64,000 nucleotides of DNA from an uncultured Bacteroidales bacterium (GTDB lineage Bacteria > Bacteroidota > Bacteroidia > Bacteroidales > Paludibacteraceae): NCBI GenBank assembly GCA_902765485.1, contig CACWZZ010000009.1, forward strand, positions 59,854 to 123,853, given 5' to 3'. Positions 1-64,000 of the stretch are shown here, piece by piece. Each line of letters opens with the position of its first letter. Positions within the stretch are counted from its first letter, which is position 1. The translations under genes and the position numbers were made by a program. Under the pieces are notes generated by a model. It saw only the letters and a program-made list of their open reading frames with translations, was not told where the DNA came from and searched no databases.

Positions 1-1173
1 CCCGCCAACAACCCCAATGCGGCGGACATCAACTGGGTAACCGAGAAATTAGGAGTTGGCGACATCGCCTACCGCGACTACACAGGTACGATCGTGCAGG
101 AAGGTATTTTCGGAAGCCTGGAGTACAGCAAAAACAATCTCTCCGCCTTCATCAACGGTTCGCTCTCTTTCAACCATAACTGGCGTACCGACCGCTACTA
201 TTATAATAATGTTACCGCGCGCGACTCCGTTGTACGCGTGAGCGGAACGATCAAAGGCGGTCTGAACTACAAGTTCGCCAAATGGCACAACGTCTTCGTC
301 AACGCCGGTTACATCAGCCGTGCGCCGAAATACCAGAACATATACATGTCGGTCAGCACGTCCAACGCCATCAACAACCAAGCCCGCAACGAGCAGATCG
401 CGTCCGTCGAGATCGGTTACGGCTTTGAGAACCAATACGCTTCGATCCACGTGAACGGCTATTTCACCGAATGGATGGACAAAGCCATGACCAAATACGG
501 AACGCTGAACGACCAAGTGACCAATTACTACCTTAATATGACGGGCGTGGGCGCGCGACACATGGGACTGGAGTTCGAGGGTAAGGTTCGTCCGACCAAA
601 TGGCTGGAGATCAGCGCAATGGTCTCCCTCGGCGACTGGAAATGGGACCGCGACAGCGTAGTGGGTTACGCCTACGACGAACACGGCATGCCTATGACCG
701 CAGACGGACAAGTGACCCAGATCGGCGCACCTGACCATTTCTGGGCAAAAGTGAACATGAAGGGCATCCACGTCGGAGGTCAGGCACAGACCACGGCTAA
801 CTTCGGTATTCTCTTCAAGCCGTTCAAAGGCTTCCGCATCGGCGGCGAATACACGCTGTACGACCGCAACTACAGCTACTATGCTTTCTCCGGAAGCGAC
901 CTCACCCCGGGCAAAGTGATGAACATCGTGGAGCCGTACCGCTGTCCGCTGGGCGGCAGTCTGGACCTCCGCGCCAGCTACGCCTTCGACATGGGACCGA
1001 TTCGCGCTACCATCCGAGGCAACGTGACCAATGTGCTGAACCAATACTACATCGAGAAAGCATGGTCCGCCACCACGACCACCACGACCGTTTCGGAGAA
1101 CACAAAGGATAACATCTATTTCTTCTACAACAAAGGAAGGCAATGGAACATCAGCCTGAAACTGCAGTTCTAA
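1..1173 (+). CDS. TonB-dependent receptor, C-terminal part of the barrel (5' end outside window)
   Basis: The reading frame is open from base 1 and runs to a TAA at 1171-1173, so only the last 390 codons are present. The protein shows alternating amphipathic strands rich in Tyr, Asn and Gly with short turns (for example RIGGEYTLYDRNYSYYAF) and ends in NISLKLQF. A terminal Phe is the usual outer-membrane beta-barrel signature. Sequences such as ASYAFDMGPIRATIRGNVTNVL match the last strands of Bacteroidetes TonB-dependent receptors, where AxVxNVLN is typical. It would import a ligand across the outer membrane using TonB. The ligand cannot be read from this fragment. The exported proteins downstream, in the same direction, could be partners. 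The plug domain and signal peptide are not visible. Confidence 0.85.
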   Translation, partial: PANNPNAADINWVTEKLGVGDIAYRDYTGTIVQEGIFGSLEYSKNNLSAFINGSLSFNHNWRTDRYYYNNVTARDSVVRVSGTIKGGLNYKFAKWHNVFVNAGYISRAPKYQNIYMSVSTSNAINNQARNEQIASVEIGYGFENQYASIHVNGYFTEWMDKAMTKYGTLNDQVTNYYLNMTGVGARHMGLEFEGKVRPTKWLEISAMVSLGDWKWDRDSVVGYAYDEHGMPMTADGQVTQIGAPDHFWAKVNMKGIHVGGQAQTTANFGILFKPFKGFRIGGEYTLYDRNYSYYAFSGSDLTPGKVMNIVEPYRCPLGGSLDLRASYAFDMGPIRATIRGNVTNVLNQYYIEKAWSATTTTTTVSENTKDNIYFFYNKGRQWNISLKLQF

Positions 1174-1175
1174 AA

Positions 1176-1220
1176 AGATTTGAAGATTTGAAGATTTGAT
1201 AATTTGAAAATTTGAAGATT
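1176..1220 (+). repeat. 8-bp tandem repeat (AGATTTGA) between two genes
   Basis: The whole gap between the receptor stop and the next ATG is made of about five copies of an A/T-rich 8-bp unit (AGATTTGA, with variants TAATTTGA and AAATTTGA). The same family lies at 29450-29470 and 35464-35502. There is no room for a separate promoter, so the genes on either side are probably cotranscribed and the repeat acts as the leader of the next cistron. Confidence 0.85.
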
Positions 1221-3023
1221 ATGAAAGCAAACTATATTTTAGGCGCAGCCTTGGTACTTGGTACTTTGTCTCTCGGTACTTCGTGCGAGAACTATTTCGA
1301 TGAGAAATACATGGGCAACGGCGATCCGCAGATCACCGATGTACGTACCGGCATGACGTACGAACTGACCGACGATGACTACAAACTCCTCACTACCTTT
1401 GAGGAGAACAAAGCGAAAGCCCTTGCACTCGATCCTACGGACTCCACCGGACTGAAAGAGTTGATGGCTATCGCTACCGAGAAATCGTTCACCGAAACCG
1501 CCTCAGCGGATATGTACGTACCGGCATTGATGCAAAGCAAGTTCCCGTACTTGGACAATGGTACAACCTGCGATGTGCTCTATACGATGCGCGAAGGCAA
1601 GTCCAGCCGTGTCAAGGAGTTCGCCGGTGCACAGGGTTTTGCCCTTACCACAAACGACTACGAGACCATCTGGCAGAAACGCGGAGCGGACTACCTCACT
1701 CCGGCTACAGTAACCGGCATTCCGGCATTCCTGAGCGGCAAGATAGCCAATGCGAAAGAGGGACAGATCGCGTTGATCTCTTATGTATATAGCGAAGACG
1801 AGCCCGATCCGTCGGAGTTGTCGGATTTCCTGCCCTACGAACTGACACTCAGCGAGTTACTCGCCTTTCCGGACGAGAAGAAACACCAGATAAGCGGCAT
1901 TGTGGGCGAAGTGAAGTCCACGATTTCCGGACGTTTCTATATGGTGGACGGCGAAGCAAGTATCTACGTCTATGGTTTGACAGACGAAAACGGCAACAAA
2001 GTCTGGAAAGACAAAGGTATTCAGACCGGCGACGCCATTACCCTTATCGGACGCTATTCCGAGGAGAACGGCGAACCGCAGATCCTGGATGCAGTCTATG
2101 TGAGCCACACACCGGCTAATCCTTCTCCTGCTCCGAGGAGAGCCAAACAAGCACGTCATTTCGAGACCGTCAATGCGATCTACCAACTGACCGCTGACGG
2201 ATGGGCTCCTTACGCCAACGAGCAACTGAAAGCTGCGATCGCGCTGCCACAACGGATATATGAATCCGCGGGAGTGAGCCAGATTACAGACCCGGGCATC
2301 ATTCTCAAATACCTGCAAGCGACTTATCCTTATGCCGCCGACAAAGAGATCTATCTCGTGGCGTACATGGGCAAGAACGGCGCTACGGCAGACGAATGGG
2401 TAGTCAACGGCACCGAGTTCGTTCTGACAACAGGTTATATCACCGAAACGATGTCCTTCGAACGCAAGAACAACGCGTGGATGGCGAATATATCTACCTA
2501 CCTGCAGGCGAAGTTCGTGGGCGAAGGACCGGGTAAGTTCACGATCCAACATGTCTCGCTCGACGGACTGAACTATATCTGGCGTTACCAAGCGGCGTAC
2601 GGTATGACCGCTTCGGCGTACGTCAGCGGCACGAACCACCGCGTTGAGGACTGGCTCGTCTCGCCCAATATCCGGCTCAAGAAGAGCGTCAAACCGCAAC
2701 TGACCTTCGACCAAGCTGTCCGTTACGGCGACGTCACCAACAACCCCAAATGGCTCAACGTCATGGTGACCGACAACTACACCGACGATGTGACTTCCAC
2801 CGAATGGAAACAACTGGCGTGGCCTGCCGACCTGCCGGACGGCAGCAACTGGGTATTCCAGAGTTCAGGTATCTTTGACCTCTCCGAATACAACGGCAAG
2901 ACCATCGTCATCGCCTTCCGCTACGACACGGACATCGACGGCGTGGACGTCGCTTCCGCTCCGACATGGGAAATCCAAAATCTTCTGCTGGCTGAACCCG
3001 CAGAGGAAGAGAACAATGAATAA
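1221..3023 (+). CDS. exported lipoprotein with OB-fold (DUF5689/DUF6359-like) and choice-of-anchor J-like domains
   Basis: I chose the ATG at 1221. A TTG nine bases earlier lies inside the tandem repeat. The N-terminus (MKANYILGAALVLGTLSLGTSC) is a lipoprotein signal peptide with lipobox LGTSC. A middle region, from LPYELTLSELL to QILDAVYVSH, reads as an OB-fold (ISGIVGEV, GRFYMVDGEASIYVYGL, GDAITLIGRY). The C-terminal 150 residues (EDWLVSPNIRLKKSVKPQLTFDQAV to the end) resemble a choice-of-anchor J jelly roll. It follows the TonB receptor with only a repeat between them, so a surface-exposed partner of that receptor is likely. The substrate is unknown. The sequence lacks the C-terminal tail seen in the next secreted genes, as expected if it is lipid anchored. 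Confidence 0.75.
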   Translation: MKANYILGAALVLGTLSLGTSCENYFDEKYMGNGDPQITDVRTGMTYELTDDDYKLLTTFEENKAKALALDPTDSTGLKELMAIATEKSFTETASADMYVPALMQSKFPYLDNGTTCDVLYTMREGKSSRVKEFAGAQGFALTTNDYETIWQKRGADYLTPATVTGIPAFLSGKIANAKEGQIALISYVYSEDEPDPSELSDFLPYELTLSELLAFPDEKKHQISGIVGEVKSTISGRFYMVDGEASIYVYGLTDENGNKVWKDKGIQTGDAITLIGRYSEENGEPQILDAVYVSHTPANPSPAPRRAKQARHFETVNAIYQLTADGWAPYANEQLKAAIALPQRIYESAGVSQITDPGIILKYLQATYPYAADKEIYLVAYMGKNGATADEWVVNGTEFVLTTGYITETMSFERKNNAWMANISTYLQAKFVGEGPGKFTIQHVSLDGLNYIWRYQAAYGMTASAYVSGTNHRVEDWLVSPNIRLKKSVKPQLTFDQAVRYGDVTNNPKWLNVMVTDNYTDDVTSTEWKQLAWPADLPDGSNWVFQSSGIFDLSEYNGKTIVIAFRYDTDIDGVDVASAPTWEIQNLLLAEPAEEENNE

Positions 3024-3057
3024 ATCACCCTATTAATTAATCAAAATTATTAGTCAA

Positions 3058-4239
3058 ATGAAAAAGATTTTCTCTTTCGCAGCAATCCTGTTTGCTGCAA
3101 TGAGCCTCAACGCTCAAGAATCAATCACTTGTGCAGAAGCTGTAGCCAAAATGCCAGCACAATCCGGTAGCGAAACTGAAACCGTGTACACCGTAACCGG
3201 CTATGTGACCAACACCAACGGCGCTATCAGCCCTTCCCGTACCGACGCTTCGATCGACCAACAGACTTTCTGGATGGACGACAGCAAAGGATCTCAGAAA
3301 ACGGTACAGGGCTACTGGTGCAACCTGCCCGGACACGAGGCGCTGAACGTCGGCGACAAGATCTCCGTTACCGGCAAAATCATGAACTACAACAATGCTC
3401 CCGAGATCAAGAACGGCGATGTAGTTATTCTGGAGCGCGCAGAGGTTAAGATTGATACTATTAACGCTACCGTTTGCGAAGCGTTGGAAGAAGGTGCTTC
3501 TCTCAATGACAAAGACTACTCGGCTGAGGTATTCCGCGTTTACGGTCGTGTAAAAGGAACGGATGCCGTGAATAACTACGGTCAGCACACCTTTGAGATG
3601 GCTTGCGGCGACCAAGTATTCAAACCCTACAACTGTACTTCTGACGAAGCAGAGTTCGGCAAAGGCGACTCCGTTGTTGTAATCGGCAAACTGTACAACT
3701 ATGGTGGTGTAATTGAGATTTCCAACGGTCGTATTGAGTTGATTGAGAAGAGCAAAGAGGAAATCGTAATCAACGAAGTGAATGTAGCCGGAGCGGTAGC
3801 AGCAGCTATGGAGTTGGCACAAGGTGCTACTTCAGACGATCTCTATGCTGTTACCGGCTATGTGGATTCCATCGCTATCGCTTATAGCGAGCAGTACAAC
3901 AACATCTCCTTCTTCATGACCGACAACATGGAGAACCCGACCTACAATTTCGAGGCTTACCGCGTGAAAGTAACGGCAGAACATGCTGCGCTGCTTACTA
4001 TCGGCCGCAAGGTTACCGTTACTGCTGCATTGAAGCGTTTCTACAAAGCGGCTACGGAAACTGCCGAAGAGATTGACCTTGCTGAGACTGCTGAGGGAGG
4101 CTCTATTGAGATCTTCTATGGCGAAGGTATCGAGAACACCGCTGACGAAGCCAAAGCCCTCAAGCGCATCGAGGACGGTCAAGTAGTCATCATCCGCAAC
4201 GGTGTCCGCTACAATGCACTGGGTATCGAGGTAAAGTAA
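3058..4239 (+). CDS. secreted protein with repeated OB-fold-like domains and shared C-terminal tail
   Basis: A clear Sec signal peptide (MKKIFSFAAILFAAMSLNAQ) is followed by three similar modules of about 105 residues. Each has a VTGYV/VYGRV strand, a FxMxD or FEMACG strand and a GDxIxVTGKI/GDSVVVIGKL strand, the pattern of the bacterial OB-fold family DUF6359. The protein ends with LKRIEDGQVVIIRNG followed by VRYNALGIEVK, the tail shared with four other exported proteins here. Such folds in Bacteroidetes surface proteins are thought to bind carbohydrate or other ligands; that role is inference. The gene is 34 bp downstream of the lipoprotein gene and probably belongs to the same operon. Confidence 0.75.
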   Translation: MKKIFSFAAILFAAMSLNAQESITCAEAVAKMPAQSGSETETVYTVTGYVTNTNGAISPSRTDASIDQQTFWMDDSKGSQKTVQGYWCNLPGHEALNVGDKISVTGKIMNYNNAPEIKNGDVVILERAEVKIDTINATVCEALEEGASLNDKDYSAEVFRVYGRVKGTDAVNNYGQHTFEMACGDQVFKPYNCTSDEAEFGKGDSVVVIGKLYNYGGVIEISNGRIELIEKSKEEIVINEVNVAGAVAAAMELAQGATSDDLYAVTGYVDSIAIAYSEQYNNISFFMTDNMENPTYNFEAYRVKVTAEHAALLTIGRKVTVTAALKRFYKAATETAEEIDLAETAEGGSIEIFYGEGIENTADEAKALKRIEDGQVVIIRNGVRYNALGIEVK

Positions 4240-4241
4240 CG

Positions 4242-4275
4242 CCCCACCCAACCTCCCCCATAGGGGAGGAGAAAG
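4242..4275 (+). repeat. palindromic GC-rich dispersed repeat (hairpin family)
   Basis: Just after the stop of the preceding gene comes a C-rich arm and its complement (CCTCCCC-CATA-GGGGAGG). The same hairpin type is inserted inside four coding sequences further on (near 14348, 15952, 26606 and 27743). It has no strong T-run, so it is better called a dispersed palindrome than a terminator. The G/A-rich tail merges into the AGGTGAA-type repeat that supplies the start of the next gene. Confidence 0.7.
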
Positions 4276-4296
4276 ATGAAAAATGAAAGATGAAAG

Positions 4297-5145
4297 GTGA
4301 AAGGTAAGACTTTCATAGTATCCGTAGGTTTGTGTCTGTGCTCGCTGATGGCGAGTGCAGGCACGAACCTGCAGTTATACTACGACTTCGGTTCGCTCGG
4401 AACGGCTTGCCAAAACCAGCGTTCCAACCGCGTCACTACGACCCTCGAACTCTTCTACCCCGACCCCTGGGGCAATACATTCGCTTTCATTGATCTGGAC
4501 TACAATATCCACCCCTCCGACCCGAAGAACACACCCTTTATGGGCTATTTCGAGATCGCAAGGTGCCTCAATTTCTGGTCGCAAACGCCCGCCAAAGACC
4601 TCTCCGTTCAAGTGGAATACAACGGCGGTTTGGGGCTATACAAAGACCTGCTCGGCGACATCCGAGGCTACGGCATCAACCATGCTGCGCTCGTCGGACT
4701 GAACTACTGCCTGCATACCGCGGACTACAAGAATATATTCAACCTCGAACTGCTCTTCAAATACGTTGTGGACGAGTATAACATGTGGCAGTACCGGGAC
4801 GCAGGCGGTCAATGGATCCGGCAAGCCGGAAACCAAATCCCCTTGCAGTTTACTTTTGTCTGGGGCTGCGACGATTTCTGCACGCTGCCCGGGCTACGCT
4901 TCTCCGGCTTCCTCGACATCTGGGGACAGAAACTGCTCGTGCCGGACTACCAAAACAATACCTATACCGACCCCACTAAACAATCGTTTGTTTTCATCTC
5001 CGAACCCCAACTATGGTACAACGTCGGACGTTGGTTCAAATGTCCGAACCTGAATATTGGTACCGAAATCGAGTTCAGTTATAATTTCATCGGCAAAGGA
5101 TTCATGTGCAACCCTTGCCTCGGCATCAAATGGTGTTTTGACTAA
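4297..5145 (+). CDS. DUF5020 family outer-membrane protein (Tsx-like)
   Basis: The frame opens with a GTG at 4297, embedded in an AGATGAA/AGGTGAA repeat; no ATG fits in this frame between the upstream stop and the signal peptide. MKGKTFIVSVGLCLCSLMASA is a Sec signal peptide. The mature part (LQLYYDFGSLG, RVTTTLELFYPDPWGNTFAFIDLDYN, YFEIARCLNFW) has the conserved start of DUF5020, a Bacteroidetes family related to nucleoside-specific Tsx channels, and the rest alternates Tyr/Trp-rich strands. The length of 282 residues is in the expected range if the family is as I recall. The transported compound is not known. It lies between two exported-protein genes in the same direction. Confidence 0.75.
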   Translation: MKGKTFIVSVGLCLCSLMASAGTNLQLYYDFGSLGTACQNQRSNRVTTTLELFYPDPWGNTFAFIDLDYNIHPSDPKNTPFMGYFEIARCLNFWSQTPAKDLSVQVEYNGGLGLYKDLLGDIRGYGINHAALVGLNYCLHTADYKNIFNLELLFKYVVDEYNMWQYRDAGGQWIRQAGNQIPLQFTFVWGCDDFCTLPGLRFSGFLDIWGQKLLVPDYQNNTYTDPTKQSFVFISEPQLWYNVGRWFKCPNLNIGTEIEFSYNFIGKGFMCNPCLGIKWCFD

Positions 5146-5201
5146 AAATATGTCGTATTTGTCGCAATTTGACATAAAATACCAAAAATAATGTTCTAAA
5201 A

Positions 5202-5233
5202 TTTGCGTATTCAAAGAAAAATACGTATTTTTG
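5202..5233 (+). promoter_or_regulatory. Bacteroidetes-type promoter
   Basis: TTTG (5202-5205), a spacer of exactly 20 bases, then TATTTTTG (5226-5233). The -7 box lies 39 bp before the ATG of the 984-residue secreted protein, so that gene has its own start site as well as any read-through from upstream. Confidence 0.8.
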
Positions 5234-5272
5234 CGAACTTTTTTGGTCTTTTATCAATAAAACAGGACAAAT

Positions 5273-8227
5273 ATGAAACAATTCTTTTCTTTTTTGTGCG
5301 CCGTGTTGCTCAGCACCGGTCTCTATGCACAGCAACTCAATGAAGGTTTTGAGGGCGAGAGTTTCCCGCCCGAAGGATGGACCGTTATTAACGGAGGAAC
5401 CGGCAATGTTTGGTCAAAGACCGCTAAAGCGGGTAAAACATGCGCCATGATTCCCGGCAACTACGGTTGGGGAGATGGGTATCTTATTACTCCTCAACTC
5501 AAACCGACAGCAGGAGAGAATCTAAAATTCTCCGCTATGATTGGTGACAACGCATCTAATGGAGAACTACGTATTGAGGTATCTCTGGCGGGGACTGATG
5601 TCACTTCGTTCGAGGTGTTAGACACGTACTACACTTCTACTAAAAAAGGCGACGCAGCACACCAACTATGGAAAAGCGAGTGGAAAGAGTACACCATTGA
5701 CCTTTCTGCGTATCAGGGTAGTTCTATCTACATTGCTTTTCACCAAGCGAATGATGCAGACAAGATTTATCTTACTGACATTAAAGGCGTGTCGCTCAAA
5801 GGAGACGGCGAGTGCGAGAACCCGTCTAATATCGTTTTGAACAATTTGGATGCCCATTCAGCCACTTTCACTTGGCAGGGTGACGCGACCGAATACCAAT
5901 ACGTGCTGGTAGAGGATGGCCAAGAAGCGGACTGGACCGCTGCTACCCTCGTGGCGGCGAAGACCGTGACGTTGAGCGGGCTTTATGAGGAGACCAATTA
6001 CACTTTCTATGTCCGTTCCTACTGCTCGGATGACGCACAGAGCCTCGCACCCAAGATGGCATTCAAGACCCCCTGCGAGGCATTTAATATCCCATGGCTG
6101 GAGACCTTCACCCGCGACGAAACCGGTTCCGGATTCGATGTAGCCGAGCCCGATTGCTGGACCGTTGCCACACAAGGTCAGATCAGCGTGGTTAAAGACA
6201 AGACTTATGACGACGAAGGCAATGCCTCTACCGTCAACGGTCAGGCACACCTGCAGGCAATGGGCGGCGGTCCGAACAGCGAACAGGTTTTCGCCATGCC
6301 GACCTTCACCGCGCCGCTCAACACGCTCGAAGTGGCGTTCGACTACAAGACCAGCATGACCGACGCTACCTGCGGCTCGCCCGAGATCGGATATATGACC
6401 AACCCCAACAAGGCTTCCACCTTCGTCTCCCTGCAAACGCTCGCCAAATCGCTCACCTACCAGCATGTGACCATCTCTCTGGAGGATCTGCCCGCGAACG
6501 CGAAGTTCATCGCCTTCCGCTTCGCCGGAGGTACCAGCGACTATTGCACGCTCGCGATGGATAATTTCGTGGTAGCGGAGATCGGCAAGTCCGGCGAAGT
6601 AGATCCGAGCCAGGAAGACATCCCCGACGCAGGTATCTGGTCGATCAGTTACTGCGAAGCATCTTTTGTCTGGTTCTCGTATAACGCCGAGGCCTTCGCC
6701 ATCGGTCTCTTCGACGCAGCGACGCAAGAGCTGATCGCCGGCACTGCCGTCACTACCGGCGAGTGCGACCGTTTTGCGCAGGCAGACGGCGTGGGTTTCT
6801 CCGAGGACGAAGACTACGAAAACAAATACTACTGCTCCACCAAATGGATCCTCAACGTGGACGAATCGGGGCTCTCCAAAGGCAATGCGTGGACCAATGA
6901 TGTGATCAATATCGGAACCGCTACCGCCCCCGTCTTGGGACTCAAACCGGGAACCTACCAAGTGCAGGTCTATGCGCTGAAACAAACCGATACCGGCTAC
7001 GAGCGCGGAGAGACATTGGCTACTATCCCCTTCACGCTGGTAGAGAAGAAAGTGACCGATCTGGCTGTTTCTGTCGCCGACGACAAGACCACCGCCACTC
7101 TCTCGTGGACTGCTCCCGAGTTCGGACAAGGCGAGCGACTCTATGTACGCGTATGGGCGGGCGAGACCGTTGCTTACGACAACCTCGACACCAAGACCCG
7201 TCAGGAGAGCCCGCTGACCGTCAACGTAGAGGAAGGTCTGTCATACACCGCTATCGTGCAAGTGATCGACAAAAACAACAACCCCCTCGGCTCGGAGCAG
7301 CAAGTACTCTTCACCGTAGGTGTCAATAACTTCGAACCGACCAACCTCAAGGCGGAAGTCTTCGGCGGAGACAACGTCACCTTCACATGGGATGCCACTT
7401 CCACCGCCGACCGGTATGTGATCACCCTCTTCTGCGACGGCGAATTCTACGCCACCCTTACCGTCAACGGCAAATCCAAAACGACCACAATGCCGAAAGA
7501 CGGCACCTGGTCATGGACGGTACAGGCGTTCAACGAAGGCGAGAACGGAAACTATTTCGAGGCTTCCAACGCCATCGCCGGTGCTGATTTCGTCTCCAAA
7601 GCAGCAGACATTCCGGAGGACGCAATCGTCATGGATGTATGGGGCATGGAGGCAGCTTACCTCGATGAATACGTGGCTCAGTTCCCTGCCGGCAAATACG
7701 GATGGTACATCACTTTCGCTACCAATGAGGCAGGCGGAACAGGCTATCCGATGCCGACCTTCCTGATCTATACGGACAAAGAGCGTGCTATCTCCGGCGT
7801 GTATAATGTAGCGCGCGGAGGTATTGACGCAGAGAGCTGCTATATTAACGTCAACGGCAAACAAGCGGACGCTATCACAGCTACAGACGCTGAGCTCCGC
7901 CTCCAGTTCGACGGCTATGACGAGGAGAAAGCAGAGAGCGGCTATGCATACGGCTACTACACCGGTTCGTTCCGTCTGGTAGGATCGGACGGCAAGACCT
8001 ATGTGGGCAAGTTCATGGAGATGTTCTGCAACTCGTTCAATTTCTCCACATATGGCACGATCCGCGACCATGTAGGCATGTACGACGAGGATCCGAACGC
8101 TCTCTGGGGAATAGAGAGCATTCAGCCGTCAGAAGTCAGCACTCAGAAGGTGCTGCACGATGGACAACTCTACATCGTCCGCCCGAATGGCACGATCTAC
8201 AATGCCACAGGAAACAGAGTGAAATAA
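5273..8227 (+). CDS. large secreted adhesin-like protein with jelly-roll and FN3-like domains
   Basis: The signal peptide is MKQFFSFLCAVLLSTGLYAQ. The first mature module, from LNEGFEGESFPPEGWTVING to about residue 165, is a choice-of-anchor J/cleaved-adhesin jelly roll. A fibronectin type III-like module follows (NIVLNNLDAHSATFTWQGDA to YVRSYCSD), then a second jelly roll, two more FN3-like modules (VSVADDKTTATLSWTAPE and NLKAEVFGGDNVTFTWDAT) and a C-terminal beta domain. The last 27 residues (KVLHDGQLYIVRPNG and so on) are the shared tail. Immediately before that tail, bases 8123-8150 are four copies of the 7-bp CAGNNNT repeat, encoding QPSEVSTQK. The role is probably cell-surface adhesion or binding. 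The gene has its own promoter. Confidence 0.75.
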   Translation: MKQFFSFLCAVLLSTGLYAQQLNEGFEGESFPPEGWTVINGGTGNVWSKTAKAGKTCAMIPGNYGWGDGYLITPQLKPTAGENLKFSAMIGDNASNGELRIEVSLAGTDVTSFEVLDTYYTSTKKGDAAHQLWKSEWKEYTIDLSAYQGSSIYIAFHQANDADKIYLTDIKGVSLKGDGECENPSNIVLNNLDAHSATFTWQGDATEYQYVLVEDGQEADWTAATLVAAKTVTLSGLYEETNYTFYVRSYCSDDAQSLAPKMAFKTPCEAFNIPWLETFTRDETGSGFDVAEPDCWTVATQGQISVVKDKTYDDEGNASTVNGQAHLQAMGGGPNSEQVFAMPTFTAPLNTLEVAFDYKTSMTDATCGSPEIGYMTNPNKASTFVSLQTLAKSLTYQHVTISLEDLPANAKFIAFRFAGGTSDYCTLAMDNFVVAEIGKSGEVDPSQEDIPDAGIWSISYCEASFVWFSYNAEAFAIGLFDAATQELIAGTAVTTGECDRFAQADGVGFSEDEDYENKYYCSTKWILNVDESGLSKGNAWTNDVINIGTATAPVLGLKPGTYQVQVYALKQTDTGYERGETLATIPFTLVEKKVTDLAVSVADDKTTATLSWTAPEFGQGERLYVRVWAGETVAYDNLDTKTRQESPLTVNVEEGLSYTAIVQVIDKNNNPLGSEQQVLFTVGVNNFEPTNLKAEVFGGDNVTFTWDATSTADRYVITLFCDGEFYATLTVNGKSKTTTMPKDGTWSWTVQAFNEGENGNYFEASNAIAGADFVSKAADIPEDAIVMDVWGMEAAYLDEYVAQFPAGKYGWYITFATNEAGGTGYPMPTFLIYTDKERAISGVYNVARGGIDAESCYINVNGKQADAITATDAELRLQFDGYDEEKAESGYAYGYYTGSFRLVGSDGKTYVGKFMEMFCNSFNFSTYGTIRDHVGMYDEDPNALWGIESIQPSEVSTQKVLHDGQLYIVRPNGTIYNATGNRVK

Positions 8228-8258
8228 ACGGTTTTGCCTCTCATCTACGGTCTACGAG

Positions 8259-8325
8259 TGGGTGATTAGTGGGTGATTAGTGGGTGATTAGTGGGTGATT
8301 AATATGACATCAACGCGAGAATAGC
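8259..8325 (+). repeat. 11-bp tandem repeats after a secreted-protein gene
   Basis: Four copies of TGGGTGATTAG in perfect 11-bp register (8259-8302) are followed by an 11-bp pair related to CGCGAGAATAG/CGGGAGAATAA. The unit is close to the reverse complement of the CTAATCACCCC repeat at 27271-27314. No gene lies here. Confidence 0.9.
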
Positions 8326-8347
8326 GGGAGAATAAACCCTCTCTGAC

Positions 8348-8383
8348 ACAAGCAAAGGCTGCCGCATGGCAGCCTTTGCTTGT
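8348..8383. terminator. bidirectional intrinsic terminator between convergent genes
   Basis: A perfect 16-bp stem (arms 8348-8363 and 8368-8383) with a GCAT loop is followed by TCTTTTG on the plus strand. It lies between the plus-strand secreted protein (stop 8227) and the minus-strand DUF4301 gene (stop 8424), and can end transcription from both sides. Confidence 0.85.
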
Positions 8384-8423
8384 CTTTTGTATTTCGTATA
8401 TCGGACCTCTTTCCTTCGTGCTT

Positions 8424-9785
8424 CTATTGGTGTTCCGGACGCAGCAGGTCGTTCACCGTCTTGACGGGGTTGAACGTGCTCACCGGCACTTCGACGAAGA
8501 TCGTGTTCCAGCGGCTCATTGCACCGTTCCAGAGACCCGGCAACTCCAGCGCTAACAATTCTTTTCCGTCCTTGCTCTTGTTGGAGATAAAGCCCGTCTG
8601 CGGATCAACGAACGACGGCAGGTCAAACGGTTTGCCTTCGTAGTCGCGGATAGCGCATACCAGATCCACCGGATTGAAATGGGTACTCTGTTTCATCAAC
8701 TCAGGATCGCTGATCTGGCTGGACTCCAAGATCTGACAAGAAATACTGCCGTCTGCCTCGCGTACCAGGAACGGACCGCCGCCGGGTTCGCCGGTGTTCT
8801 TCACGACGCCGCATACACGGATCGGCCGGTTCAGTCTCGCGCGCTCTTCGTCGCTCAAGTTCGGATCCTGCAATGCCTCAAAGACACGCTTCTGCTCCGT
8901 CACTAACACACCGGCAAGGATCTGTTTGTAGCGGATCGTGTCCTTCTTCAGCCGATCCGGCACCACATTATCAATATTCTTGATAAAGACGATGTCGGCG
9001 TCCTGCTGGTTCAGGTTCTCGATCAGCGCACCGTGTCCGCCCGGACGGAAGAGTAACTTGCCGTCCTTCGTTCGGAACGGCGTACCGTCCGGATTAGCCG
9101 CCAAGGTATCCGTACTCGGTAATTGCTCGCTGAACGTAACGTCGTATTTCACACCGTACTTGTCTTCGAACTTAGACAGATTTTCTGCTATATGCTGGCG
9201 GAAAAGCGGCAGGTGGTCATGACTCACCGTGAAATGCAGATAGACGGTTGGTTTCTCGCCATCCTTCGCCGGTGCAACGCAATATTGCGCGCCCTCCACC
9301 AAGTGCTCCAACGCAGGCGTACGCGCGCCATCGCGGTACTTATGGAACAGCAGCAGACCCTTCGGCAACTCGCCATAGTGCATGTCGTTCAGCAGGTAAC
9401 GAACCGCCTCCTGACCCTCTTTGCCCGCCAACTGCGGACCGAAAGCGAACTGGTCTTTGTGCGCCAGAAAATCCTGAATGAACGGCGTCTCAATGCCGTC
9501 CTCCAAGTATTGGAAGAGGTTCTTGAACATGCGGCTGGCTGCACCCGAAGCAGGAACGAACTTCAGGATCTTATGCCCCTCTTTCAGGTACTCCTGCCAT
9601 GCCTCGATATACTTCTCCTGCTCGGCGCGCTTAGGTGCCAGAATACCCTTTTTCGTCGATGCCGGAGCGACGATGTCTAACTCAGGAAAACCGTTTCGGA
9701 AGCACTCCAACTGCGCCTCCGCTTTCTCTACAGAAATGCCTCGAGCCTGCAACTGCTCCAGGTCTTGTGTGCTGAAATTTGTCAT
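8424..9785 (-). CDS. DUF4301 family protein
   Basis: This is a 453-residue cytoplasmic protein without signal peptide or membrane segments. It starts at the ATG complementary to 9783-9785, 40 bp downstream of a minus-strand promoter. The N-terminus (FSTQDLEQLQARGIS, then FRNGFPELDI) and the central blocks KILKFVPASGAASRMFKNL, FRPGGHGALIENLN and DIVFIKNIDNVVPD are the conserved landmarks of DUF4301, a family common in Bacteroidetes. The GAASRMFK and GGHGALIENLN blocks resemble nucleotide-sugar pyrophosphorylase motifs, but no reaction is established. It is a single-gene unit between a promoter and a terminator, with no inserted repeats. Confidence 0.85.
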   Translation of the reverse strand: MTNFSTQDLEQLQARGISVEKAEAQLECFRNGFPELDIVAPASTKKGILAPKRAEQEKYIEAWQEYLKEGHKILKFVPASGAASRMFKNLFQYLEDGIETPFIQDFLAHKDQFAFGPQLAGKEGQEAVRYLLNDMHYGELPKGLLLFHKYRDGARTPALEHLVEGAQYCVAPAKDGEKPTVYLHFTVSHDHLPLFRQHIAENLSKFEDKYGVKYDVTFSEQLPSTDTLAANPDGTPFRTKDGKLLFRPGGHGALIENLNQQDADIVFIKNIDNVVPDRLKKDTIRYKQILAGVLVTEQKRVFEALQDPNLSDEERARLNRPIRVCGVVKNTGEPGGGPFLVREADGSISCQILESSQISDPELMKQSTHFNPVDLVCAIRDYEGKPFDLPSFVDPQTGFISNKSKDGKELLALELPGLWNGAMSRWNTIFVEVPVSTFNPVKTVNDLLRPEHQ

Positions 9786-9824
9786 GGTATGATAAGTTTT
9801 TAATTAATTGGCTGATTTGCGCTG

Positions 9825-9856
9825 CAAATTTACGATAAAAATCGGACATACGCAAA
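9825..9856 (-). promoter_or_regulatory. Bacteroidetes-type promoter for the DUF4301 gene
   Basis: Read on the minus strand: TTTG (complement of 9853-9856), a 20-base spacer, TAAATTTG (complement of 9825-9832). It is divergent from the plus-strand promoter at 9882-9913. Confidence 0.8.
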
Positions 9857-9881
9857 TTTTTGAGCGATTTTAATCGCTTTA

Positions 9882-9913
9882 TTTGCATATTTGAAAAAAA
9901 AGCGGTAATTTTG
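9882..9913 (+). promoter_or_regulatory. Bacteroidetes-type promoter for the sugar kinase/SpoIID operon
   Basis: TTTG (9882-9885), a 20-base spacer ending GCGG, TAATTTTG (9906-9913). The first ATG is 18 bp downstream at 9932, giving a very short leader. This rules out upstream in-frame start codons for the first gene. Confidence 0.85.
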
Positions 9914-9931
9914 CAGAAAAATTTGAGTGTT

Positions 9932-10294
9932 ATGTCCCAAAAAGATGATGCTTTTGAGTATGTCTTGAACCGGATAGCCGATAGAGCTGTGCGCCGGTTG
10001 GGTCTGGATGCCGGAGACCCGCGTTATGCTTTTTTGCTCCGCAATCTGTTAATCAGCCTGTGCGGTCCCAATGGGGACGAATATATAGCCGCCGAGATGA
10101 TGAGTTACCTCAACGAGGAAGGCTACGACATGGAGCAAGAGGAGGTGCAGCGTATTGTTTCCGAAGCCCGTGTGCAATGCGACCCGCATGTGTTTGCTCT
10201 CCAGACGGCGCTTAACGATATTGAGGAATCGAACCTCTCCGGAGAAACAGCCTTTGACAATATACGCGGTTTTCTGGACAGACACGAACATTAA
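9932..10294 (+). CDS. small conserved-looking cytoplasmic protein of unknown function
   Basis: The start is the ATG at 9932. An in-frame TTG at 9860 lies upstream of the promoter and cannot be used. The product has 120 residues (MSQKDDAFEYVLNRIADRAV), is acidic and mainly helical, and has no signal peptide or membrane segment. I do not recognise a domain. It is the first gene of a five-gene run (small protein, sugar kinase, glycosyltransferase, SpoIID, methyltransferase) and lies 12 bp before the kinase gene, so it is cotranscribed with it. Confidence 0.65.
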   Translation: MSQKDDAFEYVLNRIADRAVRRLGLDAGDPRYAFLLRNLLISLCGPNGDEYIAAEMMSYLNEEGYDMEQEEVQRIVSEARVQCDPHVFALQTALNDIEESNLSGETAFDNIRGFLDRHEH

Positions 10295-10306
10295 ATTGCT
10301 ACCCAT

Positions 10307-11170
10307 ATGATTCTAATTGCCGACAGCGGAAGTACCAAAGTACATTGGTGTCTTGTGACCGCGAGCGGGCAATGCTCCGACGTCTTTACGGACGGCATCA
10401 ACCCGCTTTTCCAGACCACTATCGCGATGCAGAATTGCATCAGTAACCAACTCTTGCCCCAGATTAGTTCGCTCCTCTGGGCGGGTACACTTACCCATGT
10501 CTTCTTCTACGGAGCGGGCTGCACGCCGGAGAAAAAAGTGTTTGTCCAAAAAGCATTGGAGGCTATCTTCAAGAAAGCGGAAGTGTTCGTGGCGTCCGAC
10601 ATGTTAGGAGCAGCGCGAGGTCTGCTGAGCCGCAGCGCCGGAGTAGCCTGCATCTTAGGCACCGGATCAGGCAGCTGTTTCTATGACGGAGAGAACATAG
10701 CGTGGGCTGTTCCTTCTCTTGGTTATATTCTCGGCGACGAAGGGTCAGCTGCCGTGCTCGGCAAACGGCTCGTCGGAGATCTGCTGAAAAATCAATTGGG
10801 CGACGATCTCAAAGAGGCATTCTTCGCCGAGTACCAGACCTCCATGGCGGACATCATTGAGAAAGTCTATCGCCAGCCATTCCCGAACCGGTTCTTGGCA
10901 AAGCTCTCCCGTTTCTGCGCCGACCATATAGAGGACCCGCGCATTCATGCCCTCGTCTATGACCATTTCGTGCAGTTTATCCGCCGCAACCTCAAGCAGT
11001 ACAACACCCAATCGCCCATCGGGTTTGTAGGTTCGATCGCCTATTATTATCGCCCGATCTTGGAGGAAGCGATGGCGGCTGAAGGCTTACCGCTGGGTGC
11101 TATCATGCAAGACCCCATCGAGGGACTCAAAGAATTCCATAAATCAGCCATAATCCCAACTACCGAATGA
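10307..11170 (+). CDS. BadF/BadG-type N-acetylglucosamine kinase-like protein
   Basis: The 287-residue protein has the ASKHA kinase layout. The phosphate-1 loop [13 protein letters not shown] is at the N-terminus. DGINPLFQ follows, then FYGAGC, the phosphate-2 and adenosine-type segment [13 protein letters not shown], and [11 protein letters not shown]. These match the Bacteroidetes BadF/BadG/BcrA/BcrD group annotated as N-acetylglucosamine kinase. The probable reaction is ATP-dependent phosphorylation of an amino sugar, perhaps during cell-wall recycling given the SpoIID gene two genes on; the exact sugar is inference. The stop overlaps the next start by 4 bp (ATGA), indicating translational coupling. 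Confidence 0.8.
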
Positions 11171-12507
11171 TCAATACTTTTTATCTTCCGGGTCGCGTTT
11201 GTTCGACCGCTGCGATTCGCAAGATCGCCCAAAAAGCATCAGAGAAATATACTCTCATCTGCCTCAAACCCGACATCGAGTGGGTCTATCTGGGACAGGA
11301 GCGAATGATCCAAGTCCTCGAAATGACCGGGGCAACCATGGTCTATGCCGACCATTTCCAGAAGATCACCGATGAGCAATCCCGGATTACCACTATAGAA
11401 GCGCCGGTCATTGACTACCAAGCCGGTGCGCTGCGCGACGATTTTGATTTCGGAGCCGTGCTCCTGTGGAACACAGCCAAACTCAAAGCGCTCGTCGCAC
11501 AGATGGACACGGGCTACGAATACGCCGGACTCTATGACCTCCGTCTCCGCGCAGAGCGGCTGGAGCACATCCCCGAGTACCTCTATTACGAAGTGGAGAC
11601 CGACACCCGCAAGTCCGGAGAGAAACTCTTTGACTACGTTGATCCGCGCAACAGAGCCGTTCAAATTGAGATGGAAGCCTGCGTCACAGCCCATCTCAAA
11701 CGCATCGGAGCATACCTTGCGCCGGGCGAATACCAACCCTTGCCGGAAGCAGGAGAGTTCCCTGTTACCGCTTCGGTCATTATTCCTTGTAAGAACCGTG
11801 CGCGCACGATAGCCGACGCCATCCACTCTGCCCTCTCGCAAAAAGTGCGTGCTCCGTACTCCTTCAACGTAATAGTCGTGGACGACAATTCCACCGATGG
11901 CACAGCGGAAATCCTTAATGACCTTAAAGCCCTTCATGACCCTAAAGACCTTATTGTCATTGCCCAGGACAAGACTTGGCACGCCATCGGCGGCAACTGG
12001 AACGTAGCGATCCACGACCCGCGTTGCGGGAAGTATGCGATCCAACTGGACTCCGACGACACCTATTTTGACGAAACGACAGTTCAGAAATTCATCGATG
12101 CCTTTGAATCTGGTCTTTACGGAATGGTCATTGGTACGTACCAACTGACCAACATGGCAGGCGAGATTTTGCCTCCGGGAGTGATAGACCACCGCGAATG
12201 GACGGACGAGAATGGGCGCAACAATGCATTGCGTATCAATGGACTCGGTGCACCGCGCGGTTTCTACGTGCCGCTCCTTCGGACGATCAATTATCCCACC
12301 ACCAAATACGGCGAAGACTACGCCGTCGGACTGCGTATCAGCCGCGACTGGCAAATCGGACGCATTTATGACGTGCTCTATAACTGCCGCCGGTGGGAAG
12401 ATAATTCCGACGCCAACTGCGACATCGTCGCCATGAACCGCAATAACTGGTACAAAGACCGCCTCCGCACATGGGAACTCCTTGCGCGGATAAAGAATAA
12501 GGAATAA
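11167..12507 (+). CDS. family 2 (GT-A) glycosyltransferase
   Basis: The C-terminal half, from about residue 200, is a GT-A fold glycosyltransferase: [20 protein letters not shown], then [17 protein letters not shown], then the metal-binding [17 protein letters not shown] and a [15 protein letters not shown] acceptor segment. The N-terminal 200 residues form an additional domain ([32 protein letters not shown]) that I do not recognise, though this two-part layout occurs in Bacteroidetes proteins. No transmembrane helices are evident, so it probably works in the cytoplasm. The start overlaps the kinase stop by 4 bp. Donor and acceptor are unknown. Confidence 0.8.
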
Positions 12508-12513
12508 AGAATA

Positions 12514-13542
12514 ATGAATATCCGCATTGGCATCCTTACCGCCCCTCATATTGATTTCGAGCAGCGGGAACACACGTTCGTGCTGAAAAACGTGCGGATC
12601 GGCATCGGTTTTCATTGGGATCGTCATGAGGACCAAAAGTTCGCGGGCACGCTGGAGATCCGTCATAACCCGGACGGCACACAAACAGCCATCAACACCA
12701 TTGATCTGGAGGACTACCTCTGTTCGGTCATTTCCTCCGAAATGAACGCCAACAGCCCGATGGAATTGCTCAAAGCGCACGCGATCATTTCGCGCTCTTG
12801 GGCTATTCGCGCAATGGAAAACCCCAATCATGAAGGGTTTCATGTCTGCGCTGACGACCATTGCCAACGCTACGAAGGGCTCCGACGAATGAACGAACGC
12901 GCTGTAGAAGCCGTGCGTGCGACTGCCGGACAAGTGTTGATGTACGATGGCAAAGTGTGCGACTGCCGCTATCATAAGTGCTGCGGAGGAAAAACTGAGA
13001 TCTGGAGCACCTGCTGGGAAGATATTGACGTGCCCTATATCCGCTCCGTCGAATGTCCGTACTGCAACCCTGCGTACATTCGCAAATCCGCACAAGGAAT
13101 TTCCGTCCTGCGCACATCCCTCAATGACTACGACCAAGAGACCACAGATTTCCACGATTGGCAGGTCTCCTATACCGCTGAAGAACTGGGCGACATCATC
13201 CGCTCTAAATCTGGTATCGACTTCGGGTCAATCCTAGACATTATACCTCTAAAACGAGGCGCTTCGGGGCGTATTTACCAACTCAAAATAGTGGGTTCCA
13301 AGCATACCGAAATTATCGGCAAAGAGCTCAAAATCCGCCTCTGGCTTAGCCGCAGCTGCCTCTATAGTTCCTGGTTCGACGTGGAGAAAGGACCTTCGTA
13401 CTTCGTACTTCGCGGTCACGGCTGGGGTCACGGAGCAGGACTGTGCCAAATAGGCGCAGCGGTCATGGCGGCGGAAGGCAAGACTTACGAAGAAATATTA
13501 GTTTATTACTACCGTGGAGCAGCACTCCAACATATCCATTGA
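12514..13542 (+). CDS. SpoIID/LytB domain protein
   Basis: The central region has the SpoIID signature: INTIDLEDYLCSVISSEMN, then ELLKAHAIISRSWAIRAM, and near the C-terminus GHGWGHGAGLCQIGAAVMAAEGKTYEEIL followed by YYYRGA. SpoIID proteins cleave denuded peptidoglycan glycan strands, and LytB-type members stimulate amidases. Several Cys residues (CADDHCQRY, KCCGGKTE, CPYCNP) suggest a metal-binding insertion. I see no clear signal peptide, which is odd for a wall enzyme, but the same holds for related Bacteroidetes proteins as far as I recall. It overlaps the next gene by 29 bp and follows the glycosyltransferase by 6 bp. Confidence 0.8.
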   Translation: MNIRIGILTAPHIDFEQREHTFVLKNVRIGIGFHWDRHEDQKFAGTLEIRHNPDGTQTAINTIDLEDYLCSVISSEMNANSPMELLKAHAIISRSWAIRAMENPNHEGFHVCADDHCQRYEGLRRMNERAVEAVRATAGQVLMYDGKVCDCRYHKCCGGKTEIWSTCWEDIDVPYIRSVECPYCNPAYIRKSAQGISVLRTSLNDYDQETTDFHDWQVSYTAEELGDIIRSKSGIDFGSILDIIPLKRGASGRIYQLKIVGSKHTEIIGKELKIRLWLSRSCLYSSWFDVEKGPSYFVLRGHGWGHGAGLCQIGAAVMAAEGKTYEEILVYYYRGAALQHIH

Positions 13543-14737
13543 GCAACTGGCTCTGCAACGCGACCGCTATCGCCATCTCTCCGACGAGGAATGGCGGTGG
13601 TTTTTGCAGCAAGTCGAAGGACGCGAACGCACCGCAGACAAGTTACCCACTTTTGCTGCCATAGACGATTGGTGGTATCCCGTCCGTCTCTCCTGCGAAC
13701 AATGTTCCTCCGAACTCACCGCCCGATATAAAGTGCAAATTGTACTTGGTACTTGGTCAAATGGTACTTGTCTTGATTTGACCGGCGGCTATGGTGTGGA
13801 CACATTCTTCCTCTCCGAACTCTTCGCGTACACCGACTACGTCGAGCAAAACGCCGAACTATGCCGCATTGCCGCGCATAACTTCGCCCTCGCGCACAGA
13901 AATATCTCCGTCCATAACACCTCCGCCGAAGATTTCCTTTCCTCCTCCCCGCGCTATGATCTCATTTTCCTCGACCCTGCGCGGCGAGACAGCCACGGCA
14001 GCAAGGTCTTCCGGCTGGCGGACTGCACTCCCAACGTCGTTGAGTTATTGCCCTCGCTGTTGACCAACCTTGCCCCGGACGGACGGGTTCTGCTCAAACT
14101 CTCGCCGATGCTGGACATCACCCAAGCGATAAAAAAGCTGTCAGCCGTCAGCACTCAGCATTCAGGCATCATTTGGGATGTCCATGTCGTAGCCGTCAAG
14201 AACGAAGTCAAAGAGGTTTTGTTGATGAGCCGGAATACCGATTTATCGAACTATCGAGATACAGAACCGACGATTACCGCCATCGATCTATCAAAAAAGG
14301 AGCAGGCATTCACTTTCACTCGAGAGGAAGAGCGAGAGGCAATTTCTCTCCCCCTTCAGGGGGAGTTGGAGGGGGCTTTTCTCTATGAGCCCAACGCCGC
14401 CATCCTCAAAGCCGGTGCGTACAAGCTCGTTGCCGCGCGTTTCGGGTTACAGAAACTCGACCCGAACACCCATCTCTACACCTCCGACACCCTCGTAGAG
14501 CACTTCCCCGGACGCGTCTGGCGCATAAAAGAAGCCCCTTTCCAACTTTCCCCTAAAGGGGCAAGAGATAAGCAAGCGAATGTTCTCACCCGCAACTACC
14601 CTCTCACGCCGGAGCAATTAAAGAAAAAACTGCACCTCCGCGATGGAGGCGCAGCCTATGTTATTGCTTGCCGGGTGGCAGGTAAACCCACTGTTTTCTT
14701 AGCCGAGCGGGTGGAAGATATCCATTCCGAAAGCTGA
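13514..14737 (+). CDS. class I SAM-dependent methyltransferase, PG_1098-like with THUMP-like domain
   Basis: A Rossmann methyltransferase core is visible: GTCLDLTGGYGVDTFFLSEL (motif I), a DYVEQNAELC acidic strand end, then YDLIFLDPARRDSHGSKVFR, whose DPARR resembles a DPPY-type catalytic motif. The C-terminal region (FPGRVWRIKEAPFQLSP, NVLTRNYPLTPEQLKKKL, GGAAYVIACRV) matches the THUMP-like and ferredoxin-like end of the Porphyromonas PG_1098 family. The probable substrate is RNA. Three repeat insertions interrupt it: 7-bp units at 14135-14169 (KLSAVSTQHSG), a hairpin repeat at 14348-14365 (SLPLQGELEGA) and another at 14533-14563. It overlaps the convergent ABC gene by 39 bp at its 3' end. 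Confidence 0.8.
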   Translation: MEQHSNISIEQLALQRDRYRHLSDEEWRWFLQQVEGRERTADKLPTFAAIDDWWYPVRLSCEQCSSELTARYKVQIVLGTWSNGTCLDLTGGYGVDTFFLSELFAYTDYVEQNAELCRIAAHNFALAHRNISVHNTSAEDFLSSSPRYDLIFLDPARRDSHGSKVFRLADCTPNVVELLPSLLTNLAPDGRVLLKLSPMLDITQAIKKLSAVSTQHSGIIWDVHVVAVKNEVKEVLLMSRNTDLSNYRDTEPTITAIDLSKKEQAFTFTREEEREAISLPLQGELEGAFLYEPNAAILKAGAYKLVAARFGLQKLDPNTHLYTSDTLVEHFPGRVWRIKEAPFQLSPKGARDKQANVLTRNYPLTPEQLKKKLHLRDGGAAYVIACRVAGKPTVFLAERVEDIHSES

Positions 14738-15478
14738 GGTGAAAGCGTCTTTCTTTTTTAACTCTTCCGCCGTGTCTAACTGCACACCCTTGCCGGGTGT
14801 CATCAGCAGAATCCGGTCGCTCAACGTGAGAGCCAGATCCAGTTCGTGCGTCGAGATCAGGACTGTTTTGCCCTGCTCGTGCGCCAGTTGGCGTAACAGC
14901 CGCAGCACTAAGATCCTGTGCGGCAGATCCAAATGCGCCGTGGGCTCGTCCAACAGGATGATCGGCGTTTGTTGCGCCAACGCTTTGGCAATCAAGATCC
15001 GCTGTTTCTCACCGTCCGAATGGGCGTTAAAGAACGACTCACTCACTTCCTCCGCATTCGCAAAACCCACCTCGCGCAGCGACTCTTTTATAATCCGTTC
15101 GTCTTCGTCCGACAGCCCGTCCAGAAACGACGTATAGGGGTATCTTCCCATGGCGACTACGTCGTGTACTGTCGTGTTCTCCATCGACATCCGCTCCGTC
15201 AAGACCAAGGCAATGCTTCTCTCTGCCTTCTGATGCAGGTTTGAGTTAGTTGACAGTTGATAACTCCCTTCCAGCGCCGGTTGCAGTCCTGCGAGGGTGC
15301 GCAGAAGGGTCGATTTGCCGCAACCATTCGGGCCCAGCATACACACCATCTCGCCCTCATAGAGCGAGAAAGTCAGATCGGCTTGCACTATCTTCTGACG
15401 GCTGACAGCTGATGGTTTTCGACCTCTGTCAGCATAGCCGATGGTCAGTTTATTCGTAGAAATAGAGACGTTGGACAC
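14699..15478 (-). CDS. ABC transporter ATP-binding protein, FecE/BtuD type
   Basis: The 259-residue protein has Walker A GPNGCGKSTLL, a Q-loop region (LVLTERMSMENTTVHDVVAMGRYPYTS, typical of iron-siderophore and cobalamin importers), Walker B IILLDEPTAHLDLP and the H-loop STHELDLAL. The signature motif is unusual: HSDGEKQR stands where LSGGEKQR is expected. No permease or binding protein is nearby, so its partners must be elsewhere. Bases 15393-15420 hold sense-oriented 7-bp repeats encoding RKPSAVSRQK near residue 20, in the loop before the first long strand. A second repetitive stretch near 15240-15260 encodes QLSTNSNLHQ. It overlaps the gene upstream by 29 bp. Confidence 0.85.
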   Translation of the reverse strand: MSNVSISTNKLTIGYADRGRKPSAVSRQKIVQADLTFSLYEGEMVCMLGPNGCGKSTLLRTLAGLQPALEGSYQLSTNSNLHQKAERSIALVLTERMSMENTTVHDVVAMGRYPYTSFLDGLSDEDERIIKESLREVGFANAEEVSESFFNAHSDGEKQRILIAKALAQQTPIILLDEPTAHLDLPHRILVLRLLRQLAHEQGKTVLISTHELDLALTLSDRILLMTPGKGVQLDTAEELKKKDAFTSAFGMDIFHPLG

Positions 15479-17279
15479 GGCGGCTGACAGAAGTTAATAT
15501 TTCGTACGTAATTGTACCGAGTTTGTCGGCAAGTTCTTGCAGGGGCATGTGTTCGCCGAAGACCTCCACCGGGTCACCGGGACGCGCATCTGTTCCGGTT
15601 ACATCGATCATAGCTTGGTCCATGCAGACGTTGCCGACCACCGGACAGCGTTTGCCGCGCAGCCACACTTCGCCGCCATAATTGGAGAAGCGCCGGTCGA
15701 AACCATCGGCATAGCCGATCGGGATGACTGCGATCGTGCGGTCTTCCTCCAGCTTGGTGTGACGTCCGTAACCAATCGTCTCGCCCGCCTTGACGGTCTT
15801 GACAGACAGGATCGTCGTCTCCAGCGAACAGACATTGCGCAACTTCGCACCGGCGAACGAGAAACCGTACAGACCGATGCCCAACCGACACATGTCGAAC
15901 TGGTAGTCCGTGAAGCGTTCTATACCGGCGGAGTTGAGGATATGTTTTAAAACCTCACCCCGACCCTCTCCAAAGGAGAGGGAGGATTTCAATTCCTCCG
16001 CACACTCGTCGAAATACTTTATTTGTTGAAGGGTGAAATCGTCAAACTGCGCTTCGTCGCTGCCTGCCAAATGCGAGAAGACAGACGCCACGCGCACAGC
16101 CTTGTGTGCCTTCAATTTCTCCAGCAGCCAAGGAATATCCTCTTTGTAGAAGCCCAGCCTGTGCATGCCGGAGTCGATCTTGATATGGATTGGCACATGC
16201 TCCAGCCCTTTTGCCTCCGCCGCAGCGATCACGGTCTTGAGCGACTGATGGCTATAGACGTTCGGCTCCAAGTTGTTCTCCAGAATCAAGTCCATCGCAG
16301 CCACTTCGGGATCCATAATAATGATCGGCAGCGTGATACCTGCCTTGCGCAACTCTACCCCTTCGTCTGCCACAGCGACCGCCAAGTAATCCACCATTCC
16401 GCTTGCTTGGAGCGCTTTGGACACTTCGACACTTCCTGCTCCGTACGCAAACGCCTTCACCATGCATGTCAACTTCGTCTCCGGCTTCAGCAACCCGCGG
16501 AAATAGCGCACATTCTCCACCAGCGCAGAGAGGTTCACTTTGAGCACCGTCTCGTGCGTCTGGTGGAGTATTCGCGAAGCAATCAACTCCTCGTCGTACC
16601 CTAACGCCCGCATCACAGCGGCGCACGTCCGCACATTCTGGTGCGTCGGATCTTCGATGATCTGCTCCGAGTGAACAAACAGTTTCATCTTCTCCGCTCG
16701 TTTCTGTTCCAGCGAGACGAAGTTCTCGTCGTGTTCATGCCCGATATACGTGATTACGCCTATGGTCGGACGAATGATCGGTTCCAACTTCTCCATCTCA
16801 CCGGGTTGCGAAATTCCAGCCTCAAAGATGGCTAATACCGGCTTCTCTGCCTTTTGACGGCTGATAGCAGATAGTTCCCACACACTCAGCGGCACACCAA
16901 TCTGCGAGTTATACGATTTGGGCGAACGGATGATGGTGTAGTCGTCTTTGAGCAGCTGATACAACCATTCCTTCACCACAGTCTTTCCGTTCGAACCGGT
17001 AATACCGATCACGGTTCCTTTGAACTGCGCCCGCACATGCGCCGCGAGTGCCTGCAACGCAGCTACGCTATCGCCGGTTACAAAAGCCTGCACACCTTTC
17101 TCCCGCAATTCCGGGATATATTTTGCTCCGTCATTCTTCGCCGTCTTGATCGCAAAAAACAACGTATCCTCGGCTGACGGCTGACGGCTATCAATACTCA
17201 GATGCCGTATCTCCAACTCGTCAGGTCCTTCCACTTGGGCAATCGACCCTATGACTTGTTTGATCTCAGATAATTTCAT
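15450..17279 (-). CDS. alr: MurF-alanine racemase fusion with most of the MurF ligase deleted
   Basis: The start is the ATG complementary to 17277-17279; a TTG 24 bases earlier lies inside the -7 box. Residues 1-230 are the start of a MurF ligase, with the N-terminal domain and ATP loop GITGSNGKT (about 92-100), VLAIFEAGISQPGEM and GVITYIGHEHDENF. The rest of the central domain and the whole C-terminal Mur domain are missing. From about residue 238 (HETVLKVNLSALVENVRYF) a complete alanine racemase follows: PLP lysine in MVKAFAYGAGS, GIGLYGF, IGYGRHT with the catalytic Tyr region, and VGNVCMDQAMIDVTG. At 609 residues it is about 200 short of the usual Bacteroidetes fusion. It should supply D-Ala but is unlikely to ligate D-Ala-D-Ala. 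Repeats are inserted at 15952-15989 (SSLSFGEGRGEV), 16851-16874 and 17169-17193. Confidence 0.85.
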   Translation of the reverse strand: MKLSEIKQVIGSIAQVEGPDELEIRHLSIDSRQPSAEDTLFFAIKTAKNDGAKYIPELREKGVQAFVTGDSVAALQALAAHVRAQFKGTVIGITGSNGKTVVKEWLYQLLKDDYTIIRSPKSYNSQIGVPLSVWELSAISRQKAEKPVLAIFEAGISQPGEMEKLEPIIRPTIGVITYIGHEHDENFVSLEQKRAEKMKLFVHSEQIIEDPTHQNVRTCAAVMRALGYDEELIASRILHQTHETVLKVNLSALVENVRYFRGLLKPETKLTCMVKAFAYGAGSVEVSKALQASGMVDYLAVAVADEGVELRKAGITLPIIIMDPEVAAMDLILENNLEPNVYSHQSLKTVIAAAEAKGLEHVPIHIKIDSGMHRLGFYKEDIPWLLEKLKAHKAVRVASVFSHLAGSDEAQFDDFTLQQIKYFDECAEELKSSLSFGEGRGEVLKHILNSAGIERFTDYQFDMCRLGIGLYGFSFAGAKLRNVCSLETTILSVKTVKAGETIGYGRHTKLEEDRTIAVIPIGYADGFDRRFSNYGGEVWLRGKRCPVVGNVCMDQAMIDVTGTDARPGDPVEVFGEHMPLQELADKLGTITYEILTSVSRRVQRLYFYE

Positions 17280-17300
17280 GATAAATAACTTTAGCGACTG

Positions 17301-17332
17301 CAAAATTACTACTTTTTGGGGACATGTGCAAA
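17301..17332 (-). promoter_or_regulatory. Bacteroidetes-type promoter for the MurF-Alr/ABC unit
   Basis: On the minus strand: TTTG (complement of 17329-17332), a 20-base spacer, TAATTTTG (complement of 17301-17308), 22 bp before the ATG. Confidence 0.85.
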
Positions 17333-17376
17333 TCTTTATGCTTTTTTCTTCCGTTTTCGTGCCGATGCCGTGCCTG

Positions 17377-17409
17377 TAATCCTATGTTAATCCTGTGTTA
17401 ATCCTGTGT
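17377..17409 (+). repeat. 11-bp tandem repeat between divergent promoters
   Basis: Three units in perfect 11-bp register: TAATCCTATGT then TAATCCTGTGT twice. They lie between the divergent promoters at 17301-17332 and 17445-17476. Confidence 0.9.
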
Positions 17410-17444
17410 TGAAATGAGGAAGGATGAAAAAAATCACTAATTTA

Positions 17445-17476
17445 TTTGCATATATGCAAAAAAAGCAGTAACTTTG
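17445..17476 (+). promoter_or_regulatory. Bacteroidetes-type promoter for dxs-trkA-trkH
   Basis: TTTG (17445-17448), a 20-base spacer ending GCAG, TAACTTTG (17469-17476). The leader to the ATG at 17554 is about 70 bases and contains an 11-bp repeat array. Confidence 0.85.
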
Positions 17477-17508
17477 CAGCCGTAAATTGCGCAAGTATGC
17501 GCGTATGG

Positions 17509-17552
17509 GACGATTTAGAGACGAATTAGAGATGAATTAGAAATGATTTAGA
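17509..17552 (+). repeat. 11-bp tandem repeat in the dxs leader
   Basis: Four units in register: GACGATTTAGA, GACGAATTAGA, GATGAATTAGA and AATGATTTAGA. The array ends one base before the start codon of dxs, so it forms most of the 5' untranslated region. Confidence 0.9.
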
Positions 17553-17553
17553 G

Positions 17554-19476
17554 ATGGAATATCGATATATCAATAAGATTGATTCGCCAGCGGATTTGAA
17601 GAAAGTACCGCTTGAGGAATTGCCGTCGGTGTGCGCGGAATTGAGACAGTTTATCATTGAGGCGCTCAGCAAAAACCCCGGGCATCTGGCTTCTTCATTA
17701 GGCACGATCGAACTGACCGTCGCCCTGCACTATGTATTCGATACACCGAACGACAAACTGGTTTGGGACGTGGGACACCAAGCGTACGCGCATAAGATCC
17801 TCACCGGACGAAGAGACCGCTTTCATACCAACAGACAGTTCAAAGGACTATCGCCTTTCACCAATCCGGCGGAGAGCGAATACGATGCCTTTATTGCCGG
17901 GCACGCGAGCAATTCTATCTCTGCCGCACTCGGCATAGATATCGGGAATGAATTCGAAATTAAAAATTCAAACTTAAAAATTACCCGCAATGTGGTCGCC
18001 ATTATCGGCGATGGAGCTATGACAGGCGGCTTGGCGTTCGAGGGACTGAACAACACCTCGATGGACAAAAACAACCTGCTTATCGTCCTCAACGACAATC
18101 ACATGGCGATTGACCCGCTCAAAGGCGGTTTCACCCAATACCTGGTTGATCTGACGACCAGCGAACGATACAACCGCTGGAGATGGAACCTCTACCGCAT
18201 TGCGGCTAAGTTGCACCTTGTGGACGAACGCAAGCGCCGCGCTATGCTGCGACGCAACAACAGCCTCAAAGCGGTATTCTCCAAACAAAGCAGTAATATC
18301 TTCACGGGTCTCAACATCCGCTATTTCGGTCCGACCGACGGACACGACGTGGTGGGTCTCGTGCGTATCCTGAGCGAGATCAAGAACCACCGCGGACCGA
18401 AAGTGCTGCATATCATCACCAAGAAAGGCAAAGGCTATGCGCCTGCGGAGAACGACCAAACGGTTTGGCATGCTCCGGGAGAATTCAATGTGGAGACAGG
18501 GGAGCGGCAAAGCCTTCAGCCGTCAGCCGTCAGCGTTCCGCCGCTATGGCAGGAAGTGTTCGGCGAGACGCTCTTGGAGTTAGCGAAACAGAACGAGAAG
18601 ATCGTTGGTATCACACCCGCTATGCCCAGCGGATGTAGCATGAGTATCATGCAGAAAGAGCTGCCGGAGAGGGTGTTTGATGTGGGTATTGCCGAAGGAC
18701 ACGCGGTCACTTTCAGCGCAGGTTTGGCGAAAGCAGGCATGATCCCCTATTGCAACATCTACTCCACCTTCCTGCAACGGGCATACGACAATATCGTCCA
18801 TGACGTGGCGCTCCAGAACCTGCACGTAGTGCTCTGTATCGACCGCGCAGGTATCGTCGGCAACGATGGCGCTACCCACCATGGACTGTTCGACCTCTCT
18901 TACTTGCGCCCGATCCCGAACATGCAGATCTGCGCTCCGCGCACAGCGGAAGACCTGAAGCAGATGCTCACCCTTGCGGAGAAGCTGGACGGGCCTGTGG
19001 CGATTCGATATCCGAGAGGAAGGACGAATATCCAAGTATCAAGTACCAAGGTGGAGTATGGCAAGGGTGTGAAGCTACGGGACGGAGAGGATGTAGCCGT
19101 GCTGACCATCGGAGCAATAGGAAACACCATGGCGGAAGCGATAGAAGCGATCAGCCATCAGAAATCAGAAATCAGCTTCGCGCACTACGATATGCGGTGG
19201 CTCAAACCGCTGGACGAAGAGATCCTGCACGAAGTCGGGAAGAAATACCAAACCATCGTGACCGCCGAAGACGGTATGATCGCCGGAGGATTAGGATCCG
19301 CTGTATTGGAATGGATGGCGGACCATGGCTACACACCGCGCGTCATTCGTCTCGGCGTGAACGACCAGTTCGTAGAACACGGCTCTACCAAAGAGCTCTA
19401 TCATATGCTTAAATTAGACAAAGAAGGACTATGCGAATCGTTATTGCAGGTGCCGGTGAAGTCGGCACGCACTTAG
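17554..19476 (+). CDS. dxs: 1-deoxy-D-xylulose-5-phosphate synthase
   Basis: The enzyme condenses pyruvate and glyceraldehyde 3-phosphate, the first step of the MEP isoprenoid pathway, and makes a precursor of thiamine and pyridoxal. All landmarks are present: GHLASSLGTIELTVALHYVF, WDVGHQAYAHKILTGR, GHASNSISAALGI, the thiamine-pyrophosphate motif GDGAMTGGLAFEGLNN, LRYFGPTDGHD-like NIRYFGPTDGHD, the transketolase-like region (FDVGIAEGHAVTFSAGLA, DRAGIVGNDGATHHGLFDLSYLR) and a C-terminal domain. The 640 residues are the normal size. Three repetitive stretches are inserted in frame: an A/T-rich one at 17953-17983 (IKNSNLKI), and 7-bp units at 18510-18537 (LQPSAVSVP) and 19152-19175 (SHQKSEIS). 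Its end overlaps trkA by 46 bp. Confidence 0.95.
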   Translation: MEYRYINKIDSPADLKKVPLEELPSVCAELRQFIIEALSKNPGHLASSLGTIELTVALHYVFDTPNDKLVWDVGHQAYAHKILTGRRDRFHTNRQFKGLSPFTNPAESEYDAFIAGHASNSISAALGIDIGNEFEIKNSNLKITRNVVAIIGDGAMTGGLAFEGLNNTSMDKNNLLIVLNDNHMAIDPLKGGFTQYLVDLTTSERYNRWRWNLYRIAAKLHLVDERKRRAMLRRNNSLKAVFSKQSSNIFTGLNIRYFGPTDGHDVVGLVRILSEIKNHRGPKVLHIITKKGKGYAPAENDQTVWHAPGEFNVETGERQSLQPSAVSVPPLWQEVFGETLLELAKQNEKIVGITPAMPSGCSMSIMQKELPERVFDVGIAEGHAVTFSAGLAKAGMIPYCNIYSTFLQRAYDNIVHDVALQNLHVVLCIDRAGIVGNDGATHHGLFDLSYLRPIPNMQICAPRTAEDLKQMLTLAEKLDGPVAIRYPRGRTNIQVSSTKVEYGKGVKLRDGEDVAVLTIGAIGNTMAEAIEAISHQKSEISFAHYDMRWLKPLDEEILHEVGKKYQTIVTAEDGMIAGGLGSAVLEWMADHGYTPRVIRLGVNDQFVEHGSTKELYHMLKLDKEGLCESLLQVPVKSART

Positions 19477-20765
19477 CCAAGTTGCTGAGCCGCGAAGATA
19501 TGGAGATCAGTCTGCTGGACGAGAGCCAGGAGCGCTTGGGTGACTTGAGCGCCAACTACGATATGCTGACCAAGGTCGGCAACCCCACTTCTATCCACGA
19601 TCTGCGCGAAATAGGGGTCAACGGCTGCGATCTGTTTATCTCCGTTACTCCTCATGAGACGGAGAACATGACGGCATGCCTGATTGCGAACTCATTAGGC
19701 GCCAAACGGACCCTCGCACGTATTGATAACTACGAGTACCTGCTGCCGGAGAACAAACGGTTCTTTGAGAATATGGGTCTGAACCACCTCATCTATCCGG
19801 AAGTGCTGGCAGCCAACGAGATCGAAGAAAGCCTGCGTACCAACTGGATGAGATACCATCTCCATTTGGGGCAAGGTGCATTGGAACTGTGCGTAGTCAA
19901 AGTGCGCACAGGAGCGAAGATATTGGGACAACCCTTCTCTTCCGGCATCTACAACCACGGCAAATACCGTATTGTAGCCATCAAACGCGGACAAGACACC
20001 ATAATCCCGCGCGGAAACGACACCGTGGAAGAGAACGATATGGTCTATTGCGTGTGCGCCAAGGAACACATGGAGTTCATGCGCGAGGAGTTAGGCAAGT
20101 CGAAACGCGAAATCAATAATGTGATCTTCTTCGGCGGAGGACGTATCGCCCGCAAAGCGGCTACCGAACTGACGAACGAGATGAATATCAAGATCATCGA
20201 GAAGGATCGTGAGTTATGCAATATGCTGAGCGAAAAAGTACCAAACGCATTGATTATCAATGCCGACGGAAGCGATATGGATATTCTCAAAGAAGAAGGA
20301 ATCCAGGACACGGACGCATTCGTAGCCGTGACCGATAGTAGCGAAGCAAACATCTTCGCATGCTTGGCGGCAAAGCGTTTCGGCGTACGAAAGACCATCG
20401 CCGAAGTAGAAAATCTGGATTACATACCGATGGCTGAAGGACTGGATATTGGAGCCGTGCTGAACAAAAAAACCATCGCCGCTTCTTATATCTACCAGAT
20501 GCTGCTGGACGCATCCGTCCGCGGCGTACACAACCTCACCAGCGCGGACGCCGAGATCGTTGAGTTCTACGCCAAAGAAGGTAGTACGATCACCCGCCAT
20601 AAGGTCAAAGATGTGCGGCTGCCGGACGAAGCGAACATCGGCGGTATCGTACGCGCCGGGGAAGGTATCCTCGTGAACGGAGATACCCAGATCATCGCCG
20701 GCGACCTCGTCGTCGTCTTCTGCAAGAGCCACGTGATACGTACATTAGAGCGATACTTCAAATGA
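19431..20765 (+). CDS. trkA: Trk potassium uptake regulator TrkA
   Basis: The 444-residue protein consists of two RCK (KTN) units. The first nucleotide-binding fold starts with MRIVIAGAGEVGTHLAKLL, the second with NVIFFGGGRIARKAATEL. Each ends in an acidic ribose-binding segment (LLDESQER, IIEKDRELC) and is followed by an RCK_C module, for example GALELCVVKVRTGAKILGQPF. It is a peripheral cytoplasmic subunit that gates TrkH in response to NAD(H) or ATP. It starts inside the end of dxs and overlaps trkH by 4 bp, so the three genes form one transcript. Confidence 0.93.
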   Translation: MRIVIAGAGEVGTHLAKLLSREDMEISLLDESQERLGDLSANYDMLTKVGNPTSIHDLREIGVNGCDLFISVTPHETENMTACLIANSLGAKRTLARIDNYEYLLPENKRFFENMGLNHLIYPEVLAANEIEESLRTNWMRYHLHLGQGALELCVVKVRTGAKILGQPFSSGIYNHGKYRIVAIKRGQDTIIPRGNDTVEENDMVYCVCAKEHMEFMREELGKSKREINNVIFFGGGRIARKAATELTNEMNIKIIEKDRELCNMLSEKVPNALIINADGSDMDILKEEGIQDTDAFVAVTDSSEANIFACLAAKRFGVRKTIAEVENLDYIPMAEGLDIGAVLNKKTIAASYIYQMLLDASVRGVHNLTSADAEIVEFYAKEGSTITRHKVKDVRLPDEANIGGIVRAGEGILVNGDTQIIAGDLVVVFCKSHVIRTLERYFK

Positions 20766-22261
20766 CAAGGATGTTTAACTGGCGGCTGGTCTTTAAGACC
20801 ATGGGTGTACTGACCACCCTCGAGGCATTATTCATGTTAGTGCCCACTTTCGCTGCGTTCTGGTACGACGAACCGGACTTAGGCGCATGGGTGGTGTCGA
20901 GCGCCATCACATGGCTCAGCAGCTGGTGGATGCTTCTTGCCGGCCGTAACGCAGAGCGGCGTGTGGGCGAACGAGAAGGGTACGTCATCGTGGCGACCGT
21001 CTGGGTGGTCTATTCGCTCTTCGGCATGCTTCCTTTCTGGCTCAGCGGCGCGCTGCCGGAGCTGACGAACGCATGGTTTGAGACCATGGCGGGCTTCACC
21101 ACCACCGGCGCTACCGTCATCCGCGACGTGACCGCCATGACCCACTCGATATTACTATGGAGGTCGTTGATGCAATGGCTCGGAGGTATGGGAATCATCG
21201 TCCTCTCCGTCGCCATCCTGCCGATGTTCGGACTCGGCGGCATGCAGCTCTATAGCGCTGAGGTGACCGGTGTAAGCTACGAGAAACTCAGTCCGCGAAT
21301 CGCCGACACCGCCAAACACATGTGGCTGACATACATCGTCCTGACCATCACCCAGATAGCCTTGCTGAACCTCGAGGGCATGACCCTTTTCGACTCCATC
21401 TGTCACTCTATGAGCACCATCTCTACGGGCGGTTTCTCTACCCGCAACGACAGTATGATCAGCGACAATGCCGCGATCCAATGGACCACCGCCATCTTCA
21501 TGTTCCTCTCGGGTATCAATTTCACCCAGCTGATCTACCTCTTCCGCGGCAAGCCACAGCGGCTCTTAAAGGACGAGGAGACGCAGTGGTACGCGATTGC
21601 GGTCCTGATAGCTACCCTCTTCCTCTCTTTGGGATTGTTCATTCATTACGGCATCGAGCACGACGTAAGCAAGATCGTGGAGATGGAGAATTTCTTCGCT
21701 ACGGTTGAGCGCGCGCTGCGAAAAGGCTTCTTCATGGTCTGCTCGGCGATGACCAGTACAGGTTTTGCGGCAAGCGACTACATGACCTGGCCGAAGTTGT
21801 TGTGGGTCTTTGTCTTCTTCCTGATGTTCACCGGCGCTTCGTCAGGCTCAACGGCCGGAGGTATGAAATGGGTACGTCTGGCCATCTTTGCGAAATCGGC
21901 AGTAGCAGAGATCAAGCGTCGTATCCACCCCAACGCCGTCATCCCCGTGCGTTTTAACGGTCACACCGTGCGCGAGCAGACGACCAGTAATATCATGGCA
22001 TTCATGTTCTTCTATATCGCCATCATCGTGGTGGCGGTGCTGATCTTCTGCGCCTCCGGCGTGGCCTTCGACGAAGCGATCGGAACGGCTGTCTCAGCAA
22101 TCGGCAATGTAGGTGTCTCCATCGGACAGTTCGGTCCCTCGGGTACGTACGCAGACTACCCCACCGTAGCCAAATGGACGGCAACCTTAGTCATGCTCAT
22201 CGGACGTCTGGAGATCTTCACGGTTTTGTTGTTGTTTAGTAGAGCGTTGTGGAAGAAATAA
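20762..22261 (+). CDS. trkH: Trk potassium transporter membrane subunit TrkH
   Basis: A strongly hydrophobic 499-residue protein with about ten membrane segments. The four pore-loop filters expected of Trk/Ktr/HKT channels are visible: AGFTTTGATVIRD, STISTGGFSTRND, SAMTSTGFAASD and AIGNVGVSIGQFG, each with the selectivity Gly. GASSGSTAGGMKWVR is the conserved segment following the third filter. It forms the inner-membrane potassium pore controlled by TrkA, encoded immediately upstream. The stop is followed directly by the GTG of the SGNH gene. Confidence 0.93.
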   Translation: MTRMFNWRLVFKTMGVLTTLEALFMLVPTFAAFWYDEPDLGAWVVSSAITWLSSWWMLLAGRNAERRVGEREGYVIVATVWVVYSLFGMLPFWLSGALPELTNAWFETMAGFTTTGATVIRDVTAMTHSILLWRSLMQWLGGMGIIVLSVAILPMFGLGGMQLYSAEVTGVSYEKLSPRIADTAKHMWLTYIVLTITQIALLNLEGMTLFDSICHSMSTISTGGFSTRNDSMISDNAAIQWTTAIFMFLSGINFTQLIYLFRGKPQRLLKDEETQWYAIAVLIATLFLSLGLFIHYGIEHDVSKIVEMENFFATVERALRKGFFMVCSAMTSTGFAASDYMTWPKLLWVFVFFLMFTGASSGSTAGGMKWVRLAIFAKSAVAEIKRRIHPNAVIPVRFNGHTVREQTTSNIMAFMFFYIAIIVVAVLIFCASGVAFDEAIGTAVSAIGNVGVSIGQFGPSGTYADYPTVAKWTATLVMLIGRLEIFTVLLLFSRALWKK

Positions 22262-23566
22262 GTGAAGCCGTATAAAGTTCTGATATTTATAGCTTGCGTG
22301 ATGGCATGCCTGGCGGCACTTTGCATGGTGCTGCCCAGACGGATTGCAATGGGCGATCAGGAACTACGCTGGCCCACTCTGGCGGAGGTACTGGAGACAG
22401 AGGAAACCATCGCTTCCCAGGATAGTCTGGAAAACCTAGGGTCTCCGGAAACTCCAGAAAGTCCGGATAGTCCGGTTTCCACCGCCCCAAAAGACACGGT
22501 TGCTCCTGTTATTCCCAAAGTGTCGGTTGATTCGGTCACAGACAGCCGTATGTTCCTTGCTGCGTTCTATGCTTCGCTGGCGGAGAGTAGCGAACGGGTG
22601 GTACGCGTGGTGCACTATGGCGACAGCCAGATCGAGGAAGACCGGATGAGCCAGCAGATACGGGAGAAACTGCAGGCTCTATATGGTGGAAAAGGTGTGG
22701 GGCTCGTGCCTTTGGCACAAACGATCCCAACTCGCTCCGTGCGTCAGGAGCTGCGCATGAACGGACGGTTTACCGCTCCGGCACAAGGTCCCAGACGGTA
22801 TTTGGTTTATGGTCCGAAACACGACCAGCGGACGGATGGTCTATATGGTGTAATGGGACAAGTGGCAGTTATGAACGACAGTCTGGTCAAGGGCAGCGAA
22901 GAGATCACAGCGATCGTCACTCCTCTGATCCCCACAGCAAGATATAGTCATTGGCGCGTGTTTGCAGACACGTCTGTCCATTATACTTTTGCCGGAGATA
23001 CGGTGCAACTGTCCGGTCGCGGAGCGGTGTATGGTCTCTCGCAACAGAGCGAAACAGGCGTTATTGTGGATAATATCCCGATGCGCGGCTGCCTCGGTCT
23101 GGTGTTTGAGAAGATCGACAGCGCGCAGTTAAGCACTTTCTATCGCCGCGAGAATGTCAAACTGATCATTATGCAGTATGGCGGCAATGCTATTCCGTTT
23201 AATGAGAAACCGACTACTATCTCCGCAATAGTGAAAGGTCTGCGCGAGCAGGTGCGCTATTTGCAAGCTTGCGCGCCGGAAGCGTCTATCCTCTTTATCG
23301 GTCCGAGCGATATGCTGACCCAGGAAGAAGGCGAATGGATCACTTATCCGATGGTGCCTTATATGGATCAGTTATTGCGCAAAATGGCATTGGAAGAGAA
23401 TATCGCGTATTTCAGTCTTTACCGCTGGATGGGTGGAGCTGGTAGTATGTTGAAATGGCAAGAGATCGGCTTGGCAGGTTCAGACGGCGTACATTTTACG
23501 AGAGCCGGAGCCCGCAAAGCCGGCAATGCAGTAGCAGACTGGATGTTGGAGGGAATTGAGAATTGA
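22262..23566 (+). CDS. membrane-anchored SGNH/GDSL hydrolase-like protein
   Basis: It starts with a GTG directly after the trkH stop. MKPYKVLIFIACVMACLAALCMVL is a signal anchor, followed by a Pro/Ser-rich linker (SPETPESPDSPV) that is itself a 9-bp repeat at DNA level. The periplasmic domain has SGNH blocks: VVHYGDSQIEEDRM (block I Ser), MQYGGNAIPF (GxN, block III) and DGVHFTRAGARKAGNA (DxxH, block V). It is followed by an MBOAT gene. Such SGNH/MBOAT pairs O-acylate extracytoplasmic polysaccharides or peptidoglycan, which is the most likely role. The last residues, GIEN, and the stop are encoded by the AATTGAG repeat at the gene boundary. Confidence 0.75.
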   Translation: MKPYKVLIFIACVMACLAALCMVLPRRIAMGDQELRWPTLAEVLETEETIASQDSLENLGSPETPESPDSPVSTAPKDTVAPVIPKVSVDSVTDSRMFLAAFYASLAESSERVVRVVHYGDSQIEEDRMSQQIREKLQALYGGKGVGLVPLAQTIPTRSVRQELRMNGRFTAPAQGPRRYLVYGPKHDQRTDGLYGVMGQVAVMNDSLVKGSEEITAIVTPLIPTARYSHWRVFADTSVHYTFAGDTVQLSGRGAVYGLSQQSETGVIVDNIPMRGCLGLVFEKIDSAQLSTFYRRENVKLIIMQYGGNAIPFNEKPTTISAIVKGLREQVRYLQACAPEASILFIGPSDMLTQEEGEWITYPMVPYMDQLLRKMALEENIAYFSLYRWMGGAGSMLKWQEIGLAGSDGVHFTRAGARKAGNAVADWMLEGIEN

Positions 23567-23579
23567 GAATTGAGAATTG
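23553..23579 (+). repeat. 7-bp tandem repeat (AATTGAG) supplying a stop and a start codon
   Basis: Three to four units of AATTGAG. The first encodes the last residues and TGA of the SGNH gene. The last gives the TTG used as start of the MBOAT gene at 23577. Related arrays lie at 32137-32189, 32704-32735, 33393-33430 and 37485-37515. Confidence 0.85.
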
Positions 23580-25475
23580 GACTTTCTACGTCACATATTA
23601 GCCTTTAATTCGGAGAGCCCTCTGCTGTTCACCCAGTTTTATTTCTGGGCGTTCTTTGCGTTGGTATTCTCGCTCTTTGCGCTGATCATGAATGGACGGT
23701 CGGCAGATGGAAAGAGCAGACTTCATCTGCGGAACGTCTATCTGCTGTTCGTCAGTTGGTTCTTCTATTACAAGACCAGCGGATTGTTTTTGCTCATATT
23801 AGCTTTTGTCACTCTCTCCGACTGGATTATAGCCAGTCGGATAAAGGCTGCCATCAGCCATCACAAACCGCAAATAGCCAAAGCCTTGTTGGCGCTCTCC
23901 GTAACAATAGACCTTGGTCTACTGGCTTATTTCAAGTACGCCTATTTCTTCACGAACATGGTTAATGATCTGTTCGGAACAGGTTTTCAGGTATTTGACA
24001 TCTTCGCGTACATCGGCAACGGTTTTGCAGAAGCGGGACGTTTCAGCGTGGACACGATCGTGCTGCCGGTGGGTATTTCGTTCTATATTTTCCAAGTCAT
24101 CTCCTATACAGCGGACGTCTATCGCGGACGGATTCAACCGGTGAAGAATATTCTGGACTTTGGGTTCTATGTATCGTTCTTTCCGCAGTTGGTGGCAGGA
24201 CCGATTGTGCGTGCAGAGGAGTTTATTCCGCAGCTCTACAAGCCTTATCGCCTCAGCAGAAGGGTCTTCGGAGTAGCGGTATTCTGGATATTGAACGGTT
24301 TGGCGAAGAAGATCATTATGTCGGATTACCTGGCGGTGAACCTGATTGACCGTGTATTTGACAATCCGCTTCTGTTCTCCGGATTCGAGAACCTGTTTGC
24401 GCTCTTTGCCTATTCGCTGCAAGTCTATGCGGATTTCTCGGGCTACACAGATATTGCAATCGGCATAGCGATGCTAATGGGATTCTATCTGCCGATGAAC
24501 TTCAACAGCCCATATAAATCGCAAAGTCCGCAGGAGTTCTGGCGGCGGTGGCACATGTCGCTTGGGCGATGGCTGAAAACGTATCTGTATATTCCGTTGG
24601 GCGGCAATAGAGAGATCGGGTTTGGTACGTATTTCTGGCTCAGCCTGATTGCCTTTGTCTCTGCGGCACTCACCGACTGGTGGTGGCAGATCCTTGTGCC
24701 GTTTGGAGTCTTTATGGCAGGCGTGTTTGTATGGAATAAATGGATTAGCCAAAAGGCATCCATCGAAAGGCGCAAGTTGCTCTATGCGAACTTGAACTCT
24801 TTTATCACGCAGGTCTTAGGCGGTTTATGGCATGGAGCAAGCTGGAACTTCATTATTTGGGGCGGTATCAACGGAATAGGAATGATTGTGGAGAAGATCT
24901 GGCGGGGCATGAATTGGCATGTCCGAATGGTGTGCATCAGTCTGCTCTGCGGCGGTCTTTGGCTGGCAGTCTATTACACGAACCTGCCTACTTGGCGGCT
25001 CTTCGCCGTGTGGGCAAGTATCATCTGGGTTGGTACGACTGTCCGGTATGTGTATCACTTATGCAAAGGATCAGATAACCGGATTACAAATGGTTTAAGT
25101 ACTGCCTGGGCGGTTATACAGACCTTCACGTTTATCACTTTCACGCGTCTGTTCTTCCGTTCGTCCAGCAACTTGGATCCAGCTACGGCAAATGAGGTAG
25201 CTTGGGCGACGGCAAAGAATATGGTGAACCAGATCGGCGGCGCGTGGAGCAATGCTATCATTCCTGATTTTCTATGGGAATACCGATGGGTGGTAGCTAT
25301 GTTCGTTGCCGGAATGGTCATCCACTGGCTGCCGACCAACTGGAAAAGGCGGTACCGTCTGGCTTTTAGCGCCATGCCGCTTTGGCTGATGGTGATTGCG
25401 GTATGTATAGCGATTGTTGTAATCTATCAGTTCGTCACGGCGGACATGCAACCGTTTATATATTTCCAATTTTAG
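23577..25475 (+). CDS. MBOAT family O-acyltransferase (AlgI-like)
   Basis: A 632-residue multispanning membrane protein. It shows the AlgI/DltB-type sequence: LPVGISFYIFQVISYTADVYRG, FFPQLVAGPIVRAEEFIPQL, YADFSGYTDIAIGIAMLMGFYLPMNFNSPY, then FWRRWHMSLGRWLKTYLYIPLGG and GLWHGASWNFIIWGGINGIG with the presumed catalytic His. It should move an acyl group across the inner membrane for transfer to a polysaccharide, working with the SGNH protein encoded just upstream. The start used is a TTG that comes from the intergenic repeat; no ATG is near in frame. A short 7-bp-type repeat at 23850-23866 encodes AAISHHKPQ. Confidence 0.88.
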   Translation: MDFLRHILAFNSESPLLFTQFYFWAFFALVFSLFALIMNGRSADGKSRLHLRNVYLLFVSWFFYYKTSGLFLLILAFVTLSDWIIASRIKAAISHHKPQIAKALLALSVTIDLGLLAYFKYAYFFTNMVNDLFGTGFQVFDIFAYIGNGFAEAGRFSVDTIVLPVGISFYIFQVISYTADVYRGRIQPVKNILDFGFYVSFFPQLVAGPIVRAEEFIPQLYKPYRLSRRVFGVAVFWILNGLAKKIIMSDYLAVNLIDRVFDNPLLFSGFENLFALFAYSLQVYADFSGYTDIAIGIAMLMGFYLPMNFNSPYKSQSPQEFWRRWHMSLGRWLKTYLYIPLGGNREIGFGTYFWLSLIAFVSAALTDWWWQILVPFGVFMAGVFVWNKWISQKASIERRKLLYANLNSFITQVLGGLWHGASWNFIIWGGINGIGMIVEKIWRGMNWHVRMVCISLLCGGLWLAVYYTNLPTWRLFAVWASIIWVGTTVRYVYHLCKGSDNRITNGLSTAWAVIQTFTFITFTRLFFRSSSNLDPATANEVAWATAKNMVNQIGGAWSNAIIPDFLWEYRWVVAMFVAGMVIHWLPTNWKRRYRLAFSAMPLWLMVIAVCIAIVVIYQFVTADMQPFIYFQF

Positions 25476-25509
25476 ACCGCCCTGCAGGCTGAAAGAATAA
25501 AGACCGATT

Positions 25510-26148
25510 ATGATTATAGGAATAACAGGCGGCATAGGAAGTGGAAAGTCCACCATTGCCCGCGCACTTGCGGCGCGAGGGTATGCTATCTATGACTGCG
25601 ACAAAGAAGCGAAACGGATTATTGCCGAGGATCAAGAGGTGCAGCAACAGATTATTGCCCTTTTCGGCAAAGAAGCGTTTGTTAATGGGGTTTATAATAC
25701 CGCTTATGTGGCAAGCCGCGTTTTTGCGGAGCCGGAACTGCTGAAGCAGTTGAACGGGATCGTTCATCCGGCAGTAAAGGCAGATATTGAGCGGTCAGCT
25801 ATCAGATTTCAGCATTCAGAGTTCTTTTTCTTCGAATCGGCAATCCTGTATGAAGCAGGCTTGGACGGGATATGCGATCGGATTATTTTGGTGGAAGCGC
25901 CGGAGGAAGTGCGAATCGCACGAACGCTCCAAAGAGACTACCACGGCGAAGCGACAGAAGAGAATATCAATAAGGTACGCGCCCGCATACAGGCGCAAAA
26001 GGCAGTCAGCCATCGGCCATCAGCTATCAGCAATCAGCCATCAGCTATCAGCCATCAGCTATCAGCATTCAGCCATCTACTGGTAGTGCATAATGACGGC
26101 AAAGCATCTATTGACGAATTAGTCTCCGCCATTCTCAAAGACCTCTGA
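25510..26148 (+). CDS. coaE: dephospho-CoA kinase with two repeat insertions
   Basis: The final step of CoA synthesis, phosphorylating the 3'-OH of dephospho-CoA. P-loop GITGGIGSGKSTIAR at the N-terminus, YDCDKEAKRII (the D-x-x-A region), FVNGVYNTAYVASRVF and NGIVHPAV, FFFESAILYEAGL and ILVEAPEEVRIARTLQRD (lid) are all present. Two tandem-repeat tracts interrupt it: 25796-25823 (RSAIRFQHSEF) and 26007-26076, ten units of 7 bp in perfect register encoding the heptad SAISHQP/L. The long tract lies between the Q-K of the normal RIxxQ segment and the final VxNDG strand, a surface loop, so the enzyme is probably still active. 212 residues is about 15-25 longer than expected. Confidence 0.92.
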   Translation: MIIGITGGIGSGKSTIARALAARGYAIYDCDKEAKRIIAEDQEVQQQIIALFGKEAFVNGVYNTAYVASRVFAEPELLKQLNGIVHPAVKADIERSAIRFQHSEFFFFESAILYEAGLDGICDRIILVEAPEEVRIARTLQRDYHGEATEENINKVRARIQAQKAVSHRPSAISNQPSAISHQLSAFSHLLVVHNDGKASIDELVSAILKDL

Positions 26149-26227
26149 CTCTCCACCCGAATAGTTTTGGACAGAGTTTACGGCAAAAAAGACACATTGG
26201 ATGTGGAAAAATTGACGGAAATGGGAT

Positions 26228-26253
26228 AAAAGGAGTGCTTCGGCACTCTTTTT
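26228..26253 (+). terminator. intrinsic terminator after coaE
   Basis: GGAGTGC, a TTCG tetraloop and GCACTCT, followed by a run of T. The A-rich 5' side pairs with the T-run, extending the stem. It separates the coaE transcription unit from the dapB promoter. Confidence 0.85.
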
Positions 26254-26263
26254 GCGTTAATAG

Positions 26264-26295
26264 TTTGCGTATTTCAGAAAAAAGCAGTAAATTTG
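26264..26295 (+). promoter_or_regulatory. Bacteroidetes-type promoter for dapB
   Basis: TTTG (26264-26267), a 20-base spacer ending GCAG, TAAATTTG (26288-26295). The leader to the chosen ATG is about 75 bases. Confidence 0.85.
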
Positions 26296-26374
26296 TAGCC
26301 GATTTTGTGCGCACGTGTGAATATGCGCACGTATGTACATAATAAGGAAGATGAAAAGGAAGAAGAAAAGGAAG

Positions 26375-27169
26375 ATGAAAATAGCAATTATCGGATACGG
26401 AAAGATGGGGCACATGATAGAAGATGTGGCTCGAAGCAGAGGACATGAAATCGTGGCGCAAATAGATGTCGGCGATGCGTTTGACTTGAAGGACGCGGAT
26501 GTGGCGATTGAGTTTACTACGCCGGCTACGGCAAAGGACAATATTTTACGCGCGTGGGCGCAAGGCGTGCCGGTAGTGTGCGGAACGACAGGGTGGATTG
26601 AGAACCTCTCCCCGACCCTCTCCTCAAGAGAGGGAGAATTGGGAGGAAGAAAGGGAGAATGGAAGATAGAAGAGAGTTCCAACAAAGTCATTGTGAAAGA
26701 CGAAACAGGCAAAGTGATGCTGGTGTGGAGCAGTAACTATTCCGTGGGAGTGAATATATTCTTTGAGTTGAACAAGTTCCTTGCAGAGCAAATGAAAAAC
26801 CTCACCCCGAGTTGTTCTACGGACGGCCACCGGCAGTCCGATCGAGCAGAGCTCTTCACCCGCTCAAGAGAGGGAGAAAAGAGTGAAGGTTATACGCCGA
26901 GTATCAAAGAGATTCACCATATACACAAGTTGGACAAGCCGAGCGGAACGGCAAAGACGCTGGCGGAACAGATCCGAGAGACCGATTTATCGAGATACCG
27001 AAATATCGAAGATATTGAAATTGAGTCGGTTCGCGAGGGAGAAGTGCCTGGGACGCACGAGGTGACATGGGACAGCGAAGAGGATACGATCGTTATTACA
27101 CATATCGCCAAAGGTCGCAGAGGGTTTGCTTTGGGAGCGGTTTTAGCGGCGGAGGAGATTGTGGGTTGA
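26375..27169 (+). CDS. dapB: 4-hydroxy-tetrahydrodipicolinate reductase with two inserted repeat segments
   Basis: DapB reduces hydroxy-tetrahydrodipicolinate in lysine and diaminopimelate synthesis. I start it at the ATG of MKIAIIGYGKMGHMIE; an upstream in-frame ATG (26333) only adds Lys/Arg residues from an AAGGAAGA-type repeat. NAD-binding GYGKMG, ADVAIEFTTPAT, VVCGTTGW, SNYSVGVNIFFELNK and the catalytic EIHHIHKLDKPSGTAKTLAE are conserved. Two foreign segments sit in frame: after GTTGWIEN (26603-26650, LSPTLSSREGELGGRK), and after AEQMKN (26799-26885, LTPSCSTDGHRQSDRAELF onwards). The second lies between the dimer helix and the catalytic EIHHIHKLDKPSG block. The 3' end of the gene is itself triplicated downstream. 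Confidence 0.92.
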   Translation: MKIAIIGYGKMGHMIEDVARSRGHEIVAQIDVGDAFDLKDADVAIEFTTPATAKDNILRAWAQGVPVVCGTTGWIENLSPTLSSREGELGGRKGEWKIEESSNKVIVKDETGKVMLVWSSNYSVGVNIFFELNKFLAEQMKNLTPSCSTDGHRQSDRAELFTRSREGEKSEGYTPSIKEIHHIHKLDKPSGTAKTLAEQIRETDLSRYRNIEDIEIESVREGEVPGTHEVTWDSEEDTIVITHIAKGRRGFALGAVLAAEEIVG

Positions 27170-27236
27170 GCAGGCGGCGGAGATTGTGGGTTGAGCAGGC
27201 GGAGGAGATTGTGGGTTAAGCAGGCGGCGGAGATGG
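27146..27236 (+). repeat. 25-28 bp tandem duplication of the dapB 3' end
   Basis: The segment containing the last dapB codons and its stop (core GGAGATTGTGGGTTGAGCAG) is repeated about three and a half times with one-triplet length differences (GGCGGAGGA against GGCGGA). Only the first copy is translated as part of DapB. Confidence 0.9.
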
Positions 27237-27270
27237 GTTTGTCTCATAGTAATGAGTGCTGAATAACCCC

Positions 27271-27318
27271 CTAATCACCCCCTAATCACCCCCTTATCAC
27301 CCCCTTATCACCCCCTTT
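27271..27318 (+). repeat. 11-bp tandem repeat (CTAATCACCCC)
   Basis: Units start at 27271, 27282, 27293 and 27304 (CTAATCACCCC twice, CTTATCACCCC twice), then a partial unit. The unit is nearly the reverse complement of TGGGTGATTAG at 8259-8302. Confidence 0.9.
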
Positions 27319-27325
27319 TGAGAGG

Positions 27326-27530
27326 AAAAAGGTGAAAGGTGAAAAGTGAAAGGTGAAATGAGCTCGCCGGCACATCGGCGAGAGGTAAACGACTGGTGAA
27401 AATTGAAAGGTGAAAGGTGAAAGGTGAAAGGTGAAAGGTGAAAGGTGAAAGGTGAAAGGTGAAAGGTGAAAGGAATAAAGAAAACAAAGAATAATGAATA
27501 ATGAATATTGAATAATGATTAATGAATATT
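27326..27530 (+). repeat. 7-bp AGGTGAA array split by a small hairpin, then an AATAATG-type array
   Basis: Together with the two arrays before it, this fills the 368-bp gap between dapB and lepB. AGGTGAA units occupy 27328-27358 and, for about ten units, 27404-27473. Between them is a hairpin (CTCGCCG-GCACAT-CGGCGAG, 27363-27382). From 27474 to the lepB start come AATAATG/AATATTG units. I find no promoter or gene in the gap. Confidence 0.85.
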
Positions 27531-27537
27531 GCGTGAG

Positions 27538-28950
27538 ATGAAAAGTTTCAAGGATAGAATATCGGAAGTGACGCGCGGCGGATGGATTCGCGCAGGGATA
27601 TGGGGAACGCTGTATGTGGCGTTCGTTATTTGGGTCGCTTGGGGCGACTGGAAGAGTTTAGGGTGGTTAGTGCTGCTGCCGCTGATCGTGGACGCGTTCA
27701 CGACCAAATATATCAACTACGGATGGTGGAAGAAATATAAGCCTACCCCCGACCCCTCCCTAAAAGGAGGGGAGAAAGGGGCGGCGCAAAACCCAAAGGG
27801 GAATGCGTTTCTGTACACTTTGTTTTCATGGATAGATGCGATTGTGTTTGCGCTGGTGGCGGTGTATTTCATCAATCTGTATATCTTCCAGAACTACCAG
27901 ATTCCGAGTTCGAGTCTGGAGAAGAGTTTGCGTGTGGGCGATTTTCTGTACGTGAGCAAGATGGCTTACGGTGCGAGAGTTCCGCAGACGCCGCTGAGTA
28001 TGCCGCTGGTGCAACACACGATGCCGGAATGGCTGGGCGGCGGAAAGAGTTATTTAGATTCGCCTCATTGGGAGTACAAGCGTTTGGCAGGTTGGACGAG
28101 TCCGCAGAAAGGGGATATTGTGGTATTCAATTTTCCTGCCGGAGACACGGTTTGCACGAAGATGCAAAATCCGGATTATTACACGCTGAAACATTACTAC
28201 GGCGAGGAGTTGATTAAAGCTCGCAAAGATGTGTTCGGCGAAATTGTGACGAGACCTGTGGACCGCAGGGAGAACTATGTGAAGCGTTGCGTGGGCGAAC
28301 CGGGAGACAGTCTGCGTATAATCGACAATGTCGTTTATACGAAGCCTTCAGCCGTCAGCTGTCAGCCATCAGAATGGCAGCGTGAGCCGGAGAAGGAAGG
28401 ACTGCAACTCAATTATTATGTGCATACAGACGGACATGTGTTTGGTGCGAAATACCTGGAGAAAATCGGAATCAGCGTGGCCGACCGCGTGCAGGTAGAT
28501 CCGCAGACATGGCATTTTCCTTTGACGGAGGCGATGAAGGCAGAGATAGAGAAAAATCCGCATGTGGTGGCAGTCGTTGTTGAGCCGGAGAAACAAGGCG
28601 GAGACGTGTATCCGTTGGGTCACAACGAGTGGACGCGGGACAATTACGGGCCGATTTATATTCCTCGGAAGGGCGACAAGATCATGATTACCGAGGAGAA
28701 TTATTGGATTTACAAGCGCATCGCGGAGGCGTATGAGTTCCAGCCGATGGCGATTGGCGAGGAGTATGAGTTTAAGATGGATTATTACTGGATGCAAGGC
28801 GACAATCGGCATAACAGCGCGGACAGCCGTTATTGGGGATTTGTGCCGGAGGATCATATCGTTGGACGGCCTGTGTTTATCTGGCTGAGTTTGGATAAAG
28901 ACAAGCATAGTATCCGTTGGAACAGGATTGGCAGAGGAGCGAAGAGATGA
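27538..28950 (+). CDS. lepB: signal peptidase I with two repeat insertions
   Basis: The start is the ATG at 27538; a TTG nine bases earlier is in the repeat tail. Two hydrophobic segments (IWGTLYVAFVIWVAWGDW with LGWLVLLPLIVDAF, and WIDAIVFALVAVYFINLYIF) precede the catalytic domain. The Ser motif is NYQIPSSSLEKSL, in place of the usual SGSM. The general-base Lys is in ENYVKRCVGEPGDSL, and box E is MQGDNRHNSADSRYWGFVPEDHIVG. It cleaves Sec signal peptides at the outer face of the inner membrane. In-frame insertions are a hairpin repeat at 27743-27787 (TPDPSLKGGEKG) in the loop between membrane segments, and 7-bp units at 28342-28376 (KPSAVSCQPSEWQ) just after the first turn of box D. At 470 residues it is long, as Bacteroidetes enzymes are. 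Confidence 0.92.
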   Translation: MKSFKDRISEVTRGGWIRAGIWGTLYVAFVIWVAWGDWKSLGWLVLLPLIVDAFTTKYINYGWWKKYKPTPDPSLKGGEKGAAQNPKGNAFLYTLFSWIDAIVFALVAVYFINLYIFQNYQIPSSSLEKSLRVGDFLYVSKMAYGARVPQTPLSMPLVQHTMPEWLGGGKSYLDSPHWEYKRLAGWTSPQKGDIVVFNFPAGDTVCTKMQNPDYYTLKHYYGEELIKARKDVFGEIVTRPVDRRENYVKRCVGEPGDSLRIIDNVVYTKPSAVSCQPSEWQREPEKEGLQLNYYVHTDGHVFGAKYLEKIGISVADRVQVDPQTWHFPLTEAMKAEIEKNPHVVAVVVEPEKQGGDVYPLGHNEWTRDNYGPIYIPRKGDKIMITEENYWIYKRIAEAYEFQPMAIGEEYEFKMDYYWMQGDNRHNSADSRYWGFVPEDHIVGRPVFIWLSLDKDKHSIRWNRIGRGAKR

Positions 28951-29465
28951 TTCTACCTACCGCATATTTGCCGCCCTTGTCGTACATGGAAGCGCTGATG
29001 CGCGAACCTGCTACGATCGAACAGATGGAGACGTTTGAGAAACAGACGTTCCGCAACAGGGCGATTATAAGAGACGCCAAAGACGAGTTGGTGCGACTGA
29101 CGATACCGGTGAAGAAAGTGGAGCATAAACAGCTCACGCGTGACATCGAGATCAGTTACCAGACGCGATGGCAACACCAACACTGGATCACGCTCGTCAG
29201 CGCCTACCAACACACGCCGTATTTCATGTATTTCGCGGACTACCTGAAGCCGTTCTACGAACGCGAGTACAAATGGCTGATAGACCTGAATGACGAACTG
29301 AACGCGACGATTGCCTCTCTGCTTAAAAAGCAGAAGCCTTCAGCTTTCAGTTTTCAGCCGTCAGAGCACACAGAGGACTGGAGCGGACAGATTTGGACAG
29401 ACAAACATCCGTGGCAAACGGAGTTGAGCGTGCTGGACACGCTATTTGATGATTTGAAAATTTGA
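28947..29465 (+). CDS. WbqC-like family protein
   Basis: Starts at the ATG overlapping the lepB stop (ATGA, 28947-28950). The 172 residues match the WbqC family: ILPTAYLPPLSYMEALM at the N-terminus, FRNRAIIRDAKDELVRLTIPV, then ISYQTRWQHQHWITLVSAYQHTPYF and the acidic C-terminal PWQTELSVLDTLF. The family occurs with O-antigen and cell-envelope genes, but its reaction is not established. 7-bp repeat units at 29334-29364 encode KPSAFSFQPSEH between two helices. The last residues LKI and the stop come from the AATTTGA repeat that continues into the gap before ilvE. Confidence 0.85.
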   Translation: MILPTAYLPPLSYMEALMREPATIEQMETFEKQTFRNRAIIRDAKDELVRLTIPVKKVEHKQLTRDIEISYQTRWQHQHWITLVSAYQHTPYFMYFADYLKPFYEREYKWLIDLNDELNATIASLLKKQKPSAFSFQPSEHTEDWSGQIWTDKHPWQTELSVLDTLFDDLKI

Positions 29466-29479
29466 AGATTTGAGAATTG

Positions 29480-30520
29480 ATGAAAGAGATTGATTGGAGT
29501 AAATTAGGATTTCATTATACCGAACCGGATTATATAGTCCGCTCGGCATACCATGAGGGCGTGTGGGAAGAACCGTACGCCACGAAGGACAAGTTCCTTC
29601 ATTTGCATGTGTCGGCTACTTGTCTGCAATACGGACAAGAGGCTTTTGAGGGGCTGAAGGCATTCCGCGGAGTGGACGGGAAGATCCGTATTTTCCGCTG
29701 GCGCGAGAATGCGAAACGAATGGCGAAGAGTGCGGAGGGGCTGTATATGGCTCCTGTGCCGGAGGAGATTTTCGGCAAAGCGATTCATTTGGCGCTGGAG
29801 AAGAATATGGATTTTGTTCCGCCTTACGGAACCGGTGCGACGCTCTATTTTCGTCCGCTGCTGATTGGTACAACGCCTCGGCTGGGTGTGGGTCCGGGCA
29901 GGGATTTTGAGTTTATCGTGATTCCTTCGCCGATCGGTCCGTACTATCCGGGCAAGTTCCATTGCACGACGTTTGTAGTGAACCGGCATGTGGACCGTGC
30001 GGCTCCATACGGAACGGGTACTTTCAAGGTCGGAGGCAATTATGCTTCATCGTTCCGCGCGACTGAACCGGCGCACGCGCAAGGAATGGATTGTCTGTTC
30101 CTGGACGCCAAATATCATCGGTATATTGATGAGTGCAGCGCGGCGAATTTTATTGGGATTAAGAAGCTTTCAGCTGTCAGCTGTCAGCCGTCAGAAATTG
30201 AGTACCTGACGCCGCGGAGTAGTGCAATTCTGCCGAGTATCACGAATGACAGTCTGATGACTTTGGCGCGGGATAAGGGTTATAAAGTGACGCGGCGGCA
30301 TATACGGCTGGAGGAGTTGGAGCAGATGAGTGAGGCAGCCGCTTGCGGAACGGCTTGTGTGATCAGTCCGATCGACAAAGTAATTGACCCGGAGAAGAAT
30401 AAGATTTACCACCTGAGCGACCAGCCGGGACCGATACTGACAGATTTGTACCACTCGCTGAAGGATATTCAGTACGGACGGGCGGAGGATACGCATGGAT
30501 GGTGTGAGGTGATTAACTAG
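29480..30520 (+). CDS. ilvE: branched-chain amino-acid aminotransferase with 7-bp repeat insertion
   Basis: A class IV PLP aminotransferase making Leu, Ile and Val from their 2-oxo acids. The ATG at 29480 is preferred to a TTG three bases before. LQYGQEAFEGLKAFRGVDGKIRIFRWRENAKR, ATLYFRPLLIGTTPRLG, the PLP lysine in GTFKVGGNYASSFRA, DAKYHRYIDECSAANF and EAAACGTACVISPI are as in bacterial BCATs. Bases 30164-30198 (five 7-bp units) insert KLSAVSCQPSE between FIGIK and the strand YLTPRSSAILPSIT, a position where homologues have a short turn. The TAG stop is the first unit of the 9-bp AACTAG array downstream. Confidence 0.93.
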   Translation: MKEIDWSKLGFHYTEPDYIVRSAYHEGVWEEPYATKDKFLHLHVSATCLQYGQEAFEGLKAFRGVDGKIRIFRWRENAKRMAKSAEGLYMAPVPEEIFGKAIHLALEKNMDFVPPYGTGATLYFRPLLIGTTPRLGVGPGRDFEFIVIPSPIGPYYPGKFHCTTFVVNRHVDRAAPYGTGTFKVGGNYASSFRATEPAHAQGMDCLFLDAKYHRYIDECSAANFIGIKKLSAVSCQPSEIEYLTPRSSAILPSITNDSLMTLARDKGYKVTRRHIRLEELEQMSEAAACGTACVISPIDKVIDPEKNKIYHLSDQPGPILTDLYHSLKDIQYGRAEDTHGWCEVIN

Positions 30521-30577
30521 AAGAACTAGTCGAACTAGTATAACTAGACAAACTAGATTAACTAGATTAACTAGAAA
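30515..30577 (+). repeat. 9-bp tandem repeat (AACTAGNNN)
   Basis: Seven units with AACTAG at 30515, 30524, 30533, 30542, 30551, 30560 and 30569. The first contains the stop codon of ilvE. AACTAGTCG and AACTAGATT are typical units. It fills most of the gap before the POT transporter gene. Confidence 0.9.
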
Positions 30578-30599
30578 ACAAAAATAAAATCAATACATT

Positions 30600-32138
30600 A
30601 TGTTTAAGAATCAACCTAAAGGGCTTTTTGCTCTGGCGTTGGCCAACACGGGCGAACGCTTCGGCTACTACACGATGTTAGCCGTTTTTGCGCTGTTCCT
30701 GCGCGCTAATTTTGGTTTGTCGGCTTCTGCCGCAGGTGCTATTTATTCCACTTTTTTGGCATTTGTGTATTTTCTGCCGCTGATCGGCGGTATCGTAGCC
30801 GATAAGATCGGTTACGGCAAATGCGTGACGATCGGAATTATCATTATGTTTTTGGGCTACGTGCTTCTGGCGCTTCCGATGGGTGGCGTAGAGAGCGGCA
30901 GTACGGCTGTAGCGATGACAGGCATGATTGCTGCGCTGGTGCTGATCAGTTTCGGAACGGGTCTTTTCAAAGGAAACTTGCAAGTGATGGTGGGCAATCT
31001 ATACGACGATCCGGCTTATGCCGACCGCCGCGATGCTGCCTTCTCGCTGTTCTATATGGCAATCAACATCGGCGCTATGTTCGCACCGACGGCAGCTGTT
31101 AAGATCATGGCGTGGGCTCAGGATTCGCTGGGTGTGAGCGTCAATGACAGTTACCATTTCGCGTTCGCGGTAGCCTGCGCTTCGCTGGTATTGAGTATCG
31201 CGATTTATTATGCTTGCCGTCCTTGGTTCAAGCACGTAGAGAACACCGCCAAACAAGCGGCAGCGAGCGGTCAGAAAGTAGAGACGCTGACTCCGGAGCA
31301 GACCAAGAAACGTATCGTGGCGCTGTGTCTGGTGTTCGCCGTTGTGCTGTTCTTCTGGATGGCATTCCACCAGAACGGTCTGACGCTGACTTATTTTGCC
31401 AATGAGTTTGTGAACCCGGTTGTGACGGGTGTTCAAACGATGGCATTTGATATCATCAACTTGGTATTGGTAGCTATTCTGGTGTATGCGCTGTTCGGCA
31501 TTTTCGGCGAAGGCAGCCGCAAAGCGAAGACAATCTGGAGCTGCGTGGGTATTGCTGTGATCGGTGCGCTGGCTTATAAATATCTCAGCCATCCGTCAGA
31601 GTTGAACATTTCCGCTCCTATTTTCCAGCAGTTCAACCCGTTCTATGTAGTAGCTCTGACTCCGGTGAGCATGGCTATTTTCGGTGCGTTGGCGAAGAAA
31701 GGCAAAGAGCCGAGTGCTCCGCGCAAGATCGCCTATGGTATGTTGGTAGCCGCAGCAGCTTATGCGGTAATGGCATTCTGTTCGGTTGGGCTGCTGAGTC
31801 CGGCAGAGCAAGAGTTGGCACGCGTATCCGGCGAAGGTACATTCGTCAATGCCAATGTGCTGATTTTGACGTATTTGGTACTCACTTTCGGTGAGTTACT
31901 GCTTAGCCCGATGGGTATCTCGTTCGTCAGCAAAGTGGCACCTCCGCAATACAAAGGAATGATGATGGGTGGCTGGTTTGTAGCTACTGCGCTGGGTAAT
32001 TTCCTTGTTTCCGTTGGCGGTTTCCTCTGGGGCAGTCTGCCGTTGTGGCTCGTATGGAGCGTGTTCATCGGCGTGTGCCTGATTGCCGCTATCTTCATGT
32101 TTGCGATGATGGGCAAGCTGGAAGACGCAACGAAATAA
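30600..32138 (+). CDS. POT/PTR family proton-dependent peptide transporter
   Basis: A 512-residue major facilitator protein. The N-terminus carries the PTR2 signature (NTGERFGYYTMLAVFALFLRANFGLS, that is the ExxERFxYY motif), then FVYFLPLIGGIVADKIGYGKCVTIG and GNLQVMVGNLYDDP, followed by about 12-14 membrane helices and PMGISFVSKVAPPQYKGMMMGGWF, the conserved C-half signature. It imports di- and tripeptides using the proton gradient. It is flanked by simple repeats on both sides and carries no inserted repeats itself. Confidence 0.9.
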   Translation: MFKNQPKGLFALALANTGERFGYYTMLAVFALFLRANFGLSASAAGAIYSTFLAFVYFLPLIGGIVADKIGYGKCVTIGIIIMFLGYVLLALPMGGVESGSTAVAMTGMIAALVLISFGTGLFKGNLQVMVGNLYDDPAYADRRDAAFSLFYMAINIGAMFAPTAAVKIMAWAQDSLGVSVNDSYHFAFAVACASLVLSIAIYYACRPWFKHVENTAKQAAASGQKVETLTPEQTKKRIVALCLVFAVVLFFWMAFHQNGLTLTYFANEFVNPVVTGVQTMAFDIINLVLVAILVYALFGIFGEGSRKAKTIWSCVGIAVIGALAYKYLSHPSELNISAPIFQQFNPFYVVALTPVSMAIFGALAKKGKEPSAPRKIAYGMLVAAAAYAVMAFCSVGLLSPAEQELARVSGEGTFVNANVLILTYLVLTFGELLLSPMGISFVSKVAPPQYKGMMMGGWFVATALGNFLVSVGGFLWGSLPLWLVWSVFIGVCLIAAIFMFAMMGKLEDATK

Positions 32139-32189
32139 TTGAGAATTGAGAATTGAGAGTTGAGAATTGAGAATTGAGAATTGAGAATT
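32137..32189 (+). repeat. 7-bp tandem repeat (AATTGAG)
   Basis: Seven units of AATTGAG, one with a variant base (AGTTGAG), fill the entire gap between the POT gene and the next ATG. Confidence 0.9.
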
Positions 32190-32193
32190 TTTT

Positions 32194-32706
32194 ATGGAGG
32201 AAGTAATTAAATATTTTGAGTCTCTGGAGGCGCGGATAGCGGAAAACGAAAAACGCATCGCGGCTCTGGAGGAGGCTCAGCAGACCAACGAAGCAATTAT
32301 TGCTTCGCTGGAAGCAGAGATAGAGGACCTGAAAAGTCGTCCGCTGCCGGAGCCACAAGTGGTTGAGAAAGAAGAAGAAAGAGTAGAATACTCCGAGCCG
32401 GAGCCGGTTGTTGTGGCAGAACCCGTCAAAGCCGAACCCGTGAAGGAGGAAGTGGCTTCTCCGAAGGCGGCTATCTATGGCAAGGCTGTGACGGATATTC
32501 GTCAGGCAATCTCGCTGGGAGACCGGTTCTTGTATCAACGTGAGTTGTTCGGTCAAAACGCAGAACTGATGCAAAAGACGCTGACAGAGTTGAACGAGTT
32601 GGGTTCGTTTGACGAGGCGATGGAGTACATCCGCCGCTTCGGATGGGACACCGAGAGCAACTCTTATCAGCAGTTTATTGTAACTCTGCACAGGAGATTC
32701 GGGTAA
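32194..32706 (+). CDS. small coiled-coil protein of unknown function
   Basis: 170 residues. The first 55 form a clear coiled coil (YFESLEARIAENEKRIAALEEAQ, then IIASLEAEIEDLKS). A Pro/Glu/Val-rich spacer follows (EPQVVEKEEERVEYSEPEP), then a predicted helical domain (AVTDIRQAISLGDRFLYQRELF, MEYIRRFGWDTESNSYQQFI). The last part resembles the GDRFLFQRELF motif of Bacteroidetes proteins annotated only as hypothetical. No signal peptide. It lies between the POT and rsmI genes, separated from both by AATTGAG arrays. Confidence 0.7.
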   Translation: MEEVIKYFESLEARIAENEKRIAALEEAQQTNEAIIASLEAEIEDLKSRPLPEPQVVEKEEERVEYSEPEPVVVAEPVKAEPVKEEVASPKAAIYGKAVTDIRQAISLGDRFLYQRELFGQNAELMQKTLTELNELGSFDEAMEYIRRFGWDTESNSYQQFIVTLHRRFG

Positions 32707-32735
32707 TTGAGAATTGAAAATTGAGAATTGAGAAT
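32704..32735 (+). repeat. 7-bp tandem repeat (AATTGAG) before rsmI
   Basis: Four units, one AATTGAA variant, beginning in the stop region of the coiled-coil gene and ending two bases before the rsmI ATG. Confidence 0.85.
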
Positions 32736-32737
32736 TA

Positions 32738-33406
32738 ATGTTATACATTGTTCCGACACCGGTTGGCAATCTGCAGGACATGACGTTCCGCGCGATTGAA
32801 GTGCTGAAATCAGTAGATCTGATTTTGGCGGAAGACACGCGCACGAGCGGCATTCTGCTGCAACATTACGACATCCATACGCCGCTGAAGAGCCATCATA
32901 AGTTCAACGAACATGAGACCTCTGCGGACATCGTGGAGCGGCTGAAAGCAGGTGCGAATATCGCGCTCATTTCCGACGCAGGCACTCCTGCTATCAGCGA
33001 CCCCGGGTTCTTTCTGGTGCGCGCAGCTGCCGAAGCAAAGATAGAGATCCAATGTCTGCCGGGAGCAACGGCTTTTGTGCCGGCTTTAGTGGACAGCGGA
33101 CTGCCGAACAACCATTTCTATTTCGAGGGTTTCCTGCCGCAGAAGAAAGGCCGGCAGACACGGTTGCAATACCTCGCTGCGCTGGACCAGACGTTTATCG
33201 TCTATGAGTCGCCTTTCCGGCTGGTGAAGACCTTGGAACAACTGGCGGCGGTATGCGGCGAAGAGCGCAAGGCGAGTGTGACGCGCGAGATCAGCAAAGT
33301 GCATGAAGAGACGGTGAGAGGTTCGCTGGCAGAACTGGTCGCACATTTCAAAGCGAAAGCGCCCAAAGGCGAGATTGTGGTCTGCGTTGCGGGAATTGAA
33401 AATTGA
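32738..33406 (+). CDS. rsmI: 16S rRNA (cytidine-1402-2'-O)-methyltransferase
   Basis: A tetrapyrrole-methylase-fold enzyme of 222 residues. MLYIVPTPVGNLQDMTFRAIEVLKSVDLILAEDTRTSG is the N-terminal signature. HKFNEHE, ISDAGTPAISDPGFFLVRAA, CLPGATAFVPALVDSGLP and FYFEGFLPQKKGRQTRLQ then follow in the order expected, with the final TREISKVHEETVRGSLAEL. It methylates C1402 in the ribosomal P site. The last residues, GIEN, and the stop codon are encoded by the AATTGAA repeat, exactly as in the SGNH gene, so the natural C-terminus has probably been replaced. Confidence 0.93.
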   Translation: MLYIVPTPVGNLQDMTFRAIEVLKSVDLILAEDTRTSGILLQHYDIHTPLKSHHKFNEHETSADIVERLKAGANIALISDAGTPAISDPGFFLVRAAAEAKIEIQCLPGATAFVPALVDSGLPNNHFYFEGFLPQKKGRQTRLQYLAALDQTFIVYESPFRLVKTLEQLAAVCGEERKASVTREISKVHEETVRGSLAELVAHFKAKAPKGEIVVCVAGIEN

Positions 33407-33430
33407 AAATTGAAAGTTGAAAGTTGAAAG
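33393..33430 (+). repeat. 7-bp tandem repeat (AATTGAA/AGTTGAA) overlapping the rsmI stop
   Basis: Five units running from inside the rsmI reading frame, through its TGA, into the gap before the flippase gene. Confidence 0.85.
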
Positions 33431-33436
33431 AGAAGC

Positions 33437-34891
33437 ATGAGTGAGATGAAATCATTGGCGAAGGACACCGTGATCTACGGTGCGAGTTCGATCATAGGCA
33501 AGTTCCTGAACTACCTATTGGTGCCGCTGTACACGTACGCGTTGGCGCGCACATCGGACTACGGAATCGTCACAAATATCTATGCTTGGACGGCTCTGTT
33601 ATTGGTCATTCTGACGTACGGCATGGAGACCGGTTTCTTTCGTTTTGCGAACCGCGAAGACTACGATCCGAAGACCGTGTATAAAACGGCGTTTCTGACG
33701 CTGCTATGCTCCAGCGCGGTGTTCACGATGCTGGTGGTCGTTTTCCATCAGCCGATCGCCAATGCGCTGGGCTATCCCGACCATTCGGAGTTCGTGGAGA
33801 TGATGTTTGCCACGGTGGCGATTGATGCGTTTGCGTGCATTCCGTTTGCGTACCTGCGTTACCAGAAGCGCCCGATTCGTTTTGCGGCGCTCAAGCTGCT
33901 GTTCGTCGTTCTCAATATCGCGTTCAACCTGCTGTTCCTTGTGGTATTGGGCAAGAATGATGTGTTCTATGTCTTTCTCAGTAATATCTTGGCGACCTGT
34001 ATCCAGACGCTGTGCCTGCTGCCAATGACCTTACCGAAAGGCGGTCAATTCAGCGTGCCGGTGCTAAAAGAGATGCTGCGTTATTCGCTGCCTCTGCTGG
34101 TGCTCGGCGTAGCGGGAATCATGAACCAGACGCTGGACCGGATCCTCTTTCCATATCTCTATACGGGCGCGGACGCGCAGGCGCAGTTGGGTATCTACGG
34201 TGCGTGCTTCAAAGTGGCAATGGTGATGATGATGTTCACCCAAGCCTTCCGCTATGCGTACGAACCGTTCGTTTTTGCCAAACATAAGGACCGCCAATCC
34301 GTGGAGGCGTACGCCGACGCGATGAAATACTATATCATCTTCTCGTACCTCATTCTGCTGGGTGTGATCTTCTATCTGGATATATTCCGGTACATCGTTT
34401 CCAGCGCGTATTGGGAGGGGCTGAAGATCGTTCCGGTGGTGCTTTGGACGTATGTTTTCCAAGGGATTTATTTCAATCTCAGTTTCTGGTACAAACTGAC
34501 GGACGAGACCAAATGGGGTGCTTATTTCTCGCTGATCGGACTGGTAATCACGTTGGTTTTGCAGATTGTCGGTGTGCCGCGAATCGGGTATTGGGCAAGT
34601 TGCGGCAGCAGCCTTGTGTGCTATTTCGTCATTATGCTGCTGTCCTATTTCATCGGCCAGAAGAAAGCTCCGATTCCCTATGATCTGAAAAGTATCGGCG
34701 GCTATACGGCAATGACGATTGGTCTGCTGGCGGTCTATTATGCGCTACGGCTGTATTATATCCACAATATGTGGGTGATGATGGCTGTCGGCACCGGACT
34801 AATCGGTATTTATTTAATTGTATTAACTCATAAAGATTTTCCTATTCAAAATGTTTTCAGGAATCGTAGAAACCATGGCTCAGGTCGTTAA
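33437..34891 (+). CDS. polysaccharide biosynthesis flippase (MATE/Wzx-like)
   Basis: 484 residues with 12-14 hydrophobic segments. The N-terminus MKSLAKDTVIYGASSIIGKFLNYLLVPLYTYAL is the usual start of Bacteroidetes oligosaccharide flippases, followed by YGIVTNIYAW and a central ADAQAQLGIYGACFKVAMVMMMF, typical of the polysaccharide-synthesis C-terminal half. It should translocate a lipid-linked glycan across the inner membrane. The 3' end overlaps ribE by 41 bp. A second, distinct flippase gene is at 37.5 kb. Confidence 0.85.
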   Translation: MSEMKSLAKDTVIYGASSIIGKFLNYLLVPLYTYALARTSDYGIVTNIYAWTALLLVILTYGMETGFFRFANREDYDPKTVYKTAFLTLLCSSAVFTMLVVVFHQPIANALGYPDHSEFVEMMFATVAIDAFACIPFAYLRYQKRPIRFAALKLLFVVLNIAFNLLFLVVLGKNDVFYVFLSNILATCIQTLCLLPMTLPKGGQFSVPVLKEMLRYSLPLLVLGVAGIMNQTLDRILFPYLYTGADAQAQLGIYGACFKVAMVMMMFTQAFRYAYEPFVFAKHKDRQSVEAYADAMKYYIIFSYLILLGVIFYLDIFRYIVSSAYWEGLKIVPVVLWTYVFQGIYFNLSFWYKLTDETKWGAYFSLIGLVITLVLQIVGVPRIGYWASCGSSLVCYFVIMLLSYFIGQKKAPIPYDLKSIGGYTAMTIGLLAVYYALRLYYIHNMWVMMAVGTGLIGIYLIVLTHKDFPIQNVFRNRRNHGSGR

Positions 34892-35471
34892 GATAGAGAC
34901 CGAGCAAACGAATAAACATTTCACGCTCCGCAATCCGTTTGGCGAGGCGCTGAGTATTGACCAATCCATCGCGCACAACGGCGTGTGTCTGACGGTAGTG
35001 AAGATCGAGGGCGACCTCTATACCGTGACGGCAATGCAGGAGAGTTTGCGGCTGACGAACCTCGATCTGCTCAAAGAGGGCGATTGGGTCAACGTAGAGC
35101 GGTCGATGATGATGGGCGGTCGTCTGGACGGGCACATCGTACAAGGGCATGTGGATCAGAAAGCCGTTTGTATCGAGGCAAAAGAGACCGACGGCAGTTG
35201 GTATTATCGCTTTGAGTATGATAGTTCGCGCGAGATGGTGGAGCGCGGCTATTTCTGCGTGGACAAAGGATCGGTTTCTATCAACGGCGTCAGCCTGACG
35301 GTATGCGAACCGGATGTCAAAGACGGCAAAGGCTATGTCTCTGTTTGCATCATTCCCTACACCCACGAAGAGACCAATTTCAAATATATCGAGGTGGGCA
35401 CAGTGGTCAACATCGAGTTTGACATTCTCGGCAAATACCTGAGCCGCTATGCGGCGATTCTAAAGATTTGA
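34851..35471 (+). CDS. ribE: riboflavin synthase alpha subunit
   Basis: 206 residues in two lumazine-binding halves. The first begins MFSGIVETMAQVVKIE and includes SIAHNGVCLTV and MGGRLDGHIVQGHVD. The second repeats the pattern with GSVSINGVSLTV and IIPYTHEET. The enzyme dismutates two 6,7-dimethyl-8-ribityllumazine molecules to riboflavin. The start lies inside the flippase gene. The last codons (LKI) and stop are made from the AGATTTGA repeat, as in the WbqC gene. Confidence 0.93.
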   Translation: MFSGIVETMAQVVKIETEQTNKHFTLRNPFGEALSIDQSIAHNGVCLTVVKIEGDLYTVTAMQESLRLTNLDLLKEGDWVNVERSMMMGGRLDGHIVQGHVDQKAVCIEAKETDGSWYYRFEYDSSREMVERGYFCVDKGSVSINGVSLTVCEPDVKDGKGYVSVCIIPYTHEETNFKYIEVGTVVNIEFDILGKYLSRYAAILKI

Positions 35472-35502
35472 AAATTTGAAAATTTGAAGATTTGAAGATT
35501 AA
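35464..35502 (+). repeat. 8-bp tandem repeat (AGATTTGA/AAATTTGA)
   Basis: About five units from the last ribE codons across the gap before the FKBP gene. Same family as 1176-1220. Confidence 0.85.
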
Positions 35503-35523
35503 ATTTAGACAAAATTATATATT

Positions 35524-36108
35524 ATGGACAAAATTAGTTATGCATTAGGCCTTTCAATGGGTCAGAACCTCATGAGCAGCGGCGTAGAGAGCCTGAATTA
35601 TCAGGACCTCGCAGCCGGAATCGAAGATGTGCTCACGAAACAACAGCCGAAGATCAGTTATCAAGAGGCGCAACAAGTATTGAATCAATTCTTCCAGGAG
35701 TTGGAAGCCAAAGTAGCCGGTGCGGCAAAGGCTGAGGGCGAGAAATTCCTTGCCGAGAATGCCAAACGCGAGGGTGTCAAAGTGACTGCCAGCGGTTTGC
35801 AGTACGAGATTTTGGAGCCGTCGCTGGGTCAGAAACCTAAAGCAACCGACACCGTGCGCGTTCATTATGAGGGTACACTGATTGACGGTACTGTTTTCGA
35901 CAGTTCCTATCGCCGCGGCGAGTCGATAACCTTCCCGTTGAACGGTGTGATTGCCGGTTGGACGGAAGGATTGCAGTTGATGTCTATCGGTTCGAAATAC
36001 AAATTCTTCATTCCGTACAATCTGGCATACGGCGAGCGCGGCGCAGGTCAATCCATTCCGCCGTACGCTGCGCTGATCTTCACGGTTGAGTTATTAGGGA
36101 TCGAGTAA
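35524..36108 (+). CDS. FKBP-type peptidyl-prolyl isomerase, short form
   Basis: 194 residues without a signal peptide. The N-terminal FKBP_N dimerisation domain (MDKISYALGLSMGQNLMSSG) is followed by a complete FKBP domain: [73 protein letters not shown]. It catalyses proline isomerisation and acts as a folding helper, probably in the cytoplasm as no export signal is visible. The next gene encodes a lipoprotein relative with an almost identical catalytic domain, so the pair probably arose by duplication. Confidence 0.9.
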   Translation: MDKISYALGLSMGQNLMSSGVESLNYQDLAAGIEDVLTKQQPKISYQEAQQVLNQFFQELEAKVAGAAKAEGEKFLAENAKREGVKVTASGLQYEILEPSLGQKPKATDTVRVHYEGTLIDGTVFDSSYRRGESITFPLNGVIAGWTEGLQLMSIGSKYKFFIPYNLAYGERGAGQSIPPYAALIFTVELLGIE

Positions 36109-36129
36109 TCGTTTTCGTACCTGAAATTT

Positions 36130-36190
36130 ACGAGAGAAATACGGGACACATACGAGACGATAGACCGACGGGATACCGACGAGATACCGT
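36130..36190 (+). repeat. 11-bp-period repeat (ACGGGACACAT / GACGAGATACC)
   Basis: Units such as ACGGGACACAT, ACGAGACGATA, GACGGGATACC and GACGAGATACC follow one another with an 11-bp period. The same sequence type (ACGAGACACAT, ACGGGACGATA) occurs inside the 2441-residue protein gene at 52979-53012. It fills the gap between the two FKBP genes. Confidence 0.8.
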
Positions 36191-36230
36191 AATTACAAAC
36201 ATATATATTACAAAATAAAAACAACTACAG

Positions 36231-37484
36231 ATGAAAAAATTAAGTATTGTTTTGCTTGCCGCACTGGCAATGATATCCTGCGGCAACAGTTACAAAGCAC
36301 AAGACGCCGTACTGACCAACGAGAGCGACTCTGTCAACTACGCGCTGGGTGTGCTGAATGGTATGCAGATCAAAATGTATCTTCTTGCCAACGACAGCAG
36401 CGATGAGGCTGTGGCTGAGTTTATCGACGCCATGGAGAGCGCGTATCTGGACAAAGAAGAGGAACTGAACGAGACCCAGAAAGCAGGTCATCAGTTTGGT
36501 TCGTCCGTCAAGGGATTCGAGAAGAAAGGTTTGGCGGAAAACAAATCATGGGCGCTGAACGAGAAAGTGTTCTTCCAAGGCGTTGTTAACGCGATGAACG
36601 AAGACACGACCGTCATGAAAGCCGATGTAGCGGAGAGCTATCTGATGAGCAAATCTCATGCTCAAACGCCAAGCGAAGAGAAAGAGGCTCCGAAGCCGAT
36701 CACCGGCAAATGTCCGAAGAAAGCCAAAACGATCACGCTCGCCAATGAGGTTGATTCGCTCAACTACGCACTCGGATACATGAACGGCGACCAAATCCGC
36801 CAGTATATTCTGGCAGAAGACACCACCGGCGAAGCGATGGATGAGTTTATCGATTATGTGAATATCGGTCTGAAAGAGAAGGTGCGCAACCCGAAAGCTG
36901 TCTCCACCGCCAAGAATATCGGTACCGCCATCCGCGAGCAGGAGCCGGTGGGGCTGCTGGGCGTGGCAGGGATGGAGACCAACTTCGACCTGATCAAACA
37001 AGGTTTCATCAACGGTATGTACAACTACACCGAGCAATTCGACATGCAATCCGCGAGCCATTATGTGGATTCCGTCATGTCAGCCAAGAAATTCGGTGAT
37101 GCGAAAGCAGAGGGCGAGAAATTCCTGCAGGAGAACGCGCTGCGCGAGGAGGTCAAAGTGACCGATAGCGGTTTGCAGTACGAAGTACTGGTACAGGGCA
37201 AAGGTCCGAAACCGACGGCAGAGCAGACGGTCAAAGTTCATTATGAGGGCACGCTGATTGACGGTACTGTCTTCGACAGCAGCTACCAACGCGGCGAGCC
37301 GATCGAGTTCCCGCTGAACGGCGTGATCAAAGGTTGGACCGAAGGTCTGCAGTTGATGCCGAAGGGCTCGAAATACAAACTCTATATCCCGTACGAGCTG
37401 GGTTACGGCGAGCGCGGCGCAGGCCAGTCAATTCCGCCGTTCGCAACGCTGATCTTCACCGTTGAACTGCTGGATATCAAATAA
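36231..37484 (+). CDS. FKBP-type isomerase lipoprotein with duplicated N-terminal domain
   Basis: 417 residues. [19 protein letters not shown] is a lipoprotein signal with Cys at the lipobox, so it is exported and lipid-anchored. The mature part has two related FKBP_N-like units: [24 protein letters not shown] near residue 29 and [24 protein letters not shown] near residue 178. A single FKBP catalytic domain then follows ([36 protein letters not shown] onward). The internal duplication is unusual; family members normally have one N-unit. It probably assists folding of envelope proteins. The gene ends at an AATTGAG repeat. Confidence 0.88.
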
Positions 37485-37515
37485 TTGAGAATTGAGAATT
37501 GAAAATTGAAAATTG
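37485..37515 (+). repeat. 7-bp tandem repeat (AATTGAG/AATTGAA)
   Basis: Four units between the FKBP lipoprotein gene and the second flippase gene; possible start codons of the latter (TTG at 37506, GTG at 37515) lie in or at the edge of it. Confidence 0.85.
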
Positions 37516-39008
37516 TGGGCGTCATTGCTAAACAATCCATACGTGGCACGATTGTGACCTACCTTGGCATTGCCGTAGGTGTCTTCACCACGTTCTTCGT
37601 GTTAACCCGTTTCCTCACTACCGAGGAAATCGGGTTGGCACGGGTGCTGATTGACGCCGCCACACTCTTCATCGGTCTGGCGCAGTTGGGCACGTACGCC
37701 AGCGTGATCCGATTCTATCCGTATTTTAAGGAGAAAGAGAGCGAAGAGGACCACGGATTCTTCTTCTGGGCGATGGTGGTTCCGTTCGTCGGATTTGTCC
37801 TTTTCGCCCTGATCTATTGGGCTTGCCGTGTGCCGCTGGGCGCATGGTTTGGAGACAAATCGCCGCTGTTTGTGGAGTACTATTATTTCGTGCTCCCGCT
37901 GGCGTTCTTTATGCTCTACCAAACGATCTGCGAGAGTACATGCAATGTGCTGATGCATATTGTGGTGCCACGGGCGGTGCGCGAACTGGTGGTGCGGATA
38001 GGACTGTTGGCGATCTATCTGCTGTACGCCTTCCGGGTGATCTCCATCGACGGACTGGTCGTCGGTATTTGCATCAACTATGCGGTCGCAGCGGTCATAA
38101 ATCTGTGCTATTTCTTCTCGCTGCACACTATCCGTCTGCGTCCGGATTGGGTTTTCTTGCGGGAGAACAAAGGACTCGTCCGCCGCTATCTGGTTTACAC
38201 CGGATTTCTGCTGCTCTCTGCGGTCACAACGGTTCTGGCGCCTACCCTGTCGTCTTTTTTTGTGACCGCCAAGATGGGACTGAGCAACACCGGTATTTTT
38301 GCGATAGCGACCTATATGGCGGTGATGGTGAGTGTACCGAACCGCTCCGTTTCGGCGATTGCTTCGCCGCAACTGGCACAAGCGATCAAAGAGCAGAACC
38401 GCGAAGAGTGCTCTTTCTTGATACGCCAAGTAACGAGAAACATGCTGCTCATCGGCGGGTTTATTCTGCTGGCGATATGGCTCAATATCGATTTGATTTT
38501 CCATATCCTGCCGAATGGCGCTACGTATGCTACGGCAAAGAATGTAGTGTTTATCTTGGGCGTCAGCCAATTGATTTTGGGGACGTTCACTATTTGTCTG
38601 ACGGCGTTGAACTATTCTCGGTACTATGCCTTCAGTCTGATCTGGTCGCTGATTTTGACGGTCAGCGCCATTATGCTCAATAATTATCTGGTGCCGCGCT
38701 ATGGCATGGAGGGCGCTGCGCTCAGCAACTTGATCTCGTACGGGTTGTATTACCTGCTGATCATTGCAACGCTGGTGCCGCTGGGGCGTTTTCACGTAGT
38801 GGACCGCCGATGGGTATATATATTGCTGCTGCTCGTCGGTATTTTCGGTCTGAATGTCCTCTGGCAGACATGTCTGCCTGCGATGAATATATGGGTGGAC
38901 AGCCTCTGCCGGAGCATTGTGCTGCTCGGCTGCGGCGCGTGGATCGCCTACAAGGCGCAACTCTCGCCGGAGCTCAATGCCCAAGTAGCCCAATGGTACA
39001 ATAAATAG
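37515..39008 (+). CDS. second polysaccharide biosynthesis flippase
   Basis: About 497 residues with 12-14 membrane segments. It begins GVIAKQSIRGTIVTYLGIAVGVFTTFFVLTRFL and later has SVPNRSVSAIASPQLAQAIKEQN and the GMEGAALSNLISYG segment typical of Wzx/MATE-type polysaccharide exporters. I take the GTG at 37515 as start; a TTG at 37506 inside the repeat would add three residues. It is not closely similar to the flippase at 33.4 kb, so the two probably move different glycans. The 31-bp gap to truA holds another A/T-rich repeat. Confidence 0.83.
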   Translation: MGVIAKQSIRGTIVTYLGIAVGVFTTFFVLTRFLTTEEIGLARVLIDAATLFIGLAQLGTYASVIRFYPYFKEKESEEDHGFFFWAMVVPFVGFVLFALIYWACRVPLGAWFGDKSPLFVEYYYFVLPLAFFMLYQTICESTCNVLMHIVVPRAVRELVVRIGLLAIYLLYAFRVISIDGLVVGICINYAVAAVINLCYFFSLHTIRLRPDWVFLRENKGLVRRYLVYTGFLLLSAVTTVLAPTLSSFFVTAKMGLSNTGIFAIATYMAVMVSVPNRSVSAIASPQLAQAIKEQNREECSFLIRQVTRNMLLIGGFILLAIWLNIDLIFHILPNGATYATAKNVVFILGVSQLILGTFTICLTALNYSRYYAFSLIWSLILTVSAIMLNNYLVPRYGMEGAALSNLISYGLYYLLIIATLVPLGRFHVVDRRWVYILLLLVGIFGLNVLWQTCLPAMNIWVDSLCRSIVLLGCGAWIAYKAQLSPELNAQVAQWYNK

Positions 39009-39039
39009 TAAATTGTAAATGAATAAATTGTAAATCACT

Positions 39040-39783
39040 GTGCGTTATTTCATTTCCTTTGCATATGACGGCACCGGCTATCACGGTTCGCAGACGCAGC
39101 CGAACGGAAACACGGTTCAGGCAGAGATGGAAGCGGCTTTTGCTACCATCCTCCGGACGCCTGTGGCGCTCGTTTTTGCCGGGCGGACGGACGCAGGCGT
39201 GCATGCAGAGAAGATGGTGGCGCATTTCGATGTAGAGAAAGCCCTTCCGGCGAATTTCGTGGGACGGCTCAATAATCTGCTGCCCGCCTCTATCGCTGTC
39301 ACCGGTCTGCGTCGCGTGACGGACGAAGCGCACGCGCGGTTTGACGCTACGGCGCGGACTTATCGCTATCGCATCACCACGCGCAAGGATCCGTTCCTCT
39401 ATATCAATCATACGCGCGTAGCAGCCGGACTGGATTTGGAGGCGATGAACAGAGCGGCGGAACGGATGATTGGCGAGCGAGATTTTGCCTCTTTCTGCCG
39501 CACGCATACAGATGTCAAAACGACGATATGCCATGTGACGGAAGCGCGGTGGGTGCGCGAGAACGAGACAGAGGCTTATTTTGAAATCACAGCCAACCGG
39601 TTCTTGCGAAACATGGTGCGCGCGATAGTCGGCACCCTCTTTGAAGTAGGGCGAGGCAAGATGAGCGAGGAGGAGTTCGAGCAAGTGATCGCTGCGCACA
39701 ACCGTTGCCGCGCAGGACACTCCGCTCCTGCAGAAGGGCTCTCATTAATAGAAATCATTTATCCACAAAATATATATCTATGA
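39040..39783 (+). CDS. truA: tRNA pseudouridine(38-40) synthase
   Basis: 247 residues starting with GTG at 39040. RYFISFAYDGTGYHGSQTQPNGNTVQ is the family N-terminus. The catalytic Asp is in FAGRTDAGVHAEKMVAHF, followed by RFDATARTYRYRI and FLRNMVRAIVGTLFEVGRGKM. It converts uridines 38-40 in the anticodon arm of many tRNAs. It overlaps the GH28 start by 4 bp (ATGA), linking a housekeeping gene translationally to a polysaccharide-degrading one. Confidence 0.93.
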   Translation: MRYFISFAYDGTGYHGSQTQPNGNTVQAEMEAAFATILRTPVALVFAGRTDAGVHAEKMVAHFDVEKALPANFVGRLNNLLPASIAVTGLRRVTDEAHARFDATARTYRYRITTRKDPFLYINHTRVAAGLDLEAMNRAAERMIGERDFASFCRTHTDVKTTICHVTEARWVRENETEAYFEITANRFLRNMVRAIVGTLFEVGRGKMSEEEFEQVIAAHNRCRAGHSAPAEGLSLIEIIYPQNIYL

Positions 39784-41333
39784 AACACAAATTTTCCCTA
39801 TTGCTGCTTGTAGCAGCCGTTTGGGGCGCTTGCACATCTGCGCCGCAGTATCAAACAACCAAACAGGGCGACATCGACCGGCTGACCAAAGCGGCATCCT
39901 TTGAAATGCCGAAAGTGAAGGTTCCTTCGTTCCCGAGCCGCACATTCAATGTGCTGGATTTCGGGGCTGACCCGACAGGCGTAGCGCTGGCTACCGAGCC
40001 CATCCAGAAAGCTATCGACGAATGTACAGCCGCCGGAGGCGGAACAGTAGTCATCCCGGCAGGTATCTACACCACCGGCCCGCTCACGCTCAAATCCAAC
40101 GTCCGTCTCTATACCGAAGCGAACAGTTTCATCGTCTTCAGCCATGATCTGGACCTCTATGAGATCTACGACGAGTGGTTCGAGGGTATTCCGACCAAGC
40201 GTTGCACCTCTCCGCTCAATGCGCGCGGCGCAGAGAATATCGCCATCACCGGTCATGGTACGTTCAACGGCAACGGCGACTGGTGGCGTCCGCTTAAGAA
40301 AGGGAAAATGGCTCCGAGCCAATGGAAGAAACACTTGCAGGAGAAAGGCGGCGTAGTGACCGAGAAAGACATCTGGTATCCGGACAGCGCATCGATCCTC
40401 GCGCAGACTTATTGCGTGGACCAGAACGTGCCTGTGATCACCGACGACAGCCTCTGGCGAGTAGTGAAATCCTTCCTCCGTCCGGTGCTGCTCCATTTCG
40501 TGGACTGCAAAGGCATCCTCTTGGAGGGCGTTACTTTTGAGAACAGCCCGGCATGGAACCTCCATCCGATGTGCTGCGAGAACCTCATCCTGCGCGACCT
40601 CAATGTCCGCAACCCTTGGTACAGCCAGAACGGCGACGGCGTGGATGTAGAGAGCTGCAAAAATGTAGTGATCAGCCATTGCTCGTTTGACGTAGGCGAC
40701 GACGCCATCTGCATGAAATCCGGCAAGGACAAACCCGGTCGCGACAGAGGTATCCCGACGGAGAATGTAGTGGTGGACGATTGCGTCGTTTATCACGGCC
40801 ACGGCGGATTTGTCTGCGGCTCCGAGATGTCCGGCGGTATCAAGAATGTGCAGGTGAGCAACAACCTCTATATCGGTACCGACGTAGGTCTGCGGTTCAA
40901 ATCCACCCGCGGACGCGGAGGCGTAGTGGAGAATATCTATATCCGCGACGTCAATATGGCGAATATCCCGAACGAGGGTCTGCTCTTTGACCTCTTCTAC
41001 GGAGGCAAAGGTGCCGGCGAGGAGACCGAAGAAGAACTCGCTGCGCGCATGAATGCAGAGGCTCCGGCGGTCAGCGAAGAGACACCGGCGTTCAAGAATA
41101 TCGTGATTGAGAATGTCAAGGGTAACAACATCAAACGCGCTATCTATTTCAACGGTCTGCCGGAGATGAAGATCCAGAATGTCACCCTCCGCGACATCAC
41201 GATGAATGCCACCGAAGGGGCACTCTTCCGCCAGACAAACGGACTGGTGATTGAGAATGTGAATATCAATGTAAAGAAAGGCGAAGCCTTCTCGTTGGCT
41301 CCGACGGTTGAGAATGTCACGATCAATAAATAA
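39780..41333 (+). CDS. glycoside hydrolase family 28 (polygalacturonase-like) lipoprotein
   Basis: The true start is the ATG at 39780: MKHKFSLLLLVAAVWGAC is a lipoprotein signal with lipobox VWGAC. A right-handed beta-helix follows, beginning FNVLDFGADPTGVALATEPIQKAID. All GH28 catalytic signatures are visible: NGDGVDVESC (NTD-type), FDVGDDAICMKSG (the DD pair), GHGGFVCGSEMSGG (catalytic His) and the final R-x-K in LRFKSTRGRGG. It hydrolyses galacturonan-type pectin chains in the periplasm or at the cell surface. At 517 residues it is normal for Bacteroidetes. It overlaps the DUF4861 gene, likely a partner in pectin use. Confidence 0.9.
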   Translation: MKHKFSLLLLVAAVWGACTSAPQYQTTKQGDIDRLTKAASFEMPKVKVPSFPSRTFNVLDFGADPTGVALATEPIQKAIDECTAAGGGTVVIPAGIYTTGPLTLKSNVRLYTEANSFIVFSHDLDLYEIYDEWFEGIPTKRCTSPLNARGAENIAITGHGTFNGNGDWWRPLKKGKMAPSQWKKHLQEKGGVVTEKDIWYPDSASILAQTYCVDQNVPVITDDSLWRVVKSFLRPVLLHFVDCKGILLEGVTFENSPAWNLHPMCCENLILRDLNVRNPWYSQNGDGVDVESCKNVVISHCSFDVGDDAICMKSGKDKPGRDRGIPTENVVVDDCVVYHGHGGFVCGSEMSGGIKNVQVSNNLYIGTDVGLRFKSTRGRGGVVENIYIRDVNMANIPNEGLLFDLFYGGKGAGEETEEELAARMNAEAPAVSEETPAFKNIVIENVKGNNIKRAIYFNGLPEMKIQNVTLRDITMNATEGALFRQTNGLVIENVNINVKKGEAFSLAPTVENVTINK

Positions 41334-42345
41334 TATCGGCTTAGCGATAGTCGGTCTGCTGCTCGCGGGGTGCGCCCCGCGGGTGGCAACTTCGTTTTGG
41401 AAGATCGGCACACCGGCGGACTCCACAATGGAGGGCTACACCGTCATCCATGCGGAGGGCAAGACGCGCCACTGCTACCCCATCGACGTATGGACCGATG
41501 GTCCGGAAATTGATACCTACCACCAGCTCCACCACCATGGCGTGGCGGTTGAAAGTGAGTTGATGGCTTACCGCATCTATTTCGACAAGAAACAGACCAT
41601 TGATCCGTATTGCAAGCGCAAGCCGCAGCTGGAGTTGGCTAAGAGCCATTGGTATCCCAACGATAGTCTGCTGGAGGCGGGGTATGGCGATGATATTCTC
41701 CGCGTCAGCGGAACGGTCGGCGTCGGTTCTGTCAAATACTGGAACGGCAAACTGTTTCATATAGAGGAGGTTGGCGAGCGGCAGCAATTGATTGTCAAGA
41801 AAGGGCGCAACGAAGCCACTATCGCTGTTTGCGATGTGGACTGGACGGTGCCGGACGGCAAAGAAGAATTGCCGGAGACGCGACATATCGTCAATCTGGA
41901 TGTCCGATATACGATGAAAGCCGGACATAGGGATATGCGTTGCGACGTCTTCTGCTCGGCACCCATTGAAGGGCTCTGCACCGGCGTACAGACCATTCCG
42001 GCGAAGGGGGGAAAAGATACTATCTCGCTTATCCTGCCAAACGGTATTCTTTTAGCCTCTTGGGGCACCGACTGGCCTGTGAACGATAGCGTCAAGTATG
42101 CCAAAGAGACTGTCGGCTTGGGTGTTTTTATTCCAAAGGAGTATGCCGGTGCCCTTGTCCACGACAAGCGGAACAACTTGTGTTTGTTAAAGCTGTCAGC
42201 TTTCAGCCATCAGCCGTCAGCCTTGCCCCGCACCGCTCATTTCTATCTCACCTGCTGCGGAGCCACCAAAGAAAACCACCCCGTGGCAAAGACTGCCGAA
42301 GAGTGGTACGCCTATCTCCGCCGCTGGGCAAAGAAACTGAAGTGA
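41314..42345 (+). CDS. DUF4861 family lipoprotein
   Basis: The start chosen is the ATG at 41314, 20 bp inside the GH28 gene. MSRSINNIGLAIVGLLLAGC is a lipoprotein signal. The mature protein begins SFWKIGTPADSTMEGYTVIHAEGK and contains DVWTDGPEIDTYHQLHHHGVAVESELMAYRIYFDKKQTID, the conserved core of DUF4861, a Bacteroidetes family found with pectin and rhamnogalacturonan genes. Its activity is not certain. Bases 42190-42224, five 7-bp units, insert KLSAFSHQPSALPR between two C-terminal strands (NNLCLL and TAHFYLTCCG). Confidence 0.82.
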   Translation: MSRSINNIGLAIVGLLLAGCAPRVATSFWKIGTPADSTMEGYTVIHAEGKTRHCYPIDVWTDGPEIDTYHQLHHHGVAVESELMAYRIYFDKKQTIDPYCKRKPQLELAKSHWYPNDSLLEAGYGDDILRVSGTVGVGSVKYWNGKLFHIEEVGERQQLIVKKGRNEATIAVCDVDWTVPDGKEELPETRHIVNLDVRYTMKAGHRDMRCDVFCSAPIEGLCTGVQTIPAKGGKDTISLILPNGILLASWGTDWPVNDSVKYAKETVGLGVFIPKEYAGALVHDKRNNLCLLKLSAFSHQPSALPRTAHFYLTCCGATKENHPVAKTAEEWYAYLRRWAKKLK

Positions 42346-42364
42346 TTTGAGGGATTTTTTACAG

Positions 42365-42407
42365 GTTTTATGCAGTTACTATGCAGTCGCTACCGGTACC
42401 ACTTCGT
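42365..42407 (+). repeat. 43-bp perfect direct repeat, left copy flanking the HipST-HipB cassette
   Basis: Identical over 43 bases to 44037-44079. It contains two 11-bp-spaced copies of TATGCAGT and the palindrome TACCGGTA. The sequences outside the two copies differ at once. The copies enclose 1.63 kb that holds only the toxin-antitoxin genes and their control region. Confidence 0.95.
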
Positions 42408-42428
42408 CGTCTTTTTGCCTATGTTTCC

Positions 42429-42448
42429 TCCGTATCTTACGGATTTTT
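42429..42448 (+). terminator. intrinsic terminator just right of the left direct repeat
   Basis: TCCGTA-TCT-TACGGA followed by five T on the plus strand, overlapping the stop end of hipB. It can stop plus-strand transcription coming from the GH28/DUF4861 operon. Confidence 0.7.
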
Positions 42449-42637
42449 GACAACTAATTGGATTTCCAATCCTAACACGTCTGCTACTTTCGTCAGCGTC
42501 TCCACCGATGGTGATTTTGAGCCTCGCTCGATGGACACTATCGTATTGATGCCTACTTGAGACAGTAACGCTAATGTATTCTGCGTCAAGCCTAACTCCT
42601 TTCGACGCTCTTTTATTATTTGCCCGATAGTACTCAT
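42437..42637 (-). CDS. hipB: HipB-like helix-turn-helix antitoxin
   Basis: 66 residues forming one Xre-type HTH: IIKERRKELGLTQNTLALLSQVGINTIVSIERGSKSPSVETLTKVADVLGLEIQLVVK. It is the last gene of the minus-strand hipS-hipT-hipB operon, one base after the hipT stop. It should bind the paired palindromes around the operon promoter and repress it, and help neutralise the kinase. The gene order (antitoxin last) differs from the E. coli HipBST operon, where hipB is first. Confidence 0.85.
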   Translation of the reverse strand: MSTIGQIIKERRKELGLTQNTLALLSQVGINTIVSIERGSKSPSVETLTKVADVLGLEIQLVVKNP

Positions 42638-42638
42638 A

Positions 42639-43601
42639 TCATTTAAAACCTAAAGTTACTCGTCTATATTCATATCCTTGGAAATACCATTTTGCCAAGT
42701 TCTGCGGCAAACCGCTCTCATTTAATATTTCTTTCACTTGTGGTTTTTCTGCACGAAATCCATTCAATTCCGTCTCTACCAATTTAGCCGGTAAGCCTAA
42801 TTGACGACCAAACTCTTCAAAAGAGGTACCTGTTACAGAATGAGTGTCATCCAACACCATACCCGGATATAAGTTCTTGCTCAACGCAAAGATATGCGGA
42901 TTGGTCAGATGTAACTGAGTGTTCAACAAATCATAAGCCGGTGTCAATCGATAATCCTTTCCGTCCGGTGAGATCAGCGAGAAATTCTTCAAATGCGCAT
43001 CATCATTACAGGTTAGATAGTTGAACACCACTATGCGGAAGAACTTGAGTTTCTCAACCATAGCTGCACTCACATGCTTGTCAATCAACGCCCCGCATTC
43101 TGCATAACTCAACGCATTGTACTTATAGTCAGGTCCATTTGTATCTTTGCTAATGTCAGCTATGGATGCAAAATCTTCCTGCATCCATTTCGTTCCGTCC
43201 GGCTGCACATCAAACCTCTTTGTAATATAGGCTACATCGCCGTTCCCAAAGTAACACAAGGTGTTCTTGGCGGTTGTAATACCATATACCTGCTCAGCTA
43301 TCCGCATCGTCAACCATTCATTGACGGGTACCCACGGACGATCAATAATATGTGGTTCTATAGGCGCTATTTTCAAGATATACCGCCCTTGTTCTCCTTC
43401 ACGAGCAAATCGCAACCGACCATTATCGACTACCATCGCATATTTGGGCTGTACACCGGATATGGATATTCGACCACTGGCTTGCGTACTTGCTTTTATT
43501 GTCGCCACATCAGCATCTATGCTCTCATACGGCAATATCGGCGACACATTCTGCGAGTCGAACATCTCCACTAAGGTCTTATGGTCATATCGTTCTATCA
43601 T
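42639..43601 (-). CDS. HipT-like serine/threonine kinase toxin (HipA without its N-terminal subdomain)
   Basis: 320 residues. RISISGVQPKYAM (residues 44-56) is the Gly-rich loop with two serines in an SIS arrangement, the autophosphorylation sites of HipA/HipT kinases. ILKIAPIE holds the ATP lysine (K77), and FNYLTCNDDAHLKNFSLI the catalytic Asp (D201) and Asn, while TPAYDLLNT has the metal-binding Asp. Relatives phosphorylate aminoacyl-tRNA synthetases and stop translation; the target here is not known. The N-terminal 100 residues of a full HipA are missing and are encoded separately just upstream, overlapping by 4 bp. That makes this a three-part HipBST-like system. Confidence 0.87.
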   Translation of the reverse strand: MIERYDHKTLVEMFDSQNVSPILPYESIDADVATIKASTQASGRISISGVQPKYAMVVDNGRLRFAREGEQGRYILKIAPIEPHIIDRPWVPVNEWLTMRIAEQVYGITTAKNTLCYFGNGDVAYITKRFDVQPDGTKWMQEDFASIADISKDTNGPDYKYNALSYAECGALIDKHVSAAMVEKLKFFRIVVFNYLTCNDDAHLKNFSLISPDGKDYRLTPAYDLLNTQLHLTNPHIFALSKNLYPGMVLDDTHSVTGTSFEEFGRQLGLPAKLVETELNGFRAEKPQVKEILNESGLPQNLAKWYFQGYEYRRVTLGFK

Positions 43602-43921
43602 GCCTCAATCGGTTTTACTGTTATCGCTCCGATGGTATCGTATTGCGCCGTGGCTGCCAACAACGCAAAATCATCGTCTTCATCTATCCGCATCGTCTTG
43701 GATTGCAATCTACGATTATAGCCTTCTGACAACATATTCGAAAATACCGAGAATAATCTCTCCGATTCATATACCGCTTGCGTCTTAGGCATATTCAGAC
43801 ATAGAGCTGGTAAACTGCTGTCTGACCTATAAGCCTCATCGTAGGTAAACATATAACTATGCGCACCTTTTTTCTCTAACTCACCGGCATAAATGCCCTT
43901 TATGTAAACACTCAAAATCAT
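43598..43921 (-). CDS. HipS-like protein (HipA N-terminal subdomain encoded separately)
   Basis: The start is the ATG complementary to 43919-43921; a TTG upstream lies inside the promoter. The product has 107 residues: MILSVYIKGIYAGELEKKGAHSYMFTYDEAY, then ALCLNMPKTQAVYESERLFSVFSNMLSEGYNRRL. This is the HipA N-terminal (Couple_hipA) domain pattern, with SVFSNMLSEGYNR matching the usual FFxNLLPEGxxR. In HipBST systems the separate N-domain (HipS) acts as the antitoxin proper. It is the first gene of the operon and overlaps hipT by 4 bp. Confidence 0.83.
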   Translation of the reverse strand: MILSVYIKGIYAGELEKKGAHSYMFTYDEAYRSDSSLPALCLNMPKTQAVYESERLFSVFSNMLSEGYNRRLQSKTMRIDEDDDFALLAATAQYDTIGAITVKPIEA

Positions 43922-43936
43922 ACTATCTTGTGATTT
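43915..43936. promoter_or_regulatory. probable HipB operator 1
   Basis: Palindrome AAATCATA-N6-TGTGATTT, one mismatch from operator 2. It covers the start codon of hipS, downstream of the -7 box, where binding would block transcription. Confidence 0.7.
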
Positions 43937-43942
43937 TGGGTG

Positions 43943-43974
43943 CAAAGATACTATATTTTTCTGACATATACAAG
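43943..43974 (-). promoter_or_regulatory. hipS-hipT-hipB promoter
   Basis: On the minus strand: CTTG (complement of 43971-43974; consensus TTTG), a 20-base spacer, TATCTTTG (complement of 43943-43950). It lies exactly between the two operator palindromes. Confidence 0.75.
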
Positions 43975-43976
43975 AG

Positions 43977-43998
43977 AAATCACAAAATAGTGTGATTT
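43977..43998. promoter_or_regulatory. probable HipB operator 2
   Basis: Perfect palindrome AAATCACA-N6-TGTGATTT immediately upstream of the -33 box. A half site, AAATCACA, recurs at 44127-44134 outside the cassette. Confidence 0.75.
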
Positions 43999-44036
43999 TT
44001 GATCTTTTTTGTTTCCTTGCTGATGTGTTTTATGTA

Positions 44037-44079
44037 GTTTTATGCAGTTACTATGCAGTCGCTACCGGTACCACTTCGT
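44037..44079 (+). repeat. 43-bp perfect direct repeat, right copy
   Basis: Same 43 bases as 42365-42407. Here it is preceded by a related 11-bp unit (TATGTAGTTTT). It is followed by a terminator hairpin, with no plus-strand gene between this copy and the other one. The 319-bp stretch from 43922 to 44240 holds only the hip control region, this repeat, the terminator and the promoter of the next gene. Confidence 0.95.
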
Positions 44080-44086
44080 TACCATT

Positions 44087-44121
44087 ACGGACATCCTTGT
44101 ACAATTTGATGTCCGTTTTTT
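44087..44121 (+). terminator. intrinsic terminator right of the HipST cassette
   Basis: ACGGACATC, a 12-base loop and GATGTCCGT followed by T5. No plus-strand gene feeds it from within the cassette, so it may be the original terminator of the DUF4861 operon, displaced by the insertion. Confidence 0.75.
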
Positions 44122-44161
44122 ATATAAAATCACACTTTTGGAAGTCTTTTTTAGAAATAAA

Positions 44162-44193
44162 TTTGCTCTTTCAAAACTTTTTTTGTACCTTTG
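44162..44193 (+). promoter_or_regulatory. Bacteroidetes-type promoter for the DUF234-type ATPase
   Basis: TTTG (44162-44165), a 20-base spacer, TACCTTTG (44186-44193), about 48 bp before the ATG. Confidence 0.85.
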
Positions 44194-44240
44194 CAGCCGA
44201 ATTATGTAAATGACCATTTATATAAATACAGATTAACATT

Positions 44241-45554
44241 ATGAAATTCTACGACAGAGACAAAGAATTAGATGTACTGCAACAGACTGAGTTACAATCA
44301 CGCACCAATGCCACCTTTACAGTACTGATGGGGCGCAGACGAGTAGGAAAAACCGCGCTTTTGATGCATGCATTTGACCATGATGAGTTTGCCTATCTGT
44401 TTGTCTCAAAAGATAGCGAAGCCATGCTTTGCCGGAAATTCCAAGATGCGTTGGAACAGCAGTTGCAATTATCGGTATTTGGTACGATAACCCGGTTTCG
44501 GGATTTATTTGAGTTAATCATGCGCGCTTCCGTTCAGCGGCATTTCACCATTATTATCGATGAATTTCAGAACTTGCAGAAGATTAATCCAGCCATCTTT
44601 AGCGAGATTCAGGACGTATGGGACAGATACCACACGGAGTCGCACATCAATCTCATTGTATCGGGCAGCATCACTTCGCTAATGAAGCGGATTTTTGAGA
44701 ATGAGAGTGAACCACTATACGGACGGCCTACCTCCAAGTTTACACTTCGCCCTTTCAGCATACATGTGCTGAAAAGCATATTTGCAGACCACTGTCCCGA
44801 ATATACCAACGAAGATCTGCTATGCCTCTATATGATAACCGGAGGAGTGGCAAAATATGTGGAGTTGCTGATGGACGCAGGGTGCTTCACAAAAGCGCAA
44901 ATGCTTGATTATGTTTGCCGAATGGATTCATATTTTCTCACGGAAGGAAGGGATATTATCAATAATGAATTCGGCTCGGATTATAATACCTACTATTCCA
45001 TCTTGCAACTTATTGCAGGAGGTGCCAACAGACGGGGAGAGATAGATGGGGCTTTGCAAAAGGACTGCGGAGTATATTTGTCCAACTTGGAACGCAATTT
45101 CAACATGATCACACGCATCAAACCCATGTTGGCGTCTGCATATTCGAAAACATCTTCCTATGAAATATCAGACCCTTTCCTGCGTTTTTGGTTCCGTTTC
45201 ATTTGTCCTTTTCAGGCTCTTATAGAGAGTGGGCAAATGCAGCTGCTACGAGCAAATATTGATTCGCACTATGACCAATTCACCGGTATTACTTTGGAGC
45301 GATATTTCCAGACGCTACTGATGGAAAGCGGACAGTTTACCCAAGTAGGCAATTGGTGGGACAGAAAGGGAGAGAACGAGATTGATATTATTGCCCTGAA
45401 TGAATTTACCCATGAAGCCCTTGTTGCAGAGGTCAAACGCAACGAGAATAAAATCAGTTTGGATGTCTTGAAAGATAAGGTGAACCATTTGCCTCATGCG
45501 CAGTTCGGCAAATATCGCTTTGCATTCAAAAGCTTCTCTATAAAACAAATGTAA
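44241..45554 (+). CDS. AAA+ ATPase of the DUF234 / DEXX-box archaeal-type family
   Basis: 437 residues. The N-terminal FYDRDKELDVLQQT is the usual FxxREKEL start. Walker A is GRRRVGKTALL (residues 31-41), Walker B FTIIIDEFQN near residue 104, and sensor 1 NLIVSGSITSLMKRIF. A winged-helix region follows (AGGANRRGEIDGALQKDCGVYLSNLER), then YEISDPFLRFWFRFICP, the DUF234 landmark. The C-terminus has VGNWWDRKGENEIDIIALN with ALVAEVKRNEN, a D-(x)n-E-x-K arrangement suggesting a PD-(D/E)XK nuclease fold. These proteins occur in mobile or accessory regions with no agreed function. The gene has its own promoter and terminator. Confidence 0.85.
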   Translation: MKFYDRDKELDVLQQTELQSRTNATFTVLMGRRRVGKTALLMHAFDHDEFAYLFVSKDSEAMLCRKFQDALEQQLQLSVFGTITRFRDLFELIMRASVQRHFTIIIDEFQNLQKINPAIFSEIQDVWDRYHTESHINLIVSGSITSLMKRIFENESEPLYGRPTSKFTLRPFSIHVLKSIFADHCPEYTNEDLLCLYMITGGVAKYVELLMDAGCFTKAQMLDYVCRMDSYFLTEGRDIINNEFGSDYNTYYSILQLIAGGANRRGEIDGALQKDCGVYLSNLERNFNMITRIKPMLASAYSKTSSYEISDPFLRFWFRFICPFQALIESGQMQLLRANIDSHYDQFTGITLERYFQTLLMESGQFTQVGNWWDRKGENEIDIIALNEFTHEALVAEVKRNENKISLDVLKDKVNHLPHAQFGKYRFAFKSFSIKQM

Positions 45555-45584
45555 AATCTTCTACCGAACATTATTGGGGCTTTC

Positions 45585-45625
45585 AACAAACCACCCCGCG
45601 GCAGGTTGCCACGGGGTGGTTTGTT
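45585..45625. terminator. bidirectional intrinsic terminator
   Basis: A 14-bp perfect stem (45585-45598 with 45612-45625) and a 13-base loop. It lies between the converging ATPase gene and the small minus-strand gene. Confidence 0.85.
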
Positions 45626-45754
45626 TCAGAATACGCGATCACGCCGCTGGGGAGCCTGCGCATGAGTAGAGCTCCCTTCTATAGGCCACATTATTTCTGA
45701 AGTCTTGACGATAGCAATTCCCGTCATCGGTTCTATGTAATGCTTCTTTCCCAT
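45626..45754 (-). CDS. small 42-residue protein of the Bacteroidales K-x-YIxP type
   Basis: An ATG complementary to 45752-45754 opens a frame of 42 residues, starting MGKKHYIEPMTGIAIVKTSEIM and ending QRRDRVF. Two facts support it. A full promoter lies 10 bp upstream on the same strand, and the frame ends exactly at a terminator stem. The start resembles small Bacteroides/Prevotella proteins beginning MKKxYIxPxxxxx, whose function is unknown. Without the promoter I would not have called it. Confidence 0.6.
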   Translation of the reverse strand: MGKKHYIEPMTGIAIVKTSEIMWPIEGSSTHAQAPQRRDRVF

Positions 45755-45763
45755 TTACGACTA

Positions 45764-45795
45764 CAAAAGTACTGCTTTTTTTCCGAACCTGCAAA
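45764..45795 (-). promoter_or_regulatory. Bacteroidetes-type promoter for the 42-residue protein
   Basis: On the minus strand: TTTG (complement of 45792-45795), a 20-base spacer ending GCAG, TACTTTTG (complement of 45764-45771). It lies just 3' of the giant gene stop. Confidence 0.8.
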
Positions 45796-45797
45796 TT

Positions 45798-48700
45798 TTA
45801 TTTCACTTTTTTGCCGGTTGCATTAAATATTGCGCCCTCTTTCGTAATAATATATATATCATTTCCGATCAGAACCTTGCGATTTCCTTCTTTCTCTCCA
45901 TTGATCTCATCTACTCCTGTAGTAATCTGCGGAGCATTCCTCGACTGAATACGTAAGCCATATCCTTCAGTAGTTCCCTTTGCGAGATCTAATGTATATG
46001 GACTCTCCGTTAAGTTCCAAATATCCGAGCCATTATATGTGAGATACAAGTCTGCCTCATCTTCCGGCATACGATCAATTGCAAAGGTATAAGAGCCTGC
46101 CTTGGGAGCATAGAAACTCAATACGACTACGGCTTCGTCATCTACTAACGGAGCCTCCACGTCACACAGTTTCATGCCGTAGGCATTTGCCCACACTTGT
46201 GCTACTTTGGAGTCTGTCGGAGCAGCAAACTTCGTTAATTCGCGTCCGGCTTCGTAATAATAAGTAGCTTCTTCATCTGCACTCACATACAAGCGGTCGT
46301 CGCTATAATTGGCTCCTTCTTGAGACAGAGACAGCATAAACTCTGTTTCAGACGACGAACGACGTGGAGCTCGGAGCGTACGAGTGCCACCCTCATGCGT
46401 ATATGTGATTTCCTTTCCTGCGGATGGAGTCTGAATCATATATGCCGAGCCAACTACGTAGGTGTATTCATTTAGAGGCACTGCGGTATATGAATTGGTC
46501 GCATGGCTATATATGTGAACTTTTTCTATTCCCTCTGCCGAAAGATTTGCATATTCCAAGGTTCCATTACCTAAGCAATTCCATCCTTTATTCTCATTTT
46601 CCACATCGGAATATGCCATCAATGTGGTAGAACTGAGGTTGAGCGAACCGGTAGCTGTCTTTTTGAAACGATATACATTATCTACATCGTCAATCGTTAT
46701 CGTATAGCATTGTCCCGGTTGCATTACAGAGTGGTATTTCTTCCACCCATAACCTGTCTCTACACGGCGGTTCTCTGAGAAGTCCATAATTGCATAATTG
46801 GTCTCGCATTTGATTGTTTTCTCAAGGTGCGTACTATTGTCGAAGCGGGTTACACCATTGACTGCATTCACAGGGAAAGGAACGGTAAAGTCATACCAAC
46901 CCGGAGAACACTCTCCCGAAGGATCAAGCGCCAAATCGAAATACGCATCCCCATTCACTACCAATTGGTTTGTATTGTGTACTTGACCGGATCTTCCACT
47001 ATGCTCCTGATCAGCGAGTTCTGCATCCAGAACAAAGTCATTGACAATCAATTCACCGGTGGTTAGTCGTACCTTTCCGCCCTTTGCTACGTGCAGATTA
47101 CCATACGTCTCCTTTTGGATGCTGTTTCCTTCTCCGATAGTCAACGTACCACCGTTTCCGATAGTGAGCGTGGCTCCCTCATCAATAGTGAGACTGTACA
47201 CAGACACATTCGACGTCAGTACAACATCCGTCTGGATTTCCACTACATAGTCTCCAGAGGTTGGAGCATCTTTACCAACCCAGTTGTTGTTTTGCTCCCA
47301 TGTTGTATTTTCGCTATTGAAGATATATCGCAAGTCAACTGTTGACGCATGCAAAGTCACCTCTTTAGTCATTTTGCCATCGGAGATAGTCAGTACTGCC
47401 TCATCGGATTCGGAATCCGAAACCGGATGGTAATATACATTTACAGCTTTCATTCCTTCCGCGCCACACTCAACATCTAACATTCGGTTCTCCTCCGCAA
47501 CATAGAACAAGTCTGGCTTGGAGGAAGTGATAGTAATCGGTCCTGCCACATTGCTATAACTGATCTCCAGAGGCACCTCATTCTTAAAGACTTCACCTAC
47601 GCTGTGCTCGCCTAATTCCATTGTTTCCTGGTCTGGCTCTATGTAACGCGCCAGCGTTATCTGCATATTGTTTACATAGAAATATCCCACAGCGCCATAC
47701 ACGGACACTTGTACCTTGGTGGCATGGGCATCCAATTGGATATCGCCGCTGTTTACATACGTGCCTTTCGCTCCGTCCTTGCTTCCTTTGGAGTAAGAGG
47801 ACAGCGAGGTCTCTACTTCAACCCATTGATTAGTTGTTGACAGATATTGCTCTACTTTTACTGTTCCTGCATAGAAATAATATACTCCTACTAAATCTTT
47901 ATGAGAAGCCCCGGTGTAATCGAAATTACAGGTACGCGGTTCGCCATACTCACTCAAATCAAAGATAATACTTCTATCTACCTTGTGAGTCAGGTTCCAA
48001 CCGCAATCTGCCGCTTTCTCTTCGGATTGGGTGTAGATCAGCCTATCGCAATCAGCATTCGGATCGCGGACTACTATCTTCTTCGTGGCAATTGCCTCCA
48101 AGAATGTAATGCCATTCTCCTCTCCGCCGGGAGCGGTTGCTGTGATAATTGTCGTACCCGGAGTTAATATATTCAGTTTACCATCCACTACTTGTGCTAC
48201 GGACTCATCTGCAACGGTATAAGTTACTTCTCGGCGTTGCTCATTGCCGTTTTCATCCGTCCATTTCGCATAAGCTGTCAATGGTATATCTTCGATGTTT
48301 TGATCCAGACCAAGGAATGTCTGATCCCATACGATCGTTTGGATAGCTGCTTCTGTCACTACGAACGTCAATTGATCATTTACTTCTGCATAATTAGCAC
48401 GGTCTTCTTCATCTACTGCTCCATGCGCATATACAGTAACTTCGCCTTCTTGGAGCGGAATCAACGTACCGTTCGCAGTTATCTCCATAAGCTCGGCATT
48501 GGATACAGAAGTAAATGTTACTTCGTGGTTTCGATTCGTGCGGGCGGTAATAATATCCGTAGTGCGGACTGCCGGTTTCGGATTAGTACGTGTATCCACA
48601 GCCTCGCCATTGATGTACCATACAATAGTCTGCGGCGCTTTTCCCGCCTTGCCGGTGACTGTCACTTCTACACGCTGGTTCGTGTTATAGATAGTGATAG

Positions 48701-51700
48701 TTGCGCTTTCCTCCTTCGTGGAAGTCGGATGATACAGGATCGTTACTGGCGTTGCCCCGCTGTTACATTCCGTGTTTGGAATCACATCTTGAGGAATAGT
48801 AAACTTGTCGTTATTCGATACAATATGGATATCTCCACCATCTACTACGCTCCAGTTTACATTCACTTTTCCGGCTCCTACATTGCCGAAATACAAAGTC
48901 TGGTTGTCAGCAGTTTTGGTAATACTGATTCCTTCTGCCGATAAATTCGGTTTGCGGGTCAAGCGGATATTCTTGATATTTTTAGTACCGGTTGCCCAAG
49001 TCTTAGCCGTAGCGCGCAGATAAACAAAATCGATATTTGACACATCAATCGGTCCGTATGTTTGATAGGAGCCCCAATTGCTCAAATCAGGCTGATCCAA
49101 ATCCGTCCAATCCGTTCCGTTTTTGGAATATTGAATAAAGAACTGCTCAGATGCTAAAAGGCTCTTCTTCGCCTCATAGTACAACTCTTGCGCATTTTGC
49201 GCATCTGGAATATACCATTTGTCCGTTTCCTCGCCTTGGAAAGAGGTGATATGGGTTGATACTTCATATTCATTCTGGTCATTATACATGAAGCACTGAC
49301 CCATTGCAGCATTCTCCACCTTCACAGTGAATGTATTAACTGCAGCCTTGTATTTGTAACTCTCTGCTTGGGTGACAGACCATGTGGCGGTTCCCAACTT
49401 GGAGTTGGAATATACCACTTTCGGATTCTCCGCTGTATCATAATAAGTGGCTATCTCATTTCCTTCCGTCTGGGTAACAATAATCGGAGAGTTTTCATAA
49501 TCCGTATTGTTGGCTGTGAAGACAAACCCGTTGTCATAAGAGTCTGTCGTAATGGTATTCACATAATTAGCAACGCCCTTGACAAGAATAGCGTTATCGT
49601 ATTTCTTCACGGTCAGTGTGATTGTCTTTGCGTCCGCTTCTGCAATTCCTTCAAAACGCTCCGTTTCGTCCTGCCAAATCTTGATCGTCACTTCCTTTGT
49701 ATCGAACGATTTTGCCTCGCTGTTCGGAATGACAATCTTGTTGTTTGTAATATCATAATATGCGATTGTTGCATCCGAACTGCTGGTGTGTATCTCACCA
49801 TCGCTGTTCACAACCGTTGCCGCTTCTGCCACTTCTTCATCTACATACTTGGTGTATGGGCCTGCAGTAGTAATTGTATTCCCGCGTTTGCCAACTGTAA
49901 CGGTAAAGTCCGCCGTGGTGGCATTATAATAATCCGTTTGGGCTTTCGTAGCACGAATGGTGTAGTCACCTATCGCGGTTGCAGAGAAGATATTTCCGTT
50001 GATTGTAGCGTTGCTTGCGTTGGCGCTGATAACTTTATAAGTAACTGCTCCCACACGGTTGTTGTTCACCGGATCGGTGGTCTGCGAAGCGATCAATGTA
50101 CTTAAATCCAATTTTGAGTCAGCAGCATTTGCATCCAGACCCTCAACGGCTACTTTCACGCTACCGTCATTCATAGCTAAAGTTTGGTCAGCCTTGTTCA
50201 CTTGGATAGCCACTTGGCATGTCTGATTATTGTACATGCCGGCATCGTCCGGTTTGAATGTTACTTCGTAACTGCGGTTTCCCGCTGCTTCTTCTACCCG
50301 CGCATTCGGATTTGTCCAAGCAAACGAACCATCTACTTTTGAGTTCGCCACGCCGCGCAGCGTCACATCTGCCAAACCGCCGCTCAACGTGCTCGCGCTC
50401 AGATTCTGCAAATACGTTACTGCCGTTCCGCTCGGATTAGTTGCAATATCCGGTTTTACCTTGCTTACTACTACATTATTAACTGTTGCGGAAGCCTCAG
50501 CATAAGCGCCGTTTCCTGCTTCGGTTACGGTAATAGCAATCGTGCCGGATTTGGAGAAAGTCATCTGTGCCCCGTCGAAATTAGCTACACCTTCAGGAGT
50601 TGCAGAATAGGAGAAGTTCGTCAGACCACGGTCGGTAGTAGCAGTCAAATTAACCAAATCGGTAGTCTTGTATGCCGTACCGATATTATGAGAAGTAATA
50701 TTCTGCGTCAAACCGCCCTGTACTGTGGCATTCAAAGTTATTTTAGCTAATTCTGTACCCGTATTATCCTTAATGTATAAGAATGCCTTTTCTACTGTAG
50801 CCTCAGCAGGCACATTATAGCCTACTTTAATAGTTTGTGTACCATAAGTCTCACAGTCTCCGAAAGAGTCATCCGACTTCAGTACAAAATTGCTGCTGCC
50901 TTCAATAGAAAGTTCTACTTGATAGTTCGCATAGTCAAGTGTGAATGTCTTGTCTGCAACGGTAGAAAGAGCCAATGCCTCAAAGTTCAACTCTGTAACA
51001 GACGGATTAGCATACGACCAACGTGTATAAGATGCGTCGGTAATATCGAAACCATTAGACGCATTGGATTTAAAGACCATCTTAACAATGTCTTTGTTTA
51101 AATTGCTGAATGTACGAGTATCTATTGTTTGATCCCACGTGCGCCCAGTCCAACTCTGTGTACTACCGGTAGAGATTTCTTTATTGTTCTTATCGTAGAA
51201 TTTCACCTCGTATGTATTGGTGTAAATCTTTGATTTCGATGAACGAACTTTTAATACTACTTGCTTCGGAATCGTTAAGTCGTATGTTTTGGTAGTATTC
51301 GCCAAACCGGAAGCCGTTGCTAAACCCTCATTTATATCACACTTAGCAGTCGGATCGGTTACTTTTACCATCTGTGATACATCACTTGCAGCCACTGACA
51401 CACCATCTACGCCTGCCAAAGAAGCTGTAACAGCAATTCCTTTTACAGCCGTTCCTGAATAGTTCAAATACCATTTACCATCCTCCTTCGTGACTGTCAC
51501 TCCGGCAGTATTGGCATCTACAGCAAAGGTAATATAACTGTCTCTGCCGGAATCAGAAGTAGCTATCAATTCTACTTTCTTGGTTCCGTCAGTAGTTTTC
51601 AGTTTCGTCAGGTTTTGCTCAAATGTAATATGTTGTTTCTGCAAACTGGTCAGCGTAATAGTCTTTGAGTCAGTCGCTTGTGCATACACATCCGTTTGTG

Positions 51701-53123
51701 CAGCAGTAGCAGTCAGGGTAACAGAGGAATTTGTTTCCACTTCGCCTACAGTAGCCGTATTTCCGTCAATGGTCACATACTCAGCACCTGTTCCGTTTTT
51801 CTCCAATGTCACATCGCCGATAGACGTAGCAGAAATCACATCTTCTTCTACAAAAACCGTCTCCGTCGTGTTCCAGTTAATCGTTTGTGTACGACGATTT
51901 ACTGTTACTGTAAAATCTTTATATGTGGAATTATATTGATTATTTTGTTTTGTTATTGCGCGTATGGTATACGTACCTCCAACTATAGAAGAAAAATTAT
52001 TACCATTAATCGTAACGCCTTCAATTTTTGCCCCCGTGCCGGCATCTGCACTACGCACCTCAAAATGATCAAAATCACCTATACCAGAAGTAGTTCCACT
52101 TGCTTTTAGGTTAGCAAGATTCAATGTTACAGGATTAGCTTGATCCGTAGTCACATTGACAGAACTATTATTCATCTTCAATGTCGGATTTGCGCGAACA
52201 CCCGTTCCTGTAAGACTAACAGTTGTTTGAGTTCCATCCGGATTTTTAATAGTTAATGTTCCTGTTCGCGTACCTGCTTGAGTCGGAGTGAATTTTACGG
52301 TTACCGTTTTAGTCTGTTGAGCAGTACTACAGCCACAACTTGCACCTAATGTTGCCGAGAAATCCCCTGTACAAGTTGCCGTCATGTCTCCCGAATAGTT
52401 AAGAGTATAATATGCTGTTACATCTTCTGACTTACTATTACCATAAGTAACATTTCCAAAATTGATAGAAGAAACATTCGCAGAAATAGTAGATTTCATC
52501 CGAACTTCAAATCCGGAAAGCGTCAAGGTTTGCGTATCCGTAAACTTGGCTTTTTCTACTCTTTCAAGTCGGAAATACACTTTTTGCCCACTTGCACCAG
52601 CAATCGAAACATCCTGGTCTATATCGGTTTTAACTACACTCGCTGTTACTTTATTCCCTATATTCGTCCACGAGCCGTTACCAACCTTATATTGCAATTG
52701 GAATTGCTCTGTTATTGCATGAAGACCACTAAACTGAAGAGATAACTTCACATGAGATATTCCGTAATTATTAGTCACATTACCAAACTCAAAGGTTGGT
52801 ACGTCATAATAATCATAATAATTGAATTTATATATCACCCAGATTCGATATTGATCTCCATTCGCTTGCGTATTTTTGGAGCTCACAAAGTTGTTTATAG
52901 TAGTATAATTACAATCAGCTCCCCAAACCACACTATTCCATCCGCCGAGAAGGAGCAGCAGAAGGGCTACTAGCGAAACACGAGACACATACGAGACACA
53001 TACGGGACGATAGACCGGGGAAATTGTCTCTCGGTCTTCTCTCGGTTGTCGGTCGCTCATCGCTCGGTTGAGCGTTTTAGCGCAAAGCCGGTTGAATATA
53101 CATTTAAAACTCATCTTTTTCAT
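45798..53123 (-). CDS. giant (2441-residue) secreted Ig-like surface protein with shared C-terminal tail
   Basis: The N-terminus is unusually long: about 48 charged residues precede the hydrophobic core SLVALLLLLLGGWNSVVWGAD. That extension is encoded by 11-bp repeats (52979-53060). The mature protein is almost wholly beta modules. One is choice-of-anchor D-like (TVKFTPTQAGTRTGTLTIKN and VNVYYHPVSDSESDEAVLTI). Many are MBG/Ig-like repeats with YTIRAxKAQxxxYNATxxDFTVTV (around residues 390, 1090 and elsewhere). BIG2-like modules follow (LNILTPGTTIITATAP). A C-terminal beta-helix-like and jelly-roll region ends with KVLIGNDIYIITKEG and FNATGKKVK, the shared tail. It is probably an adhesin or matrix protein. 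It has a long leader and a palindrome-bearing promoter. Confidence 0.8.
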   Translation of the reverse strand: MKKMSFKCIFNRLCAKTLNRAMSDRQPREDRETISPVYRPVCVSYVSRVSLVALLLLLLGGWNSVVWGADCNYTTINNFVSSKNTQANGDQYRIWVIYKFNYYDYYDVPTFEFGNVTNNYGISHVKLSLQFSGLHAITEQFQLQYKVGNGSWTNIGNKVTASVVKTDIDQDVSIAGASGQKVYFRLERVEKAKFTDTQTLTLSGFEVRMKSTISANVSSINFGNVTYGNSKSEDVTAYYTLNYSGDMTATCTGDFSATLGASCGCSTAQQTKTVTVKFTPTQAGTRTGTLTIKNPDGTQTTVSLTGTGVRANPTLKMNNSSVNVTTDQANPVTLNLANLKASGTTSGIGDFDHFEVRSADAGTGAKIEGVTINGNNFSSIVGGTYTIRAITKQNNQYNSTYKDFTVTVNRRTQTINWNTTETVFVEEDVISATSIGDVTLEKNGTGAEYVTIDGNTATVGEVETNSSVTLTATAAQTDVYAQATDSKTITLTSLQKQHITFEQNLTKLKTTDGTKKVELIATSDSGRDSYITFAVDANTAGVTVTKEDGKWYLNYSGTAVKGIAVTASLAGVDGVSVAASDVSQMVKVTDPTAKCDINEGLATASGLANTTKTYDLTIPKQVVLKVRSSKSKIYTNTYEVKFYDKNNKEISTGSTQSWTGRTWDQTIDTRTFSNLNKDIVKMVFKSNASNGFDITDASYTRWSYANPSVTELNFEALALSTVADKTFTLDYANYQVELSIEGSSNFVLKSDDSFGDCETYGTQTIKVGYNVPAEATVEKAFLYIKDNTGTELAKITLNATVQGGLTQNITSHNIGTAYKTTDLVNLTATTDRGLTNFSYSATPEGVANFDGAQMTFSKSGTIAITVTEAGNGAYAEASATVNNVVVSKVKPDIATNPSGTAVTYLQNLSASTLSGGLADVTLRGVANSKVDGSFAWTNPNARVEEAAGNRSYEVTFKPDDAGMYNNQTCQVAIQVNKADQTLAMNDGSVKVAVEGLDANAADSKLDLSTLIASQTTDPVNNNRVGAVTYKVISANASNATINGNIFSATAIGDYTIRATKAQTDYYNATTADFTVTVGKRGNTITTAGPYTKYVDEEVAEAATVVNSDGEIHTSSSDATIAYYDITNNKIVIPNSEAKSFDTKEVTIKIWQDETERFEGIAEADAKTITLTVKKYDNAILVKGVANYVNTITTDSYDNGFVFTANNTDYENSPIIVTQTEGNEIATYYDTAENPKVVYSNSKLGTATWSVTQAESYKYKAAVNTFTVKVENAAMGQCFMYNDQNEYEVSTHITSFQGEETDKWYIPDAQNAQELYYEAKKSLLASEQFFIQYSKNGTDWTDLDQPDLSNWGSYQTYGPIDVSNIDFVYLRATAKTWATGTKNIKNIRLTRKPNLSAEGISITKTADNQTLYFGNVGAGKVNVNWSVVDGGDIHIVSNNDKFTIPQDVIPNTECNSGATPVTILYHPTSTKEESATITIYNTNQRVEVTVTGKAGKAPQTIVWYINGEAVDTRTNPKPAVRTTDIITARTNRNHEVTFTSVSNAELMEITANGTLIPLQEGEVTVYAHGAVDEEDRANYAEVNDQLTFVVTEAAIQTIVWDQTFLGLDQNIEDIPLTAYAKWTDENGNEQRREVTYTVADESVAQVVDGKLNILTPGTTIITATAPGGEENGITFLEAIATKKIVVRDPNADCDRLIYTQSEEKAADCGWNLTHKVDRSIIFDLSEYGEPRTCNFDYTGASHKDLVGVYYFYAGTVKVEQYLSTTNQWVEVETSLSSYSKGSKDGAKGTYVNSGDIQLDAHATKVQVSVYGAVGYFYVNNMQITLARYIEPDQETMELGEHSVGEVFKNEVPLEISYSNVAGPITITSSKPDLFYVAEENRMLDVECGAEGMKAVNVYYHPVSDSESDEAVLTISDGKMTKEVTLHASTVDLRYIFNSENTTWEQNNNWVGKDAPTSGDYVVEIQTDVVLTSNVSVYSLTIDEGATLTIGNGGTLTIGEGNSIQKETYGNLHVAKGGKVRLTTGELIVNDFVLDAELADQEHSGRSGQVHNTNQLVVNGDAYFDLALDPSGECSPGWYDFTVPFPVNAVNGVTRFDNSTHLEKTIKCETNYAIMDFSENRRVETGYGWKKYHSVMQPGQCYTITIDDVDNVYRFKKTATGSLNLSSTTLMAYSDVENENKGWNCLGNGTLEYANLSAEGIEKVHIYSHATNSYTAVPLNEYTYVVGSAYMIQTPSAGKEITYTHEGGTRTLRAPRRSSSETEFMLSLSQEGANYSDDRLYVSADEEATYYYEAGRELTKFAAPTDSKVAQVWANAYGMKLCDVEAPLVDDEAVVVLSFYAPKAGSYTFAIDRMPEDEADLYLTYNGSDIWNLTESPYTLDLAKGTTEGYGLRIQSRNAPQITTGVDEINGEKEGNRKVLIGNDIYIITKEGAIFNATGKKVK

Positions 53124-53315
53124 ACCATTCTATTTTTTGTTCCTTAAATTGCTATATTGAGTTAATTTTATTTCTTTTTGGTCAAAAATTACCAAAAATT
53201 ATAAAAAAACTTGTGGGTTTGTCTTTTTTGCGGGTTTTGCTATGTCGATTTTGCAAATTTACTATTTTTAAGCAAATCTTCATATTTGTACTGCAAAACA
53301 ACGCAAATTTGGGTG

Positions 53316-53347
53316 CAAAATTAATATATTCCTTTGGAATATGCAAA
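53316..53347 (-). promoter_or_regulatory. promoter with palindromic spacer for the giant protein
   Basis: On the minus strand: TTTG (complement of 53344-53347), a 20-base spacer, TAATTTTG (complement of 53316-53323). The spacer contains the palindrome ATATTCC-TTT-GGAATAT (53326-53342), a good operator candidate. The leader to the ATG is about 190 bases. Confidence 0.8.
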
Positions 53348-53358
53348 TTTTTTGTCCT

Positions 53359-53402
53359 TTACGCGCGCGAATAATAATAAGGTGTAGCCGTTTCTTAAAA
53401 AA
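53359..53402 (-). promoter_or_regulatory. 44-bp conserved upstream element, copy 1
   Basis: 42 of 44 bases identical to 58248-58291. Minus-strand reading begins TTTTTTAAGAAACGG and ends in a CGCGCGTAA block 11 bp before the -33 box. Both copies precede genes for secreted tail-bearing proteins. Confidence 0.85.
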
Positions 53403-53935
53403 AGACCTCTTTTGGGTTATAATATATGCTTTTTCAATCACTTACGGCATATAGCACAAAAACAGCGCCCGAAGACGCTGCTTTTAGTTATTTCAAATTA
53501 GTAGTGTTGCGATAATTTTAAGAAAAAAACATATAAAAACCCTTTTGTAGGCTATTGAGCTTCGCTCTACGCGTTTTTTGCTGCTAAAAACTCCTCGCAA
53601 GCAAGCTTTCGGATAGTTTTTAACATCAAACTCCGCAACTCTGAGAGTAACAGCCTTCAAAAGCAATAAACATAAATAAACATTTTTTATTAGTCAAAAA
53701 TCACCAACAATCATTCAAAAATTTGCATTGCAGTTCAAATCAAAAAAAGGAATAGACTTATAAGTAACTTTGTTATCTTTAATCAGTTCTGACATTATTT
53801 TTTTGTCCTTTATATATTTGGGACATCCTTTGGGATATCTATCATGTCATTTATAGCGTCATTTCTTCTATTCATAGCTATTAAACGACTATTTATCAAT
53901 TGAATATGTCAATTTCTTTCATATCATCTTTCATA
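53403..53935. other. AT-rich non-coding stretch with a terminator hairpin
   Basis: No gene is visible in these 533 bases. They contain a strong terminator-type hairpin (53458-53485), a second imperfect hairpin (AAAAACT paired with AGTTTTT, about 53604-53635) and AAAAGCAATAAACATAAATA at 53661, which recurs at 62174. The sequence resembles debris left by loss of a minus-strand gene upstream of the terminator. Confidence 0.5.
53458..53485 (-). terminator. UUCG-loop terminator, copy 1
   Basis: Minus strand: AAAAGCAGCGTC, loop TTCG, GGCGCTGTTTTT. Nearly identical to the terminator at 55849-55876. It lies 450 bp after the stop of the AlbA-type gene. Confidence 0.75.
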
Positions 53936-55357
53936 TCATTCTTCTTGAGAGTTATCTTTTGGCAAATGCGGCATTGTTAACACCCAGTGTCCATATCGGC
54001 GACCTTCTACACGTGACAAGAAATGGTATTTTTGCAAATAATCAAGTTCACGGCTTAATGTTCGTTGACTAATTCCTGTCTTTCTTGCCAAATCTGGTAT
54101 CGTTATCTCGCCATTATCGCGAATAACTCTTAATATAAGATATTGTCTTTCAGTAGGTTCATTCACGCCATTTATCTCTCCCATCTTGCCATCCTTCTCG
54201 CCATCAGCCTCTGTTTTGCGCTGCAAAGTCACGATAAAATCCCCGCTATCTTCACGATATGTAATTTCCAAATCCGGGTACTCCGCCAATGCACGACGTA
54301 TTCCGGAACCCAAGCCCCGGTAAATCATCAATTCTTCACAAAACTTAGCCAGCAGAGGGTTACATTGGTAAGTTGCTCCGCGTAAAATAGTTTCTACCGA
54401 CATCCCTCTTCCGAGATGACAGGGATTGATAATTTCTACCCGGTTATCAAATATGAGCAGCCGTATCGGAGCCGGGGTGAGATAGTCTCTATGAACCAAA
54501 GCATTTTGCAGTAACTCTTCCAAAGCGATTTGCGGTATTTCCAAGATACCGAGAGAATTAAAATTCTGTCCGGATTGCACGGCGTGCAGATTATTCTTCA
54601 GGAACGCCAAACCCTGTTCATACATCTGCGGAATAGTACCTGAAAAATCCTTACTATCTCTATATTGTGTACCACCTATACTATTTCCGTAAAAAGCTAC
54701 AGCCTTTATAACCATGCTCGGCATGTACATTTGCGGGTTTTTACCGAAAAACAGCAAACCGCCCATCGTCAGGCAGCCACTTTCATCCATAATCTGCATA
54801 TTACGGAGCAACTGCTCTTTCGGAAGCGAAACATCCACCGTAGATGATTTCTTCTGTATATATGCCTCCAATAATCGTTCATCCAAGTCACTCATTCCGG
54901 TACGTAACACAACATGCTGGTCCGGATAATAAGCACCTGCATCTTGGAACAGCCGCAGAATTTCGCTATTTTCCGTTACACGGCGTTTGTCTGCTCCCTG
55001 CTTCACCCAGATTGTTCCCTGCAAGTCTTTGTAGGGCTTGTTTCTTCCTTCTTCGATGTGTACAACCAAAATCTGCTTGTCTCCAACGGATAAAGTCTCC
55101 GTCTGCACATATAATGCTGGGCGTATCTGCTCATTGGCTATATTGCCTATCTCGCGAGAGATAGTTTGTATCTCCTCATACGAAAGACCTATAATCTTTC
55201 CTGTCTTATCCTCAATGCCTATATAGAGGTCACCGCCTTTGGTGTTGGCAAAAGCTATTAACTCCGATGCTATTTGTTTGGGCGAAGTCCACTCCTGCTT
55301 AAACTGCACACGGCTATTCTCTCCGCAAGAAATAATATTTTGTATATCTGATGTCAT
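53936..55357 (-). CDS. AlbA_2 (Schlafen-type) ATP-binding protein with C-terminal winged helix
   Basis: 473 residues. The AlbA_2 domain is at the N-terminus (ENSRVQFKQEWTSPKQIASELIAFANTKGGDLYIGIEDKTGKIIGL, then RPALYVQTE and YKDLQGTIWVKQGADKRRVT). A HATPase_c_4-like region follows (PQIALEELLQNALVHRDYL, RLLIFDNRVEIINPCHLGRGMS, RGLGSGIRRAL). A charged linker (EADGEKDGKMGEINGVNE) leads to a wHTH (QYLILRVIRDNGEITIPDLARKTGISQRTLSRELDYLQ). These proteins are usually called putative transcriptional regulators or DNA-binding ATPases, and are common in accessory DNA. No promoter of the usual form is evident on its strand. Confidence 0.83.
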   Translation of the reverse strand: MTSDIQNIISCGENSRVQFKQEWTSPKQIASELIAFANTKGGDLYIGIEDKTGKIIGLSYEEIQTISREIGNIANEQIRPALYVQTETLSVGDKQILVVHIEEGRNKPYKDLQGTIWVKQGADKRRVTENSEILRLFQDAGAYYPDQHVVLRTGMSDLDERLLEAYIQKKSSTVDVSLPKEQLLRNMQIMDESGCLTMGGLLFFGKNPQMYMPSMVIKAVAFYGNSIGGTQYRDSKDFSGTIPQMYEQGLAFLKNNLHAVQSGQNFNSLGILEIPQIALEELLQNALVHRDYLTPAPIRLLIFDNRVEIINPCHLGRGMSVETILRGATYQCNPLLAKFCEELMIYRGLGSGIRRALAEYPDLEITYREDSGDFIVTLQRKTEADGEKDGKMGEINGVNEPTERQYLILRVIRDNGEITIPDLARKTGISQRTLSRELDYLQKYHFLSRVEGRRYGHWVLTMPHLPKDNSQEE

Positions 55358-55413
55358 TGACTTTTATTTTTCGTTCCTAAAATTATAAAAAAAATGTATT
55401 TTCTTTCTTAATA

Positions 55414-55445
55414 TTTGGTCATTTCATTTTTTCGTTGTACTTTTG
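55414..55445 (+). promoter_or_regulatory. orphan plus-strand promoter
   Basis: TTTG (55414-55417), a 20-base spacer, TACTTTTG (55438-55445), pointing right. No convincing gene follows on the plus strand before 55.9 kb; ORFs there are short and unlike proteins. A small RNA or a decayed gene is possible. The transcript would begin with partly self-complementary sequence (ACCCATAAG with CTTGTGGGT). Confidence 0.6.
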
Positions 55446-55562
55446 CAACCGTAAGACCCATAAGTCCCTGTTTCGGCACACTTGTGGGTTTGTGCTTTCT
55501 ATAATTTCCACACTTGTTACAGCCTTGCGTCAGAACTTTCCAAAATGGAAATAACTGAACAT

Positions 55563-55727
55563 CTATTTCTTTTTAGTTGATTTCTCTAATACCTTCAGCG
55601 AAGCGTAATATGCTTGTTCGGTCGGCTCATGTTCTTGCGTTTTCCCTTGTATTGCGCCATGTTGAGTGGTTGTTCGGAATTTTCGAACAACCACCTCGCC
55701 TTGCGGTTTATATTTCTCTATTTCCAC
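55563..55727 (-). CDS. small 54-residue hydrophilic protein, function unknown
   Basis: A GTG start (complement of 55725-55727) opens a frame of 54 residues, beginning MEIEKYKPQGEVVVRKF and ending LKVLEKSTKKK. A TAG in frame just upstream fixes the start. A perfect promoter lies 35 bp upstream on the same strand. The composition is protein-like (KYKPQGEVVVRKFRTTTQHG), with no low-complexity run. The coding sequence contains an 11-bp inverted repeat (55666-55676 with 55684-55694, GTGGTTGTTCG arms). I do not recognise the family. It lies in the 545-bp gap between two larger minus-strand genes. Confidence 0.55.
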   Translation of the reverse strand: MEIEKYKPQGEVVVRKFRTTTQHGAIQGKTQEHEPTEQAYYASLKVLEKSTKKK

Positions 55728-55761
55728 TGCCTAAGCCATATTTATTATAGTAATTTTGTTG

Positions 55762-55793
55762 CAAAAGTACAACAAAAAAACGACATACGCAAA
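55762..55793 (-). promoter_or_regulatory. Bacteroidetes-type promoter for the 54-residue protein
   Basis: On the minus strand: TTTG (complement of 55790-55793), a 20-base spacer, TACTTTTG (complement of 55762-55769). Confidence 0.8.
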
Positions 55794-55848
55794 TTTACAC
55801 CAGATTTTTTTAGTTTTATGTGGCAAAGCGCAATAGAGGTACCGACAC

Positions 55849-55876
55849 AAAAACAGCGCCCGGAGACGCTGCTTTT
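55849..55876 (-). terminator. UNCG-loop terminator, copy 2, after the 748-residue protein gene
   Basis: Minus strand: AAAAGCAGCGTC, loop TCCG, GGCGCTGTTTTT, 27 bp after the stop codon at 55903. One loop base differs from the copy at 53458-53485. Confidence 0.85.
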
Positions 55877-55902
55877 GTTCATTTTGTTTTTTTGGTAATA
55901 CC

Positions 55903-58149
55903 TTACTCGACTCTTTCGCCGGTAGCGGTATATATTGCTTCTCCGCGACGGATGAAGAGTTTGCCGTCACGCATGAATTTCTCTGCTTTTGCTTCAACGG
56001 AAACATTCTCTACGCCTTCACGGCTGGTAACAGTTACTACCAATTCCGTAATAGCGTCACAACCGTCTTCCGTCTTGCCGGACTGAACGAAGACAAGCTC
56101 CGGTACATCGGCTTCCGAGGTAAGATATTCGCCGCTGACGGTCTGCGTTCCGATAGTCCAAGTTCCCTCCGGCAGAGCAATCTTATCTCCGGCTGCTACG
56201 GTCTTACGCTCAACCGCATTATGCACCGCATAGACATCGACATTCACAGTAATAAGGGTATCCTGCGTTTCGCCTTCAACCTCGATCGTGTACTCACCTG
56301 CCTCTTTGTACCAAACACCGCGGTACTCAGCGGAATCGCCGTCGCAGAACGCCAGTTCCTGCTCTGCCTCAAAGGCATCCTTTTTATCCACGGTCAGGAT
56401 CAGTGTGACCACAGAGTCGCATCCGGCGGTATTGTTGGTATAGAAATACTCGGTATAGTCGCCTACAGCGTAGGTAGAGAGGTCTATTCCGTTCCATACC
56501 TCTTTGTCGCCATACTGAATCGTCAGCGATTCTACCGTCTCAGACGGCTGAAGTTCCGTCACGGTAATTTGGAAGAGGGTGTCGCGTTCTGCTCCTGCTG
56601 CCTCCAGCGTATAGTTGCCGGCTTCGGTATAGGTATTGCCACGGAACTCAGCTTCGCTTCCCTCGCAGAAGGACAGTTCAACCGGCTCAACCGCTACATC
56701 CTGTTTAGCGACCGTCAGATGCAGCGTGACGACGGAGTCGCAACCCGCAGTGTTGGTAGTCACATATACCACTTCGTGCTCACCAACCGTTGAGTCGCTT
56801 AGTGCTATTCCGTTCCACTCCTCGGCAGCGCCATAGACGATCGTCTTGGACTCCTCCGAAGCGGAAGGCTGATTGATAGCGATTGCCACATGTACCAGAG
56901 AGTCGCCGCCCATGAAGTTCAGACCTACATTGACGTCCTCTTGGGTTGTCTCGGTATAGGTCTTCTCGTTGAACTCTACCGGTTCGTCGCAAGTCGTTTG
57001 AGCGAAGTCACCGTAAGTAGTAGGAGCATCTACTGTCACTTGTGCCGAGCGAACGAACTTATAGTACGCATCGGTAGCTGCAGCGGTAGCGGTAAGCGTC
57101 GTAGCGCCTTTATAAATCGCCATTCCCGCATTGATAATTGCCTCATCAGCAGCGACGTAAGAGAGCGTACGTCCGGCAGCAGAAGAAGCGGCCTCGCTTA
57201 CAGAACTGATTGCCATGAACGAAGTCACATTGAATGTAATCGGGTCAATCGCTTTGAGATTCGGAGCGGAAACAGCTGCATTCAGTGCCTCTACGCTCAG
57301 CGCGTTCTCGATAGCCTGACGTGCAGCGGAGATACCTGCGGTTACTTCTGCGAAATCTTCACCCTTATCCTCTACAGCCTCCAGCGCGTTGATTGTTGCC
57401 TTAGCATCAGAATATGCCTGCGCAACTGCGGGAGCGTTGTCGTATAGAGCTTTTAAGTCTGCACGATGTGCCAGAACAGCTTCTTTCGAGTGCTCCGGGT
57501 TTGTTACATCATACGTCACCGCATAAGCGGCAGCCAAAGCAGTGTAATAAGCCGCCGGAACCTGATTCTCATACTGCGTATAATCGGAGATAGACTCCTT
57601 ATATAGATCATAGAAATAGATGGCGAAGTGGCGATCATAATGCGCCGGAGAGATCAGATACCACTGAGATTTAGCGTCCGTATGTGTCTCCTTCTGACCA
57701 AGTACATTTGCCAAACCGCTATAGCCGCCATCATACTGCAGACACGCATATTTGTCTCCCAAGAAATTGTACTTTCCGTGAATATTCCAGTACTGACCAT
57801 TATTCATGGAAGTCCAATAGATATTTGTTCCTGAAGTAGATTCGTCACCGATAGGTCCGTTCGTGCCATACTGATACGAAGACAAATAGTTGGAACCCGA
57901 ATGTGTTTTCGCTCCGTTCTGACCTGCAATAGTAAAAAGCAAATTGGACTCCGAGTTATAGTTATTCGGAGTGATAGGCTTAACCTTATCTTTTCCACCT
58001 TGAACAAAGCCTTTTCCGTTGACGGAATAGATGTAATACTGGTTACCGTTTGTAATCGTTTTTACATCGTTGTACCACGCAGCCTCAGTAGCCGCAAATG
58101 CAGCAAGGCTCAGCATGATAGTACTAAAGAAAGTAAAAATCTTTTTCAT
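55903..58149 (-). CDS. secreted repeat protein with shared C-terminal tail
   Basis: 748 residues with signal peptide MKKIFTFFSTIMLSLAAFAAT. Residues 25-175 look like a ricin/lectin-type or RICIN-like beta-trefoil region (NGNQYYIYSVNGKGFVQGG, KYACLQYDGGYSGLAN). A helical FIVAR-like segment follows (LKALYDNAPAVAQAYSDAKATINALEAVEDK). The second half holds about three repeats of 85-90 residues with the motif YTNNTAGCDSVVTLxLTV and FCEGSEAEFRGNTYTEAGxYT, a repeat type common in Bacteroidetes adhesins. It ends FMRDGKLFIRRGEAIYTATG, the shared tail. It is probably a surface protein. The promoter and 44-bp upstream element are shared in form with the giant gene. Confidence 0.8.
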   Translation of the reverse strand: MKKIFTFFSTIMLSLAAFAATEAAWYNDVKTITNGNQYYIYSVNGKGFVQGGKDKVKPITPNNYNSESNLLFTIAGQNGAKTHSGSNYLSSYQYGTNGPIGDESTSGTNIYWTSMNNGQYWNIHGKYNFLGDKYACLQYDGGYSGLANVLGQKETHTDAKSQWYLISPAHYDRHFAIYFYDLYKESISDYTQYENQVPAAYYTALAAAYAVTYDVTNPEHSKEAVLAHRADLKALYDNAPAVAQAYSDAKATINALEAVEDKGEDFAEVTAGISAARQAIENALSVEALNAAVSAPNLKAIDPITFNVTSFMAISSVSEAASSAAGRTLSYVAADEAIINAGMAIYKGATTLTATAAATDAYYKFVRSAQVTVDAPTTYGDFAQTTCDEPVEFNEKTYTETTQEDVNVGLNFMGGDSLVHVAIAINQPSASEESKTIVYGAAEEWNGIALSDSTVGEHEVVYVTTNTAGCDSVVTLHLTVAKQDVAVEPVELSFCEGSEAEFRGNTYTEAGNYTLEAAGAERDTLFQITVTELQPSETVESLTIQYGDKEVWNGIDLSTYAVGDYTEYFYTNNTAGCDSVVTLILTVDKKDAFEAEQELAFCDGDSAEYRGVWYKEAGEYTIEVEGETQDTLITVNVDVYAVHNAVERKTVAAGDKIALPEGTWTIGTQTVSGEYLTSEADVPELVFVQSGKTEDGCDAITELVVTVTSREGVENVSVEAKAEKFMRDGKLFIRRGEAIYTATGERVE

Positions 58150-58203
58150 ACTTTAAAATGTTAATTTTTTATGTTAATCTTAAATTTTATGCCAAAAACG
58201 GGG

Positions 58204-58235
58204 CAAAATTACTATATTTCTTTGAAATAACCAAA
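58204..58235 (-). promoter_or_regulatory. promoter with palindromic spacer for the 748-residue protein
   Basis: On the minus strand: TTTG (complement of 58232-58235), a 20-base spacer, TAATTTTG (complement of 58204-58211). The palindrome TATTTC-TTT-GAAATA (58215-58229) sits in the spacer at the same place as in the giant-gene promoter. Confidence 0.8.
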
Positions 58236-58247
58236 AAAATCGCACAC

Positions 58248-58291
58248 TTACGCGCGCGATTAGTAATAAGGTGTAGCCGTTTCTTAAAAAA
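58248..58291 (-). promoter_or_regulatory. 44-bp conserved upstream element, copy 2
   Basis: Differs from 53359-53402 at only two positions. It ends 12 bp from the -33 box. Homology stops sharply at the A/T run on the far side. Confidence 0.85.
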
Positions 58292-58304
58292 CGTCACCTC
58301 CGTT

Positions 58305-58381
58305 GTGAGGCCGAGGTGAGGCCGAGGTCGTCCTAAGGTGATCGCGAGATGATCCCGTGATGATCCCGTGATGATCCCGTT
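58305..58381 (+). repeat. seven 11-bp units in one register
   Basis: GTGAGGCCGAG twice, GTCGTCCTAAG, GTGATCGCGAG, ATGATCCCGTG twice, ATGATCCCGTT. The 11-bp phase is kept although the unit sequence changes. It separates the PqqD-like gene end from the upstream element of the secreted-protein gene. Confidence 0.9.
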
Positions 58382-58402
58382 GGCAACCCGAAAAATACCC
58401 TA

Positions 58403-58687
58403 TTAGCCCTCTATGATTCCTGCTTCTCTCCAGGAACTGACGGTTGTCTCTACGTCGGTCATGGCTTGCGAGGGCGACACTTCGTACTCCTCGCAAAGTG
58501 CTTTGCAGAGCGCGGGAATGTCAAAAGAGCCTTTCTCGCGGGTCATTTCTTCCGCTTTCTCCCAGAGGAAAGCGGCGGTCTCGTTGAGGGTGATCATCTT
58601 GTTGAAATTGATGAGCGCCATCGACTCGCCCACCAGAATATACTCATTGCCCAGTTTGCGGAGTTTGAATCCTTCAATCGTTTTCAT
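58403..58687 (-). CDS. PqqD-like (RiPP recognition element) protein
   Basis: The start is the ATG complementary to 58685-58687. 94 residues: MKTIEGFKLRKLGNEYILVG, then INFNKMITLNETAAFLWEKA, then IPALCKALCEEYEVSPSQAMTDVETTVSSWREAGII. This is the winged-helix PqqD pattern, including the LNETAAFLWE segment and a C-terminal helix pair. PqqD domains bind leader peptides of ribosomally made modified peptides. In Bacteroidetes they are often next to an S24/S26-type peptidase, as here. No radical SAM enzyme or ABC exporter is seen, so the peptide and the modification are unknown. Confidence 0.83.
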   Translation of the reverse strand: MKTIEGFKLRKLGNEYILVGESMALINFNKMITLNETAAFLWEKAEEMTREKGSFDIPALCKALCEEYEVSPSQAMTDVETTVSSWREAGIIEG

Positions 58688-58735
58688 AAAGTTATTTTCA
58701 CATTTACACATTTTCTCATTTACTTATTTTCATAT

Positions 58736-59200
58736 TTAACTATACAGCCATTTTAGGATGGTGTGGCGGTAGATTTTGAGGAGGTATTTGCGGGAGGGGA
58801 GGAGGTGAAACCAGAGACGGGCACGGGTGAGTGGTTTGCGGCGACCGGAAGGGCTCTCAATGCGGGTGACACGTCCTATGATGTCTGCGCGGGTGCAGGT
58901 CTCTGTGCCGGCTAAGTTACCGTCTCCCATTAAGATATAAAGCGGTTCGCCGGTCTCAGCTCCTTCTATACGGATGAGGCGATGGAGGACGTATTTATGC
59001 TGTCCGTCGGGCGTAGCGACACTCGCGAGAAGGATGTCTCCTTTCTTCGGCAAGCGCTCCAGCGGCGAGAGGATGACAGAGTCTTTGTCGCCTTCGATGA
59101 AGGGTCTCATACTGACGCCGGAAGGCGTGAAACGCACTTCCTTTCCTTCTGCCAGCAACCTTGCTAACTCCGGGATCAATATGTTGTTCTCTATTCTCAT
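58736..59200 (-). CDS. S24/S26 family peptidase-like protein
   Basis: 154 residues. FTPSGVSMRPFIEGDKDSVIL carries the catalytic Ser (S30 in SGVSM), as in signal-peptidase-like enzymes. The expected Lys is replaced by His in KYVLHRLIRIEG (H73), like the Ser-His type of SipW/archaeal signal peptidases. YILMGDGNLAGTETC with RADIIGRVTRI matches box E. No N-terminal membrane anchor is evident, but the C-terminus is basic and hydrophobic (FHLLPSRKYLLKIYRHTILKWL). It starts inside the stop of the preceding gene (4-bp overlap) and precedes the PqqD gene by 48 bp. The probable role is leader-peptide processing in the same pathway. Confidence 0.8.
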   Translation of the reverse strand: MRIENNILIPELARLLAEGKEVRFTPSGVSMRPFIEGDKDSVILSPLERLPKKGDILLASVATPDGQHKYVLHRLIRIEGAETGEPLYILMGDGNLAGTETCTRADIIGRVTRIESPSGRRKPLTRARLWFHLLPSRKYLLKIYRHTILKWLYS

Positions 59201-59766
59201 TCCGGCGTGTAAACAAAGCAGTTCGGGCAGTCAGGGGTGGTGCGGCAGAAGTACTTTATGCTGCGAATATATATATCTGTGCTTTTTCTCGAAATGCGCA
59301 AACGATAATCGCCTACCTTCGGCAATTTCAGAGTTCTCTGAGTACTAGTTTGATAGTTTGTTAATAAGTTTTTCCACTCGTTTTTTTCGGCATCGTATAT
59401 CTCAAAATTTAAAACTTCATTGATATTATTTTTCCATTCCGGAGTAAAGGTAATACTAATACTATCCAAGTTTTGAATCTGCGAGATTTCCACCCTTGGT
59501 GTCTCAGTTTTAACAGACACAAGAAAAATAGCCAATTCGCTATTTGTGCTCGCATTCAAAAAAAATTTCGCTCCTCCAGAACAGGTATAAGTTATTCCAT
59601 CTTCCGCAACCTCTCCTATTTGATTAGATTCTTTTAAGTCTATTTCTGTCGGTGAGGCTTTGAACATCTCGTTGAATTCATGCTCTATGTATTCGTTCTC
59701 AGCCCTGCCTAAAACAGGACTGAGAGCGATCAAGCAGACTAATAAAAATCGTATGACTGTTTTCAT
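59197..59766 (-). CDS. small exported protein of unknown function with Cys-containing C-terminus
   Basis: 189 residues. MKTVIRFLLVCLIALSPVLGRAE is a Sec signal peptide. The mature part is beta-rich (TYTCSGGAKFFLN, SISITFTPEWKNNI, FEIYDAEKNEWKN, YRLRISRKSTDIYIRSIKYF), reminiscent of a jelly-roll module. It ends with FCRTTPDCPNCFVYTPE, three Cys within eight residues. The start codon directly follows the stop of the M6 protease gene and the stop overlaps the peptidase gene, so the products are probably made together. It could be a substrate or partner of the protease. I do not recognise the family. Confidence 0.7.
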   Translation of the reverse strand: MKTVIRFLLVCLIALSPVLGRAENEYIEHEFNEMFKASPTEIDLKESNQIGEVAEDGITYTCSGGAKFFLNASTNSELAIFLVSVKTETPRVEISQIQNLDSISITFTPEWKNNINEVLNFEIYDAEKNEWKNLLTNYQTSTQRTLKLPKVGDYRLRISRKSTDIYIRSIKYFCRTTPDCPNCFVYTPE

Positions 59767-62076
59767 TTATTGTAGGCGCGTGCCGGTGAGGGAATAAACT
59801 TCTTCTCCGCGGAGGATAACCAACTGTCCGTTCCGGAGCGCCTTGACGGCTGCGGGTTTTCCGGCAGGGGTGTTCTCTATATCTGTCTGTCCTCCTTCGC
59901 AGGAAGTGGTGTAATTGCTATAGGAAGCGCCACCTGCCGCAGTAACAGCAACGGAGTGGATATAGATGGAATTGGTAGTACAAGTTACCTCAATACCGAC
60001 CTTTCCTGAAGCATTATTGAAGGTATATTCCAAGTCACGCAAGTCCGCTCCTCCTGCTTTGGTTACTTCTTTCGACAACTCTGTCGAGCCAACGGACATC
60101 TTGATACTGCCTTCTCCCTTTGTCGCGTTGGTGCAATAGGAGACTACAATCTTGCTGACGTTGTTCATTGCTGTCTTTGTCTCAGCACCTGCGCCGGAAG
60201 CACCGGTAGTTACTTGCACACCTTGTTTGCCGGAGTCATATGCATAGCCGTCCTGTTTGCCGGTCCAGCTGTTGGTGGCATCCGCCCAAGCCTTGGAGGT
60301 GAAGGTATAAGTAGTCGTTTGCGCAACCCCTCCTTCACCGCTTTGGGTTGCAAAGACGGCATAGAAGGTTGCTCCTTCGGCAACCGGTTCTCCGGCATTG
60401 ACGAAGGTCGGAGCGGTAGTAGCAGAGGAATAATTTTCAGTAGCGGTCCAGCCGACGAATACTTTTCCTTCGCAGGGTGTCGGTTCAGTCTCCGGCAGAA
60501 CGATTGTTCCGGTAGAGATGGTGGACGCGAAATTATCGCCATCTGCTTTCCATGTGATCTCAAAGGGTTCTACCTCCGGTTCCTCGATATAGGTGAGGGT
60601 TATGAGTTGTCCGCTCTCGGCTATATTGAGCAGCGGTTTGCCGGAGATGCCGGTATAGGAAGTTACGTTTCCTGAGCCGGGGAATGGGTTTTTCGGGCAG
60701 TGGTTTGTACTGCCGTCCCAACCGATTTTCGTTCCGGTAGCAGAGATGATGGTATATAAAGGAGCACCGCTGGTATTGGAATTATTAGGTACATTATTTT
60801 CCCAAGCCGACGCATTGAAATTGACTTTCCAGATAAGCATTCCGCTTGCGGTCAGGCCTCTATCCCATCCCACCTGCTGGCGGTTTTCGATAAAATAGCA
60901 CCATCCGGATGTAGTAGGACCTTGCTGGGTGCCGGATGCATTGATCTGGTATGCCTGGTAGTTCTCCGTTCCGTTCGGGTAGAGGGTGAGGCTGGCTCCT
61001 GTGTTACCCAGATTGACAGGAGTATGCCATCCGAAGAAATATTTCTCCCACGGGCTGTAGTTAGGCGGGCAGTGCCCGTCTCCGCCGTATGCACCGCCGT
61101 CCATGACATCCCAGTCGCCGGGAGTAAGACAGTTATTGTAGTTGGTACCATAGTCGGTGTCATACCAGTCGGGCAGCCCCATTACGTGTCCGAACTCATG
61201 GCAGAGGGTGCCTATACCGTTGAGCGTGTTGGCATAATAATCCAATTCGGCGGAGATGGCGTATGTTTCAATGATCTTGCCCCCCACTTTGCATTGATCC
61301 TTTGTATAGGTGCAGTAGCCGTAAGTGCGCGCTTCCGACACTTCCCAGTTATGCGGCCAAATAGTGGTGGATGCACCTCCGTCCGCCTGTCCGTATCCGG
61401 CATGGACAACATAGACGAAATCAATATATCCGTCGCTGTCCGAATCGTAATCCGCCCAGTTGATGGTATATTGCTGGTTCGCGAGGATACAAGCCTCTAC
61501 TACCGCGTCGGTGGCATGCTGGTCGTCTCCTTCATCCTGTCCCGGATTGTCCTTACCGTAATATGCCATATTGCGGCTGAGTTTGACCGGTCCGAAGACA
61601 TCAAACTGCGGGCGGTAAGCTCCATTGGATTGATCTGCAAAATACTGCGCAGCGGAAGGGTATCCCTGGTTAACGGTGCAGTTGGTAGCGTTGAACAGTT
61701 CGGTAAACGTAGCGAGGGTGTGTCCGGCTTGCATGTTATTATCGGAGAAGCTAGCCAGAATGACCACTCCTTTGGGAGCGAGGTTCGGCTCGGTACCGAC
61801 CGCTTTACGCTGGCGTCGCGCCACTCCTTTTGCCCAGCGTGCCTGGATTTTCGTAGGCGAGGGCGCTTCTCCGACGACCTCGTACATACCGTTGATTTCG
61901 CGCACCTCTTGTCCGGCACGGTTGATCATGTAGTGGTAGAACTCATCGCCGAATTGCTGTACTTCGATTGTAGTACCATCGGCTTGAACACGTGTCTGCC
62001 ATCCGCGGCGGGCGGGAACTGCGCTTGCCGTCACAGCAAAGGCGCAGAGTAAAAGAAATGTTAAAATCTTCCTCAT
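59767..62076 (-). CDS. M6 family metalloprotease domain protein with InlB-like repeat and shared tail
   Basis: 769 residues with signal peptide MRKILTFLLLCAFAVTASAV. An N-terminal propeptide-like part (RGWQTRVQADGTTIEVQQFGDEFYHY) precedes the M6 domain: GVVILASFSDNNM, YFADQSNGAYRPQFDVFGPV, DSDSDGYIDFVYVVHAGYG, then the zinc site LCHEFGHVMGLPDWYD (HEFGH at 293-297). A Listeria-Bacteroides-type module follows (FEITWKADGDNFAST to ATFYAVFATQS), then a carbohydrate-binding-like beta domain. The tail is LRNGQLVILRGEEVYSLTG. It is secreted and probably cell-surface bound. It heads the four-gene minus-strand operon with its own promoter. Confidence 0.87.
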   Translation of the reverse strand: MRKILTFLLLCAFAVTASAVPARRGWQTRVQADGTTIEVQQFGDEFYHYMINRAGQEVREINGMYEVVGEAPSPTKIQARWAKGVARRQRKAVGTEPNLAPKGVVILASFSDNNMQAGHTLATFTELFNATNCTVNQGYPSAAQYFADQSNGAYRPQFDVFGPVKLSRNMAYYGKDNPGQDEGDDQHATDAVVEACILANQQYTINWADYDSDSDGYIDFVYVVHAGYGQADGGASTTIWPHNWEVSEARTYGYCTYTKDQCKVGGKIIETYAISAELDYYANTLNGIGTLCHEFGHVMGLPDWYDTDYGTNYNNCLTPGDWDVMDGGAYGGDGHCPPNYSPWEKYFFGWHTPVNLGNTGASLTLYPNGTENYQAYQINASGTQQGPTTSGWCYFIENRQQVGWDRGLTASGMLIWKVNFNASAWENNVPNNSNTSGAPLYTIISATGTKIGWDGSTNHCPKNPFPGSGNVTSYTGISGKPLLNIAESGQLITLTYIEEPEVEPFEITWKADGDNFASTISTGTIVLPETEPTPCEGKVFVGWTATENYSSATTAPTFVNAGEPVAEGATFYAVFATQSGEGGVAQTTTYTFTSKAWADATNSWTGKQDGYAYDSGKQGVQVTTGASGAGAETKTAMNNVSKIVVSYCTNATKGEGSIKMSVGSTELSKEVTKAGGADLRDLEYTFNNASGKVGIEVTCTTNSIYIHSVAVTAAGGASYSNYTTSCEGGQTDIENTPAGKPAAVKALRNGQLVILRGEEVYSLTGTRLQ

Positions 62077-62110
62077 GATATAATTAATGTTTTATTTTCA
62101 AATTAGCGTG

Positions 62111-62142
62111 CAAAGGTACGGTTTTTTTTTGAGATACACAAA
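62111..62142 (-). promoter_or_regulatory. Bacteroidetes-type promoter for the M6/PqqD operon
   Basis: On the minus strand: TTTG (complement of 62139-62142), a 20-base spacer, TACCTTTG (complement of 62111-62118), 34 bp before the ATG. The 343-bp gap from 62077 to 62419 holds this promoter, the divergent one at 62285, and shared short sequences at 62173-62195 and 62233-62251. Confidence 0.85.
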
Positions 62143-62284
62143 TAAAATTGCAGTTTTTACGAAAATAAACATAAAAAGCAATAAACATAAATAAAATTTC
62201 TTGTCCTATTTATTGGATTTGGCGGAGTATATATGTGGAAAAATTGACGGATTTTGGAGAAAAAGCGGTTTTATTCCTATTTTA

Positions 62285-62316
62285 TTTGCGTATATGCGCG
62301 AAATGTTGTACTTTTG
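62285..62316 (+). promoter_or_regulatory. Bacteroidetes-type promoter for the right-edge secreted protein
   Basis: TTTG (62285-62288), a 20-base spacer, TACTTTTG (62309-62316). A leader of about 100 bases runs to the ATG at 62420. Confidence 0.85.
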
Positions 62317-62419
62317 TAGTCGGTTTTGTAAAGTAAATATGGCAAAACACCGTTGCTTTGCTATAGTACATACAATAAAAAACACCCAATTTTATTCATT
62401 TAACTAAAACACAAAACAC

Positions 62420-64000
62420 ATGAAGAAATTATTCACATTAGCCGCTGCCGTATTGGCAAGTTTCAGCTTGTGGGCAGCGACAGAAAGCAACCCGACTGCA
62501 GATGTCGCTTCAAATGATGAAGTATCCGGGACCAGTTACACCATTGACGGAACTTATGTGGCAGGTTTGGGAGGCACCAAAGCCGGAGACATGGCCACGA
62601 AAGGCATCAAATTCCGTCTTAACAGAACTGCGGGTGAATTATCCAATGCCGTTGAATTCAAAGTCAATGAGGGCTATGTAATTACCAAAATTGATTTCTG
62701 CGGTCATGTCAATGACAACAGCAAGACTTCCACCATCACGCAAGTATTGGTTGACGGTGTGGACATTAACGCAGCCTCGGTAGATCTGCCCGCTAAAACA
62801 AGTAGCGCATCTTTCTCTTACACGATCAATGCGACAGAGAGTTTTATCATGGTATTTGAGGGTTCCGGCACTCAGGCTAACATCGAATACACCATCACCT
62901 ACGAAGAGGCAGTACAGAAAGAAGTTGACCATGTAGATGTTACTCTCGGCGGTGTAGCAGTCAATGGTGAGGCTTTGTCAGACATTCAGATGGCTACTCT
63001 CTATGGCGCGCTGAGTCTGGAACTCGCCAATGAGTATGCAGAGGCACCGACCGTTACCTTCACCGTTCAGACGGACACCTATTATGTAGGCGAAGAGACA
63101 CCTTCCACCAAGAACGAGGGCATTGATGTGGTAGCTGCACTGAACCCCAATGGCAAATGGCAGGCTCAACAAACTGTAGGCGAGCAAACCTACACCATCA
63201 CCGCCGTTAAGCCAGCAACGGCTACCGTTACTTATATGGACGGCGAGACAATACTGGGCACTGAGATTGTAAAGGTAGGCGAGAGCGCAACCAAGCATGG
63301 CGAGTATGAGGTTAAGCCGCTGGCTGAGTTCCAAGGCTGGTACACCGATGCAGAGCTGACTTCCGAGGCTGACCTGAGCGCAACTGTCGTTGCAAACATG
63401 GTTCTTTATGGCAAGTTCGTGAAGGCTTATGCTCAGTCGCTCAACATTGAGCAGTTGGTAGTAACAAACGGCAAGAGCTACGGCATCAAAGATGCACTGA
63501 CCGCAGCTGGTTATGAGTACAGCAATCTGGATGCTCTGGATTCTCTCAACAACGAAAAGGGCGCTGCCCGCAACGAACCATATCTTGGTCTGAAGATCAA
63601 GACACAAGGCGGTTTCATTGCTTGCAATGTAGCAACCGGTAGCACCATCCGCGTTAAGTTCGGTTATGTAGAGAATAACGTGCTGGCAATTGCCGGAAAC
63701 GACACCTTGACGCTGACACCAGCTAACAAGACCCTCGATGTACTGGAATTCACCGCTGCAGCAGATACCTACGTGAAGATCCAAACGACGAGCAGCAAAA
63801 CCGTTGTGATCAAACAAATCATGGTTGACGAAGCTATCTCTGACGTAATGTACAAGATCACGTATGCAGCAGCAGAGAACGGCGAGGTTAGCGGCTGGAC
63901 TGTAGCTTATCCGGGCGAGGAAGTAATAGTAACTCCTACTCCTGCTGAAGGCTATAAGACCGTCAGCCTCACCTACAACGGCATAGCTCTCCATGACGAA
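62420..64000 (+). CDS. secreted InlB-repeat protein, C-terminus outside window
   Basis: The frame opens at the ATG at 62420 and stays open to the end of the window (527 codons). MKKLFTLAAAVLASFSLWAA is a Sec signal peptide. It continues TESNPTADVASNDEVSG and a beta-rich domain (YTIDGTYVAGLGGTKAGD, GYVITKIDFCGHVND, FIMVFEGSGTQANIEY). A Listeria-Bacteroides (Flg_new) repeat follows (ATVTYMDGETILGTEIVKVG through EFQGWYTDAELTSEADLS and MVLYGKFV), then another domain resembling the first and a second InlB-like start (YKITYAAAENGEVSGW). It is probably a surface protein like its neighbours and may carry the shared tail beyond the edge. Confidence 0.85.
   Translation, partial: MKKLFTLAAAVLASFSLWAATESNPTADVASNDEVSGTSYTIDGTYVAGLGGTKAGDMATKGIKFRLNRTAGELSNAVEFKVNEGYVITKIDFCGHVNDNSKTSTITQVLVDGVDINAASVDLPAKTSSASFSYTINATESFIMVFEGSGTQANIEYTITYEEAVQKEVDHVDVTLGGVAVNGEALSDIQMATLYGALSLELANEYAEAPTVTFTVQTDTYYVGEETPSTKNEGIDVVAALNPNGKWQAQQTVGEQTYTITAVKPATATVTYMDGETILGTEIVKVGESATKHGEYEVKPLAEFQGWYTDAELTSEADLSATVVANMVLYGKFVKAYAQSLNIEQLVVTNGKSYGIKDALTAAGYEYSNLDALDSLNNEKGAARNEPYLGLKIKTQGGFIACNVATGSTIRVKFGYVENNVLAIAGNDTLTLTPANKTLDVLEFTAAADTYVKIQTTSSKTVVIKQIMVDEAISDVMYKITYAAAENGEVSGWTVAYPGEEVIVTPTPAEGYKTVSLTYNGIALHDE

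Follow-up and report, generated by a model that had tools for sequence, protein, structure and literature searches.

The STRR of cyanobacteria are dispersed heptamer repeats of the same kind as those described here. TAACTGA heptamers have been found in Beggiatoaceae, cyanobacteria and some Bacteroidetes and, in the available part of that report, their open strand is located in 11 ORFs, mostly short proteins or protein ends (MacGregor 2015, PMC4679880). GGGAATC and GGGGA(C/T)T repeats have been described in Xanthomonas and Nostoc (Rehm 2015, PMC4692102, in part). Moreover, an excerpt of a further study presents tandem heptamers as the most abundant short intergenic repeats across many different prokaryotes, and offers no hint of what they do (PMC6344855). 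Within the accessible portions of the open-licence literature, no earlier report of in-gene heptamer invasion is apparent beyond PMC4679880 and the intragenic minority of PMC4692102.

The window, i.e., the whole stretch of 64,000 nucleotides that was analyzed, contains 32 matches to (CAGNNNT)2, overlapping ones included, against 1.83 expected and a maximum of 6 in 100 shuffles, and the entire 2.1-Mb genome contains 395 matches to (CAGNNNT)3 against 2 for the reversed pattern. These counts confirm the repeat announced in the original prediction, and show that it also occurs outside the window. The host lives in the gut and is a relative of ruminant Paludibacteraceae. In 862,481 sampled genome bases, with stretches L033-L052 selected around hits and genes called with a purpose-written gene caller, 81 CAGNNNT arrays of at least three units were found. 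An artefact of a single assembly is unlikely, as arrays are common to separately binned relatives, and since CAG matches were obtained in G041 (27) and G058 (17), arrays of this sort also occur beyond this genus. Within the genus, 5 of 36 genomes had zero matches to the CAG or reversed triple, and in three of these five the sampled stretch contained arrays of other heptamers, one or two in each. Overall, CAGNNNT is one among many heptamer families in the genus. Period 7 ranked top among the tandem periods tested (4 to 13), with 97 arrays compared to 18, 16 and 22 for periods 8, 9 and 11 under thresholds that vary with the period, and with a density of about one array per 4.3 kb; in an unbiased sample, 54 of 108 period-7 arrays of any sequence were located in genes. 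By inspection, CAGNNNT arrays are direct repeats without terminal inverted repeats or palindrome, so that their style is indeed unlike that of palindromic elements, even though palindromes occupy the same sites.

We then focused our attention on the fourteen tracts, in at least eleven genes, that had been proposed in the window (plus strand unless indicated). Eleven of them contain at least two exact consecutive units, whereas the two tracts of the MurF-Alr gene (16851-16874, degenerate, and 17169-17193, short; both minus strand) and the weak tract of the MBOAT gene (23850-23866) contain no two exact units, leaving 9 of the 11 named genes as solid cases. Pfam searches supported the protein identities given for MurF-Alr, dxs, MBOAT, CoaE, WbqC, signal peptidase, ABC ATPase and ilvE (class IV aminotransferase), and a PG_1098-type protein for the gene earlier called a methyltransferase. 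Arrays in the latter gene (14136-14171) and in the one previously labelled DUF4861 (42191-42224) are identical in the sister species G083, and the array of the ABC ATPase gene (15393-15420, minus strand) is absent from G015, G030 and G002. A 30-bp CAGNNNT block close to the 3' end of the 984-residue protein gene (8117-8146), which has fn3 and Cleaved_Adhesin matches, corresponds in G083 to a palindromic element, and both species have 33 bases over the stretch that was compared. The first MurF-Alr site holds a GGGTTAC array in G018 and a GAATCAG array in G002, and the second one holds GGGTTAC and GTCGAAA arrays in G018. In dxs, other heptamers are found in relatives in place of the array at 18511-18538, and a palindromic element is found in G083 in place of the 30-bp block at 19146-19175. 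The first coaE array (25790-25824) is short in 7 of 11 relatives, and the second, long one (26002-26077) is 39 bases shorter in G083. The 30-bp block of lepB (28343-28372) is identical in G030 and is represented by an ACCAAGT array in G083, while the site of the 30-bp block in the WbqC-family gene (29335-29364) carries GTCGAAA, AATCGAC, CAGTNNT or nothing in relatives. Lastly, the ilvE block (30165-30198; 30 bp plus NNNT) falls between predicted beta strands 224-230 and 241-245, and coincides with a gap in the solved homologue 4dqn.

Same-genus orthologues thus have nothing, other heptamers or palindromic elements at the tract sites, and most compared sites are occupied by another insert; this comparison omits a broken 11-residue WbqC stretch of G030, and its G035 row is empty at the ABC site. 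The palindromes seen in the genus presumably belong to a REP- or MITE-like class. Together with the absence of the IlvE tract from 4dqn, these differences bear out that, with respect to orthologues, the tracts have been inserted, and their proposed location in loops agrees with the loop-like character of the sites tested (alignments of dxs, CoaE and IlvE, and the IlvE model).

Gene junctions are filled with other heptamer families, mostly AT-rich, with TGA in the sense orientation in 44 cases versus 8, and 17 unclassified. In the window, all on the plus strand, junction arrays consist of GATGAAA/GGTGAAA (4267-4307), GAATAAN (12486-12523, identical in G083) and AATTGAG (23549-23582); no counterpart of the last of these was found at the corresponding position of G083, whose surrounding sequence is different as well. 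Intergenic GGTGAAA arrays are present at 27323-27363 and 27394-27478 (approximately 11 units), with a TGAATAA-type array at 27483-27534. AATTGAG arrays are located at the stop codon of an upstream gene (32134-32192) and at further stop codons (32701-32740 and 37479-37518), and an AATTGAA/GTTGAAA array, one heptamer shorter in G083, itself supplies a stop codon (33391-33432).

Regarding orientation, 65 of the 81 CAGNNNT arrays of at least three units are inside genes, 65 in sense and 0 in antisense, using the three reading frames 20, 21 and 24 times; among the others, 8 cross a gene edge in antisense and 8 are intergenic. The rule that the repeat is always in sense therefore holds for these longer in-gene arrays, but not for matches limited to two units (in genes, 16 in sense and 7 in antisense; 5 intergenic), which are partly due to chance, given that 109 arrays of at least two units compare to 18 for the reversed pattern. 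When all in-gene period-7 arrays were considered, the consensus unit was open in all frames in sense only in 153 of 209 and in antisense only in 18, while in 30 of 209 it contained a stop in at least one sense frame. Moreover, 24 of 26 arrays with units open on both strands, which are partly non-independent as some sites are common to several species, are read as the more hydrophilic peptide in sense. Sense-only orientation fits selection against antisense stops and in favor of a hydrophilic peptide: the antisense stops offered earlier as the reason for one-way insertion do exist, but they are probably only part of that reason, as hydropathy also fits.

The unit, originally written as CAGCCRT, is better written as starting at AG. 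With a method that can record four phases only, 58 of the 81 arrays start at the A of C|AGCNNT(CAGNNNT)n, as expected from the AAGC opening that had been proposed, and 15 start one base later; across all sampled genomes of the genus, 96 of 143 TCAG arrays share one start letter, some of them by descent. Right ends are spread, and 30 bp is the commonest in-gene length. Strict AG(N3TCAG)k blocks number 0, 20 and 4 for k = 3, 4 and 5 in this genome, and 0 and 8 for k = 3 and 4 in G083, while a looser definition gives 20 with k = 3 versus 35 with k = 4. A preferred size of four heptamers was observed for the CAGNNNT and TCGAAAG families, and AG-spaced arrays other than CAGNNNT, pooled over families, showed no peak at k = 4 either in this genome or in the relatives' stretches. 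If exact multiples of 7 were inserted where an AG already exists, in-gene arrays with k = 3 would be expected, of which the strict count gave 0 versus 19 with k = 4; as the looser count does include arrays with k = 3, we regard this idea as weakened. Unit letters vary inside single arrays, and identical neighbors are overrepresented among the units (54 versus a mean of 34.3). Different loci have no more unit order in common than shuffling accounts for (33 three-unit runs versus 23.7, s.d. 7.5), which argues against copying of entire arrays between loci.

Comparison with G083, whose flanks are 96% identical, showed that arrays have often changed. Among 52 mapped arrays of this genome, 23 were the same, 27 had changed in length and 2 were different at equal length, and in the overlapping set of 46 mapped G083 arrays 22 were the same and 24 had changed, with some negative lengths resulting from mapping within long repeats. 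Sister-species arrays gain or lose 7, 14 or 21 bases. In genes, 8 of 9 length changes amount to a multiple of 3, including a mapping artefact (the array at 14135 of the window, really unchanged), and the exception, +2 at L146 715, has one flank of 86%; outside genes, 5 of 18 are multiples of 3 and 9 of 18 multiples of 7. Between species, nearly all in-gene length changes thus preserve the frame. In 5 of 27 in-gene arrays another repeat has replaced the array in G083, one of them with flanks of 99/99% identity; flanks around replacements are 99/99% identical at L135 8126 and 98/100% at L045 13215. In 15 shared arrays of equal length and at least 75% alike, fixed letters had changed at 3 of 196 positions and NNN letters at 11 of 147 (Fisher p 0.006). 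In addition, a 3.3-kb segment (19055-22392) is 83% identical to G083, while the neighboring segments are 93 and 95% identical.

At a wider scale, inserts of lepB and ilvE, labelled by simple sequence patterns in 68 taxa, fall into 7 and 8 classes, respectively, besides "none" and "other". Each requires at least 37 changes on the tree, as compared to shuffled-label minima of 39 and 41; they fit the tree better than labels that have been shuffled, so that many are inherited. In dxs, a similar unit lies on opposite strands in G061 and G022. The lepB block of the window is also present in L252 (G030) and L255, and a block resembling that of G083 is present in L222; some replacements may thus be imported alleles. 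Overall, the same loops seem to have been invaded and overwritten repeatedly.

We consider it reasonably probable that the arrays are selfish, high-turnover heptamers, of the same kind as those of the TAACTGA and Xanthomonas systems, that invade permissive loops in the manner of the palindromic elements of Rickettsia, in line with the observed insertion, dispersal, start phase, frame and orientation patterns, and differing inserts at the same loops. New arrays would be written as short blocks in either orientation, mostly with the common start AGCNNT, CAGNNNT blocks often carrying four heptamers (30 bp). Such blocks would arrive by copying from other arrays through short homology and, if the template were switched often, a common unit would not entail a common unit order. 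The orientation and frame patterns would represent selective filters: in genes, selection would retain inserts in tolerant loops that preserve the frame, lack stops in the frame used and are hydrophilic, whereas the opposite orientation would survive at gene ends, where it can supply stop codons. Later change would proceed by gain or loss of heptamers, by substitutions mainly at NNN letters, and by overwriting with palindromic elements or further heptamers, either on the spot or via recombination between alleles. Several observations weigh against this reading: the lack of a common unit order, the spread of right ends, the k = 3 blocks of the looser definition, the absence of a k = 4 peak in other AG-spaced arrays, the contributions of slippage and inheritance, the in-gene arrays with a stop in a sense frame, the replacements that may be imported alleles, and the failure of any enzyme considered to follow the arrays. 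It is also conceivable, but doubtful, that an activity specific to the genus writes blocks of fixed start, e.g., AG(N5AG)4 of 30 bp, with free inner letters and a heptamer that changes between species, tolerant loops of core enzymes recording the successive sequences.

The simplest alternative, namely simple sequence repeats that grow locally from a chance seed as the polymerase slips, and then drift with period 7 kept, is unlikely, although the least unlikely of the rival readings. The excess of adjacent identical units and the frequent multiples of 7 outside genes indicate that slippage contributes, and some WbqC arrays of relatives resemble stepwise variants that keep a single register; nevertheless, slippage alone does not account for one unit at very many unrelated sites, the common start phase, unrelated repeats replacing arrays beside well-matched flanks, or opposite strands at one dxs site. 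The start phase, both orientations, the four-heptamer preference and the dominance of period 7 regardless of sequence would suit a dedicated mobile element, in which a transposase or a template-carrying (telomerase-like) polymerase writes the blocks. Against it, letters vary within an array, other AG-spaced families lack the peak at four, and no target-site duplication was clear by eye at L145 5991, with few clean empty sites available. None of the candidates considered as a common engine follows the array distribution: reverse transcriptase was detected in 11 of 41 genomes, the array-rich but incomplete G001 and G035 not being among them, Y1/REP transposase in 16 and not in the draft G000, and Ku for end joining in 0 of 41 drafts, absences that are soft as the genomes are drafts. 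A dedicated element is therefore quite unlikely in our estimation.

Recent near-identical transfers of at least 90% over 250 bases were not found by default blastn of the sample from this genome against a first set of relatives' loci. Homologous recombination between species could reshuffle old loop alleles, with few new insertions needed, and the shared lepB blocks as well as the divergent 3.3-kb segment speak for it; however, the closely matched flanks of the replacements do not, and the 7 to 8 insert classes still had to enter the same spot, making recombination as the main source improbable. Preservation for a function, e.g., as sites for a DNA-binding protein or as useful protein loops, is very improbable: the fixed letters do change less than the NNN letters and arrays are dense, but units differ between species, palindromes or nothing are found at the same site, and several same-genus genomes lack the CAG repeat.

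The preferred reading, selfish heptamers in permissive loops, can be followed closely in this genus, which offers dozens of species, dense arrays, a sister pair and orthologous sites with different heptamers, so that array gain, size, phase and loss are measurable. The inserts also amount to an insertion scan performed by nature on conserved enzymes, and reveal where IlvE, Dxs, CoaE and LepB tolerate additional peptides in their loops. In comparison to TAACTGA, as described in the available part of that report (PMC4679880), the heptamers are alike in that one strand, situated at gene ends, has stops in all three frames while the other is open and can lie in ORFs, in that all frames are used, and in that the spreading mechanism is not known in either case; however, TAACTGA is a single heptamer, mostly intergenic, whereas here many heptamers occur, most CAGNNNT arrays are in genes, and related species have different inserts at the same loops. 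From what is accessible of PMC4692102, the Xanthomonas and Nostoc repeats are likewise dispersed, slightly degenerate heptamers with four units preferred, but only 7-11% of the Xanthomonas repeats are intragenic, and 83% have an unchanged context in another species, while those described here are often changed or replaced in the sister. CAGNNNT also lacks the G-runs of a quadruplex, unlike GGGAATC and GGGGA(C/T)T. Tandem 7-bp units at many unlinked sites thus place the arrays with dispersed heptamers, whose mostly intergenic habit, perhaps not a definition, they do not share. REP/MITE-like palindromic elements occupy the same loops here, but are inverted repeats rather than tandem heptamers. 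Finally, the accessible text on Rickettsia palindromic elements describes selfish repeats in frame in conserved protein genes (Delihas 2007, PMC2229807), a habit that our arrays share; those elements are palindromes of 105-146 bp, whereas ours are tandem arrays, commonly of about 30 bp.

Pairs of the 7-bp unit CAGNNNT were found 32 times in the window, against 1.83 expected, and the triple (CAGNNNT)3 gave 395 matches (overlaps counted) across the genome assembly (41 contigs totalling 2,116,796 bases, 82.8% complete), as compared to 2 for the reversed control pattern. The latter is itself frequent in some congeneric species (G007, G009, G015 and G022), probably as a result of GACTNNN-type heptamers there. 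Of the 14 tracts named in the original prediction, 11 were recovered with at least two exact units, while those at 16851, 17169 and 23850 lack them. When arrays of any sequence were considered, period 7 accounted for 97 in the first-sampled 462,628 bases and for none in one triplet shuffle, whereas periods 8, 9 and 11 yielded 18, 16 and 22, each with its own threshold; an unbiased sample (the window and stretches not selected by hits) contained 108 period-7 arrays in 463,853 bases. A second favoured period in this genome is 11, with tandem arrays at 8257-8301, 17377-17410, 27266-27317 and 58339-58380 (e.g., AGTGGGTGATT and TGATCCCGTGA). The 74 related loci in named genomes are mostly labelled as Paludibacteraceae or uncultured Bacteroidales, many of them ruminant-derived.

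The CAGNNNT tracts are insertions at tolerant loops, as had been proposed: when each gene's protein was aligned with those of 5 to 20 relatives, orthologous sites proved to be empty, short or filled with other inserts. The array site of the ABC ATPase is empty in G015, G030 and G002, that of IlvE reads IKGNEYLTP in G032, G027, G015 and G030, while 7 of 11 relatives have a short CoaE site 1. In other relatives, array sites are occupied by different heptamers or by palindromic elements; dxs, for instance, carries GGAATCA, AACGGCT, GGGTTAC, CACCCGT, CAATGGA, ACAAATC or GGTGAAA, and the dxs genes of G061 and G022 hold a similar unit on opposite strands. Aligned to the solved homologue 4dqn, the IlvE tract lies opposite a gap of nine residues. 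In an AlphaFold2 model whose mean pLDDT is 77.6, falling to about 69 for residues 231-240, it is flanked by strands 224-230 and 241-245. Around the Dxs and CoaE tracts, alignments to the best solved homologues are gapped or weakly similar. Short palindromic elements of the form CTCTCCCC...GGGGAGAG, and others of a GGTCTGTCAGTCCGAAGGAC type, occupy these heptamer-bearing loops in frame, in lepB and ilvE of relatives (loci L228, L236, L269 and L257) and also in coaE and dxs.

Replacement of inserts is evident against the sister species G083 (mean flank identity 95.9%), to which 52 arrays of this genome were mapped by both flanks, 27 in-gene and 25 outside. Five of the 27 are replaced there: at window positions 8117 and 19145 G083 has a palindromic element; at 28342 and at L135 8126 (flanks 99/99%; L numbers with positions denote other sampled stretches) it has ACCAAGT heptamers; and at L045 13215 (flanks 98/100%) a different TCAA-type heptamer. 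The unit is changed at the in-gene sites L135 13231 and L146 715, and the in-gene array at L145 8438 exists in this genome only, with equal length in G083. Conversely, at L215 17643 G083 carries a CAG array and this genome a palindrome. A junction array at L145 5991 has no G083 counterpart (45 bases vs. 12, flanks 99/99%). In-gene length differences were zero in 18 of 27 cases; among the nine others, eight were multiples of 3 (e.g., +21 at L135 1008 and -39 at window position 26001; one, at 14135, is a mapping artefact) and one was +2. Outside genes, 18 of 25 differed, with mod-3 remainders split 5, 7 and 6, and nine of the 18 were multiples of 7. In 15 shared CAG arrays, changes affected 3 of 196 fixed letters as opposed to 11 of 147 NNN letters (p 0.006). 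Region 19055-22392 is only 83% identical to G083, compared with 93 and 95% for its neighbours, and the protein encoded at 20762-22261 matches its G022 counterpart with 99% identity in its best segment, which perhaps reflects allele exchange between species.

Over a longer range, we analyzed 68 taxa having both lepB and ilvE, on a tree built without insert columns. With 9 and 10 insert states, respectively (7 and 8 insert classes plus "none" and "other"), each gene required at least 37 changes, whereas shuffled labels gave means of 43.4 and 45.4 (minima 39 and 41); the inserts are therefore partly inherited, yet much changed.

Arrays of at least three CAGNNNT units within genes were all in sense (65/65; 20, 21 and 24 in the three frames), the remaining ones being antisense across a gene edge (8) or intergenic (8). 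The claim that the repeat is always in sense thus holds for these in-gene arrays; exact two-unit matches in genes, part of which must be due to chance, comprise 16 in sense and 7 in antisense. For all period-7 families, in-gene arrays had TCA in sense in 77 cases and TGA in 3 (18 unclassified); at junctions of co-directional genes, where many arrays overlap the upstream stop codon, sense TGA was found in 44 and sense TCA in 8 (17 unclassified). Among 209 in-gene period-7 arrays, drawn from every genome sampled, 153 have a consensus unit that is free of stops in all frames on the sense strand only, and 18 on the antisense strand only; 26 are open on both strands and 12 on neither. The sense reading gives the more hydrophilic peptide in 24 of the 26 arrays open both ways, which points to selection on the peptide and not to strand-aware insertion.

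Array anatomy was studied in 81 CAGNNNT arrays of at least three units, delimited in 862,481 bases by a method that can record only four end phases. The left end is sharp, starting at unit letter 2 in 58 arrays (letter 3 in 15, letter 1 in 3, last letter in 5), while the right end varies (43, 19, 14 and 5 arrays in the four phases). When all genomes sampled in the genus are pooled, the second-letter start is shared by 96 of 143 TCAG arrays; TCAA arrays are less sharp (23/66) and TCAC arrays prefer a different phase (9/20). Strict AG(N3TCAG)k blocks, k being the number of heptamers, numbered 6 for k=2, 0 for k=3, 20 for k=4, 4 for k=5 and 5 longer in this genome, and 3, 0 and 8 for k=2 to 4 plus 2 longer in G083; counting any AG-spaced run, CAGNNNT arrays here gave 20, 35 and 12 for k=3 to 5. 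TCGAAAG arrays in relatives likewise peak at k=4, whereas other AG-spaced arrays pooled from this genome do not (30, 12 and 9 for k=2 to 4). A k=4 block spans 30 bp, a multiple of 3, and a k=3 block 23 bp. The commonest NNN triplets are CCG, CCA, CCT, AAG, CTA and CAT.

Slippage alone, as the origin of the arrays, is hard to reconcile with the occurrence of one unit at a great many sites, with the common start phase, and with replacement beside well-matched flanks. Copying of intact arrays, in turn, is at odds with the absence of shared unit order between loci. We infer that copying may often jump from one array to another where they share short homology, since this would account for the shared unit and start and for replacement, as well as for the lack of shared order. 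Recombination also seems to bring in alleles, as the sharing of lepB blocks among species cuts across the sister pair. It is rather improbable that a writing activity makes short blocks with a fixed start, e.g., AG(N5AG)4, with a heptamer changing from species to species, the more so because the four-heptamer preference was shown for CAGNNNT and TCGAAAG only. Among 41 genomes, neither Ku (0), nor Y1 transposase (16, 12 of them over the cut-off, none in the window's genome), nor reverse transcriptase (11) tracks the arrays; the window's genome has one reverse transcriptase match (G000:C1:122485-123039).

Overall, heptamer arrays are genus-wide within the sampled genomes, and a given spot can hold different inserts. 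They are classed with dispersed heptameric repeats, not with palindromic elements or, in line with the original prediction, with MITEs. Tandem heptamers are described in the SPADE paper (PMC6344855) as the most abundant short intergenic repeats over a wide range of prokaryotes. The TAACTGA heptamers reported by MacGregor (PMC4679880), with the open strand in 11 ORFs, share the strand logic of the present arrays. The Xanthomonas and Nostoc repeats of Rehm and colleagues (PMC4692102) share the four-unit preference but, unlike CAGNNNT, are mostly non-coding, and 83% of those of one Xanthomonas were reported in the same context in another. Residence in protein genes is shared with the Rickettsia palindromic elements reviewed by Delihas (PMC2229807). 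The present case unites these known themes, in that heptamer arrays behave like a selfish element that invades proteins.
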